DNA of 64,000 nt, from the NCBI RefSeq assembly GCF_003337555.1, contig NZ_QPJK01000007.1, positions 1 through 64,000 on the forward strand, in the 5' to 3' direction. Below are positions 1 through 64,000 of this stretch, in pieces. The position numbers were made by a program, and so were the translations under genes. Below the pieces are notes generated by a model. It searched no databases. It was not told the origin of the DNA and worked only from the letters and a program-made list of their open reading frames with translations. Within the stretch, counting starts at the first letter, position 1, and each line of letters opens with the position of its first letter. This DNA is from Pseudorhodoferax soli (lineage in GTDB: Bacteria > Pseudomonadota > Gammaproteobacteria > Burkholderiales > Burkholderiaceae_C).

Positions 1-1024
<1,024 letters not shown>

Positions 1025-1074
1025 AGCTCAATCCTCTCAGAGTGTTGAGCCTCCGCGAAAACCGGGGCGATTCA

Positions 1075-1472
1075 GACAGTGTCTCGGAATTTCCCTCAAG
1101 TGTTGCGTTCTGTCCCTGCCTTGCGGAAAGCGTCCGCGATATGAAGGACCGGGGGTAAGCTGCGAAGAATCGCCGCATGTTCTCAAGGTTGTCGGCGCTG
1201 AACCCGCGGCCGAAGCGCGATGTCAAGTCGACAGACAACCTCGCGATCAACTGTTCGCCGTAGCCCGCGCGGCGATTGCCGCTTTGCTCGGCTTCAACGA
1301 TCCGTCGACCGATCTCCCAATAGCTCGCGGTCATCAAGGCATTGACGTTTCGGGCCGTTGCCTGCCGCGTTGCGTCAAGCAACGCCACGATCCCTGTATG
1401 GACGCCCGAGTAGCCAGCCGGCAAGGTAGCCGCGCTTGACTCGACGAAATTTGGTCTCCTCTTCATGCTCAT
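1075..1472 (-). pseudogene. DUF1016/YhcG-type protein, N-terminal fragment cut by IS3
   Basis: The fragment holds the N-terminal DUF1016 region, with the signature stretches ASYWEIGRRIVEAEQ, RAGYGEQLIARLSVDL and GFSADNLENMRRFFAAYP. Full YhcG-like proteins are about 350 residues and end in a PD-(D/E)XK nuclease-like domain. Here the frame runs into the IS3 end after about 130 residues and the nuclease half is absent. The start at 1472 overlaps the upstream gene stop as ATGA. A second ATG at 1466 has better spacing from GGAGG (1478-1474). The family is linked to DNA metabolism or defence, but its function here is lost. Confidence 0.7.
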
Positions 1473-1900
1473 TCCTCCGACATGTAGAGAGCTTCGACCG
1501 GCAGGACGCTGAGCACCTGTTGCATGCATCGGCTACATGCGCGGCAGAGCCGGTGAACAAGCAACGGGTCTGGTGTAGCAAGGGCATCTCTGTTGGCTGC
1601 AGGCCCATCATCCGCCGACTCCATCAAGCTGAGCGCCAGGGCGATGAGTCCCTCCGCCTGGACAAGGTCGTACATGAGCTCCCCCGCGGGATGGTCGACC
1701 TCATAGGAGCGGCGTACGTCTCGGATGGTCGAGTTAGTGAAGCAGATGCAGCCGTAGGTAAATGAAAAGAGCGAGTCGCGGCAGTGGTGCATCACAAGCC
1801 CATCCAAGACCGACTTGGCCTCTTGGAACTTGCTTCGCCAAGACGCATAGGGTTCAGGCAACGGCACGGTGCCTCTGGTGACTACAGGAGAATCAGCCAT
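1469..1900 (-). CDS. Hypothetical protein, Cys-rich C-terminus
   Basis: I do not recognise this 143-residue protein. AGGAGG is placed six bases before the ATG at 1900, so the start is well supported. The sequence is mainly helical, with a central cluster FSFTYGCICFTNSTIRDVRRSYE and a C-terminal cysteine run (LCRACSRCMQQ) that could bind metal. It ends four bases into the DUF1016-type gene (ATGA overlap), so the two were one operon. A partner role in the same system is only a guess. Confidence 0.6.
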   Translation of the reverse strand: MADSPVVTRGTVPLPEPYASWRSKFQEAKSVLDGLVMHHCRDSLFSFTYGCICFTNSTIRDVRRSYEVDHPAGELMYDLVQAEGLIALALSLMESADDGPAANRDALATPDPLLVHRLCRACSRCMQQVLSVLPVEALYMSEE

Positions 1901-2043
1901 GGCGGACCTCCTTATGGTTCGTGGCAGGCCTCAGCCCGCCACGGTGTGCCGATGCGACGCTTGCGTAGAAATGCCCCATTCGTGAGGCCATAATCAAAAT
2001 AGCCATGATGCACGTCCTTTCCGTATTGGGTGCGTTGTGGTCA

Positions 2044-2077
2044 GAACGGCCGCAGGGTTGCCCCCCTGTGGCCGTTC
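2044..2077. repeat. 14-bp inverted repeat (strong hairpin)
   Basis: GAACGGCCGCAGGG is followed after six bases (TTGCCC) by CCCTGTGGCCGTTC, giving 14 paired positions with one mismatch. A short T-containing run, TAATTT, follows. It may be a transcription terminator for something once read from the left, or a recombination or transposon end. No gene ends at it. Confidence 0.55.
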
Positions 2078-2452
2078 GCCTAATTTGCCAGTGGTCGGAT
2101 CGGTGTCAACCCCGGCCCACGCCGCAGGCGAGCCGCCGCGCCGGGCGCGCCTTCACTCAGCGCATCGCGGAGTCGCGATGGCTTTTCAACTCTCCGTGCA
2201 ACGTCAAGTCAATGCGCGGGGCTGCCAGAGCGCGCCGTGCAGAGGTGAACGAGCTTGACGTAGGCGTCAGGATGCGTGCAGTAACTCTGAAGGCTCAGGC
2301 ATAGAACAGCCGCGCTTGTCACGATCCCGCGGATGACAGCCCAATTGTTTCGCTCGGCGATGTAGCCCTGGGCCGCGGTGGGCAGGCTGCTGTCACTGTG
2401 CACACCACCGGCGCGTCAGCGCCCAGTCCGGAGTCGCCTTGACTGACAAGGT

Positions 2453-2477
2453 GCAAGCCCTACTTGGTCGGGCTTGC
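2453..2477. repeat. 8-bp perfect inverted repeat
   Basis: GCAAGCCC and GGGCTTGC flank a nine-base loop. Six bases further on, the sequence can also fold like a small T-arm. No gene is attached, so its role is unknown. Confidence 0.4.
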
Positions 2478-2756
2478 CGTGAGGGGTTCGAAGTCCCTGT
2501 CCTGCGTTGCGTCAAGGTTGCCGCCCCGCCGCCATTCCAGCTGCACAGAACGGTGCGCGACAGCCCTCCACCAATCTCTGCCCTACCCATCATCTGCCCG
2601 CGACTGCCCCCAAGCGTTTGATGCCTAAGGCCGTCGGCGTGCGGAAGCGCGTCCTGCCGGATACGAGCGGAGCGTGGATGGCATCCAAGTGATGCCTCAA
2701 CACCGCCCTGCTCGACTGCACCTTCCCTTCAACCTGCGAAATGGTCGCCGATTCCC

Positions 2757-3041
2757 TTGGACCAACTCCACCTCGACTTCACGCTCGAACTGGAGCGTTA
2801 CGCGTTGCGCTCAACATCGGAACGAGCCGCCGCGGAGCGGGAGCACTTCGCGGCGCTGCCGACGGGCGACATGCAGGCCTTCATGCGACTCCTGAGCGCG
2901 GCGCCTGGTCTGAGCACGCGTGCCTCAGAGTTCAACGTCCTGACGGTGATGCGCGCAAACGGTCGAATCGACGAGAACGCATCAAGGAACCCGCCCTCTG
3001 CGACTGGCGCTTCGGGCGAATCCAGGTCGGGAAAACGCTGA
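2757..3041 (+). CDS. Possible small hypothetical protein
   Basis: This 94-codon frame starts at TTG and has plausible GC-rich codon use through its first two thirds (LHLDFTLELERYALRSTSERAAAEREHFAALP, then MQAFMRLL), which suggests coding DNA. The last third (Ser/Gly/Arg-rich) looks random, so the gene may be decayed or frameshifted. There is no ribosome site before the start and no family is recognised. Confidence 0.3.
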   Translation: MDQLHLDFTLELERYALRSTSERAAAEREHFAALPTGDMQAFMRLLSAAPGLSTRASEFNVLTVMRANGRIDENASRNPPSATGASGESRSGKR

Positions 3042-3284
3042 CGAAGTCACTGGGCAGACTGTCTTTGGGCAAACAGTCTTTGATTTACCCACTTCCTATG
3101 ATCGCTGGCGAAACTCCAAGAAGTTCCCAAGAAACCGTCGTTTCAACGCTCGTACAAACGGCATCAAGTCGTTCACAGAGAGATTCAGTGGAGATCGCAT
3201 AGATTTGCGCCTAATCGCCAGTTGCACTCCACTCAGTTCATCTTGGATTTCCGAGTTTCAGCCCAAAATGACGAAGGAGACATT

Positions 3285-5558
3285 GTGATCCAATATTTTC
3301 CGAATATCCGAGACGCGGGTAAAACAGCTGTCTCGGCAGTAGCTGTTGCGGCCCTGCTTTCTGGATGTGGCGGTGGAGAAACCCCAGCAACCTCAGCCGA
3401 CGCCAAGCCGGCGACCATTACCGTGCTTTCAAGTCGGCCTGAAATGGTCTCTGACGGATCCGCCCTTCTGAAGATTTCACTGCCCGAAGGCGTCGTGGGC
3501 TCTGACGTGAAGGTGACCCGGGAAGCTGTCGACGTTACGGCGAACTTCAAACAGTCAGGTGAAGTGCTCGTAGGACTCATTGATGGCCTCTCCATTGGCC
3601 CCAATGTCGTCACCGTGCTTGCCAAGGGCGGTGTCGCTAAGGCAACCTTGGTCAACCACGACAAGAACGGCCCCATAATTTCCGGACCACATCAAATGCC
3701 GTGGGCATGCGAGACGGAAAGACTGATGCTGCGTGATGGAACTTCCTTCGGAAAAGCAATCGACGAAAACTGCAACGCGCCAACCCGGACAACTTATGTG
3801 TACCGCACTACGAGCGGAGAGTGGAAAAATCTTGCGGCTCCTTTCGCGATTCCCGCAGACATGAGCACGACCACCTCGCTCAATGGAAATACCGTGAACT
3901 ATATCGTGCGCGTCGAGACGGGCACCTTGAATCGAGGCATCTACCAGATTGCGATGCTGTACGACCCGAACACGGAGCCGCAGATCGCTCCCGGGGCCGC
4001 CTATAAAGGGTGGAATGGTAAGGCCATGTACATCTTTGGCGGGGGCGTCGGCTCAGGCTATCGACAAGGCTTTCGGCTCGGAACGAATGTTGACGTGATT
4101 GCCTCTGGACCGTTCGGTGACGAACATGAAAAGTTGTCGCGCGGCTTCGCACTGCTGACGTCAACGCTCAATCTGTTTCAGAACAACGGCAGTGATGTGT
4201 TGTCGGCAGAGACCGCTTCAATGGTGAAAGAGCGATTCATCAAGACATACGGAGAGCCGATTTATGTCATGGGCTGGGGGGGCTCGGGCGGAGCCATGCA
4301 GCAACATCTCATCGCGAACAACTATCCGGGAATCCTAGACGGAATCGTTCCATCGGGCTCATTTCCTGATACCCACACGACCCTTCCATCCGACGTGGAC
4401 TGCTCGCTCATGCATCGGGCCTTCGACAACGGGAATGAGGTCTGGACGGACGAGGAGAAGACGGCGGCGTCCGGATGGAACACGTGGGAAACCTGTCCTC
4501 AGTGGGAATCCATCTACAGTCCAACTTGGGTCGTAGCTACGGCCACCAACATTCCAGAGACAAACTACGGCTCTGGTCTGCTCTACGACTTCAACACCTG
4601 CCCTCTGTCGATGCCCCCAGGCACCGCTTACGACCCCATAACCAATCCATCTGGGGCGCGTTGCGATCTCTATTCGGGAATCAAGAACCTTCTGGGAATC
4701 GATCCCCTTACCGGTTTTCCCGCTCGAGCCTACGACAATGAAGGTCTGCAGTATGGGCTTGGCGCCTATCGAAATGGGAAAATCTCCGCCGAAAAGTTCG
4801 TCGAGTTGAATGAACTTGCCGGGGGCTATACGGTAGATGGGGCGTTACAGGCGGGCCGCACACAGGGTAGCTACGTTGCGCTAAATGCCATGTATGAATT
4901 CGGACGTGTCAACGAAGGTGGAAACCTTGGTGGAATTCCCATCATCGACACGAGGACGGATCCTGGCAAAGGCGCACAGGTACACGACTCTCTTCGCTCG
5001 ATCACGATGCGCGAACGGCTTGTTCGCTCCAACGGTAGCGCAGCGAACCAAGTCATGCTGAAAGCGGATGGAACGCCGCCGGTGCCAGGATCAGCCCAAT
5101 CACCTGCCAATCTGGACAAGATCGCCCTTCTGGCGATGGACCAGTGGCTGTCGAGCGTCAAGGCCGACAAGAGGAGCTATGCATCGGCCATGGAGAAGGT
5201 TGTGAGCAACAAGCCTGCTGGCCTGTCCGATGGCTGCTACCTGAATACGGGCGAAGTGATTCTTGAGTCGTTCGATGCCAGCAATAACGGACGATGTGGC
5301 ACGCTGATGCCGGTCTACAGTAACCCTCGCATTGTTGCTGGAGCGCCTCTCACTGACGATGTGCTCAAGTGCCAACTCAAGGCTATCCAGGCGGGCGACT
5401 ACCCTGGAATGGCATTGGACCTCTTCACTCGTCTTCGCGCCGTGTTCCCAAATGGCGTCTGCGACTTCTCGAAACCAGGCATCGGCGTAAAACCCCTGAA
5501 GGGGACCTACTTGGAATTCGGCGTCAATGGCTTGGGGACGGCGGAAGTACTGAAGTAG
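3285..5558 (+). CDS. Large DUF6351-like esterase-type lipoprotein
   Basis: I place the start at GTG 3285, because AAGGAG (3274-3279) lies five bases before it and the next residues make a lipoprotein signal ending in the lipobox LLSGC. The mature 730-residue protein would be anchored in the envelope. It resembles DUF6351/tannase-like secreted alpha/beta hydrolases. The motif GWGGSGGAMQQHLIANNYP carries a G-x-S-x-G-type nucleophile elbow, and the domain entry MPWACETERLML and the stretch CNAPTRTTYVYRT fit that family. The substrate is unknown; plausible ones are esters or lactones. A second lipoprotein hydrolase follows downstream on the same strand. Confidence 0.62.
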   Translation: MIQYFPNIRDAGKTAVSAVAVAALLSGCGGGETPATSADAKPATITVLSSRPEMVSDGSALLKISLPEGVVGSDVKVTREAVDVTANFKQSGEVLVGLIDGLSIGPNVVTVLAKGGVAKATLVNHDKNGPIISGPHQMPWACETERLMLRDGTSFGKAIDENCNAPTRTTYVYRTTSGEWKNLAAPFAIPADMSTTTSLNGNTVNYIVRVETGTLNRGIYQIAMLYDPNTEPQIAPGAAYKGWNGKAMYIFGGGVGSGYRQGFRLGTNVDVIASGPFGDEHEKLSRGFALLTSTLNLFQNNGSDVLSAETASMVKERFIKTYGEPIYVMGWGGSGGAMQQHLIANNYPGILDGIVPSGSFPDTHTTLPSDVDCSLMHRAFDNGNEVWTDEEKTAASGWNTWETCPQWESIYSPTWVVATATNIPETNYGSGLLYDFNTCPLSMPPGTAYDPITNPSGARCDLYSGIKNLLGIDPLTGFPARAYDNEGLQYGLGAYRNGKISAEKFVELNELAGGYTVDGALQAGRTQGSYVALNAMYEFGRVNEGGNLGGIPIIDTRTDPGKGAQVHDSLRSITMRERLVRSNGSAANQVMLKADGTPPVPGSAQSPANLDKIALLAMDQWLSSVKADKRSYASAMEKVVSNKPAGLSDGCYLNTGEVILESFDASNNGRCGTLMPVYSNPRIVAGAPLTDDVLKCQLKAIQAGDYPGMALDLFTRLRAVFPNGVCDFSKPGIGVKPLKGTYLEFGVNGLGTAEVLK

Positions 5559-5594
5559 TCTGCTTACGATCGGGGTAGCGCGAATTTCCAACTC

Positions 5595-5641
5595 CTGTCG
5601 CTTGCGTTTATCTCCCTAACGATACATATCGCAAGCGACAG
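5595..5641. terminator. 12-bp perfect inverted repeat between the two hydrolase genes
   Basis: CTGTCGCTTGCG and its exact complement CGCAAGCGACAG are separated by 23 bases, starting 37 bp after the stop of the first hydrolase gene. It may be a terminator or an mRNA stabiliser. The loop is long and there is no strong T-run, so an operator is also possible. Confidence 0.45.
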
Positions 5642-5778
5642 AATCTCGGCGGGGCGCGATGGGCCCAAAATACTGGCGTCTTTTAGACGACGCTCATTTA
5701 TACGCCCCATCTCTGAAATCGACTCATCTGGTCCGAGTGGGATCGGTCTCGTTCGTCATTCGTCAATAGGAAAATCAC

Positions 5779-7386
5779 ATGAAGAACATTCTCATCTACT
5801 CTTCGATCATGTGTTCAGCGCTCGTAGCCTGTGGGGGCAGCGAGAACGAAACCGAGGCGGAAACCGGCGCGACGATCCCGGCGCTCTACAGCTACTCGCG
5901 GCCGGATACGTTCGGAATCAACAAAACGGCTGACATTCTCCTTCCGATGCGAGATGGCTTCAACCTGACCTGCGATTTGTATCGCCCAGCCGTTGCCGAT
6001 GGATCACTGGCTTCCGGGAAGTTCCCCGGAATCGTTGCTGCCTACCATGGATACGGTAGAACGATGCCGCCGTTCTCTCAAGTGGGTGAAAGTTTCATAT
6101 TTTCCCCCGCACTGGCAAGGAAGGGGTACAACATCCTCCGCTGTCAAACTCGGGGTTCACAGGGCACCGGGGGTGGAAGTCCAGCTCCGCAGAGTGTTGA
6201 ACTTGTGGAACCGTGGCAGAAGCAAGAGCAGATCGACAACTACGATGTAGTGGAATGGCTTGGTGCTCAACCATTCTCTACCGGGCGGATTGGCCAAGTC
6301 GGCGGAAGTTACAGCGCAATTACTTCCCTACTTGTTGCGGGGAGACAACCCTCTCCGCCAAGCCTGAAGGCAATCGTCCCGTACTCCGGTGCGACGGACA
6401 TGTATCTTCAGTTCGCCTATCCGGGAGGCATACGCACCGCGGAGAATGGAGATGCACGTGGTGCTTGGGCTTACAACTGCAGCACATTGACTGGAGAGGA
6501 GAGCTGCAGTACTCGCCTGCCAAACGAGTGGGCCGCTCACCCAACCTACGACGCTTACTGGGAGGAGCAGGCCATTGATCCGGGGGAAATATCCGCGGCA
6601 ACCCTCTACATCAATGGATACCATGACATCTTTATCGCTGCGGCCGATGCAATCACTCCAACCCTGAATGCGAGAGATGATTTTTCAATGATCCTTGGCC
6701 CCAAGGGTCATGGTGCGGTCGGCACGGATCTCAAAGAGTCGGTGATTTTGGCTTGGTTCGATAAATGGCTTCGGCAGGATAGTGTCCCAAGGTTCCCCAA
6801 GGTGATTGCATTCGAGGAGCCCGTTCAAGGTGGACAGGATCGAGCGTACTCCTCTTGGCCGCCCAGGTCCGTCGTCAACACCACCATGTACTTTCAAGCC
6901 GACGGCGTGCTCAACAGTCAACCGGGAAGCAGCCATACGGACACGTACCAAGTGTCCGACGGCAATACGAGTGAGGATTTGCTCTATACAACGCAGCCGT
7001 ACTCCGAAGCCCGCCTTTTGGCAGGTCCAATGAACGTGACTCTGGACGTGGCATTCTCCGCGAGCGACGGCAATCTGATTGCCTCTGTTTCGGATGTGTC
7101 GCCTGACGGAACGGAGGCATCCCTTGGTCTCGCAGGCTATTTGAAGGCAAGCCATCGCGAATCTCACAAGAGTCCCACTCCTTTGGTACCGAACCAGTTC
7201 TACTCGATCAACATCACGATCCCGAGCAAGCACTGGCGCATTGACGCAGGCCATCGCCTGCGTCTGAAGATCTCAAGTACCGATTCCGTCGTCGTGTCGG
7301 ACGCGCCAGCCGGAACAGTGTCGATCAGGGGCGGAGGTGCGCAAGCTTCGGTCCTGGTGCTGCCGCTGATCGAATCAAGAAAGTAG
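5779..7386 (+). CDS. CocE/NonD-type (S15 family) secreted hydrolase, lipoprotein
   Basis: This 535-residue protein opens with a short signal and the lipobox LVAC-GG. The N-terminal two thirds are an X-Pro dipeptidyl-peptidase/cocaine-esterase alpha/beta hydrolase: PMRDGFNLTCDLYRP, then RCQTRGSQGTGG, the nucleophile elbow GQVGGSYSA, the later NGYHDIF region and the histidine in GPKGHGAVG. The C-terminal about 170 residues match the family's jelly-roll lobe (ending HRLRLKISSTDS). Family members hydrolyse esters or N-terminal X-Pro peptides. Outer-membrane or periplasmic placement suggests hydrolysis of an external substrate together with the preceding hydrolase. Confidence 0.83.
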   Translation: MKNILIYSSIMCSALVACGGSENETEAETGATIPALYSYSRPDTFGINKTADILLPMRDGFNLTCDLYRPAVADGSLASGKFPGIVAAYHGYGRTMPPFSQVGESFIFSPALARKGYNILRCQTRGSQGTGGGSPAPQSVELVEPWQKQEQIDNYDVVEWLGAQPFSTGRIGQVGGSYSAITSLLVAGRQPSPPSLKAIVPYSGATDMYLQFAYPGGIRTAENGDARGAWAYNCSTLTGEESCSTRLPNEWAAHPTYDAYWEEQAIDPGEISAATLYINGYHDIFIAAADAITPTLNARDDFSMILGPKGHGAVGTDLKESVILAWFDKWLRQDSVPRFPKVIAFEEPVQGGQDRAYSSWPPRSVVNTTMYFQADGVLNSQPGSSHTDTYQVSDGNTSEDLLYTTQPYSEARLLAGPMNVTLDVAFSASDGNLIASVSDVSPDGTEASLGLAGYLKASHRESHKSPTPLVPNQFYSINITIPSKHWRIDAGHRLRLKISSTDSVVVSDAPAGTVSIRGGGAQASVLVLPLIESRK

Positions 7387-8130
7387 CCGCTTTGCGGCGT
7401 GGATCAAGGCAAAGCATGGTCGCCGCAGGACAGCGGGCTTCAGACGGTCGAAGTGCGCCATGCTTCTCGCGCAATTATCTCAGTCGCCAGGGGCGCTGAA
7501 GGGCCTGCGGTCCCAGGTCAAGCTGAGCGACGACCACGAGATGCTGCAACGAGTCCCAGTCGGGCGCTGCGTCCAACCGGCTGCCAGCGCCCCTTCAAGT
7601 GGTCGAAACGACGCCGAGACCTCGCCGCAGGTGTTGTGCTCACGCCTGGCGCGTCGCCTAGCGAACTGAGGGTTTTCCAGAGTTTCTTTGGTCCATTTGT
7701 CATTCAAGCCTAGGTCCCGGTCCCTCCGCGCAGGAACACCAAAGCAATTGCCTACGGCCGTGGCACCCTCTCGCCCGAGCCACAGGCTAGTCCTTTCCCG
7801 CGCGCTTGCTGCACGCAGCGCAACACGCACGAGAGACGCGATGCACACCGCTACCAATGCAGCTCCTAATCGATTTCTGCCACACGAGCACGAGATACCC
7901 GCACTCTGCTTGTCGCAGGCCCCACGCAGCCGCGCAACGGCAGTACCCGCCGACAGACCCGAAGGCGGCCCCAAGCTCAATCCCCTGAGGCCCGAAGTGC
8001 CACGGAGATATCTCCCCCTGCCGCCGCATGGACGATGGCCGCAGGACAGCTTTCGATGCAGCAAGCGCGCTAGTGCATTCGCCACCTTCGGAGGCTTCTT
8101 CGGGCGGCATGCTGAACTGGCGCCACCGAA
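7387..8130. other. About 740 bp without a convincing gene
   Basis: Open frames here have low-complexity Arg/Ser/Pro-rich translations and no recognisable family. The first bases carry a weak GCCGC-TTT-GCGGC hairpin after the CocE stop. The right part is the presumed promoter of the Crp/Fnr gene. I see nothing else. Confidence 0.45.
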
Positions 8131-8862
8131 ATGAAGGCTCCGTTCACGGGCCTGACAAGCAGAGCGGACTTCCAAACATTGGTGTCGAGCCTGGACTGGG
8201 TGAAGATGCTTCCCCCCTCCTCCAAGGAGCGCGTGCTGACGGACTGCTACGAGAGGACATACGGGGTCCGCGAAGTCGTCGCGCGCACAGGTGACGCGGC
8301 GAGCACCTGGATCGGAGTCAGTGAAGGACTTCTGAAGGTCAGCACCATCACTGCCACCGGGAGCACCATGATGTTCACTGCCGTGCCCAGTGGGTCATGG
8401 GTGGGCGAAGGCTCGGTGATCAAGTGGGAGCCCCGCCGATACGACCTGCTCGCGATGCGCGAAACACGAGTGATCCACGTACCGCGCCCGACCTTGATGT
8501 GGCTTCTAGAAACCAACTTCTCGTTCTGTCGGTACATCATCGATCACCTCAACGAGCGCACGGGGCAATTCCTGGCCATGCTCGAGATCGGCCGTATCAC
8601 CGACCCGACCGGGCGCATCGCAGGAACGCTTCACAACCTTTTCAACTCCACGCTGAACCCGATGGCGAGTCCGGTCGTGCACATGTCGCAGGAAGAGCTG
8701 GGTGAGCTGGCCGGACTTTCCCGTTCGAGTACGAATGCGGCGATCTCGAAACTGCGCAAGATGGGTCTCATCGCGACCAGCTACGCTGGTGTGATCGTCT
8801 TGAACCTCCACGAGCTCAGTGCGTTTGTGCGGGAGATCGGCGTGCACGACGGCGTTCGTTGA
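8131..8862 (+). CDS. Crp/Fnr-family transcriptional regulator
   Basis: The protein has 243 residues. Residues about 25-140 fit a cyclic-nucleotide-binding-like beta barrel (GVSEGLLKVSTITATG, then GSWVGEGSVI). Residues about 165-230 form the Crp-type winged helix (MSQEELGELAGLSRSSTNAAISKL). The FNR cysteine cluster is absent, so it is not an oxygen-sensing FNR of the classic type. The ribosome site is poor. It is convergent with an AraC regulator and lies 0.7 kb from the hydrolase pair, but its target is not evident. Confidence 0.85.
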   Translation: MKAPFTGLTSRADFQTLVSSLDWVKMLPPSSKERVLTDCYERTYGVREVVARTGDAASTWIGVSEGLLKVSTITATGSTMMFTAVPSGSWVGEGSVIKWEPRRYDLLAMRETRVIHVPRPTLMWLLETNFSFCRYIIDHLNERTGQFLAMLEIGRITDPTGRIAGTLHNLFNSTLNPMASPVVHMSQEELGELAGLSRSSTNAAISKLRKMGLIATSYAGVIVLNLHELSAFVREIGVHDGVR

Positions 8863-8933
8863 AGTGATCGCCGGCGAAGGGCAACCAAACCTGCAGCAAG
8901 TCTGAGCGGTCTAAGCGAGAGGGTTCCGACTGG

Positions 8934-9794
8934 CTAGCTTCCTCGTTCGTAACGAACTGTCGATGGGCTGACCAACCATCGACGCCTGAAGGCATCGGAG
9001 AAGTGGCTGATGTTGGTGAAGCCGCACGCGATCGCTGCGGTGGTCACATTCGCCGAACCACCCATCAGCATGTGCTTGGCCTTGTCCAAGCGTGCTTCCA
9101 GCACGAACCGTTGGGGCGACACACCTGCGTGCCGCTTGAACAGGCGCGAGAAGGCAAACAAGTCCCCCGGGAAGTCGACGGCCGCGGCGAGGTCGCCAAC
9201 GGAAAGTCGCCGGTCAAGATTGGCATGTGCGAAATCGATGGCTCTCGACACTGTCCGCAGATCGTCGTGGGACTTCATGGTCGGAAGCCGCCGCATGGCC
9301 AAACCGTTGATGCGGTACAGAACGGCCATGACCAGAGATTCGGAGTAGGCGACCCCCAACGGAGAGCCAGCTTCATAGTCGGCGAGGATCTCGGAGATCA
9401 TCCGCGCAGCAGCCGGATCCTTCAGCCCCCAGATCGGAGCGCCTGACAAAGGGAGAGCGAATGGCCACTTGCCCTGCGGACCCATGAGCCAGCTTGTCTC
9501 GATCCAGATGCTCACCGACTCGACGTTGCCTGTCCAACGCGCCTGGCCGGCATGGCTTGGACCGAAAGACAAGGCACCGGGACTGATGCTGCAGCGCGAC
9601 CAACGTGCGCCATCAGGACGAAACTCGTGCTTGCCCTGCGCAGCGCACGCGAGGCCGACTCCGACATGGCTCGCGAGGTCGTACTCGCATTCGCCTGCAG
9701 GCAGTCGTTCCCTCGAAACCTGGATGCCGGACCAAGGCCACCGCCGTCCTTCAAGCGGCCGCAAGCCCGTCAGCCTCATGACCTCCTGATCCAT
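8934..9794 (-). CDS. AraC-family transcriptional regulator
   Basis: This is a 286-residue protein with AGGAG six bases before its ATG. Residues about 185-283 hold the two AraC helix-turn-helix units (LSVGDLAAAVDF and ITS-like TTAAIACGFTNISHFSDAFRRRW). The N-terminal 180 residues are an unassigned effector domain. Convergent with the Crp/Fnr gene. No target promoter can be assigned from the sequence. Confidence 0.88.
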   Translation of the reverse strand: MDQEVMRLTGLRPLEGRRWPWSGIQVSRERLPAGECEYDLASHVGVGLACAAQGKHEFRPDGARWSRCSISPGALSFGPSHAGQARWTGNVESVSIWIETSWLMGPQGKWPFALPLSGAPIWGLKDPAAARMISEILADYEAGSPLGVAYSESLVMAVLYRINGLAMRRLPTMKSHDDLRTVSRAIDFAHANLDRRLSVGDLAAAVDFPGDLFAFSRLFKRHAGVSPQRFVLEARLDKAKHMLMGGSANVTTAAIACGFTNISHFSDAFRRRWLVSPSTVRYERGS

Positions 9795-10076
9795 CTGCGT
9801 CTCCTACCTTCCTCGCCAGGGACTTCCGATCCCCTTTTCCTCGGCCGAAATGGTAACGCTGGGCAGCTCTGAGGTGCGGAAAGGAGCACAAGCCGGCGCA
9901 TTGAGCATTTGCCCCCCCAAGAGATGGCCAGCTCGCGCGGTCCGCCATCCCTGTGACCGCTTGATGAGTAGATTCTCCGACAGCGGAAGGACTGCGGATC
10001 GCGCCGCGAGCGGCCTGTGGGCGGAGTTCATCCTGTCAGCGCCGCTCATGCCATCGCAGACATCGCAGGGCCGGCT

Positions 10077-11216
10077 CTACAGGGTCCAGCCAGCAACAAC
10101 CTCGTCGACGTGCGACACGGCTGCCGGTGCAGGGCCTTGGACTCCCTGACCACTACGCGAGAACCGCGGTGCAGCGTTGGGCTGCAGCACCCCTCCAAGG
10201 TCACGATATACAGCACGATGCGCGATATGGGGATGCAAAGCTGCTTCGCGCGGCGCGAGCACCGGCGCGACGCAGGCATCGCCCCCCTCGAACACCGCCG
10301 CCCATTCCACCTGGCTGCGTTGACGGAACAGTGCAGCGATCCTGTCGCTGAACTCCGGCCAACGCGCGCGGTCGTGCTGCGGAAGATCCGCGGCATCCAA
10401 CCCCATGCGCGCGCAGAACTCCGCGTAGAACTGCGGTTCGATCGCGCCAACCGCCATGTACAGGCCATCGCGCGTCTCGTAGCAGCGGTAGAAGTGCGAT
10501 GCCGCATCGAGCATGTTGCTGGCGCGCTCGGCTCGCCAGTCGCCACGCACGAGCCGCCCCATGTAGAGCGAAAGCAGCGAGGCCGATCCATCGACGATGG
10601 CCGCATCGACCACCTGGCCTTTGCCGCTCGCGCGCGCCTCGAGCAGAGCCGCAAGCATTCCCATCACGAGGTACAACGAACCTCCTCCGTAGTCACCGAC
10701 CAGGTTCTGCGGGGGAAGCGGCGGTGCGCCGCGAGGACCGAAGGTCGCCAGCGGTCCGGCGAGCGCGATGTAGTCGATGTCATGACCGGCCTGAAGCGCC
10801 TTTGGGCCATCCTGTCCCCAGCCGGTGATGCGTCCGTACACCAGCCGCGGATTTCGCGCCGCCACGACATCGGGTCCCAAGCCAAGGCGCTCCATGACCC
10901 CCGGCCGAAATCCTTCGAGCAGCGCATCGGCCTTGGCGAGCAAGGCCAATGCCTGCTCGACGCCGTCGGCAGTGCGCAGGTTGATCTCCACTACCCTGCG
11001 GCCACGCGAGACGACGTCATGCGCGGGACGGGCCCCGGCACCGGGACGGTCGATGCGCACGATGTCGGCTCCCATGTCGGACAGCAGCATCGCGGCGAAA
11101 GGTCCTGGGCCAATGCCGGCGAACTCGACGACCCGCAAGCCTCGAAGTGGGCCCGCTGGGCCTTCGCCTGGACACCGGGACTCGAATTCCATGTTGCCTG
11201 CGGTTGCGGTGGTCAT
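10077..11216 (-). CDS. Alpha-methylacyl-CoA racemase (CaiB/BaiF family)
   Basis: The 379-residue protein interconverts R- and S-2-methylacyl-CoA esters, so that branched acyl chains can enter beta-oxidation. It shows the AMACR-specific opening LRVVEFAGIGPGPFAAMLLSDMGAD, RRVVEINLR, the conserved His in GHDIDYIALAGPL and the Asp in NLVGDYGGGSLYLVMG, both matching the acid-base pair of characterised racemases. It is divergent from another CaiB gene across a 54-bp gap that holds a shared operator. The first about 25 residues precede the conserved core, so a start at the Met at residue 9 (MEFESRC) is possible. Confidence 0.9.
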   Translation of the reverse strand: MTTATAGNMEFESRCPGEGPAGPLRGLRVVEFAGIGPGPFAAMLLSDMGADIVRIDRPGAGARPAHDVVSRGRRVVEINLRTADGVEQALALLAKADALLEGFRPGVMERLGLGPDVVAARNPRLVYGRITGWGQDGPKALQAGHDIDYIALAGPLATFGPRGAPPLPPQNLVGDYGGGSLYLVMGMLAALLEARASGKGQVVDAAIVDGSASLLSLYMGRLVRGDWRAERASNMLDAASHFYRCYETRDGLYMAVGAIEPQFYAEFCARMGLDAADLPQHDRARWPEFSDRIAALFRQRSQVEWAAVFEGGDACVAPVLAPREAALHPHIAHRAVYRDLGGVLQPNAAPRFSRSGQGVQGPAPAAVSHVDEVVAGWTL

Positions 11217-11227
11217 TTCTCGATTTT

Positions 11228-11254
11228 ACAATGTCGAAACCAATTTCTCCATAG
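11228..11254. promoter_or_regulatory. Shared 27-bp operator, copy A (AMACR/CaiB divergent promoter)
   Basis: The plus strand reads ACAATGTCGAAAC, one pyrimidine, AATTT, one pyrimidine, TCCATAG. The reverse complement of 15321-15347 is the same except for those two pyrimidines (25 of 27 identical). The site is an imperfect palindrome (TGTCGAAA against TATGGARAAA) and resembles IclR-family operators of the TGGAAA-N-TTTCCA type. In both places the plus strand continues with GTGAATTCA. Confidence 0.7.
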
Positions 11255-11270
11255 TGAATTCAGGAGCAGT

Positions 11271-12491
11271 ATGGCTGGACCGTTTCCCCACATTCGCGTT
11301 CTCGACCTGTCCCGCATCCTTGCGGCTCCGCTCGCGGCGCAGATCCTCGGCGACCTTGGGGCGGAGGTGATCAAGATCGAGAAGCCTGGCCATGGCGACG
11401 ACACGCGGACCTTCGGGCCACCGTGGATGAAGGATGCGCAAGGCGTCGACACCAGCGAGTCCGCCTACTTTCTCGCGGGCAACCGGAACAAGAAGTCGAT
11501 CACGCTGGACATCGCGACGCCGCGCGGCCAGGAGATCCTGCGCGAACTGGTGCGGGTAAGCGACGTCCTGATCGAGAACTACAAGGTCGGCAACCTCGAC
11601 CGGTACGGGCTGGGATACGAGGATCTGAAGAAGATCAACCCGCGCCTCATCTATTGCTCGTTGACCGGATTCGGCCAGGATGGTCCGTACGCCGAGCGCC
11701 CGGGCTACGACTTCGTGTTCCAGGGCATGGGCGGGCTCATGAGCATCACCGGAGAGATGGACGGCCTGCCGGGCGGCGGCCCCCAGAAAGTGGGCATCCC
11801 GATCATCGACTACATGACAGGACTCAATGCTGCCATCGCGCTGTGTGCCGCGCTGGCGCACCGGGAGCGTACCGGCGAAGGCCAGCACATCGACTGCGCA
11901 CTGCTCGACATGGCGGTGGCCGTGAACGTGACGCAGGTCTTGTCGCAGTTCTGCGGAGGCCAAATCCCTCGCAGACTGGGAAACGCACACCCGCACATCG
12001 TGCCATACGAGGTCTTTCCCACGGCCGATGGTCACATGATCCTCGCCGTCGCCAACGACGCGCAGTTCCAGCGATTCTGCGCAGTGGCTGACCGCCCCTC
12101 GCTTGCCGCCGATCCACGCTTCGCCACGAACTCGCAACGCGTGATCAACCGTGGCATCCTGACGCCGATCGTGACCGAGTTGCTGGCCAAGCAGTCCAGG
12201 CGCTGGTGGCAGGAGCACCTGGAGCAAGCCGGTGTTGCCTGTGGGCCGATCAACAACCTGCACGAAGTCTTCGAGGATCCGCAGGTGCTGCACAGAGGCC
12301 TGCGGGTGGACATGCCCCACCCGCTCGGAACCGCCCCCACGCTTGCAAGTCCTCTGAGACTGTCTGCCACGCCCGTGAGCTACCGACGTGCGCCGCCGCT
12401 TCTCGGCGAGCACACACGTGAGGTTCTCGAAGAGCTGCTGCACATGCCGGCGTCCGCTGTCGACGCGCTGTCGGCAGAGCGCGTGATCTGA
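11271..12491 (+). CDS. CaiB/BaiF CoA-transferase
   Basis: This 406-residue class III CoA-transferase moves CoA between carboxylic acids. The start at 11271 has AGGAG four bases upstream; a longer open frame to the left is antisense to the racemase and not real. Family signatures are VLDLSRILAAPLAAQILGDLGAEVIKIE, NRNKKSITLDI, DVLIENYKVGNLDRYGLGY and CSLTGFGQDGPYAERPGYD. The nucleophile Asp is retained in IDCALLDMAVAV. It lies downstream of the shared operator and is probably co-regulated with the operon at 15.3 kb. The acid it activates is unknown; a dicarboxylate would fit the cluster. Confidence 0.88.
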   Translation: MAGPFPHIRVLDLSRILAAPLAAQILGDLGAEVIKIEKPGHGDDTRTFGPPWMKDAQGVDTSESAYFLAGNRNKKSITLDIATPRGQEILRELVRVSDVLIENYKVGNLDRYGLGYEDLKKINPRLIYCSLTGFGQDGPYAERPGYDFVFQGMGGLMSITGEMDGLPGGGPQKVGIPIIDYMTGLNAAIALCAALAHRERTGEGQHIDCALLDMAVAVNVTQVLSQFCGGQIPRRLGNAHPHIVPYEVFPTADGHMILAVANDAQFQRFCAVADRPSLAADPRFATNSQRVINRGILTPIVTELLAKQSRRWWQEHLEQAGVACGPINNLHEVFEDPQVLHRGLRVDMPHPLGTAPTLASPLRLSATPVSYRRAPPLLGEHTREVLEELLHMPASAVDALSAERVI

Positions 12492-12495
12492 GCGC

Positions 12496-12512
12496 GAAGG
12501 CGTGATGCCTTC
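12496..12512. terminator. Hairpin between convergent genes
   Basis: GAAGGC-GTGAT-GCCTTC lies between the stops of the CoA-transferase (plus) and the MaoC-fold gene (minus), so it could serve both. It lacks a T-run. Confidence 0.45.
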
Positions 12513-12517
12513 CTCGC

Positions 12518-13003
12518 TCAGGCGCGCTTCATGAGCACGCGAGCCGTGTAGTCCAAGGCGACCTCGTCGCGCTGGTTCAGCACGGAGATCGCAAGGGAGA
12601 CCACCCCCCGGGTCGGATCGCGGGTTTCCTTCGTCCCGGAGATGCGCACTTCAGCATGCAAGGTGTCGCCCACGCGCACAGGCTGGAGGAAGCGGAACGC
12701 GTCCATGCCCAGTCCGGCGAGCGTGTTCGGTCCAAGGATGCTCTCCATCATTCCCGCGGAGAGGGACGCAGTCAGAAATCCGGGCGCAATCGGCCCCCCG
12801 AAGGCGGTTGCCGCGCGCGCGTGTTCCCGATCGATGAAGAGTGGCAGTTGCAGCCCGGCCATTGCAGTGAAGCCCACAAGATGGCTTTCGGTCACGGTAC
12901 GGCTGTAGCTGACGTGGACATCACCTTCGACGAAGTCCTCGAAGACCGGAGTGCGCGGAGCGATGCGCCGCGATCCACCCTTCGCTTCTGCTGCCGCGCT
13001 CAT
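12518..13003 (-). CDS. MaoC-fold protein lacking the hydratase catalytic dyad
   Basis: This is a 161-residue hot-dog-fold protein of the MaoC/FAS1-like dehydratase group (FEDFVEGDVHVSYSRTVTESHLVGFTAMAG, then PIAPGFLTASLSAGM). R-specific hydratases carry Asp and His in a G-D-x-N-P-[LIV]-H motif. Here the aligned stretch is AGLQLPLF, so both are missing, unlike the second MaoC protein at 16.6 kb (DYNSLH). It may bind acyl-CoA without hydrating it or use other residues. Its start overlaps the stop of the upstream Bug receptor gene (ATGA), as last gene of a three-gene operon. Confidence 0.8.
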   Translation of the reverse strand: MSAAAEAKGGSRRIAPRTPVFEDFVEGDVHVSYSRTVTESHLVGFTAMAGLQLPLFIDREHARAATAFGGPIAPGFLTASLSAGMMESILGPNTLAGLGMDAFRFLQPVRVGDTLHAEVRISGTKETRDPTRGVVSLAISVLNQRDEVALDYTARVLMKRA

Positions 13004-14016
13004 TTCGCAAACCCCAGGGTCTTCGAGAGCTTCGATGCCTTGTCGATCTCCGCCTGCATTTCCTTGATGAACTGCTCGTTCGACGGCGAGATCGGGTGGG
13101 CTCCCAGGGGCGTCAAGCGGTCGATGACCTCTTTCGAGGACATTGCCTTGACCGCCAGCTCGTGCAGGCGTACGCCGACATCCTTAGGCAGGCCAGCGCG
13201 TGTCACGAACCCATACCACAGCGGCGTTGCCACGTAGTTTGGTTGGCCCAATGCTTCCGCGAGATGGGGAACGTCCGGCAACTGCGCCGAGCGTTGCGAG
13301 TCGAAGACGCCAAGTGCCTTGACCTTGCCGGCTCGCACATGCGGCAGGCACAGCGGCATGGCGGATGGGTACATCGACACCTGCCCCCCGATCACATCGG
13401 TCATGGCCTGGGCGGTGCTCTTGTACGGGATCTCGACGATGTCCAGCCCCATGGCCTGCTTGAAGATTTCCATCTCAAGCTGGCTCGGTGTCCCCTGACC
13501 GGAGGAGGCGTAGTTCAGCTTGCCCGGATTGGCCTTCGCGTAGGCGATCAGTTCCTGGATGGTGCCGATGTTGAGCGCGTTGGCGATCGTCAGAACGATG
13601 GGAACGATCGCGACCTTGGCAACCGGGACGAAGTCCTTCAGCGGGTCGTACGGCGGCTTGAGACTCGTCGCAGCCACGATGGTGAAGGGATTGGCCACCA
13701 TCAGCAACGTATGCCCATCCGGCGCGGCCTGCATGGCGGCCATCGTGCCAACGATGCCGCCGCCACCCTCCCGGTTCTCGACCACCACGACCTGTCCCGT
13801 GTCCTCGCCGATCTTCTGCCCGAACGTGCGCGCAATGACATCGCTTCCCGTTCCTGGTGCGAAGGGGACGATGATCTTCATCGGTTTGCTCGGAAAAGCG
13901 GGCTGCGCGAGGGCAGCCGGCGAGATGGTGAACGGCGCCGCCACCGCAAACGCTCCCGCAAGGCCGGCGCGCACGATGTCTCTGCGCCTCGGCGTCTGTT
14001 GTTGGTCCTGCTTCAT
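13000..14016 (-). CDS. Bug/TctC-type tripartite tricarboxylate receptor
   Basis: The 338-residue periplasmic binding protein has a Tat-like leader (RRRDIVRAGLAGAFAVAAPF) ending before AQPAFPSKPMKIIVPF. The fold markers are PSKP-KIIVPFAPGTGSD, ENREGGGG, NYASSGQGTPSQL and EIPYKSTAQAMTDVIGGQV. The start at 14016 follows GGAGA by five bases. Bug receptors bind carboxylates or similar small acids. No TctAB membrane partner is nearby, which is common for Bug proteins. It sits between a CaiB gene and a MaoC gene, so it probably captures the acid that the cluster degrades. Confidence 0.9.
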   Translation of the reverse strand: MKQDQQQTPRRRDIVRAGLAGAFAVAAPFTISPAALAQPAFPSKPMKIIVPFAPGTGSDVIARTFGQKIGEDTGQVVVVENREGGGGIVGTMAAMQAAPDGHTLLMVANPFTIVAATSLKPPYDPLKDFVPVAKVAIVPIVLTIANALNIGTIQELIAYAKANPGKLNYASSGQGTPSQLEMEIFKQAMGLDIVEIPYKSTAQAMTDVIGGQVSMYPSAMPLCLPHVRAGKVKALGVFDSQRSAQLPDVPHLAEALGQPNYVATPLWYGFVTRAGLPKDVGVRLHELAVKAMSSKEVIDRLTPLGAHPISPSNEQFIKEMQAEIDKASKLSKTLGFAK

Positions 14017-14116
14017 GCTTGTCTCCGTTGGTTGTGAATTCTGGGTTCGATGCCCTCGCGCTCGGGCTGATTGGTTGACTGCAACGATCAGGCGTCCCGC
14101 CATCAGGCAGACTGCG

Positions 14117-15304
14117 TCACGGCGCAAGCAGCCTGTCGATCTCTGCCTGCGAGCAGCCGATGCTCTGCAACAAGGCGTGGCTTGAGTCGCCCACGTCGGG
14201 CCATGCGTAGCGTGGATCGCCTGGACGCGGTGCGCTCACCCCGGGCGTGCGTGGCATCCGAAAGACACCGCAGCTCGGGTCGGAAACCTCCGGCGCGGCA
14301 TCGACCGCCTCGACCAAGGGATGCCTGAACCAGGTACCCAGCGTGTTGACCTCGCTCGCGACGACACCATGGGCCGCCAGATGAGCGAGCCAATCTTGGG
14401 TTCCGCGCTCCAGTAGCGCCATCGCGAACTGGGTCTCCAGATGCGCAGCGTGCCGCGCACGCTTGACGAAGCTGTCAAAGTCAGGTTCCTCCGCGAGATC
14501 AGCGCGTCCTGTTGCCCGGCACAGTGCGCCGTACTGCGACTCCTTGCTGAGCGTAACCGCGATCCATCCATCGCGCGTTCGGTAGACGCCGGCGGGCACG
14601 TTGAGGGCAACGGGATCGTCGCCCTCCAGCGATCCTTCGATCAGCTTTGCAGAGAGAAAAGCCGCCGTCGACTGCATGAGGCTCACGTCGATGTGACGCC
14701 CCGGTTGCCCACGCAGACGCCCATACAGTGCGGAGGCCAGCGCCTGAAACGCATAGAGCGCCGTAAGGGTATCGACCGCGAGAAAGCCCAGGCGCCGTGG
14801 CCGCCCTTGCGCATCCGTGTTGAGGCTCATCATCCCCGAGAAGCCCTGGATCACAGTGTCGGTCGCCGCCTGCTGCGCCCCAGGACCCTGCTGCCCAAAG
14901 CCGCTCACCGACAGGTAGACCACATCCGGATTCCGCGCCCGAACCTGTTCATAGCCGATTCCGAGTTTGTCCACGACGCCTGGGCGAAAGCTCTCGATGA
15001 ACACGTCGCAGCGTTCGGCAAGGCGCAGCACCGCCTCGGCCGCTCCGTCGCGCTTGATGTCGATCGCCAGGCTCTTCTTGCCACGGTTGGCCATCAGGTC
15101 GATGGCAGTGTGGTTGTTGTAGCGCTGGCCGATCCCACGACTCCAGTCCCCGAGGGGCGGTTCGAGCTTGATCACCTCCGCTCCCTGTTGCGCGAGCAGC
15201 GAGCCGCAGTAAGGCCCCGCCAGGCCCTGGCTCGCGTCCAGGACGCGGACGCCATGAAATGGAAGCGAAGCTGCCGCGCTGCCGTCGGAATCGTTCATCG
15301 TCAT
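14117..15304 (-). CDS. CaiB/BaiF CoA-transferase with Gln in place of the nucleophile Asp
   Basis: A 395-residue class III CoA-transferase family member: VRVLDASQGLAGPYCGSLLAQQGAEVIKLE, NRGKKSLAIDIK, VFIESFRPGVVDKLGIGYEQV and YLSVSGFGQQGPGA. In well-studied members the acyl-enzyme forms on an Asp in HIDVSLLDA-type sequences. Here the stretch is HIDVSLMQSTAAF, with Gln at that place, so the chemistry may differ (for example a lyase or a ternary-complex transfer). First gene of the minus-strand operon 15304 to 12518, with GGAGAG before its ATG and the shared operator upstream. Confidence 0.85.
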   Translation of the reverse strand: MTMNDSDGSAAASLPFHGVRVLDASQGLAGPYCGSLLAQQGAEVIKLEPPLGDWSRGIGQRYNNHTAIDLMANRGKKSLAIDIKRDGAAEAVLRLAERCDVFIESFRPGVVDKLGIGYEQVRARNPDVVYLSVSGFGQQGPGAQQAATDTVIQGFSGMMSLNTDAQGRPRRLGFLAVDTLTALYAFQALASALYGRLRGQPGRHIDVSLMQSTAAFLSAKLIEGSLEGDDPVALNVPAGVYRTRDGWIAVTLSKESQYGALCRATGRADLAEEPDFDSFVKRARHAAHLETQFAMALLERGTQDWLAHLAAHGVVASEVNTLGTWFRHPLVEAVDAAPEVSDPSCGVFRMPRTPGVSAPRPGDPRYAWPDVGDSSHALLQSIGCSQAEIDRLLAP

Positions 15305-15320
15305 TGACTCTCCGATTTCC

Positions 15321-15347
15321 CTATGGAAAAATTAGTTTCGACATTGT
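15321..15347. promoter_or_regulatory. Shared 27-bp operator, copy B (CaiB/acyl-CoA dehydrogenase divergent promoter)
   Basis: This is the inverted copy of the site at 11228-11254, with two differences in 27 bases. It lies 16 bp from the minus-strand CaiB start and 42 bp from the acyl-CoA dehydrogenase start, so one protein could control both operons. The IclR regulator at 19.7-20.4 kb, at the end of the plus-strand operon, is the obvious candidate. Confidence 0.7.
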
Positions 15348-15389
15348 GAATTCAAAAATCGAGACAAGCAACAAGAGGTGACCCCAGGC

Positions 15390-16565
15390 ATGAGACATCT
15401 GGAAGACGACGACCTCACGTCGGAGCAGCAGTTGCTGCGCGAGAACGTGGCACGTTTCATGGAACGGGAAGTGCGCCCGACCGTAGCGGAGTTCGAGGCG
15501 CGCGGCGAGTTCGACTGGACGCTGCCAGCACGACTTGCAGAGTTCGGCTACCTCGGCGGCTTTCTGCCCGAGGACCAGGGTGGCTACGGCCTGTCCTACA
15601 TGGACTTCGCGGTTCTGATGGAGGAAGCCGGCTACCAGTGGCACAGCCTGCGGGCGATCCTCAACACCATGAACATGGCGGCGCTGATGATCGCGAGGTT
15701 GGGAACGCCCCAGCAGAAGGAGAAATATCTCGCTCCCCTGCTTGCCGGCCAGCTTCGGGTCTGGGTCGGCATCACCGAGCCGAACCATGGGTCCGATGTT
15801 GCGGGCATAGAGACCCGTGCGGTACAGGAGGGGGGTCACTGGATCATCAACGGAAGCAAGCTCTGGATCACCAACGGCGCGATCGCGGAACTTGGCATCC
15901 TGATGGCCAAGACAGCAGGCCGACCAGGCGAGCCGGATGGCATCACGGCGTTCCTGGTGGACAGCCGCGAGACCGCGTTCGAGAAGCGCCGCGTCCACAC
16001 CATGGTCCTGCGCGCCACCACGACCTCCGAGCTCAGCTTTCAGGACATGCGTATTCCGCAGGCCAATGTGTTGGGCGAAGTCGGCAATGGACTCAAGAAC
16101 ATCCTGCTGGCGTTGAGCTTCGGGCGCTTGTCCGTCGCGGCAGGCGCTGTAGGAGCAGCCCAGGCGGCATTCGATCTCTCTGTCGAGTACGCCAAGACCC
16201 GCCGACAGTTCGGCGCACCGATCGGCTCCTATCAGTTGGTCCAGAAGATGGTGGTCGACATGCAGGTGCGTACCGAGGCAGCGCGGCAACTCGTACGCCG
16301 CGCCGCCCGCACACTGGACCGCGGAAGGCCAGGCCGGATGGCCTGCTCCATCGCCAAGCTGTACAGCGCCCAGGCCGCCCATGAAGTTGCCGACCTGGCG
16401 CTGCAAGTGCACGGGGGCATGGGATACAGCGCCGACTATCCGATCGAGCGGATCTTTCGGGACACCCGTGGTGCCGTGATCCCGGAAGGCACGACGGAGA
16501 TCCAGACGCTGATCATCGGCCGCGAGCTGCTAGGCATTTCGGCGTTCGGCGCCGACCGAGACTGA
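15390..16565 (+). CDS. Acyl-CoA dehydrogenase
   Basis: This 391-residue flavoprotein introduces a 2,3-double bond into an acyl-CoA and passes electrons to ETF. Seen: the N-terminal helical domain, the FAD-contact stretch VWVGITEPNHGSDVAG, WIINGSKLWITNGA, RRQFGAPIGSYQLVQ, LQVHGGMGYSADYPIERIFRD and the catalytic Glu in IPEGTTEIQ. I prefer the ATG at 15390 (GAGGTGA eight bases upstream) over the GTG at 15378. First gene of a plus-strand operon of five. Confidence 0.93.
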   Translation: MRHLEDDDLTSEQQLLRENVARFMEREVRPTVAEFEARGEFDWTLPARLAEFGYLGGFLPEDQGGYGLSYMDFAVLMEEAGYQWHSLRAILNTMNMAALMIARLGTPQQKEKYLAPLLAGQLRVWVGITEPNHGSDVAGIETRAVQEGGHWIINGSKLWITNGAIAELGILMAKTAGRPGEPDGITAFLVDSRETAFEKRRVHTMVLRATTTSELSFQDMRIPQANVLGEVGNGLKNILLALSFGRLSVAAGAVGAAQAAFDLSVEYAKTRRQFGAPIGSYQLVQKMVVDMQVRTEAARQLVRRAARTLDRGRPGRMACSIAKLYSAQAAHEVADLALQVHGGMGYSADYPIERIFRDTRGAVIPEGTTEIQTLIIGRELLGISAFGADRD

Positions 16566-16600
16566 CGATGTCCACAACCACGAACGGAATGGAGCCCCTG

Positions 16601-17092
16601 ATGAACGATCGCCTGCTTGGCAAACTTCAAGACCTTGTCATCCACTACGAGGATCTGGAGGTGGGCGACACCTTCACGACCTCGGGGCGGACCGTGACCG
16701 AAGCCGACGTCGTGAATTTCGCGGGCCTGTCCGCGGACTACAACTCCCTGCACGTGGATGCCACCTTCGCATCGACCACACAGCACGAAGGACGTATCGC
16801 GCACGGGCTCCTGGTACTGGCCATCGCATCCGGTCTGTGCACGCGCCTACCGCTCATGAAGTTCCTCGAGCCGTCCATCCTGGGCCTGGCCGATCTCCAA
16901 TGCAAATTTCGTCGACCCTGCAAGATCGGCGACACCCTGCACGTGCGTATGCGCGTTACCGACAAGCAGCCCGGCAAGAAGCCGGACCGGGGCACGGTCA
17001 CCTTCGCGCGCACTGCCGTCAACCAACGCGGCGAAGACGTGATGGAAAGCCAGTGGCAGCTCGTGGTGCGGAATCGAGGAAGCGTGCAATGA
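16601..17092 (+). CDS. MaoC-family enoyl-CoA hydratase
   Basis: The R-specific hydratase adds water to the double bond made by the preceding dehydrogenase. It carries a normal motif: VNFAGLSADYNSLHVDATFA, with Asp, Asn and His in place, followed by RIAHGLLVLAIASGL. I chose the ATG at 16601 because GGAG lies six bases upstream; an ATG at 16568, two bases after the dehydrogenase stop, has no ribosome site. The stop overlaps the next start (ATGA). About 163 residues, normal for a single-domain MaoC hydratase. Confidence 0.88.
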   Translation: MNDRLLGKLQDLVIHYEDLEVGDTFTTSGRTVTEADVVNFAGLSADYNSLHVDATFASTTQHEGRIAHGLLVLAIASGLCTRLPLMKFLEPSILGLADLQCKFRRPCKIGDTLHVRMRVTDKQPGKKPDRGTVTFARTAVNQRGEDVMESQWQLVVRNRGSVQ

Positions 17093-17859
17093 GAGCGTCG
17101 TCCCCTCCCCGGACGCGCATCGCGCGTCATACGGAAGCCGCCGTGTATGTCAGGGACTACGATCTGGTGCAGGACCTCATCGGCAAGTTGAGCTTCACCG
17201 AGATGATCGTTCTGCAGCTCACCGGCAGAATGCCAACCGCGTTGCAGACCCGCATTCTCGACGCCGTGCTGGTGACACTGATGGAGCATGGCTTCACGCC
17301 GAGTTCGATCGTCGCCCGCCTCATCTACGACTCCACACCCGAGGCGATGCAGTCGGCGGTCGCTGCGGGCCTGCTCGGCGTCGGAGGTACCTTCATCGGC
17401 ACCATGGAAGGGGCAGCCTGCCTGATCGACGACATCCTGCAGGCAGGCGAAGGCGCCGAAGCGCGCGCCCGGAAGATCGCCACCGAGCACGCCCAACGGC
17501 GCAATCCTGTGCCCGGCTTTGGCCACCCGTTCCACAAGCCCGACGATCCCCGCTCGCCCAAGCTGCTTGCACTGGCCAGGGAGTCGGGCGCGCCCGGACG
17601 ACACATCGAAGCACTGGAGTTGCTATCCCGCGAGGTCGACGCGGCGTTCGGGCGCCATCTCACCATCAACGTCACCGGCGCCGTGGCCGCGCTGCTCGGC
17701 GAGATTGACATCCCCCAGAAGATCATGCGAGGTCTTGCGGTTGTGAGCCGCGCCGCCGGCCTCGTCGGACATATCCACGAGGAACAGGAGCTGCCGACTG
17801 CGCGCCATGTCTGGGGCCTGGTGCAAAGGGAAGTTCCCTACGAGGAGAATCCAAGGTGA
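17089..17859 (+). CDS. Citryl-CoA lyase-like protein (citrate synthase superfamily)
   Basis: The 256-residue protein belongs to the short citrate-synthase-like lyases. Seen: YVRDYDLVQDLIGKLSFTEMIVLQLTGR near the N-terminus, GGTFIGTMEGAACL, and the active-site histidine segment NPVPGFGHPFHKPDDPR. It would cleave a 3-hydroxy-3-carboxyacyl-CoA into acetyl-CoA or propionyl-CoA and an oxoacid, which is the logical end of a CoA-transfer, dehydrogenation, hydration, cleavage sequence. The ATG start is fixed by the ATGA overlap with the MaoC gene. The length is much shorter than citrate synthase, as expected for the lyase group. Confidence 0.78.
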   Translation: MRASSPPRTRIARHTEAAVYVRDYDLVQDLIGKLSFTEMIVLQLTGRMPTALQTRILDAVLVTLMEHGFTPSSIVARLIYDSTPEAMQSAVAAGLLGVGGTFIGTMEGAACLIDDILQAGEGAEARARKIATEHAQRRNPVPGFGHPFHKPDDPRSPKLLALARESGAPGRHIEALELLSREVDAAFGRHLTINVTGAVAALLGEIDIPQKIMRGLAVVSRAAGLVGHIHEEQELPTARHVWGLVQREVPYEENPR

Positions 17860-18836
17860 GTGTCTCGACACGGCGAGCGCTGTTGCTTGCGGCAGGCGCT
17901 GGGGCCTGTGCCCTGCCCTTCTTCGCGATCGCCCAAGCCGGATACCCGAGCAAGCCGGTGAGGATGATCGTTCCCTTCCCTCCTTCCGGGTCGACAGACA
18001 TCGTTGCGCGCACGGTCGCGGACAAACTGGCCTCGGCACTCGGGCAGAGCGTGGTCGTGGACAACCGTCCCGGAGCGACCGGCGCCATCGGCCTGGACGC
18101 ATTGGCGCGCTCGGAGCCTGACGGCCACACCATCGGACTGGCAACCATCGGCAGCATCGCCATCAACCCCGTGGTCAGCAAGAGGCTCAGTTGGGACCCG
18201 CGCCGCGACTTCGCGCCGATAGGGTTCATCGGCGCTACGCCGTTCGCGCTGCTTGTTCGGCCGGACCTTCACGCCTCCAGCATGGCCAAGTTCATCGCGC
18301 TGGCGCGGAGCCAACCGAATGGACTCACATACGCGACCGGGGGAAATGGAGGCTCGCAGCATGTGGCCTCCGTACTGCTGGAGGAGATGGCCGGCATCAG
18401 CATGCGGCAGATTCCGTACAAAGGGAGCGGTCCAGCATTGGTGGACCTCATGGGTGGGCAGGTCGACATGATGATCGAGCCGGCAGTATCGGCCGCGCCG
18501 CACATCCGTTCCGGCAAGGTGCGGGTCCTCGCGCTCACCGGGGCCGCGCGCTCGCCAAGCTTTCCCGATGTGCCGACCGTTGCCGAGTCGGTGCGGGGCT
18601 ATGAGGTTGCAGCCTGGTTCGCGCTCTTCGCGCCCGCCAGGACGCCGGCCTCCGTCGTCGCGCGCATCAACGGGGAACTGCGCAAGGTGCTGTCCGACCC
18701 ACAGGTCATCGAGCGGCTGTCCAGTGCGGGCGTGGAGGTGTCGACGAAGTCGCCCGATCAGCTTGCTGCCTATCTTGCGCAGGAGCTGGATAAGTGGAAG
18801 AACGTGGTTGCCAAGGCCAACATCACTGCCGACTGA
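17856..18836 (+). CDS. Bug/TctC-type tripartite tricarboxylate receptor
   Basis: This 326-residue periplasmic binding protein starts at GTG, overlapping the lyase stop (GTGA). The leader STRRALLLAAGAGACALPFFAIAQA precedes YPSKPVRMIVPFPPSGSTD. Other family marks are DNRPGATGAIGLDALA, ATGGNGGSQHVASVLLEEM and IPYKGSGPALVDLMGGQVD. As the fourth gene of the acyl-CoA dehydrogenase operon it probably binds the pathway's starting acid. It and the receptor at 13.0 kb flank the same regulatory region, so uptake is represented twice in the cluster. Confidence 0.9.
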   Translation: MSVSTRRALLLAAGAGACALPFFAIAQAGYPSKPVRMIVPFPPSGSTDIVARTVADKLASALGQSVVVDNRPGATGAIGLDALARSEPDGHTIGLATIGSIAINPVVSKRLSWDPRRDFAPIGFIGATPFALLVRPDLHASSMAKFIALARSQPNGLTYATGGNGGSQHVASVLLEEMAGISMRQIPYKGSGPALVDLMGGQVDMMIEPAVSAAPHIRSGKVRVLALTGAARSPSFPDVPTVAESVRGYEVAAWFALFAPARTPASVVARINGELRKVLSDPQVIERLSSAGVEVSTKSPDQLAAYLAQELDKWKNVVAKANITAD

Positions 18837-18869
18837 CTCGTCGCGCGAATCAACCGAGAAGGAACTGAC

Positions 18870-19622
18870 GTGAAGCTAGGATTGGAAGGAAAGGTCGCGA
18901 TTGTCACCGGTTCAGGCCGTGGCATCGGCGCAGAGGCGGCGCGTGCGTTGGCCGAGGAAGGTGCGCGTGTGGTCGTCACCGACATCGATCCGGAGACGAC
19001 GGCGGCAACCGTGAACCAGCTGCGCGGAGATGGGCACGAGGTCATCGGCGTGGTCGCCGACGTGACGAAGGCCGACGACGTGGCCCGCCTCACCGAACAG
19101 GCCGTCTCGGCCTTCGGGACGCTGCATATTCTGGTGAACAACGCGGGATTCCCCAAGGACAACTACCTCACCAAGATGCCCGAGGCGGACTGGGACCTCG
19201 TGACCGGCGTGATCCTCAAGGGCGCCTACCTCTGTTCCAAAGCAGCCGTGCCGCACATGATGGCCCAGCGTTGGGGACGGATCATCAACATCTCCTCGCG
19301 TGCACACATGGGAAACCCCGGCCAAAGCAGCTACTCCGCGGCCAAGGCAGGCCTCGTGGGCTTCACGAAGGCGATCTCCTACGAGGAAGGGAAGTTCAAC
19401 ATCACGGTCAACGCGATCGCACCGGGCTTCGTCGAAACGGAGTTGATGCGCAGTCTCCCGGCCTACGACCAGATCAAGGAGAAATGGCTCAAGGCGACGC
19501 CGTTGCCGCGTTTGGGCGTACCACGCGACATCGCGGATGCCGTCCTGTTCCTGGCCTCCGAGCGCGCCGGCTTCATCACCGGCGAACTGCTGCACGTGAC
19601 GGGCGGACGCTACTCGAACTAG
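18870..19622 (+). CDS. SDR-family oxidoreductase (FabG-like)
   Basis: A 250-residue short-chain dehydrogenase with all signatures: TGSGRGIG for the NAD(P) fold, DVTKADD, NNAG, the Ser in NISSRAHMG and the YSAAK catalytic Tyr-Lys pair, then the closing GGRYSN. The start is GTG with AAGGAAC upstream. Last gene of the operon. It could oxidise a 3-hydroxyacyl-CoA made by the MaoC hydratase, which would offer a second route besides the lyase. Confidence 0.9.
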   Translation: MKLGLEGKVAIVTGSGRGIGAEAARALAEEGARVVVTDIDPETTAATVNQLRGDGHEVIGVVADVTKADDVARLTEQAVSAFGTLHILVNNAGFPKDNYLTKMPEADWDLVTGVILKGAYLCSKAAVPHMMAQRWGRIINISSRAHMGNPGQSSYSAAKAGLVGFTKAISYEEGKFNITVNAIAPGFVETELMRSLPAYDQIKEKWLKATPLPRLGVPRDIADAVLFLASERAGFITGELLHVTGGRYSN

Positions 19623-19630
19623 GTCTTTCG

Positions 19631-19659
19631 GCCACCACCCGACGCCAATCGGTGGTGGC
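19631..19659. terminator. Bidirectional terminator between SDR and IclR genes
   Basis: GCCACCACC and GGTGGTGGC form a perfect nine-bp stem around an 11-base loop, exactly between the convergent stop codons at 19622 and 19662. Confidence 0.65.
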
Positions 19660-19661
19660 GG

Positions 19662-20411
19662 TCAGCGCGTCGCGACTTCCATCTCGGCACACGCGCTGGC
19701 CAGGCTGCGCGCGTGCTTCTCGATCAGCGGCTCCATGCGCGAGAGCGGCCCTGCGATCGCGACGGCATGCGGATCGAAACCCAGCAAGGTGGACTTCGCG
19801 ACCGCTTGCACGTCCACAACGCTTTCGCCGCGGGTCATGTGCCAGCCTCGGGCCTCGCCCGCTGCCACGTCAGCCAGAAGTCGCCGTGGACTGACGATCG
19901 TGTTGGACGTGACCTTCTCGTAGACGAGTCGTTCGGCCAGTTCGCTTCGGACCTGAACCTCCAGCGCGCCCAGCAATGCCTTTCCCAATGCACTCGAATG
20001 CAGCGAACGCAGGTCGGCGACCTTGGCGCTGTAGCGAATGACCTCGGACGACTCGATCACGTGGATGTACTGCACCAGGCGATCCTGCCGCCGGGCCAAC
20101 ACCACTGTTTCACCCGTCTTGTCGCGCAGCGCCTCAAGGATGGGCGTGACCCGCGAAAGCACCGGATCGTGGGCCACGAGATGTCCTCCCAGCTCGTACA
20201 GCAGGCGCGTTGGGTAGTAGGTGCGCTGCGCGGCAAGCTGACTCAGGTAGCCACGCGACATCAGCGTGTTCACCAGGCCGTGGCAGCTGCTCACCGGGAT
20301 CTCCATTGCCGCGGCGATCTCGGACAAGCTCATCGGCCGCATCTCCCTGCGGAAGACCTCGAAGAGATCGAGCGTGCGGTCCGCGGCCTTGACTCTTTTT
20401 TTGGTTTCCAT
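19662..20411 (-). CDS. IclR-family transcriptional regulator
   Basis: This is a 249-residue protein. Residues 8-65 form the winged helix (RTLDLFEVFRREMRPMSLSEIAAAMEIPVSSCHGLVNTLMSRGYL) and residues about 80-245 form the IclR effector domain (LRSLHSSALGKALLGAL, then ARGWHMTRGES and the final VAIAGPLSRM). It is convergent with the CoA catabolic operon. The shared operator at 11228 and 15321 resembles IclR-family sites, so this protein is the likely repressor or activator of both divergent promoters. The ligand would be a pathway acid or CoA ester. Confidence 0.92.
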   Translation of the reverse strand: METKKRVKAADRTLDLFEVFRREMRPMSLSEIAAAMEIPVSSCHGLVNTLMSRGYLSQLAAQRTYYPTRLLYELGGHLVAHDPVLSRVTPILEALRDKTGETVVLARRQDRLVQYIHVIESSEVIRYSAKVADLRSLHSSALGKALLGALEVQVRSELAERLVYEKVTSNTIVSPRRLLADVAAGEARGWHMTRGESVVDVQAVAKSTLLGFDPHAVAIAGPLSRMEPLIEKHARSLASACAEMEVATR

Positions 20412-20460
20412 CGCCGAATTCTAGGGTCGGGCGCCCGTGCAGCAAGCCCGACCGCAAAGC

Positions 20461-20483
20461 CGCGACCCTAGCCTGCGGTCGCG
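20461..20483. terminator. Hairpin downstream of xdhC
   Basis: CGCGACC and GGTCGCG flank nine bases, 65 bp past the XdhC stop. It may terminate the minus-strand xdhC transcript just before the iclR promoter. Confidence 0.4.
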
Positions 20484-20547
20484 CCGTGGCTTAAGGGAAC
20501 TGCAGAGAACCCTTGAAGCCCGCGCACCCAGGACCGATCCGCGAACA

Positions 20548-21582
20548 TCAGATGGCACCCGCCAGCGCGTCCTTCATGCGACCCACTTCGACCCCCCGCG
20601 CAAGAGGCGCTTCGTTCTTCACGGCGAGCACCTCTGCCATCACGCTTACCGCGATCTCCGCGGGGGTCTTGCTTCCGATGTACAAGCCGATGGGGCCGCG
20701 AAGGCGCGCGAGCGAAGCTGGCGTCTGCTCAAAATGGGCGATCATCCGGGCGCGTCGAGCATCGCTGTTGCGCCGTGAACCGATGGCTCCGATGTAGAAC
20801 GCTTCGGTCTCCAACGCATCCAGCAGCGCGAGGTCATCGAGCTTCGGATCGTGCGACAACGCGATCACGCAACTGCGGCGATCCGGTCGGAACGCTCGAA
20901 CGACATCGTCGGGCATTCCCTTTAGGCACTCGACGTCGGGGAGCGACCAGCAACTCAAGTGCTCTTCCCTAGGGTCGCACACCGTCACCATGAACCCACT
21001 GAACAAGGCCATCGTGGACAGGTACTCGGCCAACTGGCCCGCACCGATGAGCAGCATCCGGTACTCCGGGCCGAAGGTGTTGGTCACCCAATGGCCGTCG
21101 TCTCGAAGTCCGGCAGGACTCGTCGATGGCCAATGGACCGCGCGCCCAGTGCCGCACTCGAGACGACGCTCCATCAGCTTCCCCTCACGCAATGACGCGA
21201 CCAGAGCCTCCAGCTCAACAGCACAAGGGTTGAACTCCAGCATCAGCTCGATCGTTCCGCCACAAGGCAAGCCGAAACGATGGGCCTCGTCCGCGGAAAT
21301 GCCGTAAATCAAACGCTCGGGCGAAGCGTTCTGCATGGCATGCGCGTGTCTGTGCGGCTGAACACCAGGTACTTGTCCACGAAAGCGGTGGATGAGATCG
21401 TCCTCGATGCAGCCGCCAGACACCGAGCCTACGACGGCACCGGTTTCGCAAAGCGCCATGACCGACCCGACAGGTCGAGGTGAGGATCCCCACGTTCGGA
21501 TCACAGTGACGAGCACTGCGCTAAGGCCGGCTTGGCGCCAACCGCATAGCGTGCGCAAAACTCTCACATCAAGATTCTCCAT
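20548..21582 (-). CDS. XdhC/CoxI-family molybdenum cofactor protein
   Basis: XdhC-type proteins bind molybdopterin cofactor and help sulfurate and insert it into xanthine-dehydrogenase-family enzymes. The start at 21582 follows GGAG by five bases. The N-terminal XdhC_CoxI region reads TWGSSPRPVGSVMAL, GSVSGGCIEDDL. The C-terminal Rossmann-like domain reads RMLLIGAGQLAEYL, VTVCDPREEH and AFYIGAIGSRRN. At 344 residues it is a full two-domain form. It is alone here, but the window holds a Cox-type LMS enzyme at 51.9-56.5 kb that would need such a factor. Confidence 0.9.
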   Translation of the reverse strand: MENLDVRVLRTLCGWRQAGLSAVLVTVIRTWGSSPRPVGSVMALCETGAVVGSVSGGCIEDDLIHRFRGQVPGVQPHRHAHAMQNASPERLIYGISADEAHRFGLPCGGTIELMLEFNPCAVELEALVASLREGKLMERRLECGTGRAVHWPSTSPAGLRDDGHWVTNTFGPEYRMLLIGAGQLAEYLSTMALFSGFMVTVCDPREEHLSCWSLPDVECLKGMPDDVVRAFRPDRRSCVIALSHDPKLDDLALLDALETEAFYIGAIGSRRNSDARRARMIAHFEQTPASLARLRGPIGLYIGSKTPAEIAVSVMAEVLAVKNEAPLARGVEVGRMKDALAGAI

Positions 21583-22585
21583 CGTGTCTCCTGCGACTCG
21601 AACAGTCCAGCGCAGGAGAGATGCCATTGACTGCCTCCTGCATCGTGCCGAATCAAGATCAACTTGCCCTGCTCTGCACCGGGTTCGAACTCGTGGCCTG
21701 TCCGTTCCATGACCTTCGCGCCCCGGCGCATGGACATCAAATGGTCCCCCGCACGGGGGCCATTCTGTTGGGTTGTGTGGCTTGGTTCTATCGAGAATGT
21801 GCGCTGTTCTTACAGAAGCTTGCGCCCTCATCCTTTTGGCGTGGGCTGCGTTGAGAAGCTCCTGCAGGCGTCACGAACGGCGTTGTTGCATTACAGCCTG
21901 GGCACGCCCCGAACGGTACGCGTGGGATAACTCCGTCTGGGGAAGGGGCTCGACCTCAGATCGGGTTATGCAACAGTGCCCTTTACATCGCATACCCCAC
22001 GCAGCAAGGCACCTTCATAGCTCGTATGGGCGGCCAAGTCTGGTGTCGGAGAATCAGCGCAGAAAGCCAGCCAGCCCTTGGCAACATCCACTCCCACAAT
22101 GCGCTCAAGCGTCGGTTCGCCCATGCGCACATCCATGTCGAACATGCGGGCTGCATGACCAAGGCCGCACGTCACAGCAACCGTTCGGGCTACCGATGAG
22201 AGACCGGCGTTGCGCTCTCGGTTCAGGCGCGGGCTCCGGCAAACCGGGCTCCTGGGAGCAACGAACTACAACGCCAGAACCGCTCGAGCGTCACGACGTC
22301 CAACCCTAGCGCTTTCGACCATCTTGATCAATGGGCGGTTGGCGTCAAGATACAAGGGCTCAAGCCATGTCGTTGAACACCGGTGGCGCAAGAACGCCCT
22401 CCCCCCAGTCCACCAATGCGCGAGCCGCGTGAAAATCTCGGCCAAACGGCCAAAGCTGTAAATGCCACACAACTCAAGCTTGACGCCGCGGATGCGGGTA
22501 GCGAGGCCTAAGAATGTGCGCACTGCTCCACGCACCGTTGCGCAGCCAAATCGATCTTCCTCTCACTTCCGAAGACGCACCATCT
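21583..22585. other. About 1 kb without an intact gene
   Basis: The stretch has the xdhC promoter on its left, a possible IS110 remnant near 22.0-22.2 kb, and short frames of no recognisable family. It looks like decayed accessory DNA. Confidence 0.45.
21966..22175 (-). pseudogene. Possible remnant of an IS110-family transposase N-terminus
   Basis: The minus strand encodes ERIVGVDVAKGWLAFCADS, which resembles the first block (GVDVAK, with the first Asp of the DEDD site) of IS110 transposases. The similarity ends after about 25 residues and the frame stops soon after. The match is short, so this is tentative. Confidence 0.32.
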
Positions 22586-23437
22586 TCAGAAGTTGGCGCT
22601 CTCGCCCGGTTTTAACGGCAGCACCTTTGTGACAGCACCGCCGCCGACCGCCTGCACATAGTCCTCCGGCCGACCCTTGCCCAGCGGATTCGCCCCGTAG
22701 TGCATGGGGATCACCCAACGCGGACGCAGCCACTCGCGCGTGGCGAACGCGGCGTCCTTGGCGTCCATCGTGAAGTGCCCGCCGATGGGCATCAGCACCA
22801 GGTCGGGCTTGTAGTAGTCGGCGATGAACTTCATGTCGCCGAACAGCCCGGTGTCGCCCATGTGGTAGATCCGAAAGCCGTTCTCCAGCTCGATGATGTA
22901 GCCGACCGGCTCGCCAGCGGGGTACGGCTCGTCCTTGCCGGTGCTGGCGTTCTTCCACACCAGGATGCTGGAATGCTCGGCGCGCACCGCCGTGACCTTG
23001 ATGCCCTGTGCCGGCTCCACGGTGCCGCTCTTGTTGAAGCGCGGTGCCAGGTTGGGCGGCAAGATGCCCAGCAGGTTCACGGTCTGGTTCATGTCGCCCG
23101 GCGCGTACATGGGCACCTGGTTCAGCTGCGCGAGCGCCGGCGCATCGGCGAAGTGGTCGCCATGGGCGTGCGTGACGAGCAGCACGTCGACCTTGCCCAG
23201 CGCGGCCAGGTCCTTGTACTTTGCCGGGGTCAACGGGTTCTGGCGCAGCCAGGGGTCGGTCACGATGACCTTGCCGCCGGGCGACGTGATGCGGAACGCG
23301 GCCTGGCCCAGCCACAGCACTTCGGTCAGGCCCTGCTCCGGCGCCCGCGGCGCCGTGGGGATCTGCGCGCATCCCCAGGGAAGCACCAACGCCACCGCCA
23401 TCATCTTGCACCAGCGCACCACGTTCTTCTGCAACAT
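22586..23437 (-). CDS. Metallo-beta-lactamase-fold hydrolase, lipoprotein (UPF0173-like)
   Basis: The 283-residue protein has a short leader with a possible lipobox (LPWGC). The MBL metal site is THAHGDHFAD. Further metal-site marks are AEHSS, the Asp in YHMGDTGLFGDM and the final HYG in PMHYGANP. Its arrangement (WLGQAAFRITSPGGKVIVTDPWL) matches the UPF0173/L-ascorbate-lactonase-like group. The start follows AGGAG. It stands 20 bp upstream-adjacent to a Bug receptor gene that ends before it, so it may be the last gene of that operon. Substrate unknown; envelope location inferred. Confidence 0.85.
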   Translation of the reverse strand: MLQKNVVRWCKMMAVALVLPWGCAQIPTAPRAPEQGLTEVLWLGQAAFRITSPGGKVIVTDPWLRQNPLTPAKYKDLAALGKVDVLLVTHAHGDHFADAPALAQLNQVPMYAPGDMNQTVNLLGILPPNLAPRFNKSGTVEPAQGIKVTAVRAEHSSILVWKNASTGKDEPYPAGEPVGYIIELENGFRIYHMGDTGLFGDMKFIADYYKPDLVLMPIGGHFTMDAKDAAFATREWLRPRWVIPMHYGANPLGKGRPEDYVQAVGGGAVTKVLPLKPGESANF

Positions 23438-23456
23438 CTCAGTCTCCTGGTTGGTA

Positions 23457-24458
23457 TCAATCCACGCTGACTTTGGCGGTTTTGACCACGGACTCCCAGC
23501 GCACCCTGTCCTTCTCGATCAAAGCACCGAAGGCCTGCGGCGTGATCGGCATCGGATCGGCTCCCTCGCTGACCAGCCGCGCTCGCACGCCCTCGCTGGC
23601 AAGTGCCTGGTTGACCAGGGTGTTGAGGGTCTGCAGCACGGCGCCCGGCGTGCCGGCTGGCGCGACCAGGCCATACCACTGGTCGGCCTCGAAGCCGCCG
23701 GTGCCCGCCAGGCCGGTCTCGGCCACGGTGGGCACGTCCGGCAACTGAGGCAGGCGGCGCGGGCTGGACACGGCCAGGGCCTTCATGCCGCCCGACTTGA
23801 TGTGTGGCAGCAGCGCCGGCGCGCCCGTGAACAGCAATTGCACCTGACCGCCCAGCAGGTCGTTGACCGACGGCGCCGTGCCCTTGTAGGGTACGTGCAG
23901 CGCCTGCAGACCGGTCTGCAGCTTGATGTACTCCATGGTCAGGTGCGCCGCACTGCCGTTGCCGCCCGAGCCATAGGCCAGCGCACCGGGCTTGGCCTTG
24001 CTGTACGCCACGAGCTCGGCCAGGCTGGACGCCGGCACGCCCGGGTGTACCACCAGCACGTTGGGCACGCGCGCCACCGCGGCCACGGGCGCAAAGGCTT
24101 TCAGTGGCTCGAAGCGCAGCTTGGGGTACAGCGCCGGGTTGACCGCCAGCGTGCCGGTGTGGCCCATGAACAGCGTGTGGCCGTCGGCCGGGGAACGCGC
24201 GGCGCGCTCGGAGGCCAGCGTGCCGCCGGCACCTGGAAGGTTTTCGACCACGACGGGCTGCTTCCAGCCGCGGCCCAGCTCCTGGCCGATGGCCCGCGCC
24301 AGGATGTCGCTGGAGCCACCGGGCGTGAACGGCACCAGGATGCGCACTGGCCGGGCGGGAAAGTCCTCAGCGGCCCGGGCAGGTCCCAGGCTGGCCAGCA
24401 GCGGAACGCCCAGCCAGCCGATGGCACGGCGGCGGGACGGCGTGAAAAGCAGCGTCAT
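23457..24458 (-). CDS. Bug/TctC-type tripartite tricarboxylate receptor
   Basis: This 333-residue periplasmic receptor has a twin-arginine-like leader (SRRRAIGWLGVPLLASLGPARA) before AEDFPARPVRILVPFTPGGSSD. Other marks: ENLPGAGGTLASERAA, YGSGGNGSAAHLTMEY, VPYKGTAPSVNDLLGGQVQ. AAGGAA precedes the ATG. It is one of three Bug receptors in the minus-strand cluster 29.1-22.6 kb. Confidence 0.9.
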   Translation of the reverse strand: MTLLFTPSRRRAIGWLGVPLLASLGPARAAEDFPARPVRILVPFTPGGSSDILARAIGQELGRGWKQPVVVENLPGAGGTLASERAARSPADGHTLFMGHTGTLAVNPALYPKLRFEPLKAFAPVAAVARVPNVLVVHPGVPASSLAELVAYSKAKPGALAYGSGGNGSAAHLTMEYIKLQTGLQALHVPYKGTAPSVNDLLGGQVQLLFTGAPALLPHIKSGGMKALAVSSPRRLPQLPDVPTVAETGLAGTGGFEADQWYGLVAPAGTPGAVLQTLNTLVNQALASEGVRARLVSEGADPMPITPQAFGALIEKDRVRWESVVKTAKVSVD

Positions 24459-24474
24459 GCGGTTCCTTCGACCA

Positions 24475-25452
24475 TCAGTCCGGCTTGATGCCGGTCTCGC
24501 TCACGAGCTTCTGGTAACGCTCGCGCTCCGAGCGTACCAGTGCAGCGAACTGCGCACTGGTCCCCGGAGTGACCTCGCCACCCACGCTGGTCATGCGCTC
24601 GCGCACCTCCGCGGTGGCAAGGGCCTTCTGCAGCTCTGCCTGCAACTTGGTGAGAACCGCGGGCGGCGTGCTGGCAGGCGCCACGAGGCCGTACCAGACC
24701 GATGCCTCGAAGCCGGGATAGCCCGACTCGGCGATCGTCGGCACGTCCGGGAAGATGCTGGTGCGCGCCGCACTCAGGGCCGCCAGCACCTTGAGCTTGC
24801 CGCTCTTGACGTGCGGCAGCGCTTCCAGCGCGTTCACGGCCACCAGAGGCACCTGGCCACCGATGGTGTCGGTGATGGCCTGCGCACCACCACGGTAGGG
24901 AACGTGCTGCAGCGCAATGCCGGCGGCCTTGGCGAACAGCTCGACCGCCATGTGCGGCGTGGCGCCGTTGCCCGGGCTCGCGAACGCGATGCTGCGCGGC
25001 TTGGCCTTGGCTGCGACGATCAGCTGCGCGATGTCGTTGTAGGGCACGGACGGATTCGCCGCGATCACGACAGGGACACGGCCGACCTGCCCGATCAGCG
25101 CGAGGTCGCGTTCCGCATCGAACGGCGCGGGCTGGTACAGCGCCATGTTGGCGGCCAGCGCATTGGCTGCCAGCATCAAGGTGTAGCCGTCTGGCGGAGC
25201 CGAGATGACGGACTTCACGGCAATGTTGGTGCCGGCACCCGGTTTGTTCTCCACGATGATGGGTTGGCCCATGCTGGTGGACATACTCTGGCCGACGGTG
25301 CGGGCGACGATGTCCACCGCGCCGCCTGCGGAATAGCCGACCACCAGCCGGATCGGCTTGTCGGGATAGCTTTGTGCCAGGGCGCCGGAGACGGCAATGG
25401 CTGCGCCCGCGGCCAGCAATGCGCGGCGCAGGATGGAAAGGTTCTTGGGCAT
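24475..25452 (-). CDS. Bug/TctC-type tripartite tricarboxylate receptor
   Basis: A 325-residue protein starting at 25452, where AAGGAG lies five bases upstream; a longer upstream frame is not needed. The leader RRALLLAAGAAIAVSGALAQ-type segment is followed by YPDKPIRLVVGYSAGGAVD. Further marks: ENKPGAGTNIAVKSV, ASPGNGATPHMAVELF, VPYRGGAQAITDTIGGQV. Only 16 bp separate it from the next receptor gene, so the two are co-transcribed. Confidence 0.9.
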   Translation of the reverse strand: MPKNLSILRRALLAAGAAIAVSGALAQSYPDKPIRLVVGYSAGGAVDIVARTVGQSMSTSMGQPIIVENKPGAGTNIAVKSVISAPPDGYTLMLAANALAANMALYQPAPFDAERDLALIGQVGRVPVVIAANPSVPYNDIAQLIVAAKAKPRSIAFASPGNGATPHMAVELFAKAAGIALQHVPYRGGAQAITDTIGGQVPLVAVNALEALPHVKSGKLKVLAALSAARTSIFPDVPTIAESGYPGFEASVWYGLVAPASTPPAVLTKLQAELQKALATAEVRERMTSVGGEVTPGTSAQFAALVRSERERYQKLVSETGIKPD

Positions 25453-25474
25453 GGATGCTCCTTGGAAAATGGTT

Positions 25475-26275
25475 CTAGGGGGCGGCAGTACCGCGCAGGC
25501 CCGCGCGGCCGACGATCGCGGCCAGCGTGCCGTCCTCGCGCACGGTGGCGGCGAACTTCTCCAGCGCCGGCAGCGCGGCCTGGCGCCCCTTCGGGATCGC
25601 CATGGCCATGTGTTCCAGGCCCCAGCGGCCATCGAGCACGCGCGCGCCCGGAACCTGGTCGGCGAGCTCGTACAGGATGGCCTTGTTGGTGGCGAAGGCA
25701 TCGAGCTGGCCGTCGCGCAACTGCGCGGCCGCCTGCTGCAGCGAGGCCTGCGGCACGACCTGTGCCTGGCGGAACTGGCGGCCCAGCGCGGTCTGGGACG
25801 AACTGCCCTGGCTCACGCCGACGCGCACGCCGGCCTGGTCGATGCCGTCCATCCGGTCCACGCGGCTGCCGCGCGGCACCAGGTAGCCCAGCTCCAGGTT
25901 GAGCAGCGGCGCGCTGAAGTCCACGAGCTGCGCGCGCGCCGGGGATGCATTGGTGACGGTGAAATCGACCTTCCCCTGGCGGACGGCCTCCACCACCTCG
26001 GCCACGCGCGGGTACTCGACGGCCTGCACGGGAACGCCCAGCCACTGGCCGAGGCGCTGGCCCATCTCCAGGGCCACACCGGCGCGGCGGCCCTGCGAGT
26101 CGACCACCAGAGAGGTCGGGCTGCCCAGGTAGACACCCACGCGCAGCGTGCCGGTCGGCGCCAGCACACTCCGTTCGGGTGGCGACGCCGACGGTGCGGC
26201 GCATCCCCCCACCAGCAAGGCGGCCAGTCCGCCCCACAGCAGGCGGCGGCGTGCGGTGTGGATCAGCGCGCGCAT
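25475..26275 (-). CDS. Extracellular solute-binding protein family 3, lipoprotein
   Basis: The 266-residue protein has a lipoprotein leader (GLAALLVGGC) and then an amino-acid-type SBP_bac_3 domain: LRVGVYLGSPTSLVVDSQGRRAGVALEMGQRLG, VDFTVTNASPARAQLVDFSAPLL and GVRVGVSQGSSSQTAL. Such proteins bind polar amino acids or small acids for ABC importers or as sensors; no ABC permease is near. The start at 26275 overlaps the end of the upstream dehydrogenase gene by 13 bp. Confidence 0.85.
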   Translation of the reverse strand: MRALIHTARRRLLWGGLAALLVGGCAAPSASPPERSVLAPTGTLRVGVYLGSPTSLVVDSQGRRAGVALEMGQRLGQWLGVPVQAVEYPRVAEVVEAVRQGKVDFTVTNASPARAQLVDFSAPLLNLELGYLVPRGSRVDRMDGIDQAGVRVGVSQGSSSQTALGRQFRQAQVVPQASLQQAAAQLRDGQLDAFATNKAILYELADQVPGARVLDGRWGLEHMAMAIPKGRQAALPALEKFAATVREDGTLAAIVGRAGLRGTAAP

Positions 26276-27168
26276 CCCTGTTCCTTTTCCTTCGCTTGCG
26301 CCAGCAGGCGGTCCGCGTAGACCTGCCAGGGGTCCTTGGGGCCAACGCCGTCGAACAGTCCTGCTTTGGCCTGCTGTGCCACACCGGCCTGCTTGTGGGC
26401 GATGGCCGACGCCATCAGCGGCTCGATGCCGGCCTCGCGCACGGTCGCCGCGGCCTCGAACATCTCCTCCGCGCGGCGCTTGCCATGCTGCACCACGCGG
26501 CTGAAGAAGTAGCTGCCCTGTTGCGCCCAGTCGATCTGCGGGAAGGTCTCCTGCAGCGTCGGCAGCACGTGCTCTTCCACGCCGTAGTGGCGCGCCGTGG
26601 TGTAGCTCTCGATCACCAGCGCCTCCAGCCCCTTGATCATGACGCTGCGGCTCATCTTGATGGCCGAGGCGACGCCGTAGCGCTCGCTCACCACGCTGGC
26701 GTCCATGCCCCAGGCTTGCAGCGTGTCGGCCATGGCAGCGGCATGCAGGCCGCTCAGCAGCAGCGGCACGCGGATGCCATAGGGCGGCACGGAGGTCATC
26801 ACGCCCGCCTCCACGTAGGCCACGCCCACGGCCTGCAGCCCGGCCGCGGCCTGCATCTTGGTCCCGGGGGATGCCGAGTTCAGATCCAGGTAGCGCGTTC
26901 CGGCTCGCGCATGGCGGGCCGCCTCCTGCGCCACGGTCAGCGTGCTGGACGCGGTGACGGCCGAGATCAGCAGATCGGCCCGCGCGCACAGCGCGGCCAT
27001 GCCGTCCATCGGCACGACACCGTCGGCCCGCGCGGCAGCGGCGTGCTGCCCATCGGCAAAGCGCAGGTCCCAGGCCACGACGGCGTCCACGCCGGACTGC
27101 ACGCGCAGCTGCCGGCCGAAGATGCCGCCGACCTCGCCATATCCGATCAGCCCCAAGGTGATTCCCAT
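26263..27168 (-). CDS. NAD(P)-dependent beta-hydroxyacid-dehydrogenase-like protein with DUF1932 domain
   Basis: This is a 301-residue two-domain protein. Residues 1-170 form a Rossmann domain with GLIGYGEVGGIFGRQL, and YLDLNSASPGTK matches the substrate loop of 6-phosphogluconate-dehydrogenase relatives. The C-terminal about 75 residues around ASAIKMSRSVMIKGLEALVIES match DUF1932, with the conserved Lys. I chose 27168 because GGAGAG lies seven bases before it. It neighbours a pyrone-dicarboxylate-hydrolase-like gene, which suggests a role in oxidising a ring-derived hydroxyacid. Confidence 0.82.
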   Translation of the reverse strand: MGITLGLIGYGEVGGIFGRQLRVQSGVDAVVAWDLRFADGQHAAAARADGVVPMDGMAALCARADLLISAVTASSTLTVAQEAARHARAGTRYLDLNSASPGTKMQAAAGLQAVGVAYVEAGVMTSVPPYGIRVPLLLSGLHAAAMADTLQAWGMDASVVSERYGVASAIKMSRSVMIKGLEALVIESYTTARHYGVEEHVLPTLQETFPQIDWAQQGSYFFSRVVQHGKRRAEEMFEAAATVREAGIEPLMASAIAHKQAGVAQQAKAGLFDGVGPKDPWQVYADRLLAQAKEKEQGCAR

Positions 27169-27210
27169 GTTCGATCTCTCCAGTTGGAAGTGCAAGCGCG
27201 GCTGGCAGCG

Positions 27211-28089
27211 TCAGAAGCCGTACAGCCGCGCGGGGTTGTCGACCAGCAGACGCTGCAGCACGGCGGCGTCGCCGTAGTGCGCCAGCAGGTCGACCAGGTC
27301 GCCGTCGTCGGGCATCTCGCGCACATTGGGATGCGGCCAGTCCGTGCCCCAGACGCAGCGGTGCGGCGCCGCTTGCAGCAGCTGGCGCGCAAACGGCACC
27401 GCATCGTCGTAGGGAAAGCCGCCGCCCTGGGCCAGATGGGTCGAGATGCGTTCCGGTCCGCTGAGCTTGACCCAGGCCCGCGCGTCCGCCAACAGGCCGA
27501 GCAAAGCGAGGCAGGCCTCCTGCTCCAGGCCGGCCGCCACCGGCGTGCGGCCCATGTGGTCGATCGCGTAGGCGCACGGCATGCTGTGCAGCATCGGCAG
27601 ATGGTCGAGCAGGTCTTGCGCGCTGAAGTGCAGTTCCAGGTGCCAGCCCAGCCGCTCGACGCGTTCAGCCAGGCGCAGCACGGCGGCGGGATCGGGCGCG
27701 TCGTTCAGGTGCCGGATGAAGTTGAAGCGCACGCCGCGCACACCGCCCGCGTGCAGCGCGTGCAACTCGGCATCGCCGACGTCGGGGCGCACCAGCGCGA
27801 TACCGCGGTGGTCCTGCGGCGCGCGGCTGATCGCGTCCAGCACCGCGGCATTGTCGTGGCCGTGCACGGTGGCCTGAACGTACACGGCGCGTTGGACGCC
27901 CAGCAAGCCGTGCAGCGCCTGCACCCGCTCCACCGGTGCATCGTCGGGCGTGTACGGACGATGCGGCACGAAGGCGAAACGCGCCGCCGGGCCGTAGACA
28001 TGCACATGCGTATCGCAACTGCCGGGCGGCAGCGTGAGCCGGGGCCGGCGCGGATGGCGCTTGGGCGGCGGAACCTGGGGACCGGCCAT
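27211..28089 (-). CDS. Amidohydrolase-2 family protein, 2-pyrone-4,6-dicarboxylate hydrolase-like
   Basis: The 292-residue TIM-barrel hydrolase has the LigI-like start PPGSCDTHVHVYGPAARFAF (HxH metal or substrate site), HLNDAPDP, WHLELHFSAQDL, YAIDHMGR and the conserved WGTDWPHPN near the C-terminus. LigI hydrolyses the lactone 2-pyrone-4,6-dicarboxylate in the protocatechuate 4,5-cleavage route; relatives open other lactones. The ATG lies five bases after the Bug receptor stop. The cluster would import and hydrolyse a lactone or pyrone acid. Confidence 0.78.
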   Translation of the reverse strand: MAGPQVPPPKRHPRRPRLTLPPGSCDTHVHVYGPAARFAFVPHRPYTPDDAPVERVQALHGLLGVQRAVYVQATVHGHDNAAVLDAISRAPQDHRGIALVRPDVGDAELHALHAGGVRGVRFNFIRHLNDAPDPAAVLRLAERVERLGWHLELHFSAQDLLDHLPMLHSMPCAYAIDHMGRTPVAAGLEQEACLALLGLLADARAWVKLSGPERISTHLAQGGGFPYDDAVPFARQLLQAAPHRCVWGTDWPHPNVREMPDDGDLVDLLAHYGDAAVLQRLLVDNPARLYGF

Positions 28090-28094
28090 CTGCG

Positions 28095-29078
28095 TCACTC
28101 GGGCCGGATGCCGGCCACGCGCACGGCTTCGCGCGAGCGCTCCAGATCGGCGCGCAGCATGGCGCCGAAGGCCGCGGCCTGACGCTCCTGCGGACCGGCG
28201 GCGGTGAGGCCCAGGCTCTGCAGGCGTTCGACGAGCTCTGGCGCGGCCAGCGCCTGCTCGGCCAGCGCCTGCAGCTTGCGCAGCGCAGCGGCGGGCGTCG
28301 CGGCCGGCGCCAGCAGTCCGACATAGCTGTTGGCCGTGAACCCCGGCGCCCCACTTTCGCCAAAGGTCGGCAGTTCCGGCGCCAGCGGACTGCGCGCCGC
28401 CGCGGCGATGGCCAGGATCCGCGCCTTGCCGGTGCGGTGCAGCGGCAAGGCCGTCGAGAACTCCATCGAGATCGCCTGAATCGCTCCGCCCAGCAGATCG
28501 GGCACCGGGGAGTTGCCGCCGCGGTAAGGCACGTGCTGCAGCCGGGCGCCCGTGGCGGCATTCAGGCGTTCCATCGTCAGGTGGGTCGCGCTGCCCACGC
28601 CGGAAGAACCGCAGCTGAGCGCCTGGCGCTGGCTCAGTGCAACCAGGTCTTGCAGGCTTCTGGCCTGCAGCTCGTTCTGGACCAGCAGCACATGCGGGAC
28701 CACGCCAGCCAGCGCCACGGGTTCGAAATCCTGCAAGCCATAGGCCAGCTTGGCCTGTACGAATGGATTGATGGTCAACGGGCCATTGGAGCCCACCAGC
28801 AGCGTGTAGCCGTCGGCCTGGCCCTTGGCCACCGTCGTCGCGCCCAGGCTGCCACCGGCGCCCGGGCGGTTGTCCACCACCACCGGCTGTCCGAGCAACG
28901 GCGCCAGGGCGTGGGCCAGCAAGCGTCCCACCCCGTCGACATTGCCGCCGGCGCCGAACGGCACGACCAAGCGGACCGGACGATCCGGATAGGTGGTGTC
29001 CGCGCGTGCCGGCCATGCGTTGAACGCCAGCAGCGGTAGCGCACGCACCAGGCCGCGCCTGCGGTGGTCGATTGTCAT
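28095..29078 (-). CDS. Bug/TctC-type tripartite tricarboxylate receptor
   Basis: The 327-residue receptor has AGGAG six bases before its ATG. Leader RGLVRALPLLAFNAWPARAD; mature part TTYPDRPVRLVVPFGAGGNVDGVGRL, DNRPGAGGSLGATTVA, CGSSGVGSATHLTMERLN, VPYRGGNSPVPDLLGGAIQ. It is the first gene of the minus-strand cluster and is divergent from the LysR regulator, so it is the most likely direct target. Confidence 0.9.
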   Translation of the reverse strand: MTIDHRRRGLVRALPLLAFNAWPARADTTYPDRPVRLVVPFGAGGNVDGVGRLLAHALAPLLGQPVVVDNRPGAGGSLGATTVAKGQADGYTLLVGSNGPLTINPFVQAKLAYGLQDFEPVALAGVVPHVLLVQNELQARSLQDLVALSQRQALSCGSSGVGSATHLTMERLNAATGARLQHVPYRGGNSPVPDLLGGAIQAISMEFSTALPLHRTGKARILAIAAAARSPLAPELPTFGESGAPGFTANSYVGLLAPAATPAAALRKLQALAEQALAAPELVERLQSLGLTAAGPQERQAAAFGAMLRADLERSREAVRVAGIRPE

Positions 29079-29158
29079 GCTTGTCTCCTATTGGTGGTGC
29101 AAGGCAGGCCAAGGCACGCCCCGTATGGCCCATTCTTTGGGCAGCCGTCAGATCCGGG

Positions 29159-29173
29159 GTTGCTTTCTGCAAC
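29159..29173. promoter_or_regulatory. LysR-type box (T-N11-A palindrome)
   Basis: GTTGCTTTCTGCAAC is a 15-base interrupted palindrome containing T-N11-A, in the 129-bp gap between the divergent Bug receptor and LysR genes. It is a natural binding site for the adjacent regulator. Confidence 0.5.
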
Positions 29174-29207
29174 ACTGGGCGTTCGAATCCATTGATCGCC
29201 CTACCCC

Positions 29208-30419
29208 ATGACCATCCTGCGCCTGCTCCATGTTTTCGCGGCCGTCGCCCAGGCTGGCAGTGTGCGTTCCGCCTCCGATGCGGTGCGGCGCGCGCCCTCC
29301 GCGGTCAGCCGTTCGATCGCGCAGCTCGAGCATGCGCTGGGTGTTCCCCTGTTCGAACGCCGTGGTCTGGGCATGGCGCTGACGGTGGCGGGCCAAGTGG
29401 CCTTGGACCGTTGGCAATCGATCGACGCGGAGCTTGCGCCCGTCATCGACGAAGCCAGGCAAGGGCGCGTACGCGTACCGCCGGCATCGGTGCAGGAAGC
29501 TCTGCTGGACGACCGCCGGCTCCGCGCGGCCTCGTTGTTGGCCGAGATGCAGCACATGCCTGCCGTCGCATTGCGCCTGGGCGTGACGCAGCCCGCCGTT
29601 AGCGCCGCGCTCTCGCGGCTGGAGCAGGCGCTGGGCGAGCGCCTGTTCCTGCGCACGCCGCGCGGTCTGCTGCCGAGCGCAGTGGGCCTGCGTTGGCTTA
29701 TCCGCTTTGACCGAGTGCTGGCGGCACTGCGACATCTGGAGGACGACATCGCTGCCACCACGGGCCGTCTGCAGGGTCTGGTCACCGTGGGCGCGCTTCC
29801 GCTGGCCCGCGTGCAGTTGCTGCCGCACGCCGTGGCCAGCGTGCTGGAGCGACACCCCGGCTTGCGCGTCCATTCGCTGGAGAGCCCGTACGAAGACCTA
29901 TGCGCCGGCCTGCTTGCCGGCAAGCTGGACTTCATCGTGGGCGCACTGCGGCCTTCCGCCGACAAGGCGTTGACCAGCGAGACGCTGTTCACCGAGCAGC
30001 TCGGCGTGATCGCGTCGACCCGGCATCCGCTGGCGAGACGTCGCCGCCTGACCCTGGCCGACCTGCGCGGTTGGCCCTGGGTCCTGTCACGGCCTGGTAC
30101 ACCGCTGCGCGAGTCACTGGCGCAGCACTTTCTGGCACACGGCGAGCCAGCACCCCACGCGACGGTGGAGACCGGCGACCAGGCCCTCGTGCGCGGCCTG
30201 TTGCTGCAGGGTCAGATGCTGACCGTGCTGTCGGCTCACCAGTTGCGGCACGAGATCGAGGGCGGTCAACTGTGCACATTGCCGATCACCCTGGACGGGC
30301 TGACGCGCCGGATCGGCATCACGCTGCGCGCGGGCGCGCGCCTGGCGCCGACGGCCCTGGCGCTAATCGCGTCAATCCGCACGATCGCCGCGACAGACGG
30401 TACTGCCGAAATCGCTTGA
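29208..30419 (+). CDS. LysR-family regulator with two N-terminal helix-turn-helix domains
   Basis: The 403-residue protein is about 100 residues longer than a normal LysR regulator. Residues 1-60 form one LysR winged helix (LLHVFAAVAQAGSVRSASDAVRRAPSAVSRSIAQLEHALG, then PLFERRG). Residues about 103-165 form a second one (LAEMQHMPAVALRLGVTQPAVSAALSRLEQALGERLFLRTPRG). The rest is the LysR substrate domain. Both helices look intact. It is divergent from the pyrone-hydrolase/Bug operon and probably controls it. Confidence 0.85.
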   Translation: MTILRLLHVFAAVAQAGSVRSASDAVRRAPSAVSRSIAQLEHALGVPLFERRGLGMALTVAGQVALDRWQSIDAELAPVIDEARQGRVRVPPASVQEALLDDRRLRAASLLAEMQHMPAVALRLGVTQPAVSAALSRLEQALGERLFLRTPRGLLPSAVGLRWLIRFDRVLAALRHLEDDIAATTGRLQGLVTVGALPLARVQLLPHAVASVLERHPGLRVHSLESPYEDLCAGLLAGKLDFIVGALRPSADKALTSETLFTEQLGVIASTRHPLARRRRLTLADLRGWPWVLSRPGTPLRESLAQHFLAHGEPAPHATVETGDQALVRGLLLQGQMLTVLSAHQLRHEIEGGQLCTLPITLDGLTRRIGITLRAGARLAPTALALIASIRTIAATDGTAEIA

Positions 30420-30479
30420 GGCCGTTCACGCCTCAGAGACGTCAGCACTTTCGACGTCGCCATGAAAATTGACTTCAAA

Positions 30480-30733
30480 CGATCCGCATCCACTTGCAGG
30501 TCTTGTCAAAGCGAAGGGGGTCCAGCAGGAACTCTGGATCGGCATCCTCTTCATCACATCACGATGTGCGCGTCGCAAGCCAGATCTGCGATCGGGTCAT
30601 CTTCATGCACCAGGGGCGCATCGTGGAGCAAGGTCCAGCGCATGAGGTACTGATGCATCCTCGCGAGGCCTACACGCGCGCGCTGCTCGCAGCCGTACCA
30701 GACTGGGACAGGACGGTCAAGCCTGGCGCTTGA
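30480..30733 (+). pseudogene. C-terminal remnant of an oligopeptide-type ABC ATPase
   Basis: The last 55 codons read [50 protein letters not shown], the normal end of a DppD/OppD-like ATPase (H-loop onward). Just upstream the expected sequence ([10 protein letters not shown]) lies in another frame, so a frameshift near 30556 separates the two parts. Walker A, signature motif and Walker B are all missing. It is a relic. Confidence 0.65.
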
Positions 30734-30857
30734 AAGCGCCTCTGCGTGGCTGCGCCGAAGCCCGGGCACGCAGGAAGAGACCGACCACGAGCCAACGGAC
30801 TTCCACTGGACGCACCGCTTCGGCCCCCGCGAGCCGAGCGGTGTGGCTCGTGGTCGT

Positions 30858-32321
30858 TCAGAAGGGATACTTGACCGGTTCCTCGATCACGCTGATCCAC
30901 TGCGCCTCGGTGAACTCGTCGATGTTTGCAGGCCCTCCGAAGCGTCCCCCGTTCCCCGAGGCGCCCATCCCACCGAAGGGGACGTGGAACTCGTTGTTTA
31001 CGGTCTGATCATTCACGTGGACCATGCCGGTCTTCAAGCGCAGCGCCATGGCGACCCCACGGCCTGTCTTCGCCGTGTGGATGGCGGCCGTGAGGCCGAA
31101 CGGGGAGCTGTTCACAAGCTGCACGGCCTCTTCATCCGTGTCGAACACAGTGATAGGTGCGACCGGACCAAAGATTTCCTCGGTGAAGGCCGGCATCAAT
31201 GGGCTGACGTGCGACAGGACTGTAGGCCAGTAGTACTGGCCGTCCTTGCGCGCGCCGACCAGCACCTTGGCCCCCTGGTCGACGGAGTCCCGGACGATCT
31301 TTTCGATCCGATCCAACTGCCTGGAATTGATGATCGGACCAAGGTCGACGGGACCGGAAGCTGGGTCGCCGACCCGCAGCTTGGATGCACGCGCGGTCAG
31401 CAACTCGGCGTAGCGTTGCGCAACGCTGCGGTGCACGAGATGGCGACCTGCTTGCATGCAGATCTGACCTTGGTGAAGGAACGCTCCCCAGGCGCCGCTC
31501 GAGGCGGCTGCTTCCAAGTCGGCATCGTCCAGCACGACGAAGGCATTGTTGCCACCAAGCTCAAGGCAGCACTTCTTCAGCAGGCCACCGCAGGTCTGGC
31601 CAATCCGCCTCCCGACCGCCGTAGAGCCGGTGAACGAGATCATCCGAATGCCCGGATGCTGCACGATGGCTTCACCCGTCTCTGCGCCACCCGGCAGCAC
31701 GCTCAGGACGCCTGGCGGTAGACCAGCGTCGGCGAACAGCTCTCCGAGCAGGATACCCCCCACCACGGGCGTCTGAGGGTCTGGCTTGAGAATGACGGAG
31801 TTTCCGAGGGCGATGGCCGGAGCGATCGAGCGCATCGACAACAGCAGCGGAAAGTTCCACGGTGAGATGACCCCGACCACACCGATGGGAACACGGCGCC
31901 ACTGGTTCTGCCGCCCCGGTACGGACGAGGGAAACAGCTGGCCGATGGCGTGCATCGGGAGCGCTGCGGCCATGGAGAGCTGCTCCCGCGCCGCGTTGAA
32001 CTCCCAGCCGGCCTTCAGCCCGGCGGACCCGGCTTCTCGACTGAGCCAGCCAACGAACTTGTCGGCTCTCTCTGCAAGAAGTTGTTCCGCTTTTCGCAGA
32101 ACCGCTGCACGCTGGTCAAACGGCGTCTGGGCCCATCCTACTTGGGCGGCGCCAGCGAAATCCGCCGCGATCGCGACGTCCTCGACATCGGCGACACCGG
32201 GCCGGCACAGAAGCTCGTTGGTGGCAGGCGCCCTGACCTCGAGGAACCCTCCACGCGCGGGCCGCCACGAATCGATCAGTACCTTTCCCTCCCAGGGATG
32301 TTGAACGGCATCTGCTTGCAT
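30858..32321 (-). CDS. Aldehyde dehydrogenase, benzaldehyde/vanillin type
   Basis: This 487-residue NAD(P)-dependent enzyme oxidises an aldehyde to the acid. Start at 32321 with GGAGA six bases upstream. Seen: PWNFPLLLSMRSIAPAIALGNSVILKPD, FTGSTAVGRRIG, the catalytic Glu in LELGGNNAFVV, the Cys in LHQGQICMQAGR and EEIFGPVAPI. The GGFLEVRAPATNE and NDQTVNNEFHVPFGG stretches resemble aromatic aldehyde dehydrogenases. It is divergent from a sigma-54 activator and has a sigma-54 promoter, so expression is probably induced by an aldehyde or alcohol. Confidence 0.88.
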   Translation of the reverse strand: MQADAVQHPWEGKVLIDSWRPARGGFLEVRAPATNELLCRPGVADVEDVAIAADFAGAAQVGWAQTPFDQRAAVLRKAEQLLAERADKFVGWLSREAGSAGLKAGWEFNAAREQLSMAAALPMHAIGQLFPSSVPGRQNQWRRVPIGVVGVISPWNFPLLLSMRSIAPAIALGNSVILKPDPQTPVVGGILLGELFADAGLPPGVLSVLPGGAETGEAIVQHPGIRMISFTGSTAVGRRIGQTCGGLLKKCCLELGGNNAFVVLDDADLEAAASSGAWGAFLHQGQICMQAGRHLVHRSVAQRYAELLTARASKLRVGDPASGPVDLGPIINSRQLDRIEKIVRDSVDQGAKVLVGARKDGQYYWPTVLSHVSPLMPAFTEEIFGPVAPITVFDTDEEAVQLVNSSPFGLTAAIHTAKTGRGVAMALRLKTGMVHVNDQTVNNEFHVPFGGMGASGNGGRFGGPANIDEFTEAQWISVIEEPVKYPF

Positions 32322-32385
32322 GAACTGTCTCCAGAGAAATGGTTGGTTGATTGCGCGGCTGAGGTTCGCCGCGCAACGAGGCTTG

Positions 32386-32401
32386 AGCAAGGGCCGTACC
32401 A
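32386..32401 (-). promoter_or_regulatory. Sigma-54 (-24/-12) promoter of the aldehyde dehydrogenase gene
   Basis: The minus strand reads TGGTACGGCCCTTGCT, differing from the TGGCACG-N4-TTGCW consensus at one base, with GG and GC correctly spaced. It lies about 65 bp upstream of the dehydrogenase start and the divergent gene encodes a sigma-54 activator. Confidence 0.75.
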
Positions 32402-32500
32402 CTGTGGAGCTCACGGGCACAGGCCAGTCTTTCCCCAGTGAAGGAACCACGTTGCATGCGCTCACACCACCTGCAGTCCCGGCGGACGCACGCAGCTTGT

Positions 32501-32545
32501 GTCTCGAACTGAGACCGAATGTCTCGGCATGGAACATGCCGAGAC
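32501..32545. promoter_or_regulatory. Two palindromic upstream activator sites
   Basis: GTCTC-GAACT-GAGAC (32501-32515) is followed by an 11-bp perfect inverted repeat, GTCTCGGCATG and its complement around GAA (32521-32545). Both share the GTCTC/GAGAC arms and lie about 130-160 bp upstream of the sigma-54 start, the usual place for enhancer sites of an AcoR-like protein. Confidence 0.7.
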
Positions 32546-32658
32546 GCAACGCTGTGCCCAGCCAACAACGGGCTGGCGACATCGAAGGCTGGCAGCACGA
32601 GAAGCTGGGGACATATCTGATTGACCCCGCTCGAAGAGCCAGCTATTTATCCGGGACC

Positions 32659-34578
32659 ATGCAACAGCCATTCGCCCCATCCCAAAGAACGTTGGCAACT
32701 CCCCGGCCAACGTACCGCCCGAACGACATATGGAAAGCGCGGAACGCGTTTTTCGACACGGGGACATCTCTCGGCGACCTCGTCGATGACGGAGTGCTCC
32801 ACTCCTGGAGTCGATGCGTCCGAATGGGTTGCGGCGCGGACGATCAGATCGACTTTCAGCCCATCGGGCGTTCGCTCGTCGCCGAGTTGTTCGACTCGAA
32901 TCACCAACTGATGGAAGCAGCCCGACCGGAGCTTGTCTCGCTGGCCGACGCACTGGGCGGCGCCGGCTATGCCGTCTTGCTAACGGATCCTCGTGGCAAT
33001 GCTCTCGCTGTGGACGGCGCGCTCACGCAAAGAAGCAGCCTGCTTCAGCGTGCTCTGCGTGTCGGCGTAGACCTATCCGAGGAAGCCATCGGAACCAGCG
33101 CGATGTCGGTTGCGCTCCATGACCGGCGCCCTGCGCGCGTGCTTGGCGCCGAGCACTTCTACTCGGAGATCCAGACCTTCCACTGCAGCGCAGTCCCCAT
33201 CTTCGATCCCCAGGGACTCATCGTCGGTGCCCTCGATGTGAGCCGCGACATTCCGGCCAAGGTGGATTGCACGCTCTGGCACGCCGCCCGATGCGCCAGG
33301 AGGATCGAACGCCGCCTGTTTCTGGAGCTGCCGGCGCAGTTCCTGTTGGAGCTCGACACCTGCAATGCTTTATCCGATGTCTCGGATGACAGCGGTGCCT
33401 GGATCGCGCTAGATGAGTCGGGTCGATGCACCTACGCCAGCGTAACGGCTCGCTACCTTCTTGGTTGCGCCGAACCGGGTGCCTTACCGGACTTCGAGGC
33501 GATCTCGGCCGAGAGCTTCAGCAGTTGGGCAACGAAGTTTCGACGCTCCGCGTGTTCCTCGATTCGGCTTCTGAACGGCGTGCAGCTTCAAGTGCGCGAA
33601 CTCAGGGCATCGAGGCTGCCACACCATGACCGACGACCGACCGCCCCCCCGGTCAGAACGCAGGACCGACCGGAGCGGAGCCTGAGTCTGGGCGACACGC
33701 GCATGAATGCGTTGTTCGACAAGGGCCTGCGCGCCGCGCGCGCAGGCCTTCCGATCCTGGTGGCCGGTGAGACCGGGACGGGCAAGGAGTTTATGGCACG
33801 CGCTCTGCACGCCTCGGGTCCACGTGCCAGCAGGCCCTTTATCGCCGTCAACTGTGCCGGCATTCCACTGGAGCTTCAGGCAAGCGAGCTCTTCGGCTAC
33901 GAGGAAGGTGCGTTCACCGGCTCCAAGAAGAGCGGCTTCATTGGGAAGATCCAGGCAGCACAGGGAGGAACGCTGTTCCTCGACGAGATTGGGGACACGC
34001 CGCTTTCGCTTCAGGTGGCACTGCTTAGATTTCTCGATTCTGGGGAGATCTTTCCACTTGGCGCGAGGCAGGCGCGAAAGGTCGATGTGTCAGTGGTCTG
34101 CGCGACACATAGAAGCTTGAACGAGCTGGTGCGCAACGGAACATTCAGGGAAGATTTTCTGCACCGAATATCGGGTTACACGATGCGGCTGCTTCCGCTC
34201 AGGGAGCGCTCAGACTTCCACGCTGTTCTCGACACTGTGCTTGAGACGCATGGGTTGCACCCGTCCTGTGCGTCCGCGGTCCTGCGCGAGCAGCTCAAGG
34301 CGTTTCCTTGGCCGGGGAACGTGCGCCAACTCTCGCACGCTGTCCTTCGCGCCGCCGCATTTCGAGAGGGAGAAGAGCTGGCGTTCGCCGACTTCGAACT
34401 TGGTCCGCTCGTGAAAGGCGGTCAGGCAGCTCAATCGCACCGCGATCTTCGCGACCTCGTTGCCCGAACCATCGATGACGTCATCGCAGAGAGCGATGGA
34501 TCTGTCGCAATCGCCGCGAAGAAGCTGGGAGTCGGACGGGCGACGATCTACAGAAGGCTGAAGCAGAGGAAGGCCTAG
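32659..34578 (+). CDS. AcoR-like sigma-54-dependent activator
   Basis: The 639-residue regulator has a GAF-type sensor at about residues 95-200, an AAA+ domain at about 345-565 and a Fis-type helix-turn-helix at the end (SVAIAAKKLGVGRATIYRRLKQ). Walker A is GETGTGKE, Walker B GGTLFLDEIGD. The sigma-54 contact loop reads GAFTGS, not the usual GAFTGA. The start is the ATG before QQPFAPSQRT; its ribosome site is weak and the frame is open further upstream. It is divergent from the aldehyde dehydrogenase and probably activates it. Confidence 0.88.
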   Translation: MQQPFAPSQRTLATPRPTYRPNDIWKARNAFFDTGTSLGDLVDDGVLHSWSRCVRMGCGADDQIDFQPIGRSLVAELFDSNHQLMEAARPELVSLADALGGAGYAVLLTDPRGNALAVDGALTQRSSLLQRALRVGVDLSEEAIGTSAMSVALHDRRPARVLGAEHFYSEIQTFHCSAVPIFDPQGLIVGALDVSRDIPAKVDCTLWHAARCARRIERRLFLELPAQFLLELDTCNALSDVSDDSGAWIALDESGRCTYASVTARYLLGCAEPGALPDFEAISAESFSSWATKFRRSACSSIRLLNGVQLQVRELRASRLPHHDRRPTAPPVRTQDRPERSLSLGDTRMNALFDKGLRAARAGLPILVAGETGTGKEFMARALHASGPRASRPFIAVNCAGIPLELQASELFGYEEGAFTGSKKSGFIGKIQAAQGGTLFLDEIGDTPLSLQVALLRFLDSGEIFPLGARQARKVDVSVVCATHRSLNELVRNGTFREDFLHRISGYTMRLLPLRERSDFHAVLDTVLETHGLHPSCASAVLREQLKAFPWPGNVRQLSHAVLRAAAFREGEELAFADFELGPLVKGGQAAQSHRDLRDLVARTIDDVIAESDGSVAIAAKKLGVGRATIYRRLKQRKA

Positions 34579-34667
34579 CTCTACTGGTTCAAGCGCGCAG
34601 GTGTCGTTACGCTCGCCGAAAACGACGTCCACTTGGCTCTGCCTGGCGCTCTGCGCCGAACCCATTG

Positions 34668-34685
34668 GCTCCACCTCGGTGGAGC
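34668..34685. terminator. Hairpin after the sigma-54 activator gene
   Basis: GCTCCAC-CTCG-GTGGAGC is a seven-bp stem with a tetraloop, 90 bp past the activator stop and 39 bp before the end of the convergent gene. No long T-run follows. Confidence 0.45.
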
Positions 34686-34709
34686 GTCTTCGAAAGGTCG
34701 GCGCCGACT

Positions 34710-34729
34710 GCCTAGGAAGCTTCCTAGGC
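34710..34729. repeat. 20-bp perfect palindrome overlapping a stop codon
   Basis: GCCTAGGAAGCTTCCTAGGC reads the same on both strands and contains the stop codon (TAG, 34726-34724) of the minus-strand haem-oxygenase-fold gene. It may act in termination or as a binding site. Confidence 0.6.
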
Positions 34730-35599
34730 CTCCAACGGTCGAATCCGTCGGTGCTCTACACGAGTCCAGAGGTCGTCCCAGAATTGCAGCCAGACCTGAC
34801 CGTAATCATCGGCCAGGCGGCAGGCTCTCCTGTCGTCGGTCGGCGTCATCGCATGCATCAACGCGAACGCCACATCCTCCTGATGGTCGTCGTCGAACGC
34901 ACGGGTCTCGGCATCGGCCGTTGTGCCGTGGACGAAATAGTAGCCACGGGTGACGTCGATGCCCACATGTGCCGCGGCCTTGCGCATGGCAGGACAGATA
35001 ACCATCGCCGTCTCCTCGGTCGACGCCAGCACGACGAGGAGCCCGAGATAGTCCGAGAACTGGGATTCGATGAACAGTCGTACTCTCCGCGCACCGTCGG
35101 ACTCCGAGTACGCGGCCCGCGCGTCCGCATCGACCCCGAGTTCAGACAGGACTTCGTCGAACATGCAGAAGTGCGCGGCCCAAGGATGTCCACGAAAGTA
35201 GCTTTCCTCGCCGATACCCGGCTTGTAGCCGAACTCGTCAAGCAGGTTGAGCGACAAGAGGAATCGGACAACCATGTGGCTCGCAGGTCCGAACCTCGAT
35301 TCCAGCGTGCGCGACTGCAACTGCGCAGCAAGTATCGCGTCGGTGAAAACCGTCACCACCGCATTGCGAAACTCCAGATGGATCTCAGCCAGGGTGTCAC
35401 GATCGAACGCACCATCCCTCAAGGCATCGAGGATCGGGTGGGTGAAGATCCTCTGCGACTTGATGCGTCGGATGAAGCCGGCTGCAAAGTTCCTGTTCCT
35501 GGTAGCTGTCTCTTGCCCGAGTTGGTCAATCAGGATTCGACGTGCAGCGGCCCGGGGGCTGAAGAAGTAGTCATCCGTCGACGCACATTCTGAGTTCAT
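34724..35599 (-). CDS. Haem-oxygenase-fold protein (iron-containing redox enzyme/TenA-PqqC-like)
   Basis: The 291-residue protein is all-helical in appearance. Several acidic-histidine stretches (LAEIHLEFRNAV, EESYFRGHPWAAHFCMFDEVL, YYFVHGTTADAETRAFDDDH) resemble the haem-oxygenase-like diiron oxidase group, whose members cleave or oxidise small acids. The ligand set cannot be proven by eye, so the family call is tentative. It stands alone, convergent with the sigma-54 activator, and I cannot name a substrate. Confidence 0.5.
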   Translation of the reverse strand: MNSECASTDDYFFSPRAAARRILIDQLGQETATRNRNFAAGFIRRIKSQRIFTHPILDALRDGAFDRDTLAEIHLEFRNAVVTVFTDAILAAQLQSRTLESRFGPASHMVVRFLLSLNLLDEFGYKPGIGEESYFRGHPWAAHFCMFDEVLSELGVDADARAAYSESDGARRVRLFIESQFSDYLGLLVVLASTEETAMVICPAMRKAAAHVGIDVTRGYYFVHGTTADAETRAFDDDHQEDVAFALMHAMTPTDDRRACRLADDYGQVWLQFWDDLWTRVEHRRIRPLEA

Positions 35600-35918
35600 G
35601 AATAGGTCCTCCAGTAAAAGGCAACGAGGACATGCGCTGGATGCCGCCGGGCCTGAAGGTACGGTTCGCCTGACGCGCGAGGCAGTGGCCTCCGATGCAG
35701 AAATCGAACCGCGACGGATTCAATGCTCAAGACAAGCCGTCACCGCCAGATCAACAGACACAGTCCAACAACGCAAGTCACATCGAAGTTTATCGAACGT
35801 GATAGCCATCGAATCCGGATTTACCCTGCCCGAAGCCGCCGTGACCACTGCGCCATGCACGATTCCGTTCGTACCCTCTCATCGGCCCAGCGTGCCAGTT
35901 GGTTGGCTCTCGAGGAGC
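35600..35918. other. 319-bp gap with no gene recognised
   Basis: It holds the promoter region of the minus-strand gene at 35599 and the 3' side of the tonB-like gene. No clear hairpin or small gene is seen. Confidence 0.4.
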
Positions 35919-36659
35919 CTAGTGCTGCTCGGCAAACGAAATGGCCACGACAACACCGATCCGCCGTGGCGGCCGCGCGAATGGACCGCTATCTCGCGCC
36001 AACTGCACGGCCGCCTCGTCCAGCACAGGATGTCCGGAGCTGCGGTGGATGCGCACGGTGTCGGGGACCAGGCTGCCGTCTTCGGCGACGGTGAACGCGA
36101 TCAGGGGCGAACCTGTCGCGCCGGATTCCCGGGCCCGTGGCGGATACACGAGATGGCGCTGCAGCGTCCGGCCCAGGGCGGCCACGTAGCGCCCGATGGC
36201 GATCTGTTCGTCCTCCACCGGACGCACCGCTTCGGCCTGGCGCGCATCGGGGCGCGGCAGCGCCTCCACCGGTGGTGGCGGCGCTGCCGGTGGCGCGTCC
36301 TGCGGCACCGCGGGGGAAGCATCCGCCACCTGGACCGGATCGGCGTCGGCACGCGGCGCGGGCCTGGATGGCCGACGGACCAGCGGCTGCGGCGCCAGGC
36401 GTGGCGGCGCCGGCGGCCGCACGGCCGGCTCACTCAGCGCTGGTGGGGTCGGCGGCGGAGGCTGCGCCTTGCTCGGCGCCTGCGCTTGAACCTGCCGTTG
36501 GCTGACCAAGCCGAAGAGTTCCAGATCCAGCCTGGACCGGGGCGCCGGGTCAGGTGGCGTGGCGACGAAGCCCAGCCAGGCCGCAATGGCCAGGCCATGG
36601 ATGCCCAGCGAGGCCACCCAGGCCATGCCGTGGGCACGCCGAGCGCCTCGGACCATCAC
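35919..36659 (-). CDS. TonB-family energy transducer
   Basis: This 246-residue protein has one N-terminal membrane helix (GMAWVASLGIHGLAIAAWLGFVA) and a long Pro/Ala/Gln-rich periplasmic spacer (residues about 35-135). Its C-terminal TonB domain reads YVAALGRTLQRHLVYPPRARESGATGSPLIAFTVAEDGSLV, ending HPVLDEAAVQLARDSGPFARPP. It transmits proton-motive force from ExbB-ExbD to an outer-membrane partner. Its start overlaps the exbD stop (ATGA). Last gene of the secretion locus; no TonB-dependent receptor is nearby. Confidence 0.88.
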   Translation of the reverse strand: MMVRGARRAHGMAWVASLGIHGLAIAAWLGFVATPPDPAPRSRLDLELFGLVSQRQVQAQAPSKAQPPPPTPPALSEPAVRPPAPPRLAPQPLVRRPSRPAPRADADPVQVADASPAVPQDAPPAAPPPPVEALPRPDARQAEAVRPVEDEQIAIGRYVAALGRTLQRHLVYPPRARESGATGSPLIAFTVAEDGSLVPDTVRIHRSSGHPVLDEAAVQLARDSGPFARPPRRIGVVVAISFAEQH

Positions 36660-37039
36660 GACGCGCGGCCCTGGGTCTGCACTGCGACCCTGGTGAAGCC
36701 GAGTTGCTTGAGCAGGTCCGCCACGTCGATGAAGCGCTGCAGCGCAACCGCCTGGTCGGCCCGCAGCAGGATCGGCGCAGTCCGCTCGAGCACCCCCAGG
36801 CGCGACCGCAGCGCCTCGGGCGCCAGCGGCTCACCGAGGTAATGCGCCACGCCGGCCGCATCGATCTCGATGGTCGCTGTTTCCCGGATGTCGGCCGGCT
36901 CGGCGCTCGCCTCGGGCAGCTTGACGGGAATCCTGCCGCTGACGACGAGGGACGAGGTGGTCAGCACGATCACGAGCAGCACCAGCATGATGTCGATGAA
37001 CGGCACCATGTTCAGGGACTCGAACGGGCGCTCATCCAT
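36656..37039 (-). CDS. ExbD/TolR-family protein
   Basis: The 127-residue protein has the canonical ExbD membrane helix with its proton-carrying Asp, [23 protein letters not shown], then a periplasmic domain rich in beta strands ([20 protein letters not shown]). It forms the proton channel with ExbB. Gene order exbB-exbD-tonB with 8-bp and 4-bp overlaps shows tight co-translation. Confidence 0.92.
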
Positions 37040-37460
37040 GGACCATCTCCCAGCGCAAGGTCAGGACCTTCACCCGGCGCAACAGCGCGTTGTAGAGCGT
37101 CACGGCGATCAAGGCGACGATCAGGCCTGCGGCCGTGGCCTTCAGTGCCAGGGCCAGACCGGTCATGATGTGCGAGGTGTCGATCGCCGCGTTCTGGCCC
37201 ATCTGCTGGAAGGTCAGCATGATGCCGAACACCGTGCCGAGCAGCCCCAGGTACGGTGCATTGCTGGCCACCGAGCCGATCACGAACAGCCGGCTCGTCA
37301 ACTGCAGCTCCAGCTCGCCCCGGTCGCCGATGCTAGCGAGGTCCAGGCGCCGGTAGTACCAGGCGCGCTCGAACGCGATGGCCACCACGACGACGTTGAG
37401 CACGACCAGAAGCCCAATGACGCCGTAGTCCACGGCAGATGTCAGCCAGTCCAGGTTCAC
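37032..37460 (-). CDS. ExbB/TolQ/MotA-family proton channel protein (short form)
   Basis: The 142-residue protein is shorter than most ExbB proteins (about 210-240) but keeps the core: the first helix [25 protein letters not shown] and the signature [23 protein letters not shown] with [24 protein letters not shown]. The shortening is mainly in the cytoplasmic loop. It lies 14 bp after tpsB and overlaps exbD by 8 bp. Confidence 0.9.
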
Positions 37461-37474
37461 GGCATTCCTCCTTG

Positions 37475-39157
37475 TCAGATCATCAAGCCCAGTTGCACCA
37501 GCACCCGCGTGCGGTCATCGGATGCGTAGGGGGCCGGCCGCGCCCCGATGGCACGGGCAGCCTGCAGCCGCGCATACAACGCCCGCCACGACACGGTGTA
37601 GCCGATGCCCACGTCGCTGAGCCGGACTCCGTTGGTCGTGGTGAAACCTGCGTCGTGCAAACTCACGCGGCCCAGGTTCGTGAACACATTGACCGCGTGA
37701 GTGCCCTGGGGCAAGGCCGGCAGGGCATAGCGCAGTTCGGCCTTGACGAGGTAGCCGTCGTCCCCGCTGGCGGCACTTTCGTACGCCGTGACACCGCGCG
37801 TGCCCGAGATCAGCAACTGCTCGCTGCTGTCCAGGTTCCGGCGGATCGAGCGCTGGACATCCAACGCACTGTGCGCACTCAACGCGTCGCTCAGTGCCAC
37901 GCGCCCTGCCAGACCCAGGTTGAAGCGGCCGTAGCCGCCCACGGTGTTGGCGCCGGCCCGGTTGGCGGCCGCCATGGCGGGCTCGTCGATGCGCAGGCGT
38001 CCCCAGGTGACGGAACCGGTGGCGCTGAAGGCGGCGTCGCGCGAGAAGAGCTGGCCGAACCGATCCAAGCTGGCACCGAGCGTCGCAGCGCGCGCGTGCT
38101 TGGTGGTGGCGCTGCCTTCGGTCTGCACGGCGTCGTAGAGCCGCCGGTCGACCAGGTTGAGCAGCACCGTCAGGTTCTGCGTTCTGCTGCGCTGCAAGGC
38201 ATAGGAAAGGTTGGCCTCTAAGGAGCGTGCCGTGCCGAGCGCCCCCAAGGGCGCGTAGATGCTGCCGAGCTCGTAGGTCGTCCGCGATGCCGCGACCTCG
38301 CCGCGCAGGCCCTGGCTGCCCAGGGGCGCCGCGTAGGCGATCCGGCCGCTGCGCAGATCGCCGTTGGAACTGGACATGCCGTAGGCGTCGATGCGGTCGC
38401 CGATGCCTGCCGGCGAATTGACCGTTCCCCCCGCCGTCAGGCGGTTTCGGCCGGTGTAGCGCGAGCCGAAGTTGTCGCCGAGCAGGTATGCGCCGTAGCG
38501 CGGGCCCGGCTCCACCTGGGCGACGAAGTCGGAGGCACCAGGCTCGCTTGCGGCCGCGACCGTCACCTTGGGCAGCGTCGCGCCGGGCAGTTCGCCAACC
38601 AGCAACATGGAGCGTTCCAGGTCTTGCCGCGTGACGGTCTTCGAGCCACCCAGGTCGGAGAAGTAGCCCGACAAGGAGGCGTCGTTCACCAGCGACCGGT
38701 TCTGGACCGAGACCTTCCCGTAGGTGCCGATGACCACACGGATGCGCAGCGCGCCGCCGCTCGCGTCCTGGCGCGGGACCAGGGCGCGGGCGACGAGGTA
38801 GCCCTTCTCGCGCAGCAGCGCGGTCACGCGGTCTGCCACGGCTTCGATGTCCGGCATCGCCAGGTCACGCCCTTTGTAGGAGGCGACCGCCGCCTGCAGC
38901 TCTTCAGCAGGAATGCCGTCGGCCCCTTCGAACACGAAGCTGTCGACCCGCAAGGTCCTGCCGGCAGGCAGGGCCAGCGGCCGGTCCTCCTGTTGGAGGA
39001 TCGTCGGATTGGGCTGCTGGCGGGGCTCGGCCGGCCGCAAGGGCTGCGCCTCCTGGGCAGCCCGTCCCGCGTCGATGGGGGGCGTCTGTGCGGTTGCGAG
39101 GCCCGCAACGGCCGCGGGAGCAAGGGCCAGGGCGAGCCGTAGGCTGTCTCTTTTCAT
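37475..39157 (-). CDS. TpsB outer-membrane transporter (ShlB/FhaC/HecB family)
   Basis: The 560-residue protein starts at 39157 with a signal peptide ([19 protein letters not shown]). A POTRA_2-like domain covers about residues 65-150 ([62 protein letters not shown]), a second POTRA-like part continues to about 225, and the rest is a 16-strand barrel ending QLGLMI. It exports the TpsA protein encoded upstream. Unusually it is followed directly by exbB-exbD-tonB. Confidence 0.92.
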
Positions 39158-39240
39158 TCTTCTTTGCAGGTTGGTCGGTTCCGGTCGGCCGGAACGGAAC
39201 GATCGTGGCCGCATGGCCACGACCGAGACGGTGGCGAGGC

Positions 39241-40212
39241 TTAGATCGCCTGGTAGCAGTTGTTGGTCAGCCAGGTGTTCCAGTTGGTCGCGCCGGCGCC
39301 GCCCAACATGTAGGTCGCGAAGTCAGATGCCTTGGTCTGGGCCGTGGCATCTGTCGTCTTGAGCATGATGGCGTCCTGGCTCGTGGGGTACTTCGGGAAC
39401 AGAACGTAGCGGCCGGCCGCATAGGTCGTTCCCGTCAGCGCCGGGCAGACCTGGCCGTAGGACACAAAGCCAGCCGTCACCGCGTTGTTGTTGATCGCGT
39501 TCAGTGTGAGGTTGATGTTGTCGTAGGCGCAGATGGCCGACGAGCAAGCGGTGGTGACATTGGTCCCGCGCGAGGTCGGGGTGACCCATTGACCCATGAG
39601 GTTCAGGATCACTTGTGCTTGCACTCCGTAAGGCGCCAGCGATGGCTCGGCGACGGCCAGCGTGGATACCCGGGTGGGTGGAGTCGTGCTCAGGGCAACA
39701 TTGTTGCTGATGACTGGCAGACCGGTGCTCGAGCGAGCCGCTTCGGCGAATGGAGGGCTCGAAGAGGAAGAAAGCCCGGTGACGAGGTAGTTGACGGCGG
39801 GGTAGCTGCCCGAAGTCGCCGCGTAAGCGTTGGGCGACAGCAGGAACACCGGAGTGCCGTTCGCGTAGCGGAATGGCGCCGAAGCGGTCAGACTCGAATA
39901 CATGCTGGCAATGTCTGCCGGCCGCTGCGCGTCGGCGGACATGAACATCGCGTACTGCGGCGTGTTACTCGGCACGATCGCGCTGTACAGCGCGGCTGAC
40001 GAACCTTCGCAAATGTAGATGTCGTAGGCCTTGGGGCCGATGGCCAGGAAGCCTGCGGCGATCGACTGCGCCGACAGGTAGAAGTTCGATGCGACAGCCA
40101 GGTTGAAACCCACTGTGCCGGTCGATCCGATGGTCGTGCAGGCCGCGTGCGACGACATGGCTGCCGCCGCAATGCCCAATGCCCCCACGCCACGGATGAA
40201 ACGCGCTTTCAT
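39241..40212 (-). CDS. ModA-like periplasmic substrate-binding protein
   Basis: This 323-residue protein has a clear signal peptide (GALGIAAAAMSSHA) and GGAGA before its ATG. VGFNLAVASNFYLSAQSIAAGFLA and FMSADAQRPADIASM resemble molybdate-binding ModA and related type II periplasmic proteins. The remainder is Ser/Thr/Ala-rich with several Cys that may form disulfides, which is unusual for ModA. No molybdate ABC permease is present. It sits between tpsA and tpsB, so it may serve the secretion system. Family call moderate, function unknown. Confidence 0.6.
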   Translation of the reverse strand: MKARFIRGVGALGIAAAAMSSHAACTTIGSTGTVGFNLAVASNFYLSAQSIAAGFLAIGPKAYDIYICEGSSAALYSAIVPSNTPQYAMFMSADAQRPADIASMYSSLTASAPFRYANGTPVFLLSPNAYAATSGSYPAVNYLVTGLSSSSSPPFAEAARSSTGLPVISNNVALSTTPPTRVSTLAVAEPSLAPYGVQAQVILNLMGQWVTPTSRGTNVTTACSSAICAYDNINLTLNAINNNAVTAGFVSYGQVCPALTGTTYAAGRYVLFPKYPTSQDAIMLKTTDATAQTKASDFATYMLGGAGATNWNTWLTNNCYQAI

Positions 40213-40258
40213 GCTCTCTCCTACAGTTTTCGTTGTTGAAATGCGGCCGCAGCCGCGG

Positions 40259-43200
40259 TCACTGGGGCATCCCAGTGTTGGGTTCGTCGTCTTCGAGGTA
40301 GAACTTCTGGCCGTCCACTTCGATCTCGCGCACGTTGGCGGAGAAGCGCTTGGTCTCGGTGACAACGATGTTCTGGTCGAGGGTGGCCGCGGGTGTGCGT
40401 AAGCCCTGCGGGGTCGTCACGGCAGGCCGCGCGTTGGCTTCCAGGCCTTGCGCGACGGCTGCGCTCGCCGTCTGCACGCCGGACTGCACGTAGGCGGCAT
40501 GTTCGATGCGCCGGGCTTCCTGGGCGGCCGCCTCGGCCACACGACGCGCTTCGGCAGCTGCCGCTTCTGCCAGGCGCTGTGCCTCAGCCGCTGCTGCTTC
40601 TGCCAGGCGCTGCGCTTCGGCCGCTGCAGCCTCTGCTGCGCGCTGTGCCTCCGCAGCAGCCGCTTCGGCCGCCACACGGGCCGCTTCCGCCGCCGCGGCT
40701 GCGGCCTCCGCCGCACGGCGGGCTTCTTCCGCCGCAGCTTCGGCCGCGCGCCTGGCCTCCTCGGCGGCGGCTTCGGCCGCGCGTTGTGCCAGCACCTGCC
40801 CGATGGTGCCGTTGGCGTAGTACCGGATGTCCTGCATCTGATCGCCGGTCAGCCCCTGGCTGTTGTCGGTCGCACCAGTTGTCGCCTTGTTACTCTGATC
40901 GCCATAGCCGTTTGCGGCAGTGGCCGTGTTGTAGTAGTTGTTGCTGCCGATCACCACCCACCCACTGCCGACAATACCGCCCAAGCGCTCCGGATTACCC
41001 GTCAGGCTGCCGGTTGCGTACGAGCTGTCGACCGAAGAGCTTGTTCCAAACCCGACGAGACCGCCAAACGCGCCGGCGGACGCACCGTTGCCGACGGTCA
41101 CCGCTGTGGATGCGATGACGTCGCTGGAGGACGATGAGCCGATGATGGCGGTATTCGCAGCAGTCCCGACCAAGCCTCCGGCGAAAACGCTGTTGGTGCT
41201 GCCGGTCACGTCGACAGTCCCTGACGCGGAGCTGTTGCTGATGGTCCCGCCGTAGCCACAGCAAACGTTGGAGAAGTTAGCACCGTAGCGCGTTCCGCGG
41301 ACCGCGCCGACAAGCCCGCCAGCAGAACTGGCGCTCGTGCCATTCGAGGAGCCCGTGTACTGCCCGAGGATGGTCACATCGCCGCTGGCAGTGGCATTGG
41401 CGACGAAAAACTCTGGTGGGTTGCTGAAACGCGAGATGTTCCAGCTGCCCACATCGATCTGAGCGATCAGCCCCCCCGCGAACCCACCCTGCGTCGCCGT
41501 CACGTTGCCAGTCGCGTGAACGTTGTCAACGCCGACTTTTCGGCCTGCCAATGCCTCGTTGTTGATGCTTGCGGACATGAGCCCCAGCAAGCCTCCAACG
41601 TTGTTCTCGCCCGTGACGTTCCCGGTCGCGAAGGAATTCGTGATCGTGGCATCGACAAGGCCGCCCGACAGCCTCAGCTCTCCCGCCAGGCCACCCAGGT
41701 TTGCAGCGCCTCCTACGTTGCCGCTGGCGTAGACGAGGTCGACCGTCGTGTCCGTCAATCCACCTGCAAGCCCGCCAGCTCCGCTGTACGACGCCGTAAC
41801 CACTCCGGTAGCGTGCGCATGCGCGAGCTTGGAGGAAACGTAGCCGCTACCAAAGGGTTCGAGGTTGGAGTTGAAGTAGCTGCCCAGGCCACCCACCAGC
41901 CCTCCCACGCCAGAGAAGCCGGACACGTTCGCGGCGGAGAACGCGTACTCGACCGTGTTTACACCACTACCTGCGAGACCGCCCACGCCCCAGTTCCCCT
42001 GAACCTCACCAGTGACGTACGCGTTGTAGATGCGAATCTCGGCACCGTACGTTCGTGCGCCACCAACCAAAGCGCCGACGCCGGTAACTGCTCTGGTGAT
42101 GGCCACGTCCAGGAAGCCGATGTCACGGAAAACGGCGACGCCGAGCACCTGGCCGAACAGCCCGGCATAGTCGAACGCCGGAGCAATGGTGAAGTTGCTG
42201 ATGGTGTGACCGAGGCCGGTCACCGTGCCGTTGCCAAACAAGTACACCGGCGCAGTGGCGTAGGTGACGCCAGCGGCATCGAGGTTCTTGGCGATCGCGT
42301 AGTTGCCGTTGACGGTGTCGTAGTTGCCCGCGAGGGTCACGGCATCCGTGTTGTCCAGCGCATCGAGCTGGGCCATGCTGTGGATCAGCGTGTAGACGTC
42401 GCCGTTGATGGTCAGGCCGCGCAGGTTGGCATCGTTGCTGAAGGTCACGCTGCCGTAGACGCCGCCGCTGGTGTCGGTGTTCGCCACGGGCTTGCCGTCG
42501 GCATCGAGCACGGCGCCGGCATAGCTGGCGGGCGTGCGGATGCGGTAGTCGCCACCGAAGTTCAGGGCCAGCTGCCCGCCCACACCGTTGATGGTGATGG
42601 CGTTGTTGATGTTGATGTCGCGCTGGGCCGTGAGCGTGAGCTTGTTGTCGCTTCCCCAGGTGATCGCGTCGTTGACGTGGATGTCGCCATGGCCGCTCTT
42701 GGCGCCAGCGACCGACTGCACCTCGTAGTCGCCCTGGGTGTCCAGGTAGTTGCTGAGGAATGCGCCCGTGATGTCGCCGCCGCTGGCTGCGATGGTGTAG
42801 TCGTTGGGATCGACCAGCCACTTGCCGTTCTTGCCCTGCGCGGCACGCGTCAGGATCTGCGCGCTGTTCGCCACCTTGACGGTGTCGCCGGAGGTCTCGA
42901 TGAAGCCGCCGTTGCCTGCACCGATGGCCCGCGCATCGATCGTGCCGGTGACGGACGTCGTGCCGCCGTGTGCACGGACCTCCACGCGGCCGAGCAGGTC
43001 GTCGATGGTCTGCGCCTGCACGACGCCGCCCACGTTCACGGTGGAGCGCAGCAGCGCGCTGGCCGCCTTGGCCGTGAGCAGCACCGTGCCGCCATCCGCG
43101 TAGATGGCCTGCTGGTTCTCCACCAGCGCGTCCAGCGTTCCCTGGTCGATGCTGACGCCCAGCAGCGAGTTGCCGCTGAAGTTCAGCGTGATCTGGTCGC

Positions 43201-43825
43201 CCGCCGCCAGGGCCACCGTGCCCTTGGTGGCCGTGACCACGCCCTGGTTCGACACGCTCGCACCGAGCAGCGCGATGTACCCGCCGTCGGCCGCGGTGAG
43301 GCGCCCCTGGTTGACCACGCTGGCGGTGCCGCCGCCGCCGAACACGTTGCGGCCTGCCAGGAAGTCCGTGTCGCTGATGGGCCGCGTGCTGGCGACCAGA
43401 CCGCCCACGTTCACCGAACTGCCTTTGCCGAACAGGATGCCGGCGGAGTTCACGAGGAACACCTGGCCGTTGGCGTTCATGGCGCCGTCGATGACGCTGC
43501 GCTCGTTGCCGACGACACGGTTCAGGACCACCGCCGACGCGTTGGGCTGCAGGAAGTTCACCGTCTCGTTGGCACCGACGGAGAAGTTCTGCCAGTTGAT
43601 CGCCGCCCGCTGGGAGCTCTGCTGGACGTTGGTGACGCTGCCGCTCTGCGCGATCGCAGCGTCGCCGCCAACGACGACGCCGCCGGCCGGTGCGGCCATG
43701 GCCAGGGGGCTGGCCAACACCGCAGCCGCCAACAACGGACCATTTGCGCCAGCCCTCCCCCTGCCTGTGCTCCCTTGGTCGCGCCGCATCCACCATTGGT
43801 GACGAGGCCGCTGATGTCTCTTCAT
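40259..43825 (-). CDS. TpsA-type secreted exoprotein (filamentous haemagglutinin family)
   Basis: The 1188-residue exoprotein is preceded by AAGGAG. It has an extended Arg-rich N-terminus and a signal peptide ending near AMAAPAGG. The TPS secretion domain covers about residues 45-290 (NWQNFSVGANETVNFLQPNASAVVLNRV, NANGQVFLVNSAGILFGKG). A beta-helix follows, with many GLUG-like repeats (GGLAG, GGLVG) from about 600 to 950. Residues about 1012-1107 are an Ala/Glu/Arg helical repeat, then a short acidic tail (EVDGQKFYLEDDEPNTG). TpsB is two genes downstream. Likely an adhesin or surface-bound protein. Confidence 0.92.
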   Translation of the reverse strand: MKRHQRPRHQWWMRRDQGSTGRGRAGANGPLLAAAVLASPLAMAAPAGGVVVGGDAAIAQSGSVTNVQQSSQRAAINWQNFSVGANETVNFLQPNASAVVLNRVVGNERSVIDGAMNANGQVFLVNSAGILFGKGSSVNVGGLVASTRPISDTDFLAGRNVFGGGGTASVVNQGRLTAADGGYIALLGASVSNQGVVTATKGTVALAAGDQITLNFSGNSLLGVSIDQGTLDALVENQQAIYADGGTVLLTAKAASALLRSTVNVGGVVQAQTIDDLLGRVEVRAHGGTTSVTGTIDARAIGAGNGGFIETSGDTVKVANSAQILTRAAQGKNGKWLVDPNDYTIAASGGDITGAFLSNYLDTQGDYEVQSVAGAKSGHGDIHVNDAITWGSDNKLTLTAQRDININNAITINGVGGQLALNFGGDYRIRTPASYAGAVLDADGKPVANTDTSGGVYGSVTFSNDANLRGLTINGDVYTLIHSMAQLDALDNTDAVTLAGNYDTVNGNYAIAKNLDAAGVTYATAPVYLFGNGTVTGLGHTISNFTIAPAFDYAGLFGQVLGVAVFRDIGFLDVAITRAVTGVGALVGGARTYGAEIRIYNAYVTGEVQGNWGVGGLAGSGVNTVEYAFSAANVSGFSGVGGLVGGLGSYFNSNLEPFGSGYVSSKLAHAHATGVVTASYSGAGGLAGGLTDTTVDLVYASGNVGGAANLGGLAGELRLSGGLVDATITNSFATGNVTGENNVGGLLGLMSASINNEALAGRKVGVDNVHATGNVTATQGGFAGGLIAQIDVGSWNISRFSNPPEFFVANATASGDVTILGQYTGSSNGTSASSAGGLVGAVRGTRYGANFSNVCCGYGGTISNSSASGTVDVTGSTNSVFAGGLVGTAANTAIIGSSSSSDVIASTAVTVGNGASAGAFGGLVGFGTSSSVDSSYATGSLTGNPERLGGIVGSGWVVIGSNNYYNTATAANGYGDQSNKATTGATDNSQGLTGDQMQDIRYYANGTIGQVLAQRAAEAAAEEARRAAEAAAEEARRAAEAAAAAAEAARVAAEAAAAEAQRAAEAAAAEAQRLAEAAAAEAQRLAEAAAAEARRVAEAAAQEARRIEHAAYVQSGVQTASAAVAQGLEANARPAVTTPQGLRTPAATLDQNIVVTETKRFSANVREIEVDGQKFYLEDDEPNTGMPQ
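40505..40790 (-). repeat. Tandem hendecad repeat in tpsA
   Basis: About eight copies of an 11-codon unit, consensus AEAAAAEARRA with Q and V/L/I variants, encode a continuous charged helix of about 95 residues like TolA domain II. The DNA is a degenerate 33-bp tandem repeat and may change length by slippage. Confidence 0.8.
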
Positions 43826-44593
43826 GGATTCTCCTTTTCTTTGTTGGTTGCCACAGGCAGTGAACGCCAGAGTCTATATCGCTATGTCTACCGAGATATA
43901 ACGATGTTCGTATTTTCTTCATTCGCCTTGTGGAAGGCAAAATTAATGAGCGCGCGGATTCATTGTCGCGAGCCAGGCACTCTCAGGGAAATTGACGACC
44001 GCGCTGCACCCCCACTTGCTGCGCAAGTGCGAATGCAGGCGACGAGATGGCTACTCCCAGAGGATGTCCCCTGGCGTAGTCCAAGGATGTTTTACCTCGG
44101 AGAAAATCTATTCGATGGCATATCTCGCCGACCAGGATCGGCGCGTTTGCATATCAGTTCTTACGCATACCTGATATTGATCGATAAATTCGATATGTAC
44201 CGATGCAACATCGGGTTGATTATCCAAACCAGCGTCTGGGTTGTGACGTCACACAGGCCATGCGCGCATTTCACGCGCATGCCTGAGAACCAACGGGTCA
44301 TGCAAAACCCGTTGTCCGGTCGGTCGCTCCGCGCATCGGCCATTGCCGCGACGCGAAGCGCTTCGACCTCCTCCGTCTCCAACCCTGTCTGGCGAACCGC
44401 CCTGATCAGGGATTTCAGATCGCCCGGGCGCACCCGATCGATGGATCCGTAGCCCGGCAGGGTCGTCCGATCGATCATTGGTGCGACATAGACGGCACGC
44501 GGATGGCTGCTCATCTGCGGGGTCCCACGGGCATGCCTTGCAACGCTTTCAAGCGTGCGAAGTCCAGGGTGGTTCCACGTGCAAGGCCTCGCG
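43826..44593. other. AT-richer promoter region of tpsA and a gene-poor stretch
   Basis: About 770 bp separate tpsA from livM. The part next to tpsA is AT-rich compared with the surroundings and has TATATC-N14-GATATA (43876-43901), a possible operator. Apart from a doubtful minus-strand frame (44161-44514) I see no gene. Confidence 0.45.
44161..44514 (-). CDS. Doubtful hypothetical protein
   Basis: A 117-codon frame begins MSSHPRAVYVAPMIDRTTLP and contains a coding-like stretch, GYGSIDRVRPGDLKSLIRAVRQTGLETEEVEALRVAAMADA. The C-terminal part is AT-rich and unlike the rest. There is no ribosome site and I recognise no family. It could be a decayed gene. Confidence 0.3.
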   Translation of the reverse strand: MSSHPRAVYVAPMIDRTTLPGYGSIDRVRPGDLKSLIRAVRQTGLETEEVEALRVAAMADARSDRPDNGFCMTRWFSGMRVKCAHGLCDVTTQTLVWIINPMLHRYISNLSINIRYA

Positions 44594-45592
44594 TCAGCGC
44601 CGACCGCGCTGGTCCAGCCATGCCTGAATCTCGCCCACAATCCCGCGGCGGAATGCCAGCACGCAGGCCATGAACACCAGGCCGATGATCACGGTGCTCC
44701 ACGAGCCCGCGCCAGACAGATACTTCTGCAGTGTCACGACCACACCGGCCCCAACCATCGGGCCCAACAAGGTGCCGACGCCGCCCAGCAGCGCCATCAG
44801 CACCACCTCACCCGAGGCATGCCAGCGCACGTCCGAGAGGGTCGCCACCTGGAAGACCAGGGCCTTCGTCGAGCCGGCCAGACCTGCCAAGCCCGAAGAG
44901 AGGACGAACGCCAACAGCTTGTAGTGGTTCACGCGGTAGCCCAGCGATGTGGCCCTGGCCTCGTTCTCCCGGATGGCGGTCAGCACCTCGCCGAACGGCG
45001 AGTGCACCACCCGGTGGACAAGCGCAAAGCCGGCACAAAAGACAGCGAGCACCAAGTAGTACATGGCCGTGTCGTTGCTCAGGTCGACAAGCCCCAGCAA
45101 CTCGCCACGTGGGATGTTCTGGATGCCGTCCTCGCCGCCTGTGAACGGCGCCTGCAGCGCGAGGAAGTAGATCAGCTGCGCCAGGGCCAGCGTCACCATC
45201 GCGAAATAGATCCCGGTGCGCCGGATCGCAATCGCGCCCACGGCGGTGCCGAGGAGCACGCCGACCAGGGCACCGGCGGCCAGGCCGGCCAGCGGCCCGA
45301 CTCCCAGGCTCGTGCACAGGTAGGCCGTGGCGTACGAAGCGCCGCCGAAGAAGGCCGCGTGGCCGAAGGACAGCAGGCCGGCATAGCCGAGCAGCAGGTT
45401 GAATGCACAGGCGAACAAGGCGTAGCACAGGATCTTCATGACGAAGACCGGGTACACCACGCTCTGGAACGGGACCGCCAGTGCAAGCAGCAACAGGAGC
45501 AGCCACCAGACGTTGGCGTTGCGGGCCGCCGCAGGCGCTGCGCTTCTTGGGGCGTTGAGCGGCATTGCCGCGGCCAGGGATGGATTCTTCAT
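44594..45592 (-). CDS. Branched-chain-type ABC permease LivM
   Basis: The 332-residue inner-membrane permease has eight or more helices and the LivM signature: CYALFACAFNLLLGYAGLLSFGHAAFFGGASY, FTGGEDGIQNIP, and the EAA-like loop IRENEARATSLGYRVNHYKLLAFVLSSGLAGLAGS. With LivH, LivG, LivF and LivK it would import an amino acid or, as often in catabolic operons, an aromatic or other organic acid. Last gene of the 14-gene operon, 10 bp after livH. Confidence 0.93.
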   Translation of the reverse strand: MKNPSLAAAMPLNAPRSAAPAAARNANVWWLLLLLLALAVPFQSVVYPVFVMKILCYALFACAFNLLLGYAGLLSFGHAAFFGGASYATAYLCTSLGVGPLAGLAAGALVGVLLGTAVGAIAIRRTGIYFAMVTLALAQLIYFLALQAPFTGGEDGIQNIPRGELLGLVDLSNDTAMYYLVLAVFCAGFALVHRVVHSPFGEVLTAIRENEARATSLGYRVNHYKLLAFVLSSGLAGLAGSTKALVFQVATLSDVRWHASGEVVLMALLGGVGTLLGPMVGAGVVVTLQKYLSGAGSWSTVIIGLVFMACVLAFRRGIVGEIQAWLDQRGRR

Positions 45593-45602
45593 GCTGCTTC
45601 TC

Positions 45603-46523
45603 TCAGGCTGTCTTGCCGAACAGGCCCGCCGGTTTGACCATCAGCACGATGGCCATGATGACGAAGATGGTGATGGCGGAAGCCTGCGGATAGATGACCT
45701 TGCTCAGGCCCTCGACCAGACCGAGCGCCAGGCCGGTCAGGATTGCCCCGCCGATCGAGCCCATGCCGCCGATGACGACCACCGCGAACACGATGATGAT
45801 GAGGTTCGACCCCATCAGCGGGCTCACCTGGAACACCGGGGCCGCCAGCACGCCGGCGAAGCCGGCCAGGAACACGCCGTAGCCGTAGGTCAGCGTGATC
45901 AGCAGCGGCACGTTGACGCCGAAGGCCTTGAGCAGCTTGGGGTTCTCGGTGCCGGCGCGCATGTACGCGCCGAGCTTCGTCTTCTCGATGGCCCACCATG
46001 TCACGAAGCAGACCGCGGCCGAGGCCAGTACCACCCACAGGCGGTACTTTGGCAACACGATCTGGAGCTGCTCCAGCCGCACTGGCCCGGACAGCGCCGC
46101 GGGCACCGCGTAGGACTGCCCAGCGGCACCGTACCAATGCGTGAACAGCCCTTCCAGCACGAGCGCCAGCCCAAAGGTGAACAGCAACCCGTACAGGTGG
46201 TCCAGGCGGTAGAGCCGCCTCAGCATGGTCCGCTCGATCGCCATCCCGAAGACGGCGACAACCAGGGGTGCGAGCCCAAGCGCCAGCCAGTAGTTGACGA
46301 CCAGGTCGGGCTGGCCCAGCCATGGCCCGAGCTGCGTCATCCCGACCCAGGCGACGAAGGCGCCCAGCATGTACAGCGCGCCATGGGCGAAGTTGATGAC
46401 GTTGAGCAATCCGAAAATGATCGCCAGTCCCAGGCTCAATACGGCGTAGAACGAGCCGTTGATCAGCCCGATCAGCAGCTGCGCGATCAGCGCCTGCGGG
46501 CTCATTGTGAGCAGTGCATCCAT
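45603..46523 (-). CDS. Branched-chain-type ABC permease LivH
   Basis: The 306-residue permease subunit has GAGGAAC before its ATG. Signatures are LIGLINGSFYAVLSLGLAIIFGLLNVINFAHGALYMLGA, AIERTMLRRLYRLDHLYGLLFTFG and VIGGMGSIGGAILTGLALGL. It pairs with LivM in the membrane. The position after the two ATPase genes is typical of imported-acid catabolic operons. Confidence 0.94.
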   Translation of the reverse strand: MDALLTMSPQALIAQLLIGLINGSFYAVLSLGLAIIFGLLNVINFAHGALYMLGAFVAWVGMTQLGPWLGQPDLVVNYWLALGLAPLVVAVFGMAIERTMLRRLYRLDHLYGLLFTFGLALVLEGLFTHWYGAAGQSYAVPAALSGPVRLEQLQIVLPKYRLWVVLASAAVCFVTWWAIEKTKLGAYMRAGTENPKLLKAFGVNVPLLITLTYGYGVFLAGFAGVLAAPVFQVSPLMGSNLIIIVFAVVVIGGMGSIGGAILTGLALGLVEGLSKVIYPQASAITIFVIMAIVLMVKPAGLFGKTA

Positions 46524-46563
46524 CGTGCGTTCCTCTGTGTCTCAGATGTCGGTTCTTGGGGTC

Positions 46564-47274
46564 TCAGACGGCCAGCAGTTCGTCAAGAAGTTCCTGCTTG
46601 CCGGCGAGTTCGTCGCCGTGGATCGTCTCGATCACCCGCCCCCGCTCGATCACGTAGTGACGGTTCGCCAGCGGCGCCGCGAAGCGGAAGTTCTGCTCGA
46701 CCAGCACGATCGTGTAGCCCTTGCTGCGCAACTGCAGGATCACCTCGCCGAGCTTCTGGACGATCACCGGGGCTAGGCCTTCGGTGATCTCGTCGAGCAG
46801 CAGCAGTTTGGCGCCGGTGCGCAGGATCCGCGCCATGGCCAGCATCTGCTGCTCGCCACCAGACAGCCGCGTGCCGGGGCTCTTGGCGCGCAGCTTCAGG
46901 TTCGGGAACATTTCGTAGATCTCCTCGATCGACATGCCGTTCTCGCCCACCACTGGCAGGAGCTTCAGGTTCTCCTCGGTGCTCAGGCCGGCGAAGATGC
47001 CCCGCTCTTCCGGGCAGTAGCCGACGCCGAGGTGGGCAATCCGGTGCTCGGGCAGGCCCATCACATCCTGGCCGCGGATCTGCACCTCGCCGACGCGCCG
47101 GTCGGTCATGCCCAGGATGGCCCGCAAAGTCGTGGTGCGGCCCGCGCCGTTGCGGCCAAGCAGCGTGACCACCTCTCCTTCGGCGACCTCGAGATCGATC
47201 CCGTGGAGGATGTGCGACTCGCCATACCAGGCGTTCAGTCCGCGCACCCGCAGCATGGGGGAGCGTTTTTCCAT
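46564..47274 (-). CDS. Branched-chain-type ABC ATPase LivF, Walker A with Arg in place of Lys
   Basis: The about 236-residue ATPase has LNAWYGESHILHGIDLEVAEGEVVTLLGRNGAGRTTTLRAILG. The Walker A lysine is replaced by arginine (GAGRTTT). The signature TRLSGGEQQMLAMARIL and Walker B LLLLDEITEGLAP are normal. I prefer the ATG at 47274, six bases after GAGGAG, to the one at 47280. The Lys-to-Arg change would be expected to weaken ATP use at one of the two sites, with LivG keeping a normal site. Confidence 0.92.
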   Translation of the reverse strand: MEKRSPMLRVRGLNAWYGESHILHGIDLEVAEGEVVTLLGRNGAGRTTTLRAILGMTDRRVGEVQIRGQDVMGLPEHRIAHLGVGYCPEERGIFAGLSTEENLKLLPVVGENGMSIEEIYEMFPNLKLRAKSPGTRLSGGEQQMLAMARILRTGAKLLLLDEITEGLAPVIVQKLGEVILQLRSKGYTIVLVEQNFRFAAPLANRHYVIERGRVIETIHGDELAGKQELLDELLAV

Positions 47275-47288
47275 CGTCATCTCCTCGC

Positions 47289-48056
47289 TCAGTGGACCGC
47301 AGTCCCCATGTAGGCCTCGACGACGCGTGGGTCCTTCGAGACATCGCGGTAGCAGCCCTCGGCCAGGATGGCGCCGCGCTGCAGCACAGTGATCCGGTCT
47401 GCGATCCGGGACACCACGTTCATGTTGTGCTCTACCATGAGGATGGTCCGGTTCGCTGAGACGCGCTGGATCAGCTCGATGACCATGCCGACATCCTCGT
47501 GGCCCATCCCTTGGGTCGGCTCGTCCAGGAGCATCAGCTCGGGATCGAGCGCGAGCGTCGTCGCGATCTCCAGCGCGCGCTTGCGGCCATAGGAAAGCGA
47601 GCCCGTCTGCTCGTGAGCAAAGCCAGACAGGCCGACGTCCGACAGCAGAGCCATCGCACGGTCGTTGAGCACATCCAGCGAGCGGCGCGGCCGCCAGAAG
47701 TGGAACGTGTTGTTCAGCTCGCGCTGCAAAGCGATCCGCACGTTCTGCAGCACGGTCATGTGCGGAAACACCGCCGAGATCTGGAACGAGCGCACGATGC
47801 CCATGCGCGCGGTCGTCGCGGGGTCGGCGTGCGTGATGTCCTGCCCCTTGAAGACCACCTTGCCGGCCGAAGGGGGCAGAAACTTGGTCAGCAGGTTGAA
47901 CATCGTGGTCTTGCCCGCACCGTTCGGCCCGATCAGCGCATGGATGTCGCCGCGGCGGACCTTGAGGCAGACGCCGTCGACGGCGACGAAGCCCTTGAAC
48001 TCCTTACGCAGGCCGGAAGTTTCCAGCAGGACGTCCTTTGCCATCGCATCCATCAC
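47289..48056 (-). CDS. Branched-chain-type ABC ATPase LivG
   Basis: A 255-residue ATPase with a normal Walker A (GPNGAGKTTMFNLLT), the Liv-specific stretch ITHADPATTARMGIVRSFQ, a modified signature (GSLSYGRKRALEIATTLAL) and Walker B (LMLLDEPTQGMG). Its start overlaps the end of the upstream aldehyde dehydrogenase gene by four bases. It forms a heterodimer with LivF to power LivHM. Confidence 0.93.
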   Translation of the reverse strand: MMDAMAKDVLLETSGLRKEFKGFVAVDGVCLKVRRGDIHALIGPNGAGKTTMFNLLTKFLPPSAGKVVFKGQDITHADPATTARMGIVRSFQISAVFPHMTVLQNVRIALQRELNNTFHFWRPRRSLDVLNDRAMALLSDVGLSGFAHEQTGSLSYGRKRALEIATTLALDPELMLLDEPTQGMGHEDVGMVIELIQRVSANRTILMVEHNMNVVSRIADRITVLQRGAILAEGCYRDVSKDPRVVEAYMGTAVH

Positions 48057-49507
48057 ATACCCCCCATGCAGAGGTACTTGAGCTCCAGGTAGTCGTCGAT
48101 GCCGTACTTCGAGCCCTCGCGGCCCAGGCCGCTTTCCTTCACGCCGCCGAAGGGCGCGACCTCGGTGGAGATCAGGCCTTCGTTGATGCCGACCATGCCG
48201 AACTCGAGCCCCTCGGCCACGCGCCAGACACGCGCGATGTCGCGGCCGTAGAAGTACGCGGCCAGGCCGAAGTTCGTGTCGTTGGCCAGCGCGACCGCTT
48301 CGGCCTCCGTGTGGAAGCGGAACAGCGGCGCCACGGGGCCGAAGGTCTCCTCCTTGAAGATGCGCATCTCGGGCTTCGCGTCGGCCAGGACGGTCGGCGC
48401 GTAGAAGTTTCCGCCCAGGCGCTCCCCGCCGACCAGCACGCGCGCGCCGCGGCGCCTAGCATCGGCTACATGCTCCTCGACCTTCTCGAGCGCACCGGCA
48501 TCGATCAGCGGCCCGATGACCGTTCCCGACGCGGCTCCGTCGCCGACCTGCATCTCCGCGGCGGCCTTTGCCAGCTTGCGCGCGAACGCGTCGTACACGC
48601 CGTCCTGGACCAGGAACCGGTTGGTGCAGACGCATGTCTGGCCGGCATTGCGGAACTTGGAGACCAGCGCACCCTTGACCGCAGCGTCCAGGTCGGCGTC
48701 GTCGAACACGATGAACGGCGCGTTCCCGCCCAGTTCCATCGAGGTTTTCTTCACGGTGCCGGCGCACTGCTCCAACAGGACCTTGCCCACCTCCGTCGAG
48801 CCCGTGAAGCTGAGCTTTCGCACCAGCGGGTTCGACGTGAGTTCGCCGCCGATGGCGGCGGCCGAGCCGGTCACGCACGACAACACGCCCTTGGGCACAC
48901 CGGCGCGCTCGGCCAGGAGGCAAAGCGCCAGCGCAGAGAACGGCGTCTGGCTCGCTGGCTTCAGCACCATGGTGCAGCCTGCGGCCAGTGCCGGGCCGGC
49001 CTTGCGCGTGATCATGGCGGCGGGAAAGTTCCACGGCGTGATGGCCGCGCAGACACCGATCGGCTGCTTGATCACCACAATGCGCTTGTCCGGGGCGTGG
49101 CCCGGGATGGTGTCGCCATAGACGCGCTTGGCCTCCTCGGCGAACCATTCGATGAATGATGCGGCGTAGCCGATCTCGCCGCGGCTTTCGGCCAGCGGCT
49201 TGCCCTGCTCCGCGGTCATCAGCGCAGCAAGGTCCTCCTGGTTCTGCAGCATGAGCTCATACCAGCGGCGCAGGATGGCCGCGCGCTCCTTGCCCGTGCG
49301 GCGGCGCCAGTCGCCGCCGGCCGCGTGGGCCGCGGCGATCGCGCGCGAGGTCTCTGTGGCACCCATCCGCGGCACCGTGCCCAGTCCGGAGCCGTCGGAG
49401 GGATTGGTGACGACAATGGTTGCGCCATCGTCTGCGTCGATCCAGGCGCCGTCGATGCAGGCCTGGTGCCGCCACAGCGACGGGTCTTTCAATTGAAGGG
49501 CTGTCAT
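48053..49507 (-). CDS. Succinate-semialdehyde dehydrogenase-like aldehyde dehydrogenase
   Basis: This 484-residue ALDH is closest by signature to GabD-type SSADH: MTAEQGKPLAESRGEIGYAASFIEWFAEEAKRVYGDTIP, ITPWNFPAAMITRKAGPALAAGCTMVLKPA, the catalytic Glu in MELGGNAPFIVFDDADLD and Cys in FRNAGQTCVCTNR. It would turn succinate semialdehyde into succinate. In the same operon are an iron alcohol dehydrogenase and an AHL-lactonase-like protein, the partners it has in the Agrobacterium BlcABC route. Confidence 0.88.
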   Translation of the reverse strand: MTALQLKDPSLWRHQACIDGAWIDADDGATIVVTNPSDGSGLGTVPRMGATETSRAIAAAHAAGGDWRRRTGKERAAILRRWYELMLQNQEDLAALMTAEQGKPLAESRGEIGYAASFIEWFAEEAKRVYGDTIPGHAPDKRIVVIKQPIGVCAAITPWNFPAAMITRKAGPALAAGCTMVLKPASQTPFSALALCLLAERAGVPKGVLSCVTGSAAAIGGELTSNPLVRKLSFTGSTEVGKVLLEQCAGTVKKTSMELGGNAPFIVFDDADLDAAVKGALVSKFRNAGQTCVCTNRFLVQDGVYDAFARKLAKAAAEMQVGDGAASGTVIGPLIDAGALEKVEEHVADARRRGARVLVGGERLGGNFYAPTVLADAKPEMRIFKEETFGPVAPLFRFHTEAEAVALANDTNFGLAAYFYGRDIARVWRVAEGLEFGMVGINEGLISTEVAPFGGVKESGLGREGSKYGIDDYLELKYLCMGGM

Positions 49508-49550
49508 GGTTTTCTTGTGTGGTACGGCTGGGTGGAGCTTGCGGCGCGAC

Positions 49551-51107
49551 TCAGGCAGCTCCCACGGAGCCGATCGCCTCGCGCAGCTTGAAGCGCAGGA
49601 TCTTTCCGGAGCCAGTGCGCGGAATGGAACTCACAAGGTTCACCGACTGGGGAACCTTGTAGGGAGAGATCAGCTGAGCGCAGTGCGCTCGAATGGCCTC
49701 GCCGTCGATCGCGTGCCCCTCGCGGGCCACGACGCAGACGACCGGTACCTCGCCAAGGAACGGGTGCGCGACACCGATTGCCGCGCAGTCGAGCACGGCC
49801 GGGTGCGACAGCACCGCCTCCTCGACCTCGGCCGGCGCGATGTTCTGGCCGCCGCGGATGATCAGCTCCTTCAGCCGCCCGGTGATGGTCAGGTAGCCGT
49901 TGTCATCGCTGCGCGCCAGGTCACCAGTCTGGTACCAGCCGCCCGCGAGCGCTGCGGCGGTCTCCTGCGGCTTGTTCAGGTAGCCCTGCATGACGTTGGG
50001 CCCGCGCACGATCAGCTGACCTTCCTCGCCAACGGGAACGTCCTGGCCCGAGCCGTCGACGATGCGCACCGCCACGCCCGGTAGCGGCACGCCGCAGGAG
50101 CCCATCGTGCGGGGAACCTGGGGGGCGTTCATGGTCACCATGGTCGACGTCTCGGTGATGCCGTAGCCGTCGAGCAGCGGTCGGCCGAACGCCGCTTCGA
50201 AGTCGCGGTTGAGAGCCGCAGGCAGGATAGCCCCCGCCGAGATGAAGTAGCGCACGCCGGGTACGGCAGTCGCACCGGCAGCACGGCCGCCCTCGAGCAG
50301 GTAGTGGAATACCGTCGGCACACCTGGCATCAGCGTGTACCGGCCGCTGCGAAGCTTGCCGAGCACGTCCTGGGTCGAGAACTTTTCGAGCAGGAACTCC
50401 GTGGCGCCGGTCGCCAGCACGCCGAGGACGCAGAGGTTCAGGGCGTAGGAGTGGTACAGCGGCAGCGGGGCCAGTAGGACATCGTCGGCACTCAACCCGG
50501 CAATCGGCGCCCAGCACGCGGCCACGACCCACAGCATGCTGTGCTGCGAGAGCATCACGCCCTTCGGTCGTCCGGTCGTACCCGAGGTGTAGACGATGAA
50601 CGCGGTCGCGTGCAGGTCCGTGGGGTCGCGCGGCTCGGAGCGCGCGGCGCTCTGCACCAGCAGCGCCAGCGAAAGCTGATCCGTCGGATCGTCGCTGCCG
50701 GAGAGGATGATGAGCCGAAGGTGCGGTAGCTCTGGCCTCAACTGCTCGATCAACGGCAGGTGCTGCGGCGCGACCACGATGGCTTTGCAGCGGGCGTCCT
50801 CCAGACGGTAACGAACCTCGGCCTCGGTGGCCTCGTGGCTGATGGGAACGCCGATGCACCCAGCGCGGGCGATGGCGACGCACGACAGCACCCAGTCCAC
50901 CGAGTTGGGCAGCATGATGGCGACGGTGTCGCCGGGGTCGAGCCCCCGGTCCTGCAAGTGGCCGGCGGCGCCTGCCGTCTTGGCAGCGAGCTCTCCGTAG
51001 GTGACCGAAGCGCCACGGGCGTCTTCGAATGCGACCTTGGCGGGGCGGTCCTTGGCGTGCCGGTGAACCAGCACGCCGATCGGGGCGATCAAGTCGGTAC
51101 GAATCAT
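49551..51107 (-). CDS. Acyl-CoA ligase (AMP-forming)
   Basis: A 518-residue ANL-superfamily enzyme starting at 51107 with GGAGA upstream. Motifs: YTSGTTGRPKGVMLSQHS, LDGYGITETSTMV, YQTGDLARSD, GRLKELIIRGGQNIAPAEVEEAVL and the catalytic Lys in RTGSGKILRFKLRE. It activates a carboxylic acid to its CoA thioester via an adenylate. In this operon it would prepare the substrate for the Mo hydroxylase or crotonase steps. The acid is unknown. Confidence 0.92.
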   Translation of the reverse strand: MIRTDLIAPIGVLVHRHAKDRPAKVAFEDARGASVTYGELAAKTAGAAGHLQDRGLDPGDTVAIMLPNSVDWVLSCVAIARAGCIGVPISHEATEAEVRYRLEDARCKAIVVAPQHLPLIEQLRPELPHLRLIILSGSDDPTDQLSLALLVQSAARSEPRDPTDLHATAFIVYTSGTTGRPKGVMLSQHSMLWVVAACWAPIAGLSADDVLLAPLPLYHSYALNLCVLGVLATGATEFLLEKFSTQDVLGKLRSGRYTLMPGVPTVFHYLLEGGRAAGATAVPGVRYFISAGAILPAALNRDFEAAFGRPLLDGYGITETSTMVTMNAPQVPRTMGSCGVPLPGVAVRIVDGSGQDVPVGEEGQLIVRGPNVMQGYLNKPQETAAALAGGWYQTGDLARSDDNGYLTITGRLKELIIRGGQNIAPAEVEEAVLSHPAVLDCAAIGVAHPFLGEVPVVCVVAREGHAIDGEAIRAHCAQLISPYKVPQSVNLVSSIPRTGSGKILRFKLREAIGSVGAA

Positions 51108-51157
51108 CTTGTCTCCAGTGCCAGTCCTGACGGCGCGTGGCGCGCCAGGCCAAGGGC

Positions 51158-51910
51158 TCAAACCATGCTGAAGCCGCCGCTGATGCTGACGACCTGGCCG
51201 GTGATCCAGCCGCCTTCCGCCGAGGCCAGCAACACCGCCATGGGCGCCACATCCCTCGGCTGGCCGAGACGGCGCAGCGGGTAGAGCTTCGTGAGCTTGT
51301 CGCGGTTGGCGGCGATGAACTCCGGATCGTGGGCGGTCTCGATGAGGCCCAGGGCCAGCGTGTTGGCCGTGAGACCGGCGCGGGTTTCGCGTGCGATGGA
51401 CTTCATCAGCGCCACGTTGGCCGCGCGCGCAGCCGCGCCCAATGCCAACCCGGACTCGCCGATCCGCGAGGAGTCGCCGACGATGGTGATGATGCGGCCC
51501 TCGCCCTTGCTCTCTTCGAGGTGCGGCAACGCCGCGTGGGTACAGTTCAGCGTGCCGTACAGGCACACATCGATCTGGCGCTTCCACTCCTGCGGCGTGG
51601 TGTCGGCGAAGCGCTTGCGGATGACCAGTCCGGCGTTGTTGACCAGGATGTTCAGGCGGCCGAACTCGGCCACCGTCCGTGCCACCATGGCCTGGACGGC
51701 CTCCATGTCGGAGATGTCGCAACCGATGGCGAGCGCCTTGCCGCCTCGCTCGCGGATCTCGGCGACCACTCCCTCCGCGGCAGCCTTTGATCCGTTGTAG
51801 TTCACAACGACCGCGGCGCCCTCGTTGGCCAGGCCGACGGCGATCTCGCGGCCGACATCGCGCGCGCCGCCGGTGATCAGTGCAACTTTTCCTTCGAGTC
51901 CCAGTTTCAT
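51158..51910 (-). CDS. SDR-family protein without the catalytic Tyr-Lys pair
   Basis: The 250-residue protein has the Rossmann part of a short-chain dehydrogenase (ALITGGARDVGREIA, DISDMEA, NNAG) and the closing GGWITGQVVSISGGFSMV. At the active site the Ser remains (VGDSSRIGESG), but the expected Y-x-x-x-K is ALGAAARAANVAL, with neither Tyr nor Lys. It may not be a normal oxidoreductase. Its start overlaps the CoxL-like stop (ATGA). Confidence 0.85.
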   Translation of the reverse strand: MKLGLEGKVALITGGARDVGREIAVGLANEGAAVVVNYNGSKAAAEGVVAEIRERGGKALAIGCDISDMEAVQAMVARTVAEFGRLNILVNNAGLVIRKRFADTTPQEWKRQIDVCLYGTLNCTHAALPHLEESKGEGRIITIVGDSSRIGESGLALGAAARAANVALMKSIARETRAGLTANTLALGLIETAHDPEFIAANRDKLTKLYPLRRLGQPRDVAPMAVLLASAEGGWITGQVVSISGGFSMV

Positions 51911-54318
51911 GCTTCTTCCCTTGTTGATTGAAGTCGGTCCGCGTGGATCAGCCGGAACAGGCGCTCCGGTGTCGCGGGAAGTTCGGTGATGCCCACGCCC
52001 AGCGGTGCGAGGGCGTCGGAGATGGCGTTGGCGATCGCCGCCGGCGCGCCAATGGTTCCGCCCTCCCCCATGCCACGGAAGCCACCGAGGGTGTTGGGGG
52101 AGACGGCGGGAAGATGAACGAGCTCCAGGTCCGGCACCTCCGGGGCCGAAGGGACCAGGTAGTCCACGAGGCTGGCGGTGAGCAGCTGGCCGTCCGCGTC
52201 GTAGACCACCTCCTCCAGCAGCGCCGCGCCAACCCCTTGTGCCAGGGCGCCTCGGGTCTGGCCCGTCACGATCAGCGGGTTGATGATGCGGCCGCAGTCC
52301 TCGGCGATCACGTAGCGCTGGATGTGCACGCCATAGGTCTTGGGGTCGACCTCGACCTGGACCATGTGGGTGGCGGAGCTGGTCGTTCCCACCACTGGGT
52401 CGTAGACGCGCGTGACGCATAGTTCCTCGCGGACTTCGGCGGGCACGCGGCCCATCTGCGAGTACAGGGCGTTGGCAAGTTCGGGAAACGTCAGGCTTGC
52501 ATCGGTCGACCGTGCACGGATCACCCCCTGGACGATGTCCAGGTCTTCCGGCGAGGTGTTCAACAGGTGTGCGGCCACGCGCAGCATCCGCGCACGCAGC
52601 TCCCGCGCGGCCAGGATGCCGGCACCGCTGCTGATCACTGCCGTGCGGCTGGCATAGCTGCCGGTGCCGTGAGGCACAGCCGCGCTGCTGCCCGTGACGA
52701 CGCGCAGGTCCTCGATGCGTGCACCGAGTTCATCGGCGAGCACCTGGCCCAGGGTGGTCTCGTGGCCCTGGCCGTGCGAGGCGCAGCCAAACGAGGCCGT
52801 GAGCGCGCCTGTGGAGTCGAGCTGGATCACGCAGGTGTCGGTGCCGGTGTTGATCGGCATGCCGGGCGAGGCCGAGATCCGCGAGCCGATACCGGACAGC
52901 TCTGCGTAGCAAGCGAAGCCGATGCCGATCCAGCGTCCCTCGGCGCGTGCCCGCGCCTGCGCGCGGCGTGCGGCGGCATAGTCGAAGCGCTCCATCGCGG
53001 CATCCAGCCCTTCGATGAAGGCCGAGCGGTCCCAGACGATGCCGACAGCGGTCTTGTAGGGGAACTCGTCCGGACGGACCAAGTTGCGGCGACGGATCTC
53101 TCCCGGGTCGATGCCGAGCTCGAGGGCCGCCATGTCCAGCAGCCGCTCCATGACGAAGGTCGAGGTGGGGCGTCCCACGCCGCGGTAGGGCCCGGTCGGC
53201 GACTTCGGCGTCGTCACGCCCCTGACGTGTCCGTGGTAGCACGGCACCTTGTAGGGGCCTGGCAGGAAGCTGATGACCTGGACAGGCTCGATCCCTGCAG
53301 TCCAGGGATAGATCGAGTACGCGCCCACGTCGCCGACCACTTCGGCCCGCAGCCCCAGGATCTGCCCGTCGTCACCAAGGGCCAGCGAAGCGCTGACGCG
53401 CTCGTCGAAGGCCTGGCTGGTGGACAGCAGGTCCTCGAGCCGGTCTCCGGTCCACTTCACCGCCTTGCCGATCTTGCGGGCCAGCACGCAGACCAGCATC
53501 TCCTCCTGGTACATGGAGGTCTTGCCGCCGAAGCCGCCGCCGACGTCGGGTGCAATGACGGTCAAGCGGTTGCCCGGCATGCCCATCAGGTTGGCCAGGC
53601 CGTCGCGGATGATCCCGGGCACCTGGCTCGACGTGTACAAGGTCAGCGCGTCTCGACCGCGTTCGACCTCCGCCATGTAGCAACGGTTCTCCATCGCCAG
53701 TGAGGTCTTGCGGTGGAAGCGAAAGCGTGCGCCGATGACATGCGGCGCGCCCTTGAACGCTTCGTCGACCTCGCCGCGCACGAAGGCGCGCTCGACCAGG
53801 ACGTTGCTCTTGAGCGAGGCATGCAGGAGCGGAGCGTCAGGGTGTGCGGCCTCCTCGGGATCGGTCGCGACCGGAAGCGGCGTGTAGTCGACCTCGATCA
53901 GTTCCAGAGCGTCTTCGGCGATGTAGCGGCTGTCGGCCAGCACCGCCACGACCGGTTCGCCGACGAAGTGCACCACACCATTGGCCAGCGCGTGGATGGC
54001 GGTCGGCTGGTAGCCACTCATGCGGGAGGTAGCGACCGCCGGCTTGATCAGGCCGGCGATGTCCTGCCAGACGAAGACGCCGCGCACGCCCGGCACGGCG
54101 CGCGCTGCGTCCATGCGGATGGCATCGATGCGCGCATGGGCCTGGTCGCTGCGGAAAACAGCCATGTGCAAGGCGTGCGCCGACGGCCTGTCGTCCACGT
54201 ACCGGCCGTTGCCTGACAGCAGGCGGGCGTCCTCGACGCGCCGCACCGGCTTGCCGACAAGCTTGCCGGTGTCGAGCTCGTCCAGATCTCGGGAGGCGTC
54301 GACGCCTGGCTCACGCAT
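51907..54318 (-). CDS. Molybdopterin-binding large subunit of a Cox/xanthine-dehydrogenase-family hydroxylase
   Basis: The 803-residue protein carries the hammerhead domain (VGKPVRRVEDARLLSGNGRYVDD), Mo-binding glycine runs (PDVGGGFGGKTSMYQEE, ASHGQGHETT) and the active-site Glu in GMGEGGTIGAPAAIANAI. The loop that reads AYRCSFR in true CO dehydrogenases is SPTGPYRGVGRP here, closer to form II (AYRGAGR), so CO is not the expected substrate. It forms an LMS complex with the M and S subunits encoded upstream. Start at 54318 overlaps the lactonase-like gene by 8 bp. Confidence 0.92.
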   Translation of the reverse strand: MREPGVDASRDLDELDTGKLVGKPVRRVEDARLLSGNGRYVDDRPSAHALHMAVFRSDQAHARIDAIRMDAARAVPGVRGVFVWQDIAGLIKPAVATSRMSGYQPTAIHALANGVVHFVGEPVVAVLADSRYIAEDALELIEVDYTPLPVATDPEEAAHPDAPLLHASLKSNVLVERAFVRGEVDEAFKGAPHVIGARFRFHRKTSLAMENRCYMAEVERGRDALTLYTSSQVPGIIRDGLANLMGMPGNRLTVIAPDVGGGFGGKTSMYQEEMLVCVLARKIGKAVKWTGDRLEDLLSTSQAFDERVSASLALGDDGQILGLRAEVVGDVGAYSIYPWTAGIEPVQVISFLPGPYKVPCYHGHVRGVTTPKSPTGPYRGVGRPTSTFVMERLLDMAALELGIDPGEIRRRNLVRPDEFPYKTAVGIVWDRSAFIEGLDAAMERFDYAAARRAQARARAEGRWIGIGFACYAELSGIGSRISASPGMPINTGTDTCVIQLDSTGALTASFGCASHGQGHETTLGQVLADELGARIEDLRVVTGSSAAVPHGTGSYASRTAVISSGAGILAARELRARMLRVAAHLLNTSPEDLDIVQGVIRARSTDASLTFPELANALYSQMGRVPAEVREELCVTRVYDPVVGTTSSATHMVQVEVDPKTYGVHIQRYVIAEDCGRIINPLIVTGQTRGALAQGVGAALLEEVVYDADGQLLTASLVDYLVPSAPEVPDLELVHLPAVSPNTLGGFRGMGEGGTIGAPAAIANAISDALAPLGVGITELPATPERLFRLIHADRLQSTREEA

Positions 54319-55072
54319 ACGCGTCGGCCCCCTTGCGCATCTCACTCCACTGCTGGTCATCATGGCCGAAGACCACCGTGGCGCCTGAGCGCTCGATGCG
54401 CTGGATCTCTTGCAGGGAGGCCGATGCCTGGTTTGCGTCCCAGGTATTCCTCGGGATGATCTCGCGTTCCAGGTTCGCCCGGAGGGCCACAGCGTCGGAG
54501 GCCAGCAGGAACTGGCCGTCGCGGTCCAGCGACACCAGCGCCCCGATCGCTCCAGCCGTGTGACCGGGCAAGGGCACGAGGACGATGCGGCCGTCGCCGA
54601 AGAGATCGTGCTGCGCTTCGATCAGTCGGGTCGGCATCGGATGCTGCCAGTCGGCCGGGATATAGCCCTTCTGGACTGCATCCGGGCCCTGCGCCGCCTC
54701 GAGCTCCTTCTGGTGGCACACCAGGGTGGCACGCTTGAAGAACTCGTTGCAGCCGCAGTGGTCGGAATGGAAGTGCGAGGCCACGACCACGTCGATGTCC
54801 TGCGCCTGCATCCCCAGGGCGGCGAGTTCGGACAGCACGTTGTCGTTCGGCCCGCCGATGGGCACCATGGCCTTGGCCATCGGGCCCCAGCGGCTTTCGG
54901 CATCGGTCACGGTGCTGGGATGGCAGCCCGTATCGAACAGCACGTTTCCCTGGGCATGGCGCAACAACACGCTCGACACCGGCAGTTCGATCGTTTCGGT
55001 GCGTTCCGCGTCCGGGAGGTAGACGCTCTTGCGCATCCGAAGACGCCCGCCACACAGAAGATGCATCTTCAT
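54311..55072 (-). CDS. N-acyl-homoserine-lactonase-family MBL hydrolase
   Basis: This 253-residue protein matches AiiA/AttM lactonases in order: VLFDTGCHPS, the metal site ASHFHSDHCG, KELEAAQGPD, PLPGHTAG, ASDAVALRANLE and FGHDDQQW. Its gene overlaps the coxS-like gene by four bases and the coxL-like gene by eight, so it is made together with the Mo enzyme. In the BlcC (AttM) role it would open gamma-butyrolactone or a related lactone. Quorum quenching is possible but less likely in this context. Confidence 0.87.
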   Translation of the reverse strand: MKMHLLCGGRLRMRKSVYLPDAERTETIELPVSSVLLRHAQGNVLFDTGCHPSTVTDAESRWGPMAKAMVPIGGPNDNVLSELAALGMQAQDIDVVVASHFHSDHCGCNEFFKRATLVCHQKELEAAQGPDAVQKGYIPADWQHPMPTRLIEAQHDLFGDGRIVLVPLPGHTAGAIGALVSLDRDGQFLLASDAVALRANLEREIIPRNTWDANQASASLQEIQRIERSGATVVFGHDDQQWSEMRKGADAYA

Positions 55073-55602
55073 CGCTTTTCCTTCTCTTCGCCGTCGGTGC
55101 CCGCGGCCTCGCGCAGTGCGTTGTTGGCCGTTGCGCACACGCGGAGTGCTTCAACGATTCCCTGGTAGCCCGTGCAACGGCACAGGTTCCCCGAGAGGAC
55201 ATCCCGGATCTCCTCATCGGACTCCAGGGGGTACTTCAGGAGTGCGTCGTGGCAGGTGGCCAGCATCCCTGGCGTGCAGAAGCCGCATTGCAGCCCATGG
55301 CACTCCCGAAAGGCCTCCTGGATGGGGCTGAGCTGGTCGACCGTGCCCATGCCCTCCACGGTGGTGATCTCCGCGCCATGGGCGCGCACCGCAAGCATCA
55401 GGCACGAGCGGACGCTGTCTCCGTCGACCATCACCGTGCACGCGCCGCAGATGCCGTGCTCGCAGCCCACATGGGTTCCGGTCAGGCCCAGCGTGTGCCG
55501 CAGGAAGTCCGACAGCAGCAGCCGCGGCTCGACCCGGTGCTCCTCGACCTGGCCGTTCACCAGCATCCAGACCGGATGCAGCGGAATGACGCGTTCGCTC
55601 AT
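55069..55602 (-). CDS. 2Fe-2S small subunit of the Cox-type hydroxylase
   Basis: A 177-residue electron-transfer subunit with both clusters: the plant-type site GCEHGICGACTVMVDG plus RSCL, and the four-helix site QCGFCTPGM with GNLCRCTGYQGIVEA. The ferredoxin-like domain starts LHPVWMLVNGQVEEH. It passes electrons from Mo to the FAD subunit. ATGA overlaps exist at both ends of the gene. Confidence 0.95.
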   Translation of the reverse strand: MSERVIPLHPVWMLVNGQVEEHRVEPRLLLSDFLRHTLGLTGTHVGCEHGICGACTVMVDGDSVRSCLMLAVRAHGAEITTVEGMGTVDQLSPIQEAFRECHGLQCGFCTPGMLATCHDALLKYPLESDEEIRDVLSGNLCRCTGYQGIVEALRVCATANNALREAAGTDGEEKEKR

Positions 55603-56474
55603 GCGGTCTCTCCTGTGGCGCGCTTCCACGCCTTGCGCATGACGCGCTCCATGACGGCCCGCGCGAGGTGGCGCCGGAACGCGGGCGAGGCCTGCAGGTC
55701 CTGGCGCGGCTCCAGCGAATCGCAGGCGGCATCGATGGCAACGCCCATCGTCTTCTCGTCCAAGCTGCGGCCGAGGAGCGATGCTTCCGCCTCGTGCCGC
55801 CGCAACGGGGTGTCGCCCACGCCCATCATGGCGATGCGCACATCGACGATCTCGCGCTCCCGCACGTCGAACATGACGCCGACCGCCGCCAGGGCGAAGT
55901 CGCCCGCGCGCCGCGAGAACTCCTCGAACGCCCAACCGTTGTGCGCCATTCCGGGCAACTCGACGCGAACGACCAGTTCGTCGTCCTCCAGGCAGCTCGT
56001 CAGCGGCGCCAGAAAGAAGTCTTCGGAGGCGATGACACGCTCTCCACGCACCGACTGCGCGACGATCGTCGCGTCGAGCAGGCGGCTCAGCATTGGCAAC
56101 TCGGCAGCAGGGTCCGCGTGGGACAGGCTGCCACCGATCGTGCCGCGGTTGCGGATGGCCAGGTGAGCCACGTACTTCATGGTCTCGGGGATGACCGGGA
56201 ACACCCTGGCCACCTGGGGCGAGGTCTCCATCACGCGGTGACGCGTGAGCGCGCCCACCGTGAGGCCGCCGTCGCCACGGTCGCAGACGTAGTCCAGCTC
56301 GATGAGCCGGCTGATGTCCACGATGATCTCCGGGCGTACGACCCGGAAGTTCAGCATCGGCGTCAGGCTCTGGCCCCCGGCCATGACCTTGGCGTCGGAG
56401 CCGCGCTCGGTGAGGATGCCCAGGGCTTCCTCGACCGAGTCGGGACAGCAGTAGTCGAACGGTGCCGGCTTCAC
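55599..56474 (-). CDS. FAD-binding medium subunit of the Cox-type hydroxylase
   Basis: The 291-residue subunit starts at GTG 56474, five bases after GAGG. PCMH-type FAD motifs are VMAGGQSLTPMLNFRVVRP and IRNRGTIGGSLSHADPAAELP. The CO_deh_flav_C domain follows (FEEFSRRAGDFALAAVGV). The gene order M-S-lactonase-L differs from the common M-S-L or L-M-S by the insertion of the lactonase gene. Confidence 0.93.
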   Translation of the reverse strand: MKPAPFDYCCPDSVEEALGILTERGSDAKVMAGGQSLTPMLNFRVVRPEIIVDISRLIELDYVCDRGDGGLTVGALTRHRVMETSPQVARVFPVIPETMKYVAHLAIRNRGTIGGSLSHADPAAELPMLSRLLDATIVAQSVRGERVIASEDFFLAPLTSCLEDDELVVRVELPGMAHNGWAFEEFSRRAGDFALAAVGVMFDVREREIVDVRIAMMGVGDTPLRRHEAEASLLGRSLDEKTMGVAIDAACDSLEPRQDLQASPAFRRHLARAVMERVMRKAWKRATGETA

Positions 56475-56485
56475 GTTTTCCTCGC

Positions 56486-58069
56486 TCAGCGGCCCTTGAA
56501 CTGCGGGGCGCGTTTTTCGCCGAAGGCCGCCCGGCCTTCGCGGTAGTCGTCGCTCGCGGCCGCAGCCGTGATCAGGGCCTCGGCGTGCACCAGGTCGAGC
56601 GCGCCGGTTCCCATCGCCATGCCGTTCAGCAACGCCTTCGCGCCGCAAATGGTCAACGGAGCGTTGCCCGCCAGCGACTGTGCGAACACCCGTGCGTCTG
56701 CCATTGGGTCGCCGACGTCGGCCTCACCCTTCCTGCCGCCGCCGATCAGCCGGTCGAGCCAGCTTCGCGCAGACACCGATCCGCCCGTGGCGACGTGGTC
56801 GACGAAGCCGATCTGCAGTGCGCGATCAGCGGTGAACCGCTGTGCGCCGAACAGGATCTTCTTAGCCTCCGGCAAGCCGACCAGGTTCAGGAGCTTGCGA
56901 GTACCCTTCACGCCGTAGATGATGGACAGGCGCGCGGCCGGAATGCCGAAGACAGCATTCGTCGATGCGTACCGGAAGTCGCAAGACATCGCCAGGTGCG
57001 CGCCACCGCCCAGGCAATAGCCCTTGAGCACCGCGATCGTCGGCTTCGACACATTCGCGATCGCGTCGCAACAGCCATCGACCGCGACCTCGTACTCAGT
57101 GGCCTGCGCGGCATTGCCACGGACCGCCTCGAACTCCGCGATGTCCGCGCCCGCACAGAAGTCCTCTCCAGCGCCCGTGAGAATGATTGCGCGCACCTCC
57201 GGGTTGCGCGCCAGCGCGCCGAAGATGATAGGAATGGCCTGCCACATCGCGTAGGTCATCGCGTTGCGGCTTCCCGGCCGGTTGAGGGTGACCACCGCGA
57301 TCTGGTCGGAGATCCACACCTTGATCAGCTCGGCCGTCAGGACGTCCATCGCCGCAGCGGTCGATGCCGCAGACACGGAAGCCGGCTTAGCCGGAGAGGC
57401 TGCAACCACTGCGGGCGGAACCGCCTCTCGGCCAGCGTCCGATGTCTGCACAGATGCGTCGGTCTGTGCGGCAACAACTGGTGTCGCCGCCACAGGTGCC
57501 GGTGCCGCAGCGGACGTCGGAGCATAAGCGGTGGCGGCAGCATCGGCTGTCTCCTGCTGGTCCACGCCACCCAACGCGGCCAAGTCCAGGCCTGCCGGGC
57601 TCGCCGCCGAGCTCCCATCGGCTGCACGTGAAGTGACCTGCTTGCCGAAGAGTTCGAAGAAGTCGTCTGCTGACTTGCGCGCTGCAGCATCGACCATTCG
57701 GGAACCCAGCTGCGCGAGTTTGCCGCCCACGTTCGCTTTCACCGAGTAGCGTAGCAAGGTAAGGTTCGCATCAAGTGCGTCGAGGTTGACGCCGATGTCC
57801 GCCTTCGCAAATCCGGCTGCGCCACCGGAGCCTTCGCCGGTCAACGTGTAGCTGCGGGGCGGCACGATGTTCGAGAGCGTGACCTTCCCGGCGAACCTAG
57901 CCTTGATCGGCCCCACCTTGGATACCACGGTCGCAGTCAACGACCCATCTTCGGCCTTCTCCAGCGTCTCGCAGCCGGGGATGCTGGCGCGCAGTACCTC
58001 CGGATCGTTCAATGCCTCCCAGACCAGTTCTCGCGATGCGCCCAGGCGGGCTTCGCCCAACATCTCCAT
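56486..58069 (-). CDS. CoxG (SRPBCC)-crotonase fusion protein
   Basis: This 527-residue protein has two joined parts. Residues 1-150 are CoxG-like (MLGEARLGASRELVWEALNDPEVLRASIPGCETLEK, ending SADDFFELFGKQV). Residues about 150-245 are an Ala/Pro-rich linker, and residues 250-527 are an enoyl-CoA-hydratase/isomerase domain (VVTLNRPGSRNAM, GAGEDFCAGADIAEF, GYCLGGGAHLAMSCDFRYA). The two Glu of classical hydratases are replaced by His (GGGAHL) and Ala (GIPAARL), while the oxyanion-hole glycines remain. Ordinary CoxG has a membrane anchor instead of this domain. It is followed by the M, S and L genes. Confidence 0.88.
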   Translation of the reverse strand: MEMLGEARLGASRELVWEALNDPEVLRASIPGCETLEKAEDGSLTATVVSKVGPIKARFAGKVTLSNIVPPRSYTLTGEGSGGAAGFAKADIGVNLDALDANLTLLRYSVKANVGGKLAQLGSRMVDAAARKSADDFFELFGKQVTSRAADGSSAASPAGLDLAALGGVDQQETADAAATAYAPTSAAAPAPVAATPVVAAQTDASVQTSDAGREAVPPAVVAASPAKPASVSAASTAAAMDVLTAELIKVWISDQIAVVTLNRPGSRNAMTYAMWQAIPIIFGALARNPEVRAIILTGAGEDFCAGADIAEFEAVRGNAAQATEYEVAVDGCCDAIANVSKPTIAVLKGYCLGGGAHLAMSCDFRYASTNAVFGIPAARLSIIYGVKGTRKLLNLVGLPEAKKILFGAQRFTADRALQIGFVDHVATGGSVSARSWLDRLIGGGRKGEADVGDPMADARVFAQSLAGNAPLTICGAKALLNGMAMGTGALDLVHAEALITAAAASDDYREGRAAFGEKRAPQFKGR

Positions 58070-58109
58070 CTTCTCGGTCTCCTATTGCTTCTTTTCGGGG
58101 CAGTCGATC

Positions 58110-58547
58110 TCAGGCCATGAGTGACTGCAACACGCCGCGTACATCGACCGGGATCGGCGTCGAGCGATTGCTCGCGCGCTCGACGTACACGTGCACGAAC
58201 TCACCCACGGCCGACGAGATGGCTTCATCGTTGCGGAACAGCGCGATCTCGTAGCGCACGCTGCTGCTTCCAAGGTGGACGACCTTCAGCCCTACATCGA
58301 TCGTGTCGGGGAAGCCGATGGACGAGAAGTACGTGCATCGGGTCTCGATCACAAGGCCGATGACTGAGCTCTTCGCGATGTCGAGGACCCCGCGCTCGAT
58401 CAGGTAGCGGTTCACGGCCGTGTCGAAGAACGCGTAGTACACGACGTTGTTCACGTGGCCATAGGAATCGTTGTCACCCCAGCGCGTGTCCTGCCGCATG
58501 AACAGGCGGTACGCATCGCGGGTCGTTGCTTGGACCCTCGGACTCAC
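58110..58547 (-). CDS. Hot-dog-fold acyl-CoA thioesterase (YbgC/4-hydroxybenzoyl-CoA type)
   Basis: The 145-residue protein starts at GTG, overlapping the iron-ADH stop (GTGA). Its active-site stretch RWGDNDSYGHVNNVVYYAFFDTAVNRYL has the Asp and HVNN of the family. FSSIGFPDTIDVGLKVVHLGSSSVRYEIALFRN follows. It would release CoA from a pathway thioester and so balance the ligase. Length normal. Confidence 0.9.
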   Translation of the reverse strand: MSPRVQATTRDAYRLFMRQDTRWGDNDSYGHVNNVVYYAFFDTAVNRYLIERGVLDIAKSSVIGLVIETRCTYFSSIGFPDTIDVGLKVVHLGSSSVRYEIALFRNDEAISSAVGEFVHVYVERASNRSTPIPVDVRGVLQSLMA

Positions 58548-59695
58548 AGCGCCTCCTCGTAGAGCGCTGCCGCGTCGGCTTCGGTGACATCGCGCGGGTT
58601 GTTGACCAACAAGCGGGTCTGCTTCATCGCGTCGCTCGCGAGCTGAGGGATGTCGCCCGAACGGATCCCCAGATCGCGCAGCCGTGTGGGCAGCTTGAGC
58701 TCGCTTGTGAGCTCGCTCAGATAGGTCGACAGCGCGCCAGCCTTCTGCTTCTCGGTCCCCGTGATCTCGGGGAGGATGACCTCGCACAGCTGTGCATACT
58801 GGGTCTGTGCGGCCTCGAGGTTGAACCGAACTACCGGTCCGAGAACCAGCGCGTTGGATAGGCCGTGTGGCACATGGAAGCGCGCCCCGACTGGATACGC
58901 AAGGGCATGCACTGCTGCTACCGGTGCATTTGCAAATGCGATGCCAGCCAGGCAAGCGCCCAGCAGCATGTCTTCGCGCGCCTTCTCGTTGGTCCCGTCG
59001 CAGCAGGCCATGTGGATACTTCCGGCGAGCAGCCGCAGAGCGTCGCGCGCCAGGCAGTCGGACATCGGGTTCTTCAAATGGCGACTCGTGTAGGCCTCGA
59101 TGGCATGGACCATCGCGTCGATTCCGGTTGCTGCGGTCACGTGGGGCGGGAGCCCGAAGGTGAGTTCTGCATCGAGCAACGCAACATCGGGCAGCAGCAA
59201 CGGTGAGACGACACCTTTCTTTTCTCCGGGACCGGTCGTGACGATGGAGATCGGCGTGACCTCCGAACCAGTACCAGCGGTGGTTGGAACGAGGATCAGC
59301 GGAAGGCGTGGTCCTTTGGCCTGGTTCACGCCGTAGACCTGATGTAAGGCCTCCTTGCCGCAGACCAGCAGAGCCGCGAGCTTCGCGACGTCCAACGAAC
59401 TGCCTCCACCGAAACCGATGACGCAATCGGCCTTACAGGAAGAGGCAGCTGCGCATGCGTCCAGGATGACCGTCTCTGGCGGATCGGCCACCACGTCAGC
59501 GTAGATGTGGTAGGCGACGTCGCAAGCCTTCAGGCTCGCGATTGCACCATCGAGCAAGCCTCCAGCGAGCAGTCCGGGGTCGGTCACGATCAACACGCTT
59601 CTGAAGCCCAACGCGCGAACGCGCTCTCCAAGGCGCCGAGCGCCCCCCTTCATCACGCTCAGCGAACGGGTGGTATTGAAGTCGAAGTCCTGCAT
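58544..59695 (-). CDS. Iron-containing alcohol dehydrogenase (type III)
   Basis: This is the 383-residue first gene of the operon. NAD-binding GFGGGSSLDVAKLAALL and LILVPTTAGTGSEVTPISIV are followed by the metal ligands in ATGIDAMVHAIEAYTS and HALAYPVGARFHVPHGLSNA. Members include gamma-hydroxybutyrate dehydrogenases such as BlcB, but also maleylacetate reductases and 1,3-propanediol dehydrogenases. Context with an SSADH and a lactonase favours 4-hydroxyacid oxidation. A conserved operator half lies 22-38 bp upstream. Confidence 0.9.
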   Translation of the reverse strand: MQDFDFNTTRSLSVMKGGARRLGERVRALGFRSVLIVTDPGLLAGGLLDGAIASLKACDVAYHIYADVVADPPETVILDACAAASSCKADCVIGFGGGSSLDVAKLAALLVCGKEALHQVYGVNQAKGPRLPLILVPTTAGTGSEVTPISIVTTGPGEKKGVVSPLLLPDVALLDAELTFGLPPHVTAATGIDAMVHAIEAYTSRHLKNPMSDCLARDALRLLAGSIHMACCDGTNEKAREDMLLGACLAGIAFANAPVAAVHALAYPVGARFHVPHGLSNALVLGPVVRFNLEAAQTQYAQLCEVILPEITGTEKQKAGALSTYLSELTSELKLPTRLRDLGIRSGDIPQLASDAMKQTRLLVNNPRDVTEADAAALYEEAL

Positions 59696-59716
59696 CTTTG
59701 TAGGCTCAGAAAAACA

Positions 59717-59733
59717 TGACTTGCATTATTGGA
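59717..59733 (-). promoter_or_regulatory. 17-bp regulatory motif upstream of the 14-gene operon
   Basis: The minus strand reads TCCAATAATGCAAGTCA, matching two plus-strand copies near livK (62188 and 62214) at 14 or 15 of 17 positions. It is located between the divergent iron-ADH and HxlR genes. Confidence 0.65.
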
Positions 59734-59851
59734 CTGACTTGGTCGCGGTGCAAGAGGAAAATCGAGAGCTACGGGAAAACACTGCGGCACTTAGACTGCG
59801 GCACACTCGGCGAGCGCAAGCCGGCACCCGCTTACCTCCTTCACTGAATCC

Positions 59852-60880
59852 ATGGCCCTCAAGACCGAGCAGAGCACCCGTCCGCGGCCTGCGTCCAAGA
59901 ACTTCGCATCTGAAGCACACACGGTGGCTGCCGACAGTGGCGCACGCGAGCGCAATTGCTCGGTTGGCCGGACCATCGATGTCATCGGCGATGGATGGAG
60001 CTTCATGATCCTGCGTGAGTGCTACTTCGGCGTGCGCCGCTTCGAGCGCTTCAAGGACATGCTCGGGTTGCCGCGCACGACACTGTCCGACCGCCTTCGA
60101 AAGCTCACGGCACTGGGACTGCTGCGCCAGGTCGCCTACTCGGAGCGCCCGGAGCGTTACGAGTACCAACTCACGCGCATGGGCATGGACCTGTATCCCG
60201 TGATGCTTGCGCTCATGACCTTCGGCGACCGATGGCTCGCTGGACGCAAGCCCAAACCACTGCAGCTCATCCACAAACTTTGCGAACAACCTTGTACGGC
60301 GATCGTCGTCTGCTCTGCCTGCAGGAAAGAGATCGTTGCGCGAGAGGTAACCTACCGGGATGGTCCCGGCGCGGGCACCGGTCCCGTGCCACAGACTCGT
60401 ACGAGTCGGCGCTCCACCGACCCGACCGCACTGGAGCGACGTCGCCCTAGCTCGGTTGCGCGCGCGCTGCAGGTCATCGGGGACAGGTGGAGCTTCGTGA
60501 TCATCCGCGAAGCCTTCTTCCGCGTTCGTCGCTTCGACGACCTTCAGAGCAGACTCGGCATCGCTCCAAACATACTTGCAGACCGGCTGAACAGGCTGGT
60601 TGCGGAAGGCGTTTTCCAGCGCGTGAAGTACCAGGATGGCCCCGAGCGCTTTGAGTACCGTTTCACCGACAAGGGGCGCGACCTGTTCGGGCCGATGATG
60701 GCGATGCTGCACTGGGGCGATGCCTGGCTTTCCGAGGGAAAGCCGCCACTTGTCCTGACCCATACGGCGTGCGGGAGTGATTTCGACCCAACTGTGGCGT
60801 GTGACCAGTGCCTAGAGGCCGTCAATGCCGCCGAGATGCGATACCGGATGAACTACCGCGACCCGGCTTCCACCCCATAA
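59852..60880 (+). CDS. Double-domain HxlR-type regulator
   Basis: The 342-residue protein is a tandem duplication of an HxlR winged helix. Copy 1 covers about residues 35-150 (VIGDGWSFMILRECYFGVRRFERFKDMLGLPRTTLSDRLRKL) and copy 2 about 195-335 (VIGDRWSFVIIREAFFRVRRFDDLQSRLGIAPNILADRLNRL). Each copy ends with H-x2-C and C-x2-C groups (HKLC with CSAC; HTAC with CDQC), a possible zinc ribbon. It is divergent from the 14-gene operon and convergent with livK, both preceded by the same 17-bp motif, so it is the likely regulator of both. Confidence 0.88.
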   Translation: MALKTEQSTRPRPASKNFASEAHTVAADSGARERNCSVGRTIDVIGDGWSFMILRECYFGVRRFERFKDMLGLPRTTLSDRLRKLTALGLLRQVAYSERPERYEYQLTRMGMDLYPVMLALMTFGDRWLAGRKPKPLQLIHKLCEQPCTAIVVCSACRKEIVAREVTYRDGPGAGTGPVPQTRTSRRSTDPTALERRRPSSVARALQVIGDRWSFVIIREAFFRVRRFDDLQSRLGIAPNILADRLNRLVAEGVFQRVKYQDGPERFEYRFTDKGRDLFGPMMAMLHWGDAWLSEGKPPLVLTHTACGSDFDPTVACDQCLEAVNAAEMRYRMNYRDPASTP

Positions 60881-60922
60881 CGCACAAGCCGCCGATGGCG
60901 TTCTCGATGGCACGGCCTGCGC

Positions 60923-62140
60923 TCACTTCTTGACCAACGGACATGCGCTCTCCGACAGGGGCCGGAAAGCGATGTCCGCCGGAATAGTCGCCCGCAGCTT
61001 GTAGTAGTCCCACGCGTACTTGGACTCCGACGGCTTTTTCACCTCGTAGACGTACATGTCGTGGACCATGCGCCCGTCCTCGCGGATGCGTCCATTCGTC
61101 GCGAAGAAGTCGTTGATCGGCATCGACTTCATCTTTGCCATGACAGCACCAGCCTCATCGGTTCCAGCCGCCTGCACCGCATTGAGGTAGTGCATGGTCG
61201 AGGAGTAGTCGCCCGCATCCCCCATGTGCGGCATCCGCTTCATGCGCTCGAAGAAGCGCTTGGACCACGCGCGAGTCTTCTCGTCGCGGTCCCAGTAGAA
61301 GGCGTCAGTGAGCAGCATTCCCTGAGCCGTCTCCAGCCCCAAGGAGTGGACATCGGTCAGCCAAACCAGCAAGCCGGCGACGGTCTGCTTTCCGCCGATG
61401 CCGAACTCGTGCGCCGACTTGACCGCGTTCACGAACGATGAACCCGAGCCGGCGATCGCCACGACCTTCGCCTTCGAGTCCTGCGCGCGCAGCAGGAACG
61501 AAGAGTGATCGCTGGTCTCCACGGGATACTTCACGTTGCCGACGACACGACCGTTCCGCGCCTTCAGGATGGCCGTCGTATCCGACTCCAGTGCCTGGCC
61601 GAAGGCATAGTCGGCCGTCAGGAAAAACCAGGTGTCGTCCCCCTTTTCGAGGAGCGCGCGCGCCGTGCCATTCGCCAGAGCAAAGGTGTCGTACGCGTAG
61701 TGGACGCTGTTGGGCGTGCACGAATCGTTGGTCAAGCGCGAAGTGCCCGACCCGTTCACGATCGCGATCCGATTTCTCTCCTTTGCGACGTTGACCACGC
61801 CCAGCGCGATCGCAGAGTTGATCAGGTTAGTGATCATGTCCACCTTTTGTGTGTCGTACCACTCGCGAGTCTTTGCGAGGGCGACGTCGGGCTTGTTCAG
61901 GTGGTCGGCGGAGATGACCTCCACCGGAACGCCGAGCACCTTGCCGCCGAAGTCTTCCACGGCCATCTGCACTGCGGCAACCGATCCCTTGCCGGACTCA
62001 TGGGAGAACTGGCCCGACATGTCGGTGAGCACGCCGATACGCACGACGTTGTCCGAGATCTTGGGCTGTGCCCAGATGGAAACGGAAAAGACGGTCAAGG
62101 CCAGCGCAAAGCTGGCGCGCAGCGGACAGGAAATCTTCAT
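60923..62140 (-). CDS. Branched-chain-type periplasmic binding protein LivK
   Basis: A 405-residue type I periplasmic protein with signal peptide FALALTVFSVSIWA. Marks: VVRIGVLTDMSGQFSHESGKGSVAAVQMAVEDFGG, SADHLNKPDVALAKTREWYD, FFLTADYAFGQALESDT and GMLLTDAFYWDRDEKTRAWSKRF. It belongs to the group of Leu/Ile/Val-type proteins that often bind aromatic or other organic acids. It is probably the missing receptor of LivGFHM at 44.6-48 kb, although it lies in a separate transcription unit with its own copy of the operator. Confidence 0.9.
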   Translation of the reverse strand: MKISCPLRASFALALTVFSVSIWAQPKISDNVVRIGVLTDMSGQFSHESGKGSVAAVQMAVEDFGGKVLGVPVEVISADHLNKPDVALAKTREWYDTQKVDMITNLINSAIALGVVNVAKERNRIAIVNGSGTSRLTNDSCTPNSVHYAYDTFALANGTARALLEKGDDTWFFLTADYAFGQALESDTTAILKARNGRVVGNVKYPVETSDHSSFLLRAQDSKAKVVAIAGSGSSFVNAVKSAHEFGIGGKQTVAGLLVWLTDVHSLGLETAQGMLLTDAFYWDRDEKTRAWSKRFFERMKRMPHMGDAGDYSSTMHYLNAVQAAGTDEAGAVMAKMKSMPINDFFATNGRIREDGRMVHDMYVYEVKKPSESKYAWDYYKLRATIPADIAFRPLSESACPLVKK

Positions 62141-62187
62141 GGGGAAACCTCAACTTTCAGAGACGAGTGTGGAAAGCGCCGAGATGA

Positions 62188-62230
62188 TCCATTAATGCAA
62201 GTGACTTGCATAGTCCATCAATGCAAGTGA
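62188..62230. promoter_or_regulatory. Tandem operator upstream of livK
   Basis: TCCATTAATGCAAGTGA (62188-62204) and TCCATCAATGCAAGTGA (62214-62230) are direct repeats 26 bp apart. The first is part of a 17-base palindrome, ATGCAAGT-G-ACTTGCAT (62195-62211). They lie 48-90 bp upstream of livK and within the divergent region with the AraC gene. Confidence 0.75.
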
Positions 62231-62351
62231 TCATTGGTGTTTTCCCGGGACGCCCCGCTTCCCATCGCGCTCTCGTCGTTTTGCGTGTGCCGTTCGCCGT
62301 CGCGCTCGATGCCTAAACACCTCGCGACGGTAGAGAACGTCGCGTCTTCGA

Positions 62352-62382
62352 TCTATCGAGATCAGGTGGATCTCTATCGAGA
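62352..62382 (+). promoter_or_regulatory. Direct repeat upstream of the AraC gene
   Basis: TCTATCGAGA occurs at 62352-62361 and 62373-62382, 21 bp apart (two helical turns, the same face of the DNA), about 70-100 bp before the AraC start. AraC proteins often bind such direct repeats, so autoregulation or control of livK is possible. Confidence 0.5.
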
Positions 62383-62449
62383 ATGCGGCAAGGATCTTGG
62401 GGGAAGAAGGCTCAGCACCTGTTCGCAGGGGCCAATTGAGGAGACGAAC

Positions 62450-63334
62450 ATGAATCACAGTCCATCGGTGAGGCGGACCGCAGCGGCCCACGGGTGCCAA
62501 GCATCGACGCCATTGGCTCGGCATGTCGGCTGGGGTGGCTTGCCGATGAGCTTGGAACGGCTTCCGGTCGAGCAGGAGGTTGCCGGCGGCGTTTTGCCGC
62601 ATGCAGCGATCGGTCTGATCCGCAGCGGAACCGGCAAGCGCTGGCTCACGACAGCCGGGCGGACGCAGGAGTTTCGAAGTGCGCCGGGCCTTATGGCCAT
62701 GGGGGCGGCTGGCTTCCGTGTGGACCATGCAAGGTGCGCCGGCAAGGTAGGAGAGGTGATCCTCATCCAGCTGCCATCTGTACTCGTCAACCCTTTGCTC
62801 CAGGACGATCTGCCGACGTTCGAGCTCTCCACTTGCTTGGAGCTCATCGACCCCAGCCTTTCGCACCTCATCGGCAGTCTGTGGGAACAAGCCGCAGACG
62901 GTCTGCCGCTCGGAGCGATGTATTCCGAAGGCCTGACCCTCGCCCTGCTCGGCTACCTGTCGCACAAGTACTCGGCGGGCAAGAGCGGCGCCAAGAACGT
63001 GGCGAGCAAGTTTGGAAGCCGGGATCGCGCGAGACTCGAGTCTGCGATCTCGGAGAACCTCGCGGGCGACCTTCGGATCTCTACGCTCGCCCAGACCGCA
63101 TCGATGAGCGCCTACCACTTCACCCGCGTGTTCAAAGCGACTTACGGCCTCCCCGTTCACGCCTATGTGTTGGATCGAAGAATCGAGGCGGCCAGCAAGG
63201 CCCTGCGCAGGAACCCCGACCGGTCAGTCGTGGAAATCGCCGCCGACTGCGGCTTCTCGAGCCAGGCTCACTTCACGGATGTGTTCCGCAAGCGAACCGG
63301 GGCCACGCCCGCGCGGTGGCGCCGAGCAGCATGA
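62450..63334 (+). CDS. AraC-family transcriptional regulator
   Basis: This 294-residue protein starts at 62450 with GAGGAG six bases upstream; the frame is open further left but without a ribosome site. The C-terminal about 100 residues hold the AraC helix-turn-helix pair (LRISTLAQTASMSAYHFTRVFKATYGLPVHAYVLDRRIEAASKAL and VEIAADCGFSSQAHFTDVFRKRTGATPARWR). The N-terminal part is a sensor of unknown ligand. It is divergent from livK and may act on it or on the long operon. Confidence 0.9.
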   Translation: MNHSPSVRRTAAAHGCQASTPLARHVGWGGLPMSLERLPVEQEVAGGVLPHAAIGLIRSGTGKRWLTTAGRTQEFRSAPGLMAMGAAGFRVDHARCAGKVGEVILIQLPSVLVNPLLQDDLPTFELSTCLELIDPSLSHLIGSLWEQAADGLPLGAMYSEGLTLALLGYLSHKYSAGKSGAKNVASKFGSRDRARLESAISENLAGDLRISTLAQTASMSAYHFTRVFKATYGLPVHAYVLDRRIEAASKALRRNPDRSVVEIAADCGFSSQAHFTDVFRKRTGATPARWRRAA

Positions 63335-63406
63335 TGTGGAGCTCGTTCCACCTCATGGCTCCAATCCGATGTCCCAGGCGTTCGAGCGGTTCTCAATGTT
63401 CCAGCT

Positions 63407-63443
63407 TGTCCCCCGCACCTGTGGACATCTCTGGGGACAGGTG
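63407..63443. terminator. Alternative hairpins between convergent genes
   Basis: TGTCCCC pairs with GGGGACA (63433-63439), and CACCTGT (63416-63422) pairs with ACAGGTG (63437-63443), so two mutually exclusive stems can form between the AraC stop and the convergent Bug receptor stop. A terminator is likely, but the sequence also resembles a mobile-element end. Confidence 0.4.
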
Positions 63444-63510
63444 CTGACCCGGTTGAACATCGCGAGCATCCACGCGGCCCCGGACCGCATTGCCCGTTCT
63501 TTAGGCAGCG

Positions 63511-64000
63511 TCAGTCGACTTTGGCTCCCGAGGCCCGCACCACGGCACCCCACTTGTCGATGTCTGCGGCGAGGATGGCCGCAAACTCGGCTGCCGAGGT
63601 CGGGTACGGTTCGGCGCCCTGAGCCGCGAAGCGCTCGGCCATCTCGGGCTGCGCGAGCACCGCGTTCACATCGGCGTTGATGCGGTCCACCAGTACGCGC
63701 GGCATGTTCCGGTGTCCCATGAGGCCGAACCAGGGATTCACATCGAAGCCGGGAAGCCCGCTCTCGGCCACGGTCGGAATGCTGGCGAACGCCGGTGCGC
63801 GCCGCGCACTTGTGACCGCAATCGGCTGAAGTGCCGCGGTCTTGATCTGGCCGGCCACCGAAGGCAGGCTCGTGAACACCACGTCGATCTGGCCGCCCAG
63901 CAGGTCCTGCAGCGCCGGCGCGGCGCCTCGATAGGGCACGTGCACGAGCTCGACCTTGGCCGCGCGCGCGAACATCTCGCCGAGGAGGTGATTGACCGAG
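63511..64000 (-). CDS. Bug/TctC-type tripartite tricarboxylate receptor (partial, cut by the right edge)
   Basis: The C-terminal about 160 residues are visible: HVPYRGAAPALQDLLGGQIDVVFTSLPSVAGQIK, IAVTSARRAPAFASIPTVAESGLPGFDVNPWFGLMGH and the final ADIDKWGAVVRASGAKVD. The frame continues to the edge of the window (NHLLGEMFARAAKV), so the N-terminal half and leader lie outside. It is the sixth Bug receptor in the window. Confidence 0.88.
   Translation of the reverse strand, partial: SVNHLLGEMFARAAKVELVHVPYRGAAPALQDLLGGQIDVVFTSLPSVAGQIKTAALQPIAVTSARRAPAFASIPTVAESGLPGFDVNPWFGLMGHRNMPRVLVDRINADVNAVLAQPEMAERFAAQGAEPYPTSAAEFAAILAADIDKWGAVVRASGAKVD

Follow-up and report, generated by a model that had tools for sequence, protein, structure and literature searches.

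A recurrent Mo-hydroxylase operon with a putative 4-hydroxybutyrate-to-succinate end, a candidate for O-heteroaromatic acid catabolism as CoA thioesters

In this work, we report that the window, namely the whole 64,000-nucleotide stretch of Pseudorhodoferax soli DNA that was analysed, contains a 14-gene operon whose four-carbon end very probably carries 4-hydroxybutyrate (4HB) to succinate. From sequence, we tentatively propose that the operon as a whole could serve the catabolism of an O-heteroaromatic carboxylic acid as its CoA thioester, with a predicted substrate and an exit via 4-hydroxybutyryl-CoA (4HB-CoA). The general outline drawn by an earlier sequence-only reading (uptake of an acid and its activation with CoA, hydroxylation of a ring, opening of a lactone, and C4 units ending in succinate) is still the best one, and the gene set looks like an undescribed route.

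The operon is tightly packed, as had been claimed: its 14 consecutive genes all lie on the minus strand, from 59695 down to 44594, and are joined by six overlaps of 4-8 bp and seven gaps of 8-50 bp. The same gene order had been suggested as a check, and the conserved set and order were indeed found in Burkholderiales and Rhizobiales. Counts were made on 43 loci, those of 79 that match the crotonase half of the fusion protein described below, with the 36 that match only its CoxG half (L064-L099) left out; several of the 43 are cut off by contig ends or the 10 kb flank, and two (L038 and L039) are letter-for-letter identical. The genes for the iron alcohol dehydrogenase (Fe-ADH), thioesterase, CoxG, CoxM, CoxS, metallo-beta-lactamase (MBL) protein, CoxL, short-chain dehydrogenase (SDR) and acyl-CoA ligase each occur in 36-40 of these loci, and that for succinate-semialdehyde dehydrogenase (SSADH) is above threshold in only 28; therefore, the association is not due to chance. 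The cluster is common to soil Burkholderiales and root-nodule rhizobia, and some copies are carried on rhizobial plasmids. Genes resembling the Mo-cofactor maturation factors XdhC and MocA adjoin it in rhizobia, with scores below curated cut-offs, the XdhC family being given by annotation as well.

At the four-carbon end, the Fe-ADH (58544-59695; Pfam ADH_Fe_C, 184 bits) is a putative BlcB-type 4HB dehydrogenase, sharing 56% identity with BlcB versus 30-34% with E. coli FucO and five of the seven Fe-ADH paralogues found in its own genome. BlcB falls inside its clade with support of 97/96, in a tree with a small background (FucO and the five paralogues) and a long BlcB branch, while the Fe-ADH is under the cut-off of NF058672, the Cupriavidus-type 4HB dehydrogenase model (246 vs 500 bits). 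A 4HBT-fold thioesterase with a GTG start (58110-58547; Pfam 4HBT_2; PDB 2o5u, 159 bits) would release 4HB from 4HB-CoA; from their family placement, the Fe-ADH would then convert 4HB to succinic semialdehyde, and the SSADH (48053-49507) would convert this to succinate. The SSADH exceeds the cut-offs of the GabD equivalog (835.6 vs 828 bits) and TIGR01780 (719 vs 646 bits) models, is one of two proteins of the genome to pass, and is 66% identical to BlcA, 70% to E. coli GabD and 67% to its own paralogue L176. The BlcB-group Fe-ADH, the GabD-grade SSADH and a gene swap in Bradyrhizobium thus support the C4 end assigned by the sequence-only reading.

In the B. elkanii locus, the thioesterase, Fe-ADH and SSADH genes are replaced by a 4HB-CoA dehydratase homologue lying directly between LivJ and CoxG, and none of the three was found in the 34.7 kb searched. 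The homologue scores 797 bits with 6vjr and 574 bits with 1u8v (AbfD), and is classed by NCBIfam and Pfam no more narrowly than as HpaB family, under the NCBIfam cut-offs; its CFQRC and HRRSYVC motifs align with 4HB-CoA dehydratase, and we take their Cys and His residues to be the cluster ligands of that enzyme. The swap is a single evolutionary instance, seen on four plasmids of B. elkanii whose proteins are identical. Because the homologue stands in place of the three C4-end genes, 4HB-CoA is a likely node of the pathway, which in B. elkanii would be drained to crotonyl-CoA. This bears on the Hmf-like 2-furoate route that had been offered as an alternative, wherein the ligase would act as HmfD, the Mo-hydroxylase as HmfABC and the MBL as the lactone hydrolase, with 2-oxoglutarate as the product and the C4 genes separate. 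The enzyme classes are those of hmfABCDE (a CoA synthetase, a Mo-dependent dehydrogenase and a further CoA enzyme, HmfE), so far as the part of the source available to us describes them (PMC6678421). However, 2-oxoglutarate requires no 4HB dehydrogenase or SSADH, yet these accompany the cluster (36/43 and 28/43 loci), and the B. elkanii homologue suggests a C4-CoA, so that the C4 end is left unexplained and such a route is decidedly improbable.

The families listed by the sequence-only reading are present, but its crotonase is really a 527-residue fusion (56486-58069; Pfam COXG and ECH_1) of CoxG (residues 1 to about 150) with a crotonase domain (about 246-527), and the SDR had escaped mention. 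CoxG lies in the same frame, upstream and within 500 bp of the crotonase, in 13 of 56 loci, every one of these 13 being from betaproteobacteria. At the columns of E144, E164 and the methylmalonyl-CoA decarboxylase Tyr, the crotonase domain has His, Ala and Tyr in 45/45 rows (His, Ser and Tyr in B. elkanii), and hence both enoyl-CoA hydratase glutamates, which E. coli PaaF keeps, are absent. The Tyr sits in the Tyr column of ScpB, a methylmalonyl-CoA decarboxylase, in 45/45 rows, while the ScpB His column is Ala; these Tyr and His columns presumably hold the active-site residues of the decarboxylase. A Tyr of this kind is also found in relatives without an assigned function, namely 4olq and the own-genome paralogue L166. 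One locus, L040, keeps the crotonase together with Fe-ADH and SSADH and has no Mo-hydroxylase in its stretch, which argues for a crotonase role near the C4 end.

The SDR-fold protein (51158-51910; FabG-like) lacks the YxxxK motif, as its Lys column is Arg in 43/43 rows and its Tyr column is Ala, Gly, Thr or Val, and Tyr in no row. We propose that it could be a C=C reductase, and it may instead be a pseudoenzyme. Going by their family names, the crotonase would hydrate and the SDR would oxidise a 3-hydroxyacyl-CoA to a 6-hydroxy-3-oxo-acyl-CoA, to be cleaved to 4HB-CoA in an ordinary beta-oxidation. This is very unlikely, since the crotonase lacks both glutamates, described as important for hydratase catalysis in the portion of PMC5834635 available to us, the SDR lacks YxxxK, and family scans revealed no thiolase among the 14 genes. 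The two proteins need roles other than their family names imply, and the glutamate-less crotonase and the YxxxK-less SDR are two families that can be tested directly.

The proposed opener of the ring lactone is an MBL-fold protein (54311-55072) of its own clade, in which HxHxDH and further metal-ligand positions are conserved in 97% or more of the 43 rows. In 38/38 loci from named genomes that contain all three genes, it lies between CoxS and CoxL, 12-121 bp from CoxL. Outside this set, genome G818 has it between SDR and crotonase, at a distance of about 8.5 kb from CoxL, and genome G780 has it with no cluster gene in 19.9 kb, so that the link between MBL and hydroxylase has exceptions. Public annotation names it an N-acyl homoserine lactonase family protein, and it is weakly similar to the AiiA, AttM and GcL lactonases, as would suit a quorum-quenching enzyme that is in a catabolic operon by chance; its position in the 38 loci and its failure at the AttM equivalog cut-off (151.4 vs 390 bits) make that idea scarcely credible. 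If our reading is true, the label is misleading for this family, and the MBL would be a lactonase for the step that has no gene in the related Hmf pathway.

Phylogeny had been named as the test of a BlcABC module built into the operon, and its outcome is divided: the Fe-ADH groups with BlcB, whereas the MBL, being 28% identical to BlcC, is not its orthologue and forms a clade separate from it (support 100/99 each); of ten background MBLs, five share 61-68% identity with BlcC. The SSADH, with the identities given above, points neither way. The notion of a built-in module is therefore not upheld for the MBL. The same evidence weighs on a BlcABC-like use of gamma-butyrolactone (GBL), in which the lactone, formed by the hydroxylase out of a cyclic ether or hemiacetal, would be opened to 4HB by the MBL. 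BlcABC is stated to convert GBL to GHB and SSA in the available part of PMC5924552, and the BlcB-group Fe-ADH and the joint occurrence of MBL, ADH and SSADH agree with such a use. It is nevertheless unlikely, given the distance of the MBL from BlcC, since the ligase, thioesterase, crotonase and SDR would have no role, and since the MBL and the ADH/SSADH block lie in different operons in Rhizobium- and Agrobacterium-type loci, although not in Aminobacter or G818.

The hydroxylase comprises CoxM (55599-56474; FAD subunit; Pfam FAD_binding_5, 147 bits), CoxS (55069-55602; two [2Fe-2S] clusters; Pfam Fer2_2 and Fer2) and the Mo-cofactor subunit CoxL (51907-54318; PYRGVGRP, GEGG) of the heteroaromatic hydroxylase type. 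The best solved relative of CoxL is quinoline 2-oxidoreductase (1t3q, 565 bits), and it scores under the CO dehydrogenase cut-offs (501.8 vs 991 for TIGR02416, 587.5 vs 950 for NF040766); its PYRGVGRP presumably stands where CO dehydrogenase has the Cys loop. In the stretches taken at L138, L140 and L143, a hydroxylase-MBL-SDR core also occurs with no orthologue of the crotonase or of any C4-end gene, and at L145 and L146 it occurs with part of these genes. L140, L143, L145 and L146 are surrounded by HpaB-family genes, accompanied in some cases by genes for HpaC, amidase, cupin and DUF2848 proteins; the core may therefore be used on a different ring system. The substrate could accordingly be a different, larger or N-containing heteroaromatic, in which case the core would act on an intermediate formed late in the route, and the C4 end would deal with a side fragment. 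These bigger islands, a second LMS+CoxG hydroxylase in L140 and L148, and the closeness of CoxL to an N-heterocycle enzyme speak for it. However, the window has no match to the HpaB, DUF2848, cupin or amidase proteins of the islands (E 1e-5), HpaB-family matches occur in only two of the 43 loci (L033 and L043), and none of the 14 genes was assigned by the family scans to a ring-cleaving oxygenase, an amidase or a deaminase; we regard such a substrate as possible but rather doubtful.

For an O-heteroaromatic acid handled as its CoA ester with lactone opening, a reading that on present sequence data we hold to be evenly balanced, the following order of steps is proposed. A small ring acid would be imported by the Liv system, which family scans assign to LivG- and LivF-type ATPases (47289-48056 and 46564-47280) and LivH- and LivM-type permeases (45603-46523 and 44594-45592); outside the span first read lie a LivJ-type binding protein (60923-62140, minus strand; Pfam Peripla_BP_6, 356 bits; 29/43 loci) and a divergent regulator with two HxlR domains (59852-60880, plus strand; Pfam HxlR, two stretches; 16/43 loci). 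The AMP-forming ligase (49551-51107; Pfam AMP-binding, 320 bits), with fatty-acyl-, feruloyl- and malonyl-CoA synthetases as nearest solved relatives, would form the CoA ester, and CoxLMS, with CoxG as its putative membrane or quinone link, would hydroxylate the carbon beside the ring oxygen to give a tautomer of a lactone (butenolide). The SDR could reduce the activated C=C, the MBL could open the gamma-lactone by hydrolysis, giving a 2-substituted malonyl-CoA half ester, and the crotonase domain could decarboxylate this to 4HB-CoA. As this assigns one enzyme to each step and C5 minus CO2 gives C4, 3-furoate is put forward as a possible but doubtful substrate. More speculative still is an aerobic, so far undescribed pathway, common to free-living Burkholderiales and root-nodule rhizobia, that would take furan-3-carboxylate, or an O-heterocycle close to it, through these steps and could leave by either of two interchangeable routes: to succinate by BlcB-type oxidation, or to crotonyl-CoA through a 4HB-CoA dehydratase.

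Among known systems, hmfABCDE of Cupriavidus basilensis HMF14 likewise takes an acid through a CoA ester and Mo-dependent ring hydroxylation (HmfABC) to a lactone to be opened, a likeness at the level of the described enzyme classes; as far as the part of PMC6678421 available to us goes, it ends in 2-oxoglutarate, has no assigned lactonase gene and includes no Fe-ADH, SSADH or SDR, whereas the window operon has a dedicated MBL and a 4HB/succinate end. The subunit architecture and the CoxG accessory protein resemble those of CO dehydrogenase and form II CoxLMS, but CoxL here is below the CO dehydrogenase cut-offs and CoxG is fused to a crotonase. AbfD has its homologue in the B. elkanii cluster, its place being taken by thioesterase, Fe-ADH and SSADH in the window and in those relatives that have a C4 end. 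BlcABC (AttKLM of Agrobacterium fabrum C58, pAtC58) shares a BlcB-group Fe-ADH, an SSADH of the same general family and an MBL lactonase, and the sequence from 4HB through succinic semialdehyde to succinate, proposed for the window operon, is common to both; however, BlcABC is governed by the IclR-type BlcR instead of a tandem HxlR regulator, and the window genes are embedded in a CoA-thioester, Mo-hydroxylase operon.

Translation and family scans upheld the 14 consecutive minus-strand genes that the sequence-only reading had claimed at 59695-44594, and these run, from 59695 down to 44594, in the order Fe-ADH, thioesterase, CoxG-crotonase fusion, CoxM, CoxS, the AHL-lactonase-type metallo-beta-lactamase-fold protein (MBL), CoxL, SDR, acyl-CoA ligase, SSADH, LivG, LivF, LivH and LivM. 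In a recount over the operon, 6 of the 13 junctions overlap by 4-8 bp and the remaining 7 have gaps of 8-50 bp, and a promoter and terminator scan gave nothing exceeding shuffles. A two-HxlR-domain regulator is divergent from the operon and occurs in 16 of 43 related loci; past the operon lies a LivJ-type binding protein, which occurs in 29 of them. Downstream of the operon, also on the minus strand, lie a filamentous-haemagglutinin-domain protein (40259-43825) and a ShlB/FhaC-type transporter (37475-39220), which likely form a two-partner secretion pair (37475-43825). In a second acid-catabolism-rich area of the window (10017-29078), two of ten ORFs scanned encode CoA-transferase III, one an acyl-CoA dehydrogenase and four TctC-type binding proteins.

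Searching genomes with the fusion protein, we kept 79 loci and compared gene by gene the 43 that matched its crotonase half, while the other 36, matching the CoxG half only, were excluded from these counts. Under hand-set per-gene identity thresholds (42-65%), SDR was found in 40 of the 43 loci, MBL, CoxL, CoxM, thioesterase and ligase in 39 each, CoxS in 38, CoxG and Fe-ADH in 36 each, SSADH in 28 and LivH in 25, several loci being clipped and the identical L038 and L039 both being counted. The latter two share 20,924 identical bases including the cluster, at two places on one Rhizobium sp. R634 contig, and reflect either perfect duplication or an artefact of the assembly. In 13 of 56 loci, every one betaproteobacterial, CoxG precedes the crotonase in frame.

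The MBL sits between CoxS and CoxL, near both and on the same strand, at all 38 loci where the three were seen, and the same order recurs in 8 of 10 stretches from a second set of genomes (2 of the 10 on contigs already in the 43); the exceptions are genome G818, where the MBL is flanked by SDR and crotonase and lies about 8.5 kb from CoxL, and genome G780, where it is isolated. Its metal-ligand positions are retained in at least 97% of 43 rows. Quorum quenching was rejected as its main role, given this position (38/38) and a score of 151 bits against the AttM cut-off of 390. The closest solved protein to CoxL is quinoline 2-oxidoreductase, a heteroaromatic-ring hydroxylase (565 bits), and CO oxidation was rejected, since CoxL falls under the CO dehydrogenase cut-offs. 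In rhizobia, genes resembling the maturation factors XdhC and MocA occur nearby, scoring under curated cut-offs. Near-duplicate removal reduced the MBL rows from 61 to 50 and the CoxL rows from 50 to 40.

Five genus mates yielded no close MBL (best E 9.4e-11), and therefore the cluster is patchy within its own genus. Few sampled genomes have a close MBL (E 1e-60): 2 of 399 from the window's order, the window's own counted, and 13 of 397 from the order of an Ensifer genome, that genome counted. Complete sets are plasmid-borne in Aminobacter and Agrobacterium. The Rhizobium etli CFN42 symbiotic plasmid p42d carries a decayed cluster copy (L100:15928-17762) in which the MBL is retained and the CoxS and CoxM genes are short; beside this MBL no CoxL is annotated in a gene table that leaves out pseudogenes, and many Rhizobium plasmids have MBL matches similar to it.

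Concerning the four-carbon end, the Fe-ADH shares 56% identity with A. fabrum BlcB versus 30-34% with E. coli FucO and five of the seven own-genome paralogues, those used for the comparison and tree, and BlcB falls inside the clade of cluster Fe-ADHs with support of 97/96, in a tree with a small background and flagged long branches. The SSADH scores above the GabD cut-off, as does one other gene of the genome. The strongest independent hint for this end is a gene swap on the Bradyrhizobium elkanii plasmid pS15H, which has the core genes of the cluster without thioesterase, Fe-ADH and SSADH and encodes, between LivJ and CoxG, a protein that matches the solved structures 6vjr, a vinylacetyl-CoA isomerase (797 bits), and 1u8v, the dehydratase/isomerase of the GABA pathway (574 bits). 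Labelled only as HpaB family by Pfam and NCBIfam, this dehydratase homologue has Cys and His motifs, presumably ligand residues, that align with those of solved relatives. Both exits would share 4-hydroxybutyryl-CoA as their start. The swap is one evolutionary instance, with identical proteins on four plasmids, and a Sphingomonas dehydratase homologue, with no Mo-hydroxylase in the 25 kb covered, added no support. In a Burkholderiaceae MAG (L040:4858-16062), a crotonase, a BlcB-type Fe-ADH and an SSADH occur together, beside a PQQ alcohol dehydrogenase, a CaiB-type CoA-transferase and a PcaD-like alpha/beta hydrolase, and no Mo-hydroxylase was found in the stretch, which argues for placing the crotonase near the four-carbon end.

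By their residues, the crotonase domain and the SDR are not the enzymes that their family names imply. In the crotonase domain both hydratase Glu, which the literature calls critical to hydration (PMC5834635) and which E. coli PaaF retains, are replaced by His and Ala in 45/45 rows (>50% identity; B. elkanii, at 46%, was read separately). A Tyr aligns with that of E. coli methylmalonyl-CoA decarboxylase ScpB. Decarboxylation is put forward only as a proposal, because this Tyr is also present in relatives lacking assigned function (4olq and an own paralogue) and Ala stands in the column of the ScpB His. In the SDR, the Lys position of YxxxK is Arg in 43/43 rows and the Tyr is absent; it is therefore improbable that this protein acts as a classical alcohol/ketone dehydrogenase. 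These residue checks were the reason for setting ordinary beta-oxidation aside. Structure searches were non-discriminating, the nearest folds being 4olq (a putative hydratase/isomerase with no stated function) and FabG.

We propose that an acid would be converted to its CoA ester and hydroxylated beside the ring oxygen to a butenolide, whose C=C the SDR would reduce; the MBL would then open the gamma-lactone to (2-hydroxyethyl)malonyl-CoA, from which the crotonase domain may release CO2 to give 4-hydroxybutyryl-CoA, leaving via thioesterase, Fe-ADH and SSADH, or alternatively via the dehydratase. 3-Furoate would be a candidate substrate, giving exactly one step per enzyme and a closed carbon count; among the matches listed in open-licence literature, neither the gene set nor bacterial 3-furoate catabolism was described. 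A different ring system stays a serious alternative, since in some relatives the hydroxylase-MBL-SDR core occurs in other gene settings: L138, L140 and L143 have it without orthologous crotonase or four-carbon genes in the stretch taken, L145 and L146 with only part of them, and HpaB-family genes, in part with HpaC, amidase, cupin and DUF2848, surround L140, L143, L145 and L146. A look for such genes in the window turned up none, and only 2 of the 43 loci have an HpaB-family match. Islands combining the core with an HpaB-family protein were seen at L140, L143, L145, L146, L148, L149 and L151 (genomes G453, G475, G640 and G451); these proteins are 56-63% alike, with HpaC, amidase, cupin and DUF2848 genes in part, and the L140 and L148 islands have a second LMS+CoxG hydroxylase.

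A 2-furoate (Hmf) type of pathway is a rival, as Hmf likewise has a ligase, a Mo-dehydrogenase and a lactone without assigned hydrolase (PMC6678421); its product, however, is 2-oxoglutarate, and the four-carbon genes would be superfluous there. The likeness is one of published enzyme classes. GHB and SSA are the products that BlcABC forms from gamma-butyrolactone (PMC5924552). The earlier BlcABC-like interpretation is partly supported: it stands for the four-carbon end, with its BlcB-group Fe-ADH and GabD-grade SSADH, and fails for BlcABC membership on the MBL, which is 28% identical to BlcC and, in a tree including BlcC, forms its own clade apart from it (100/99 each). The operon may work as a front end of the Hmf type coupled to a back end of the BlcAB type.
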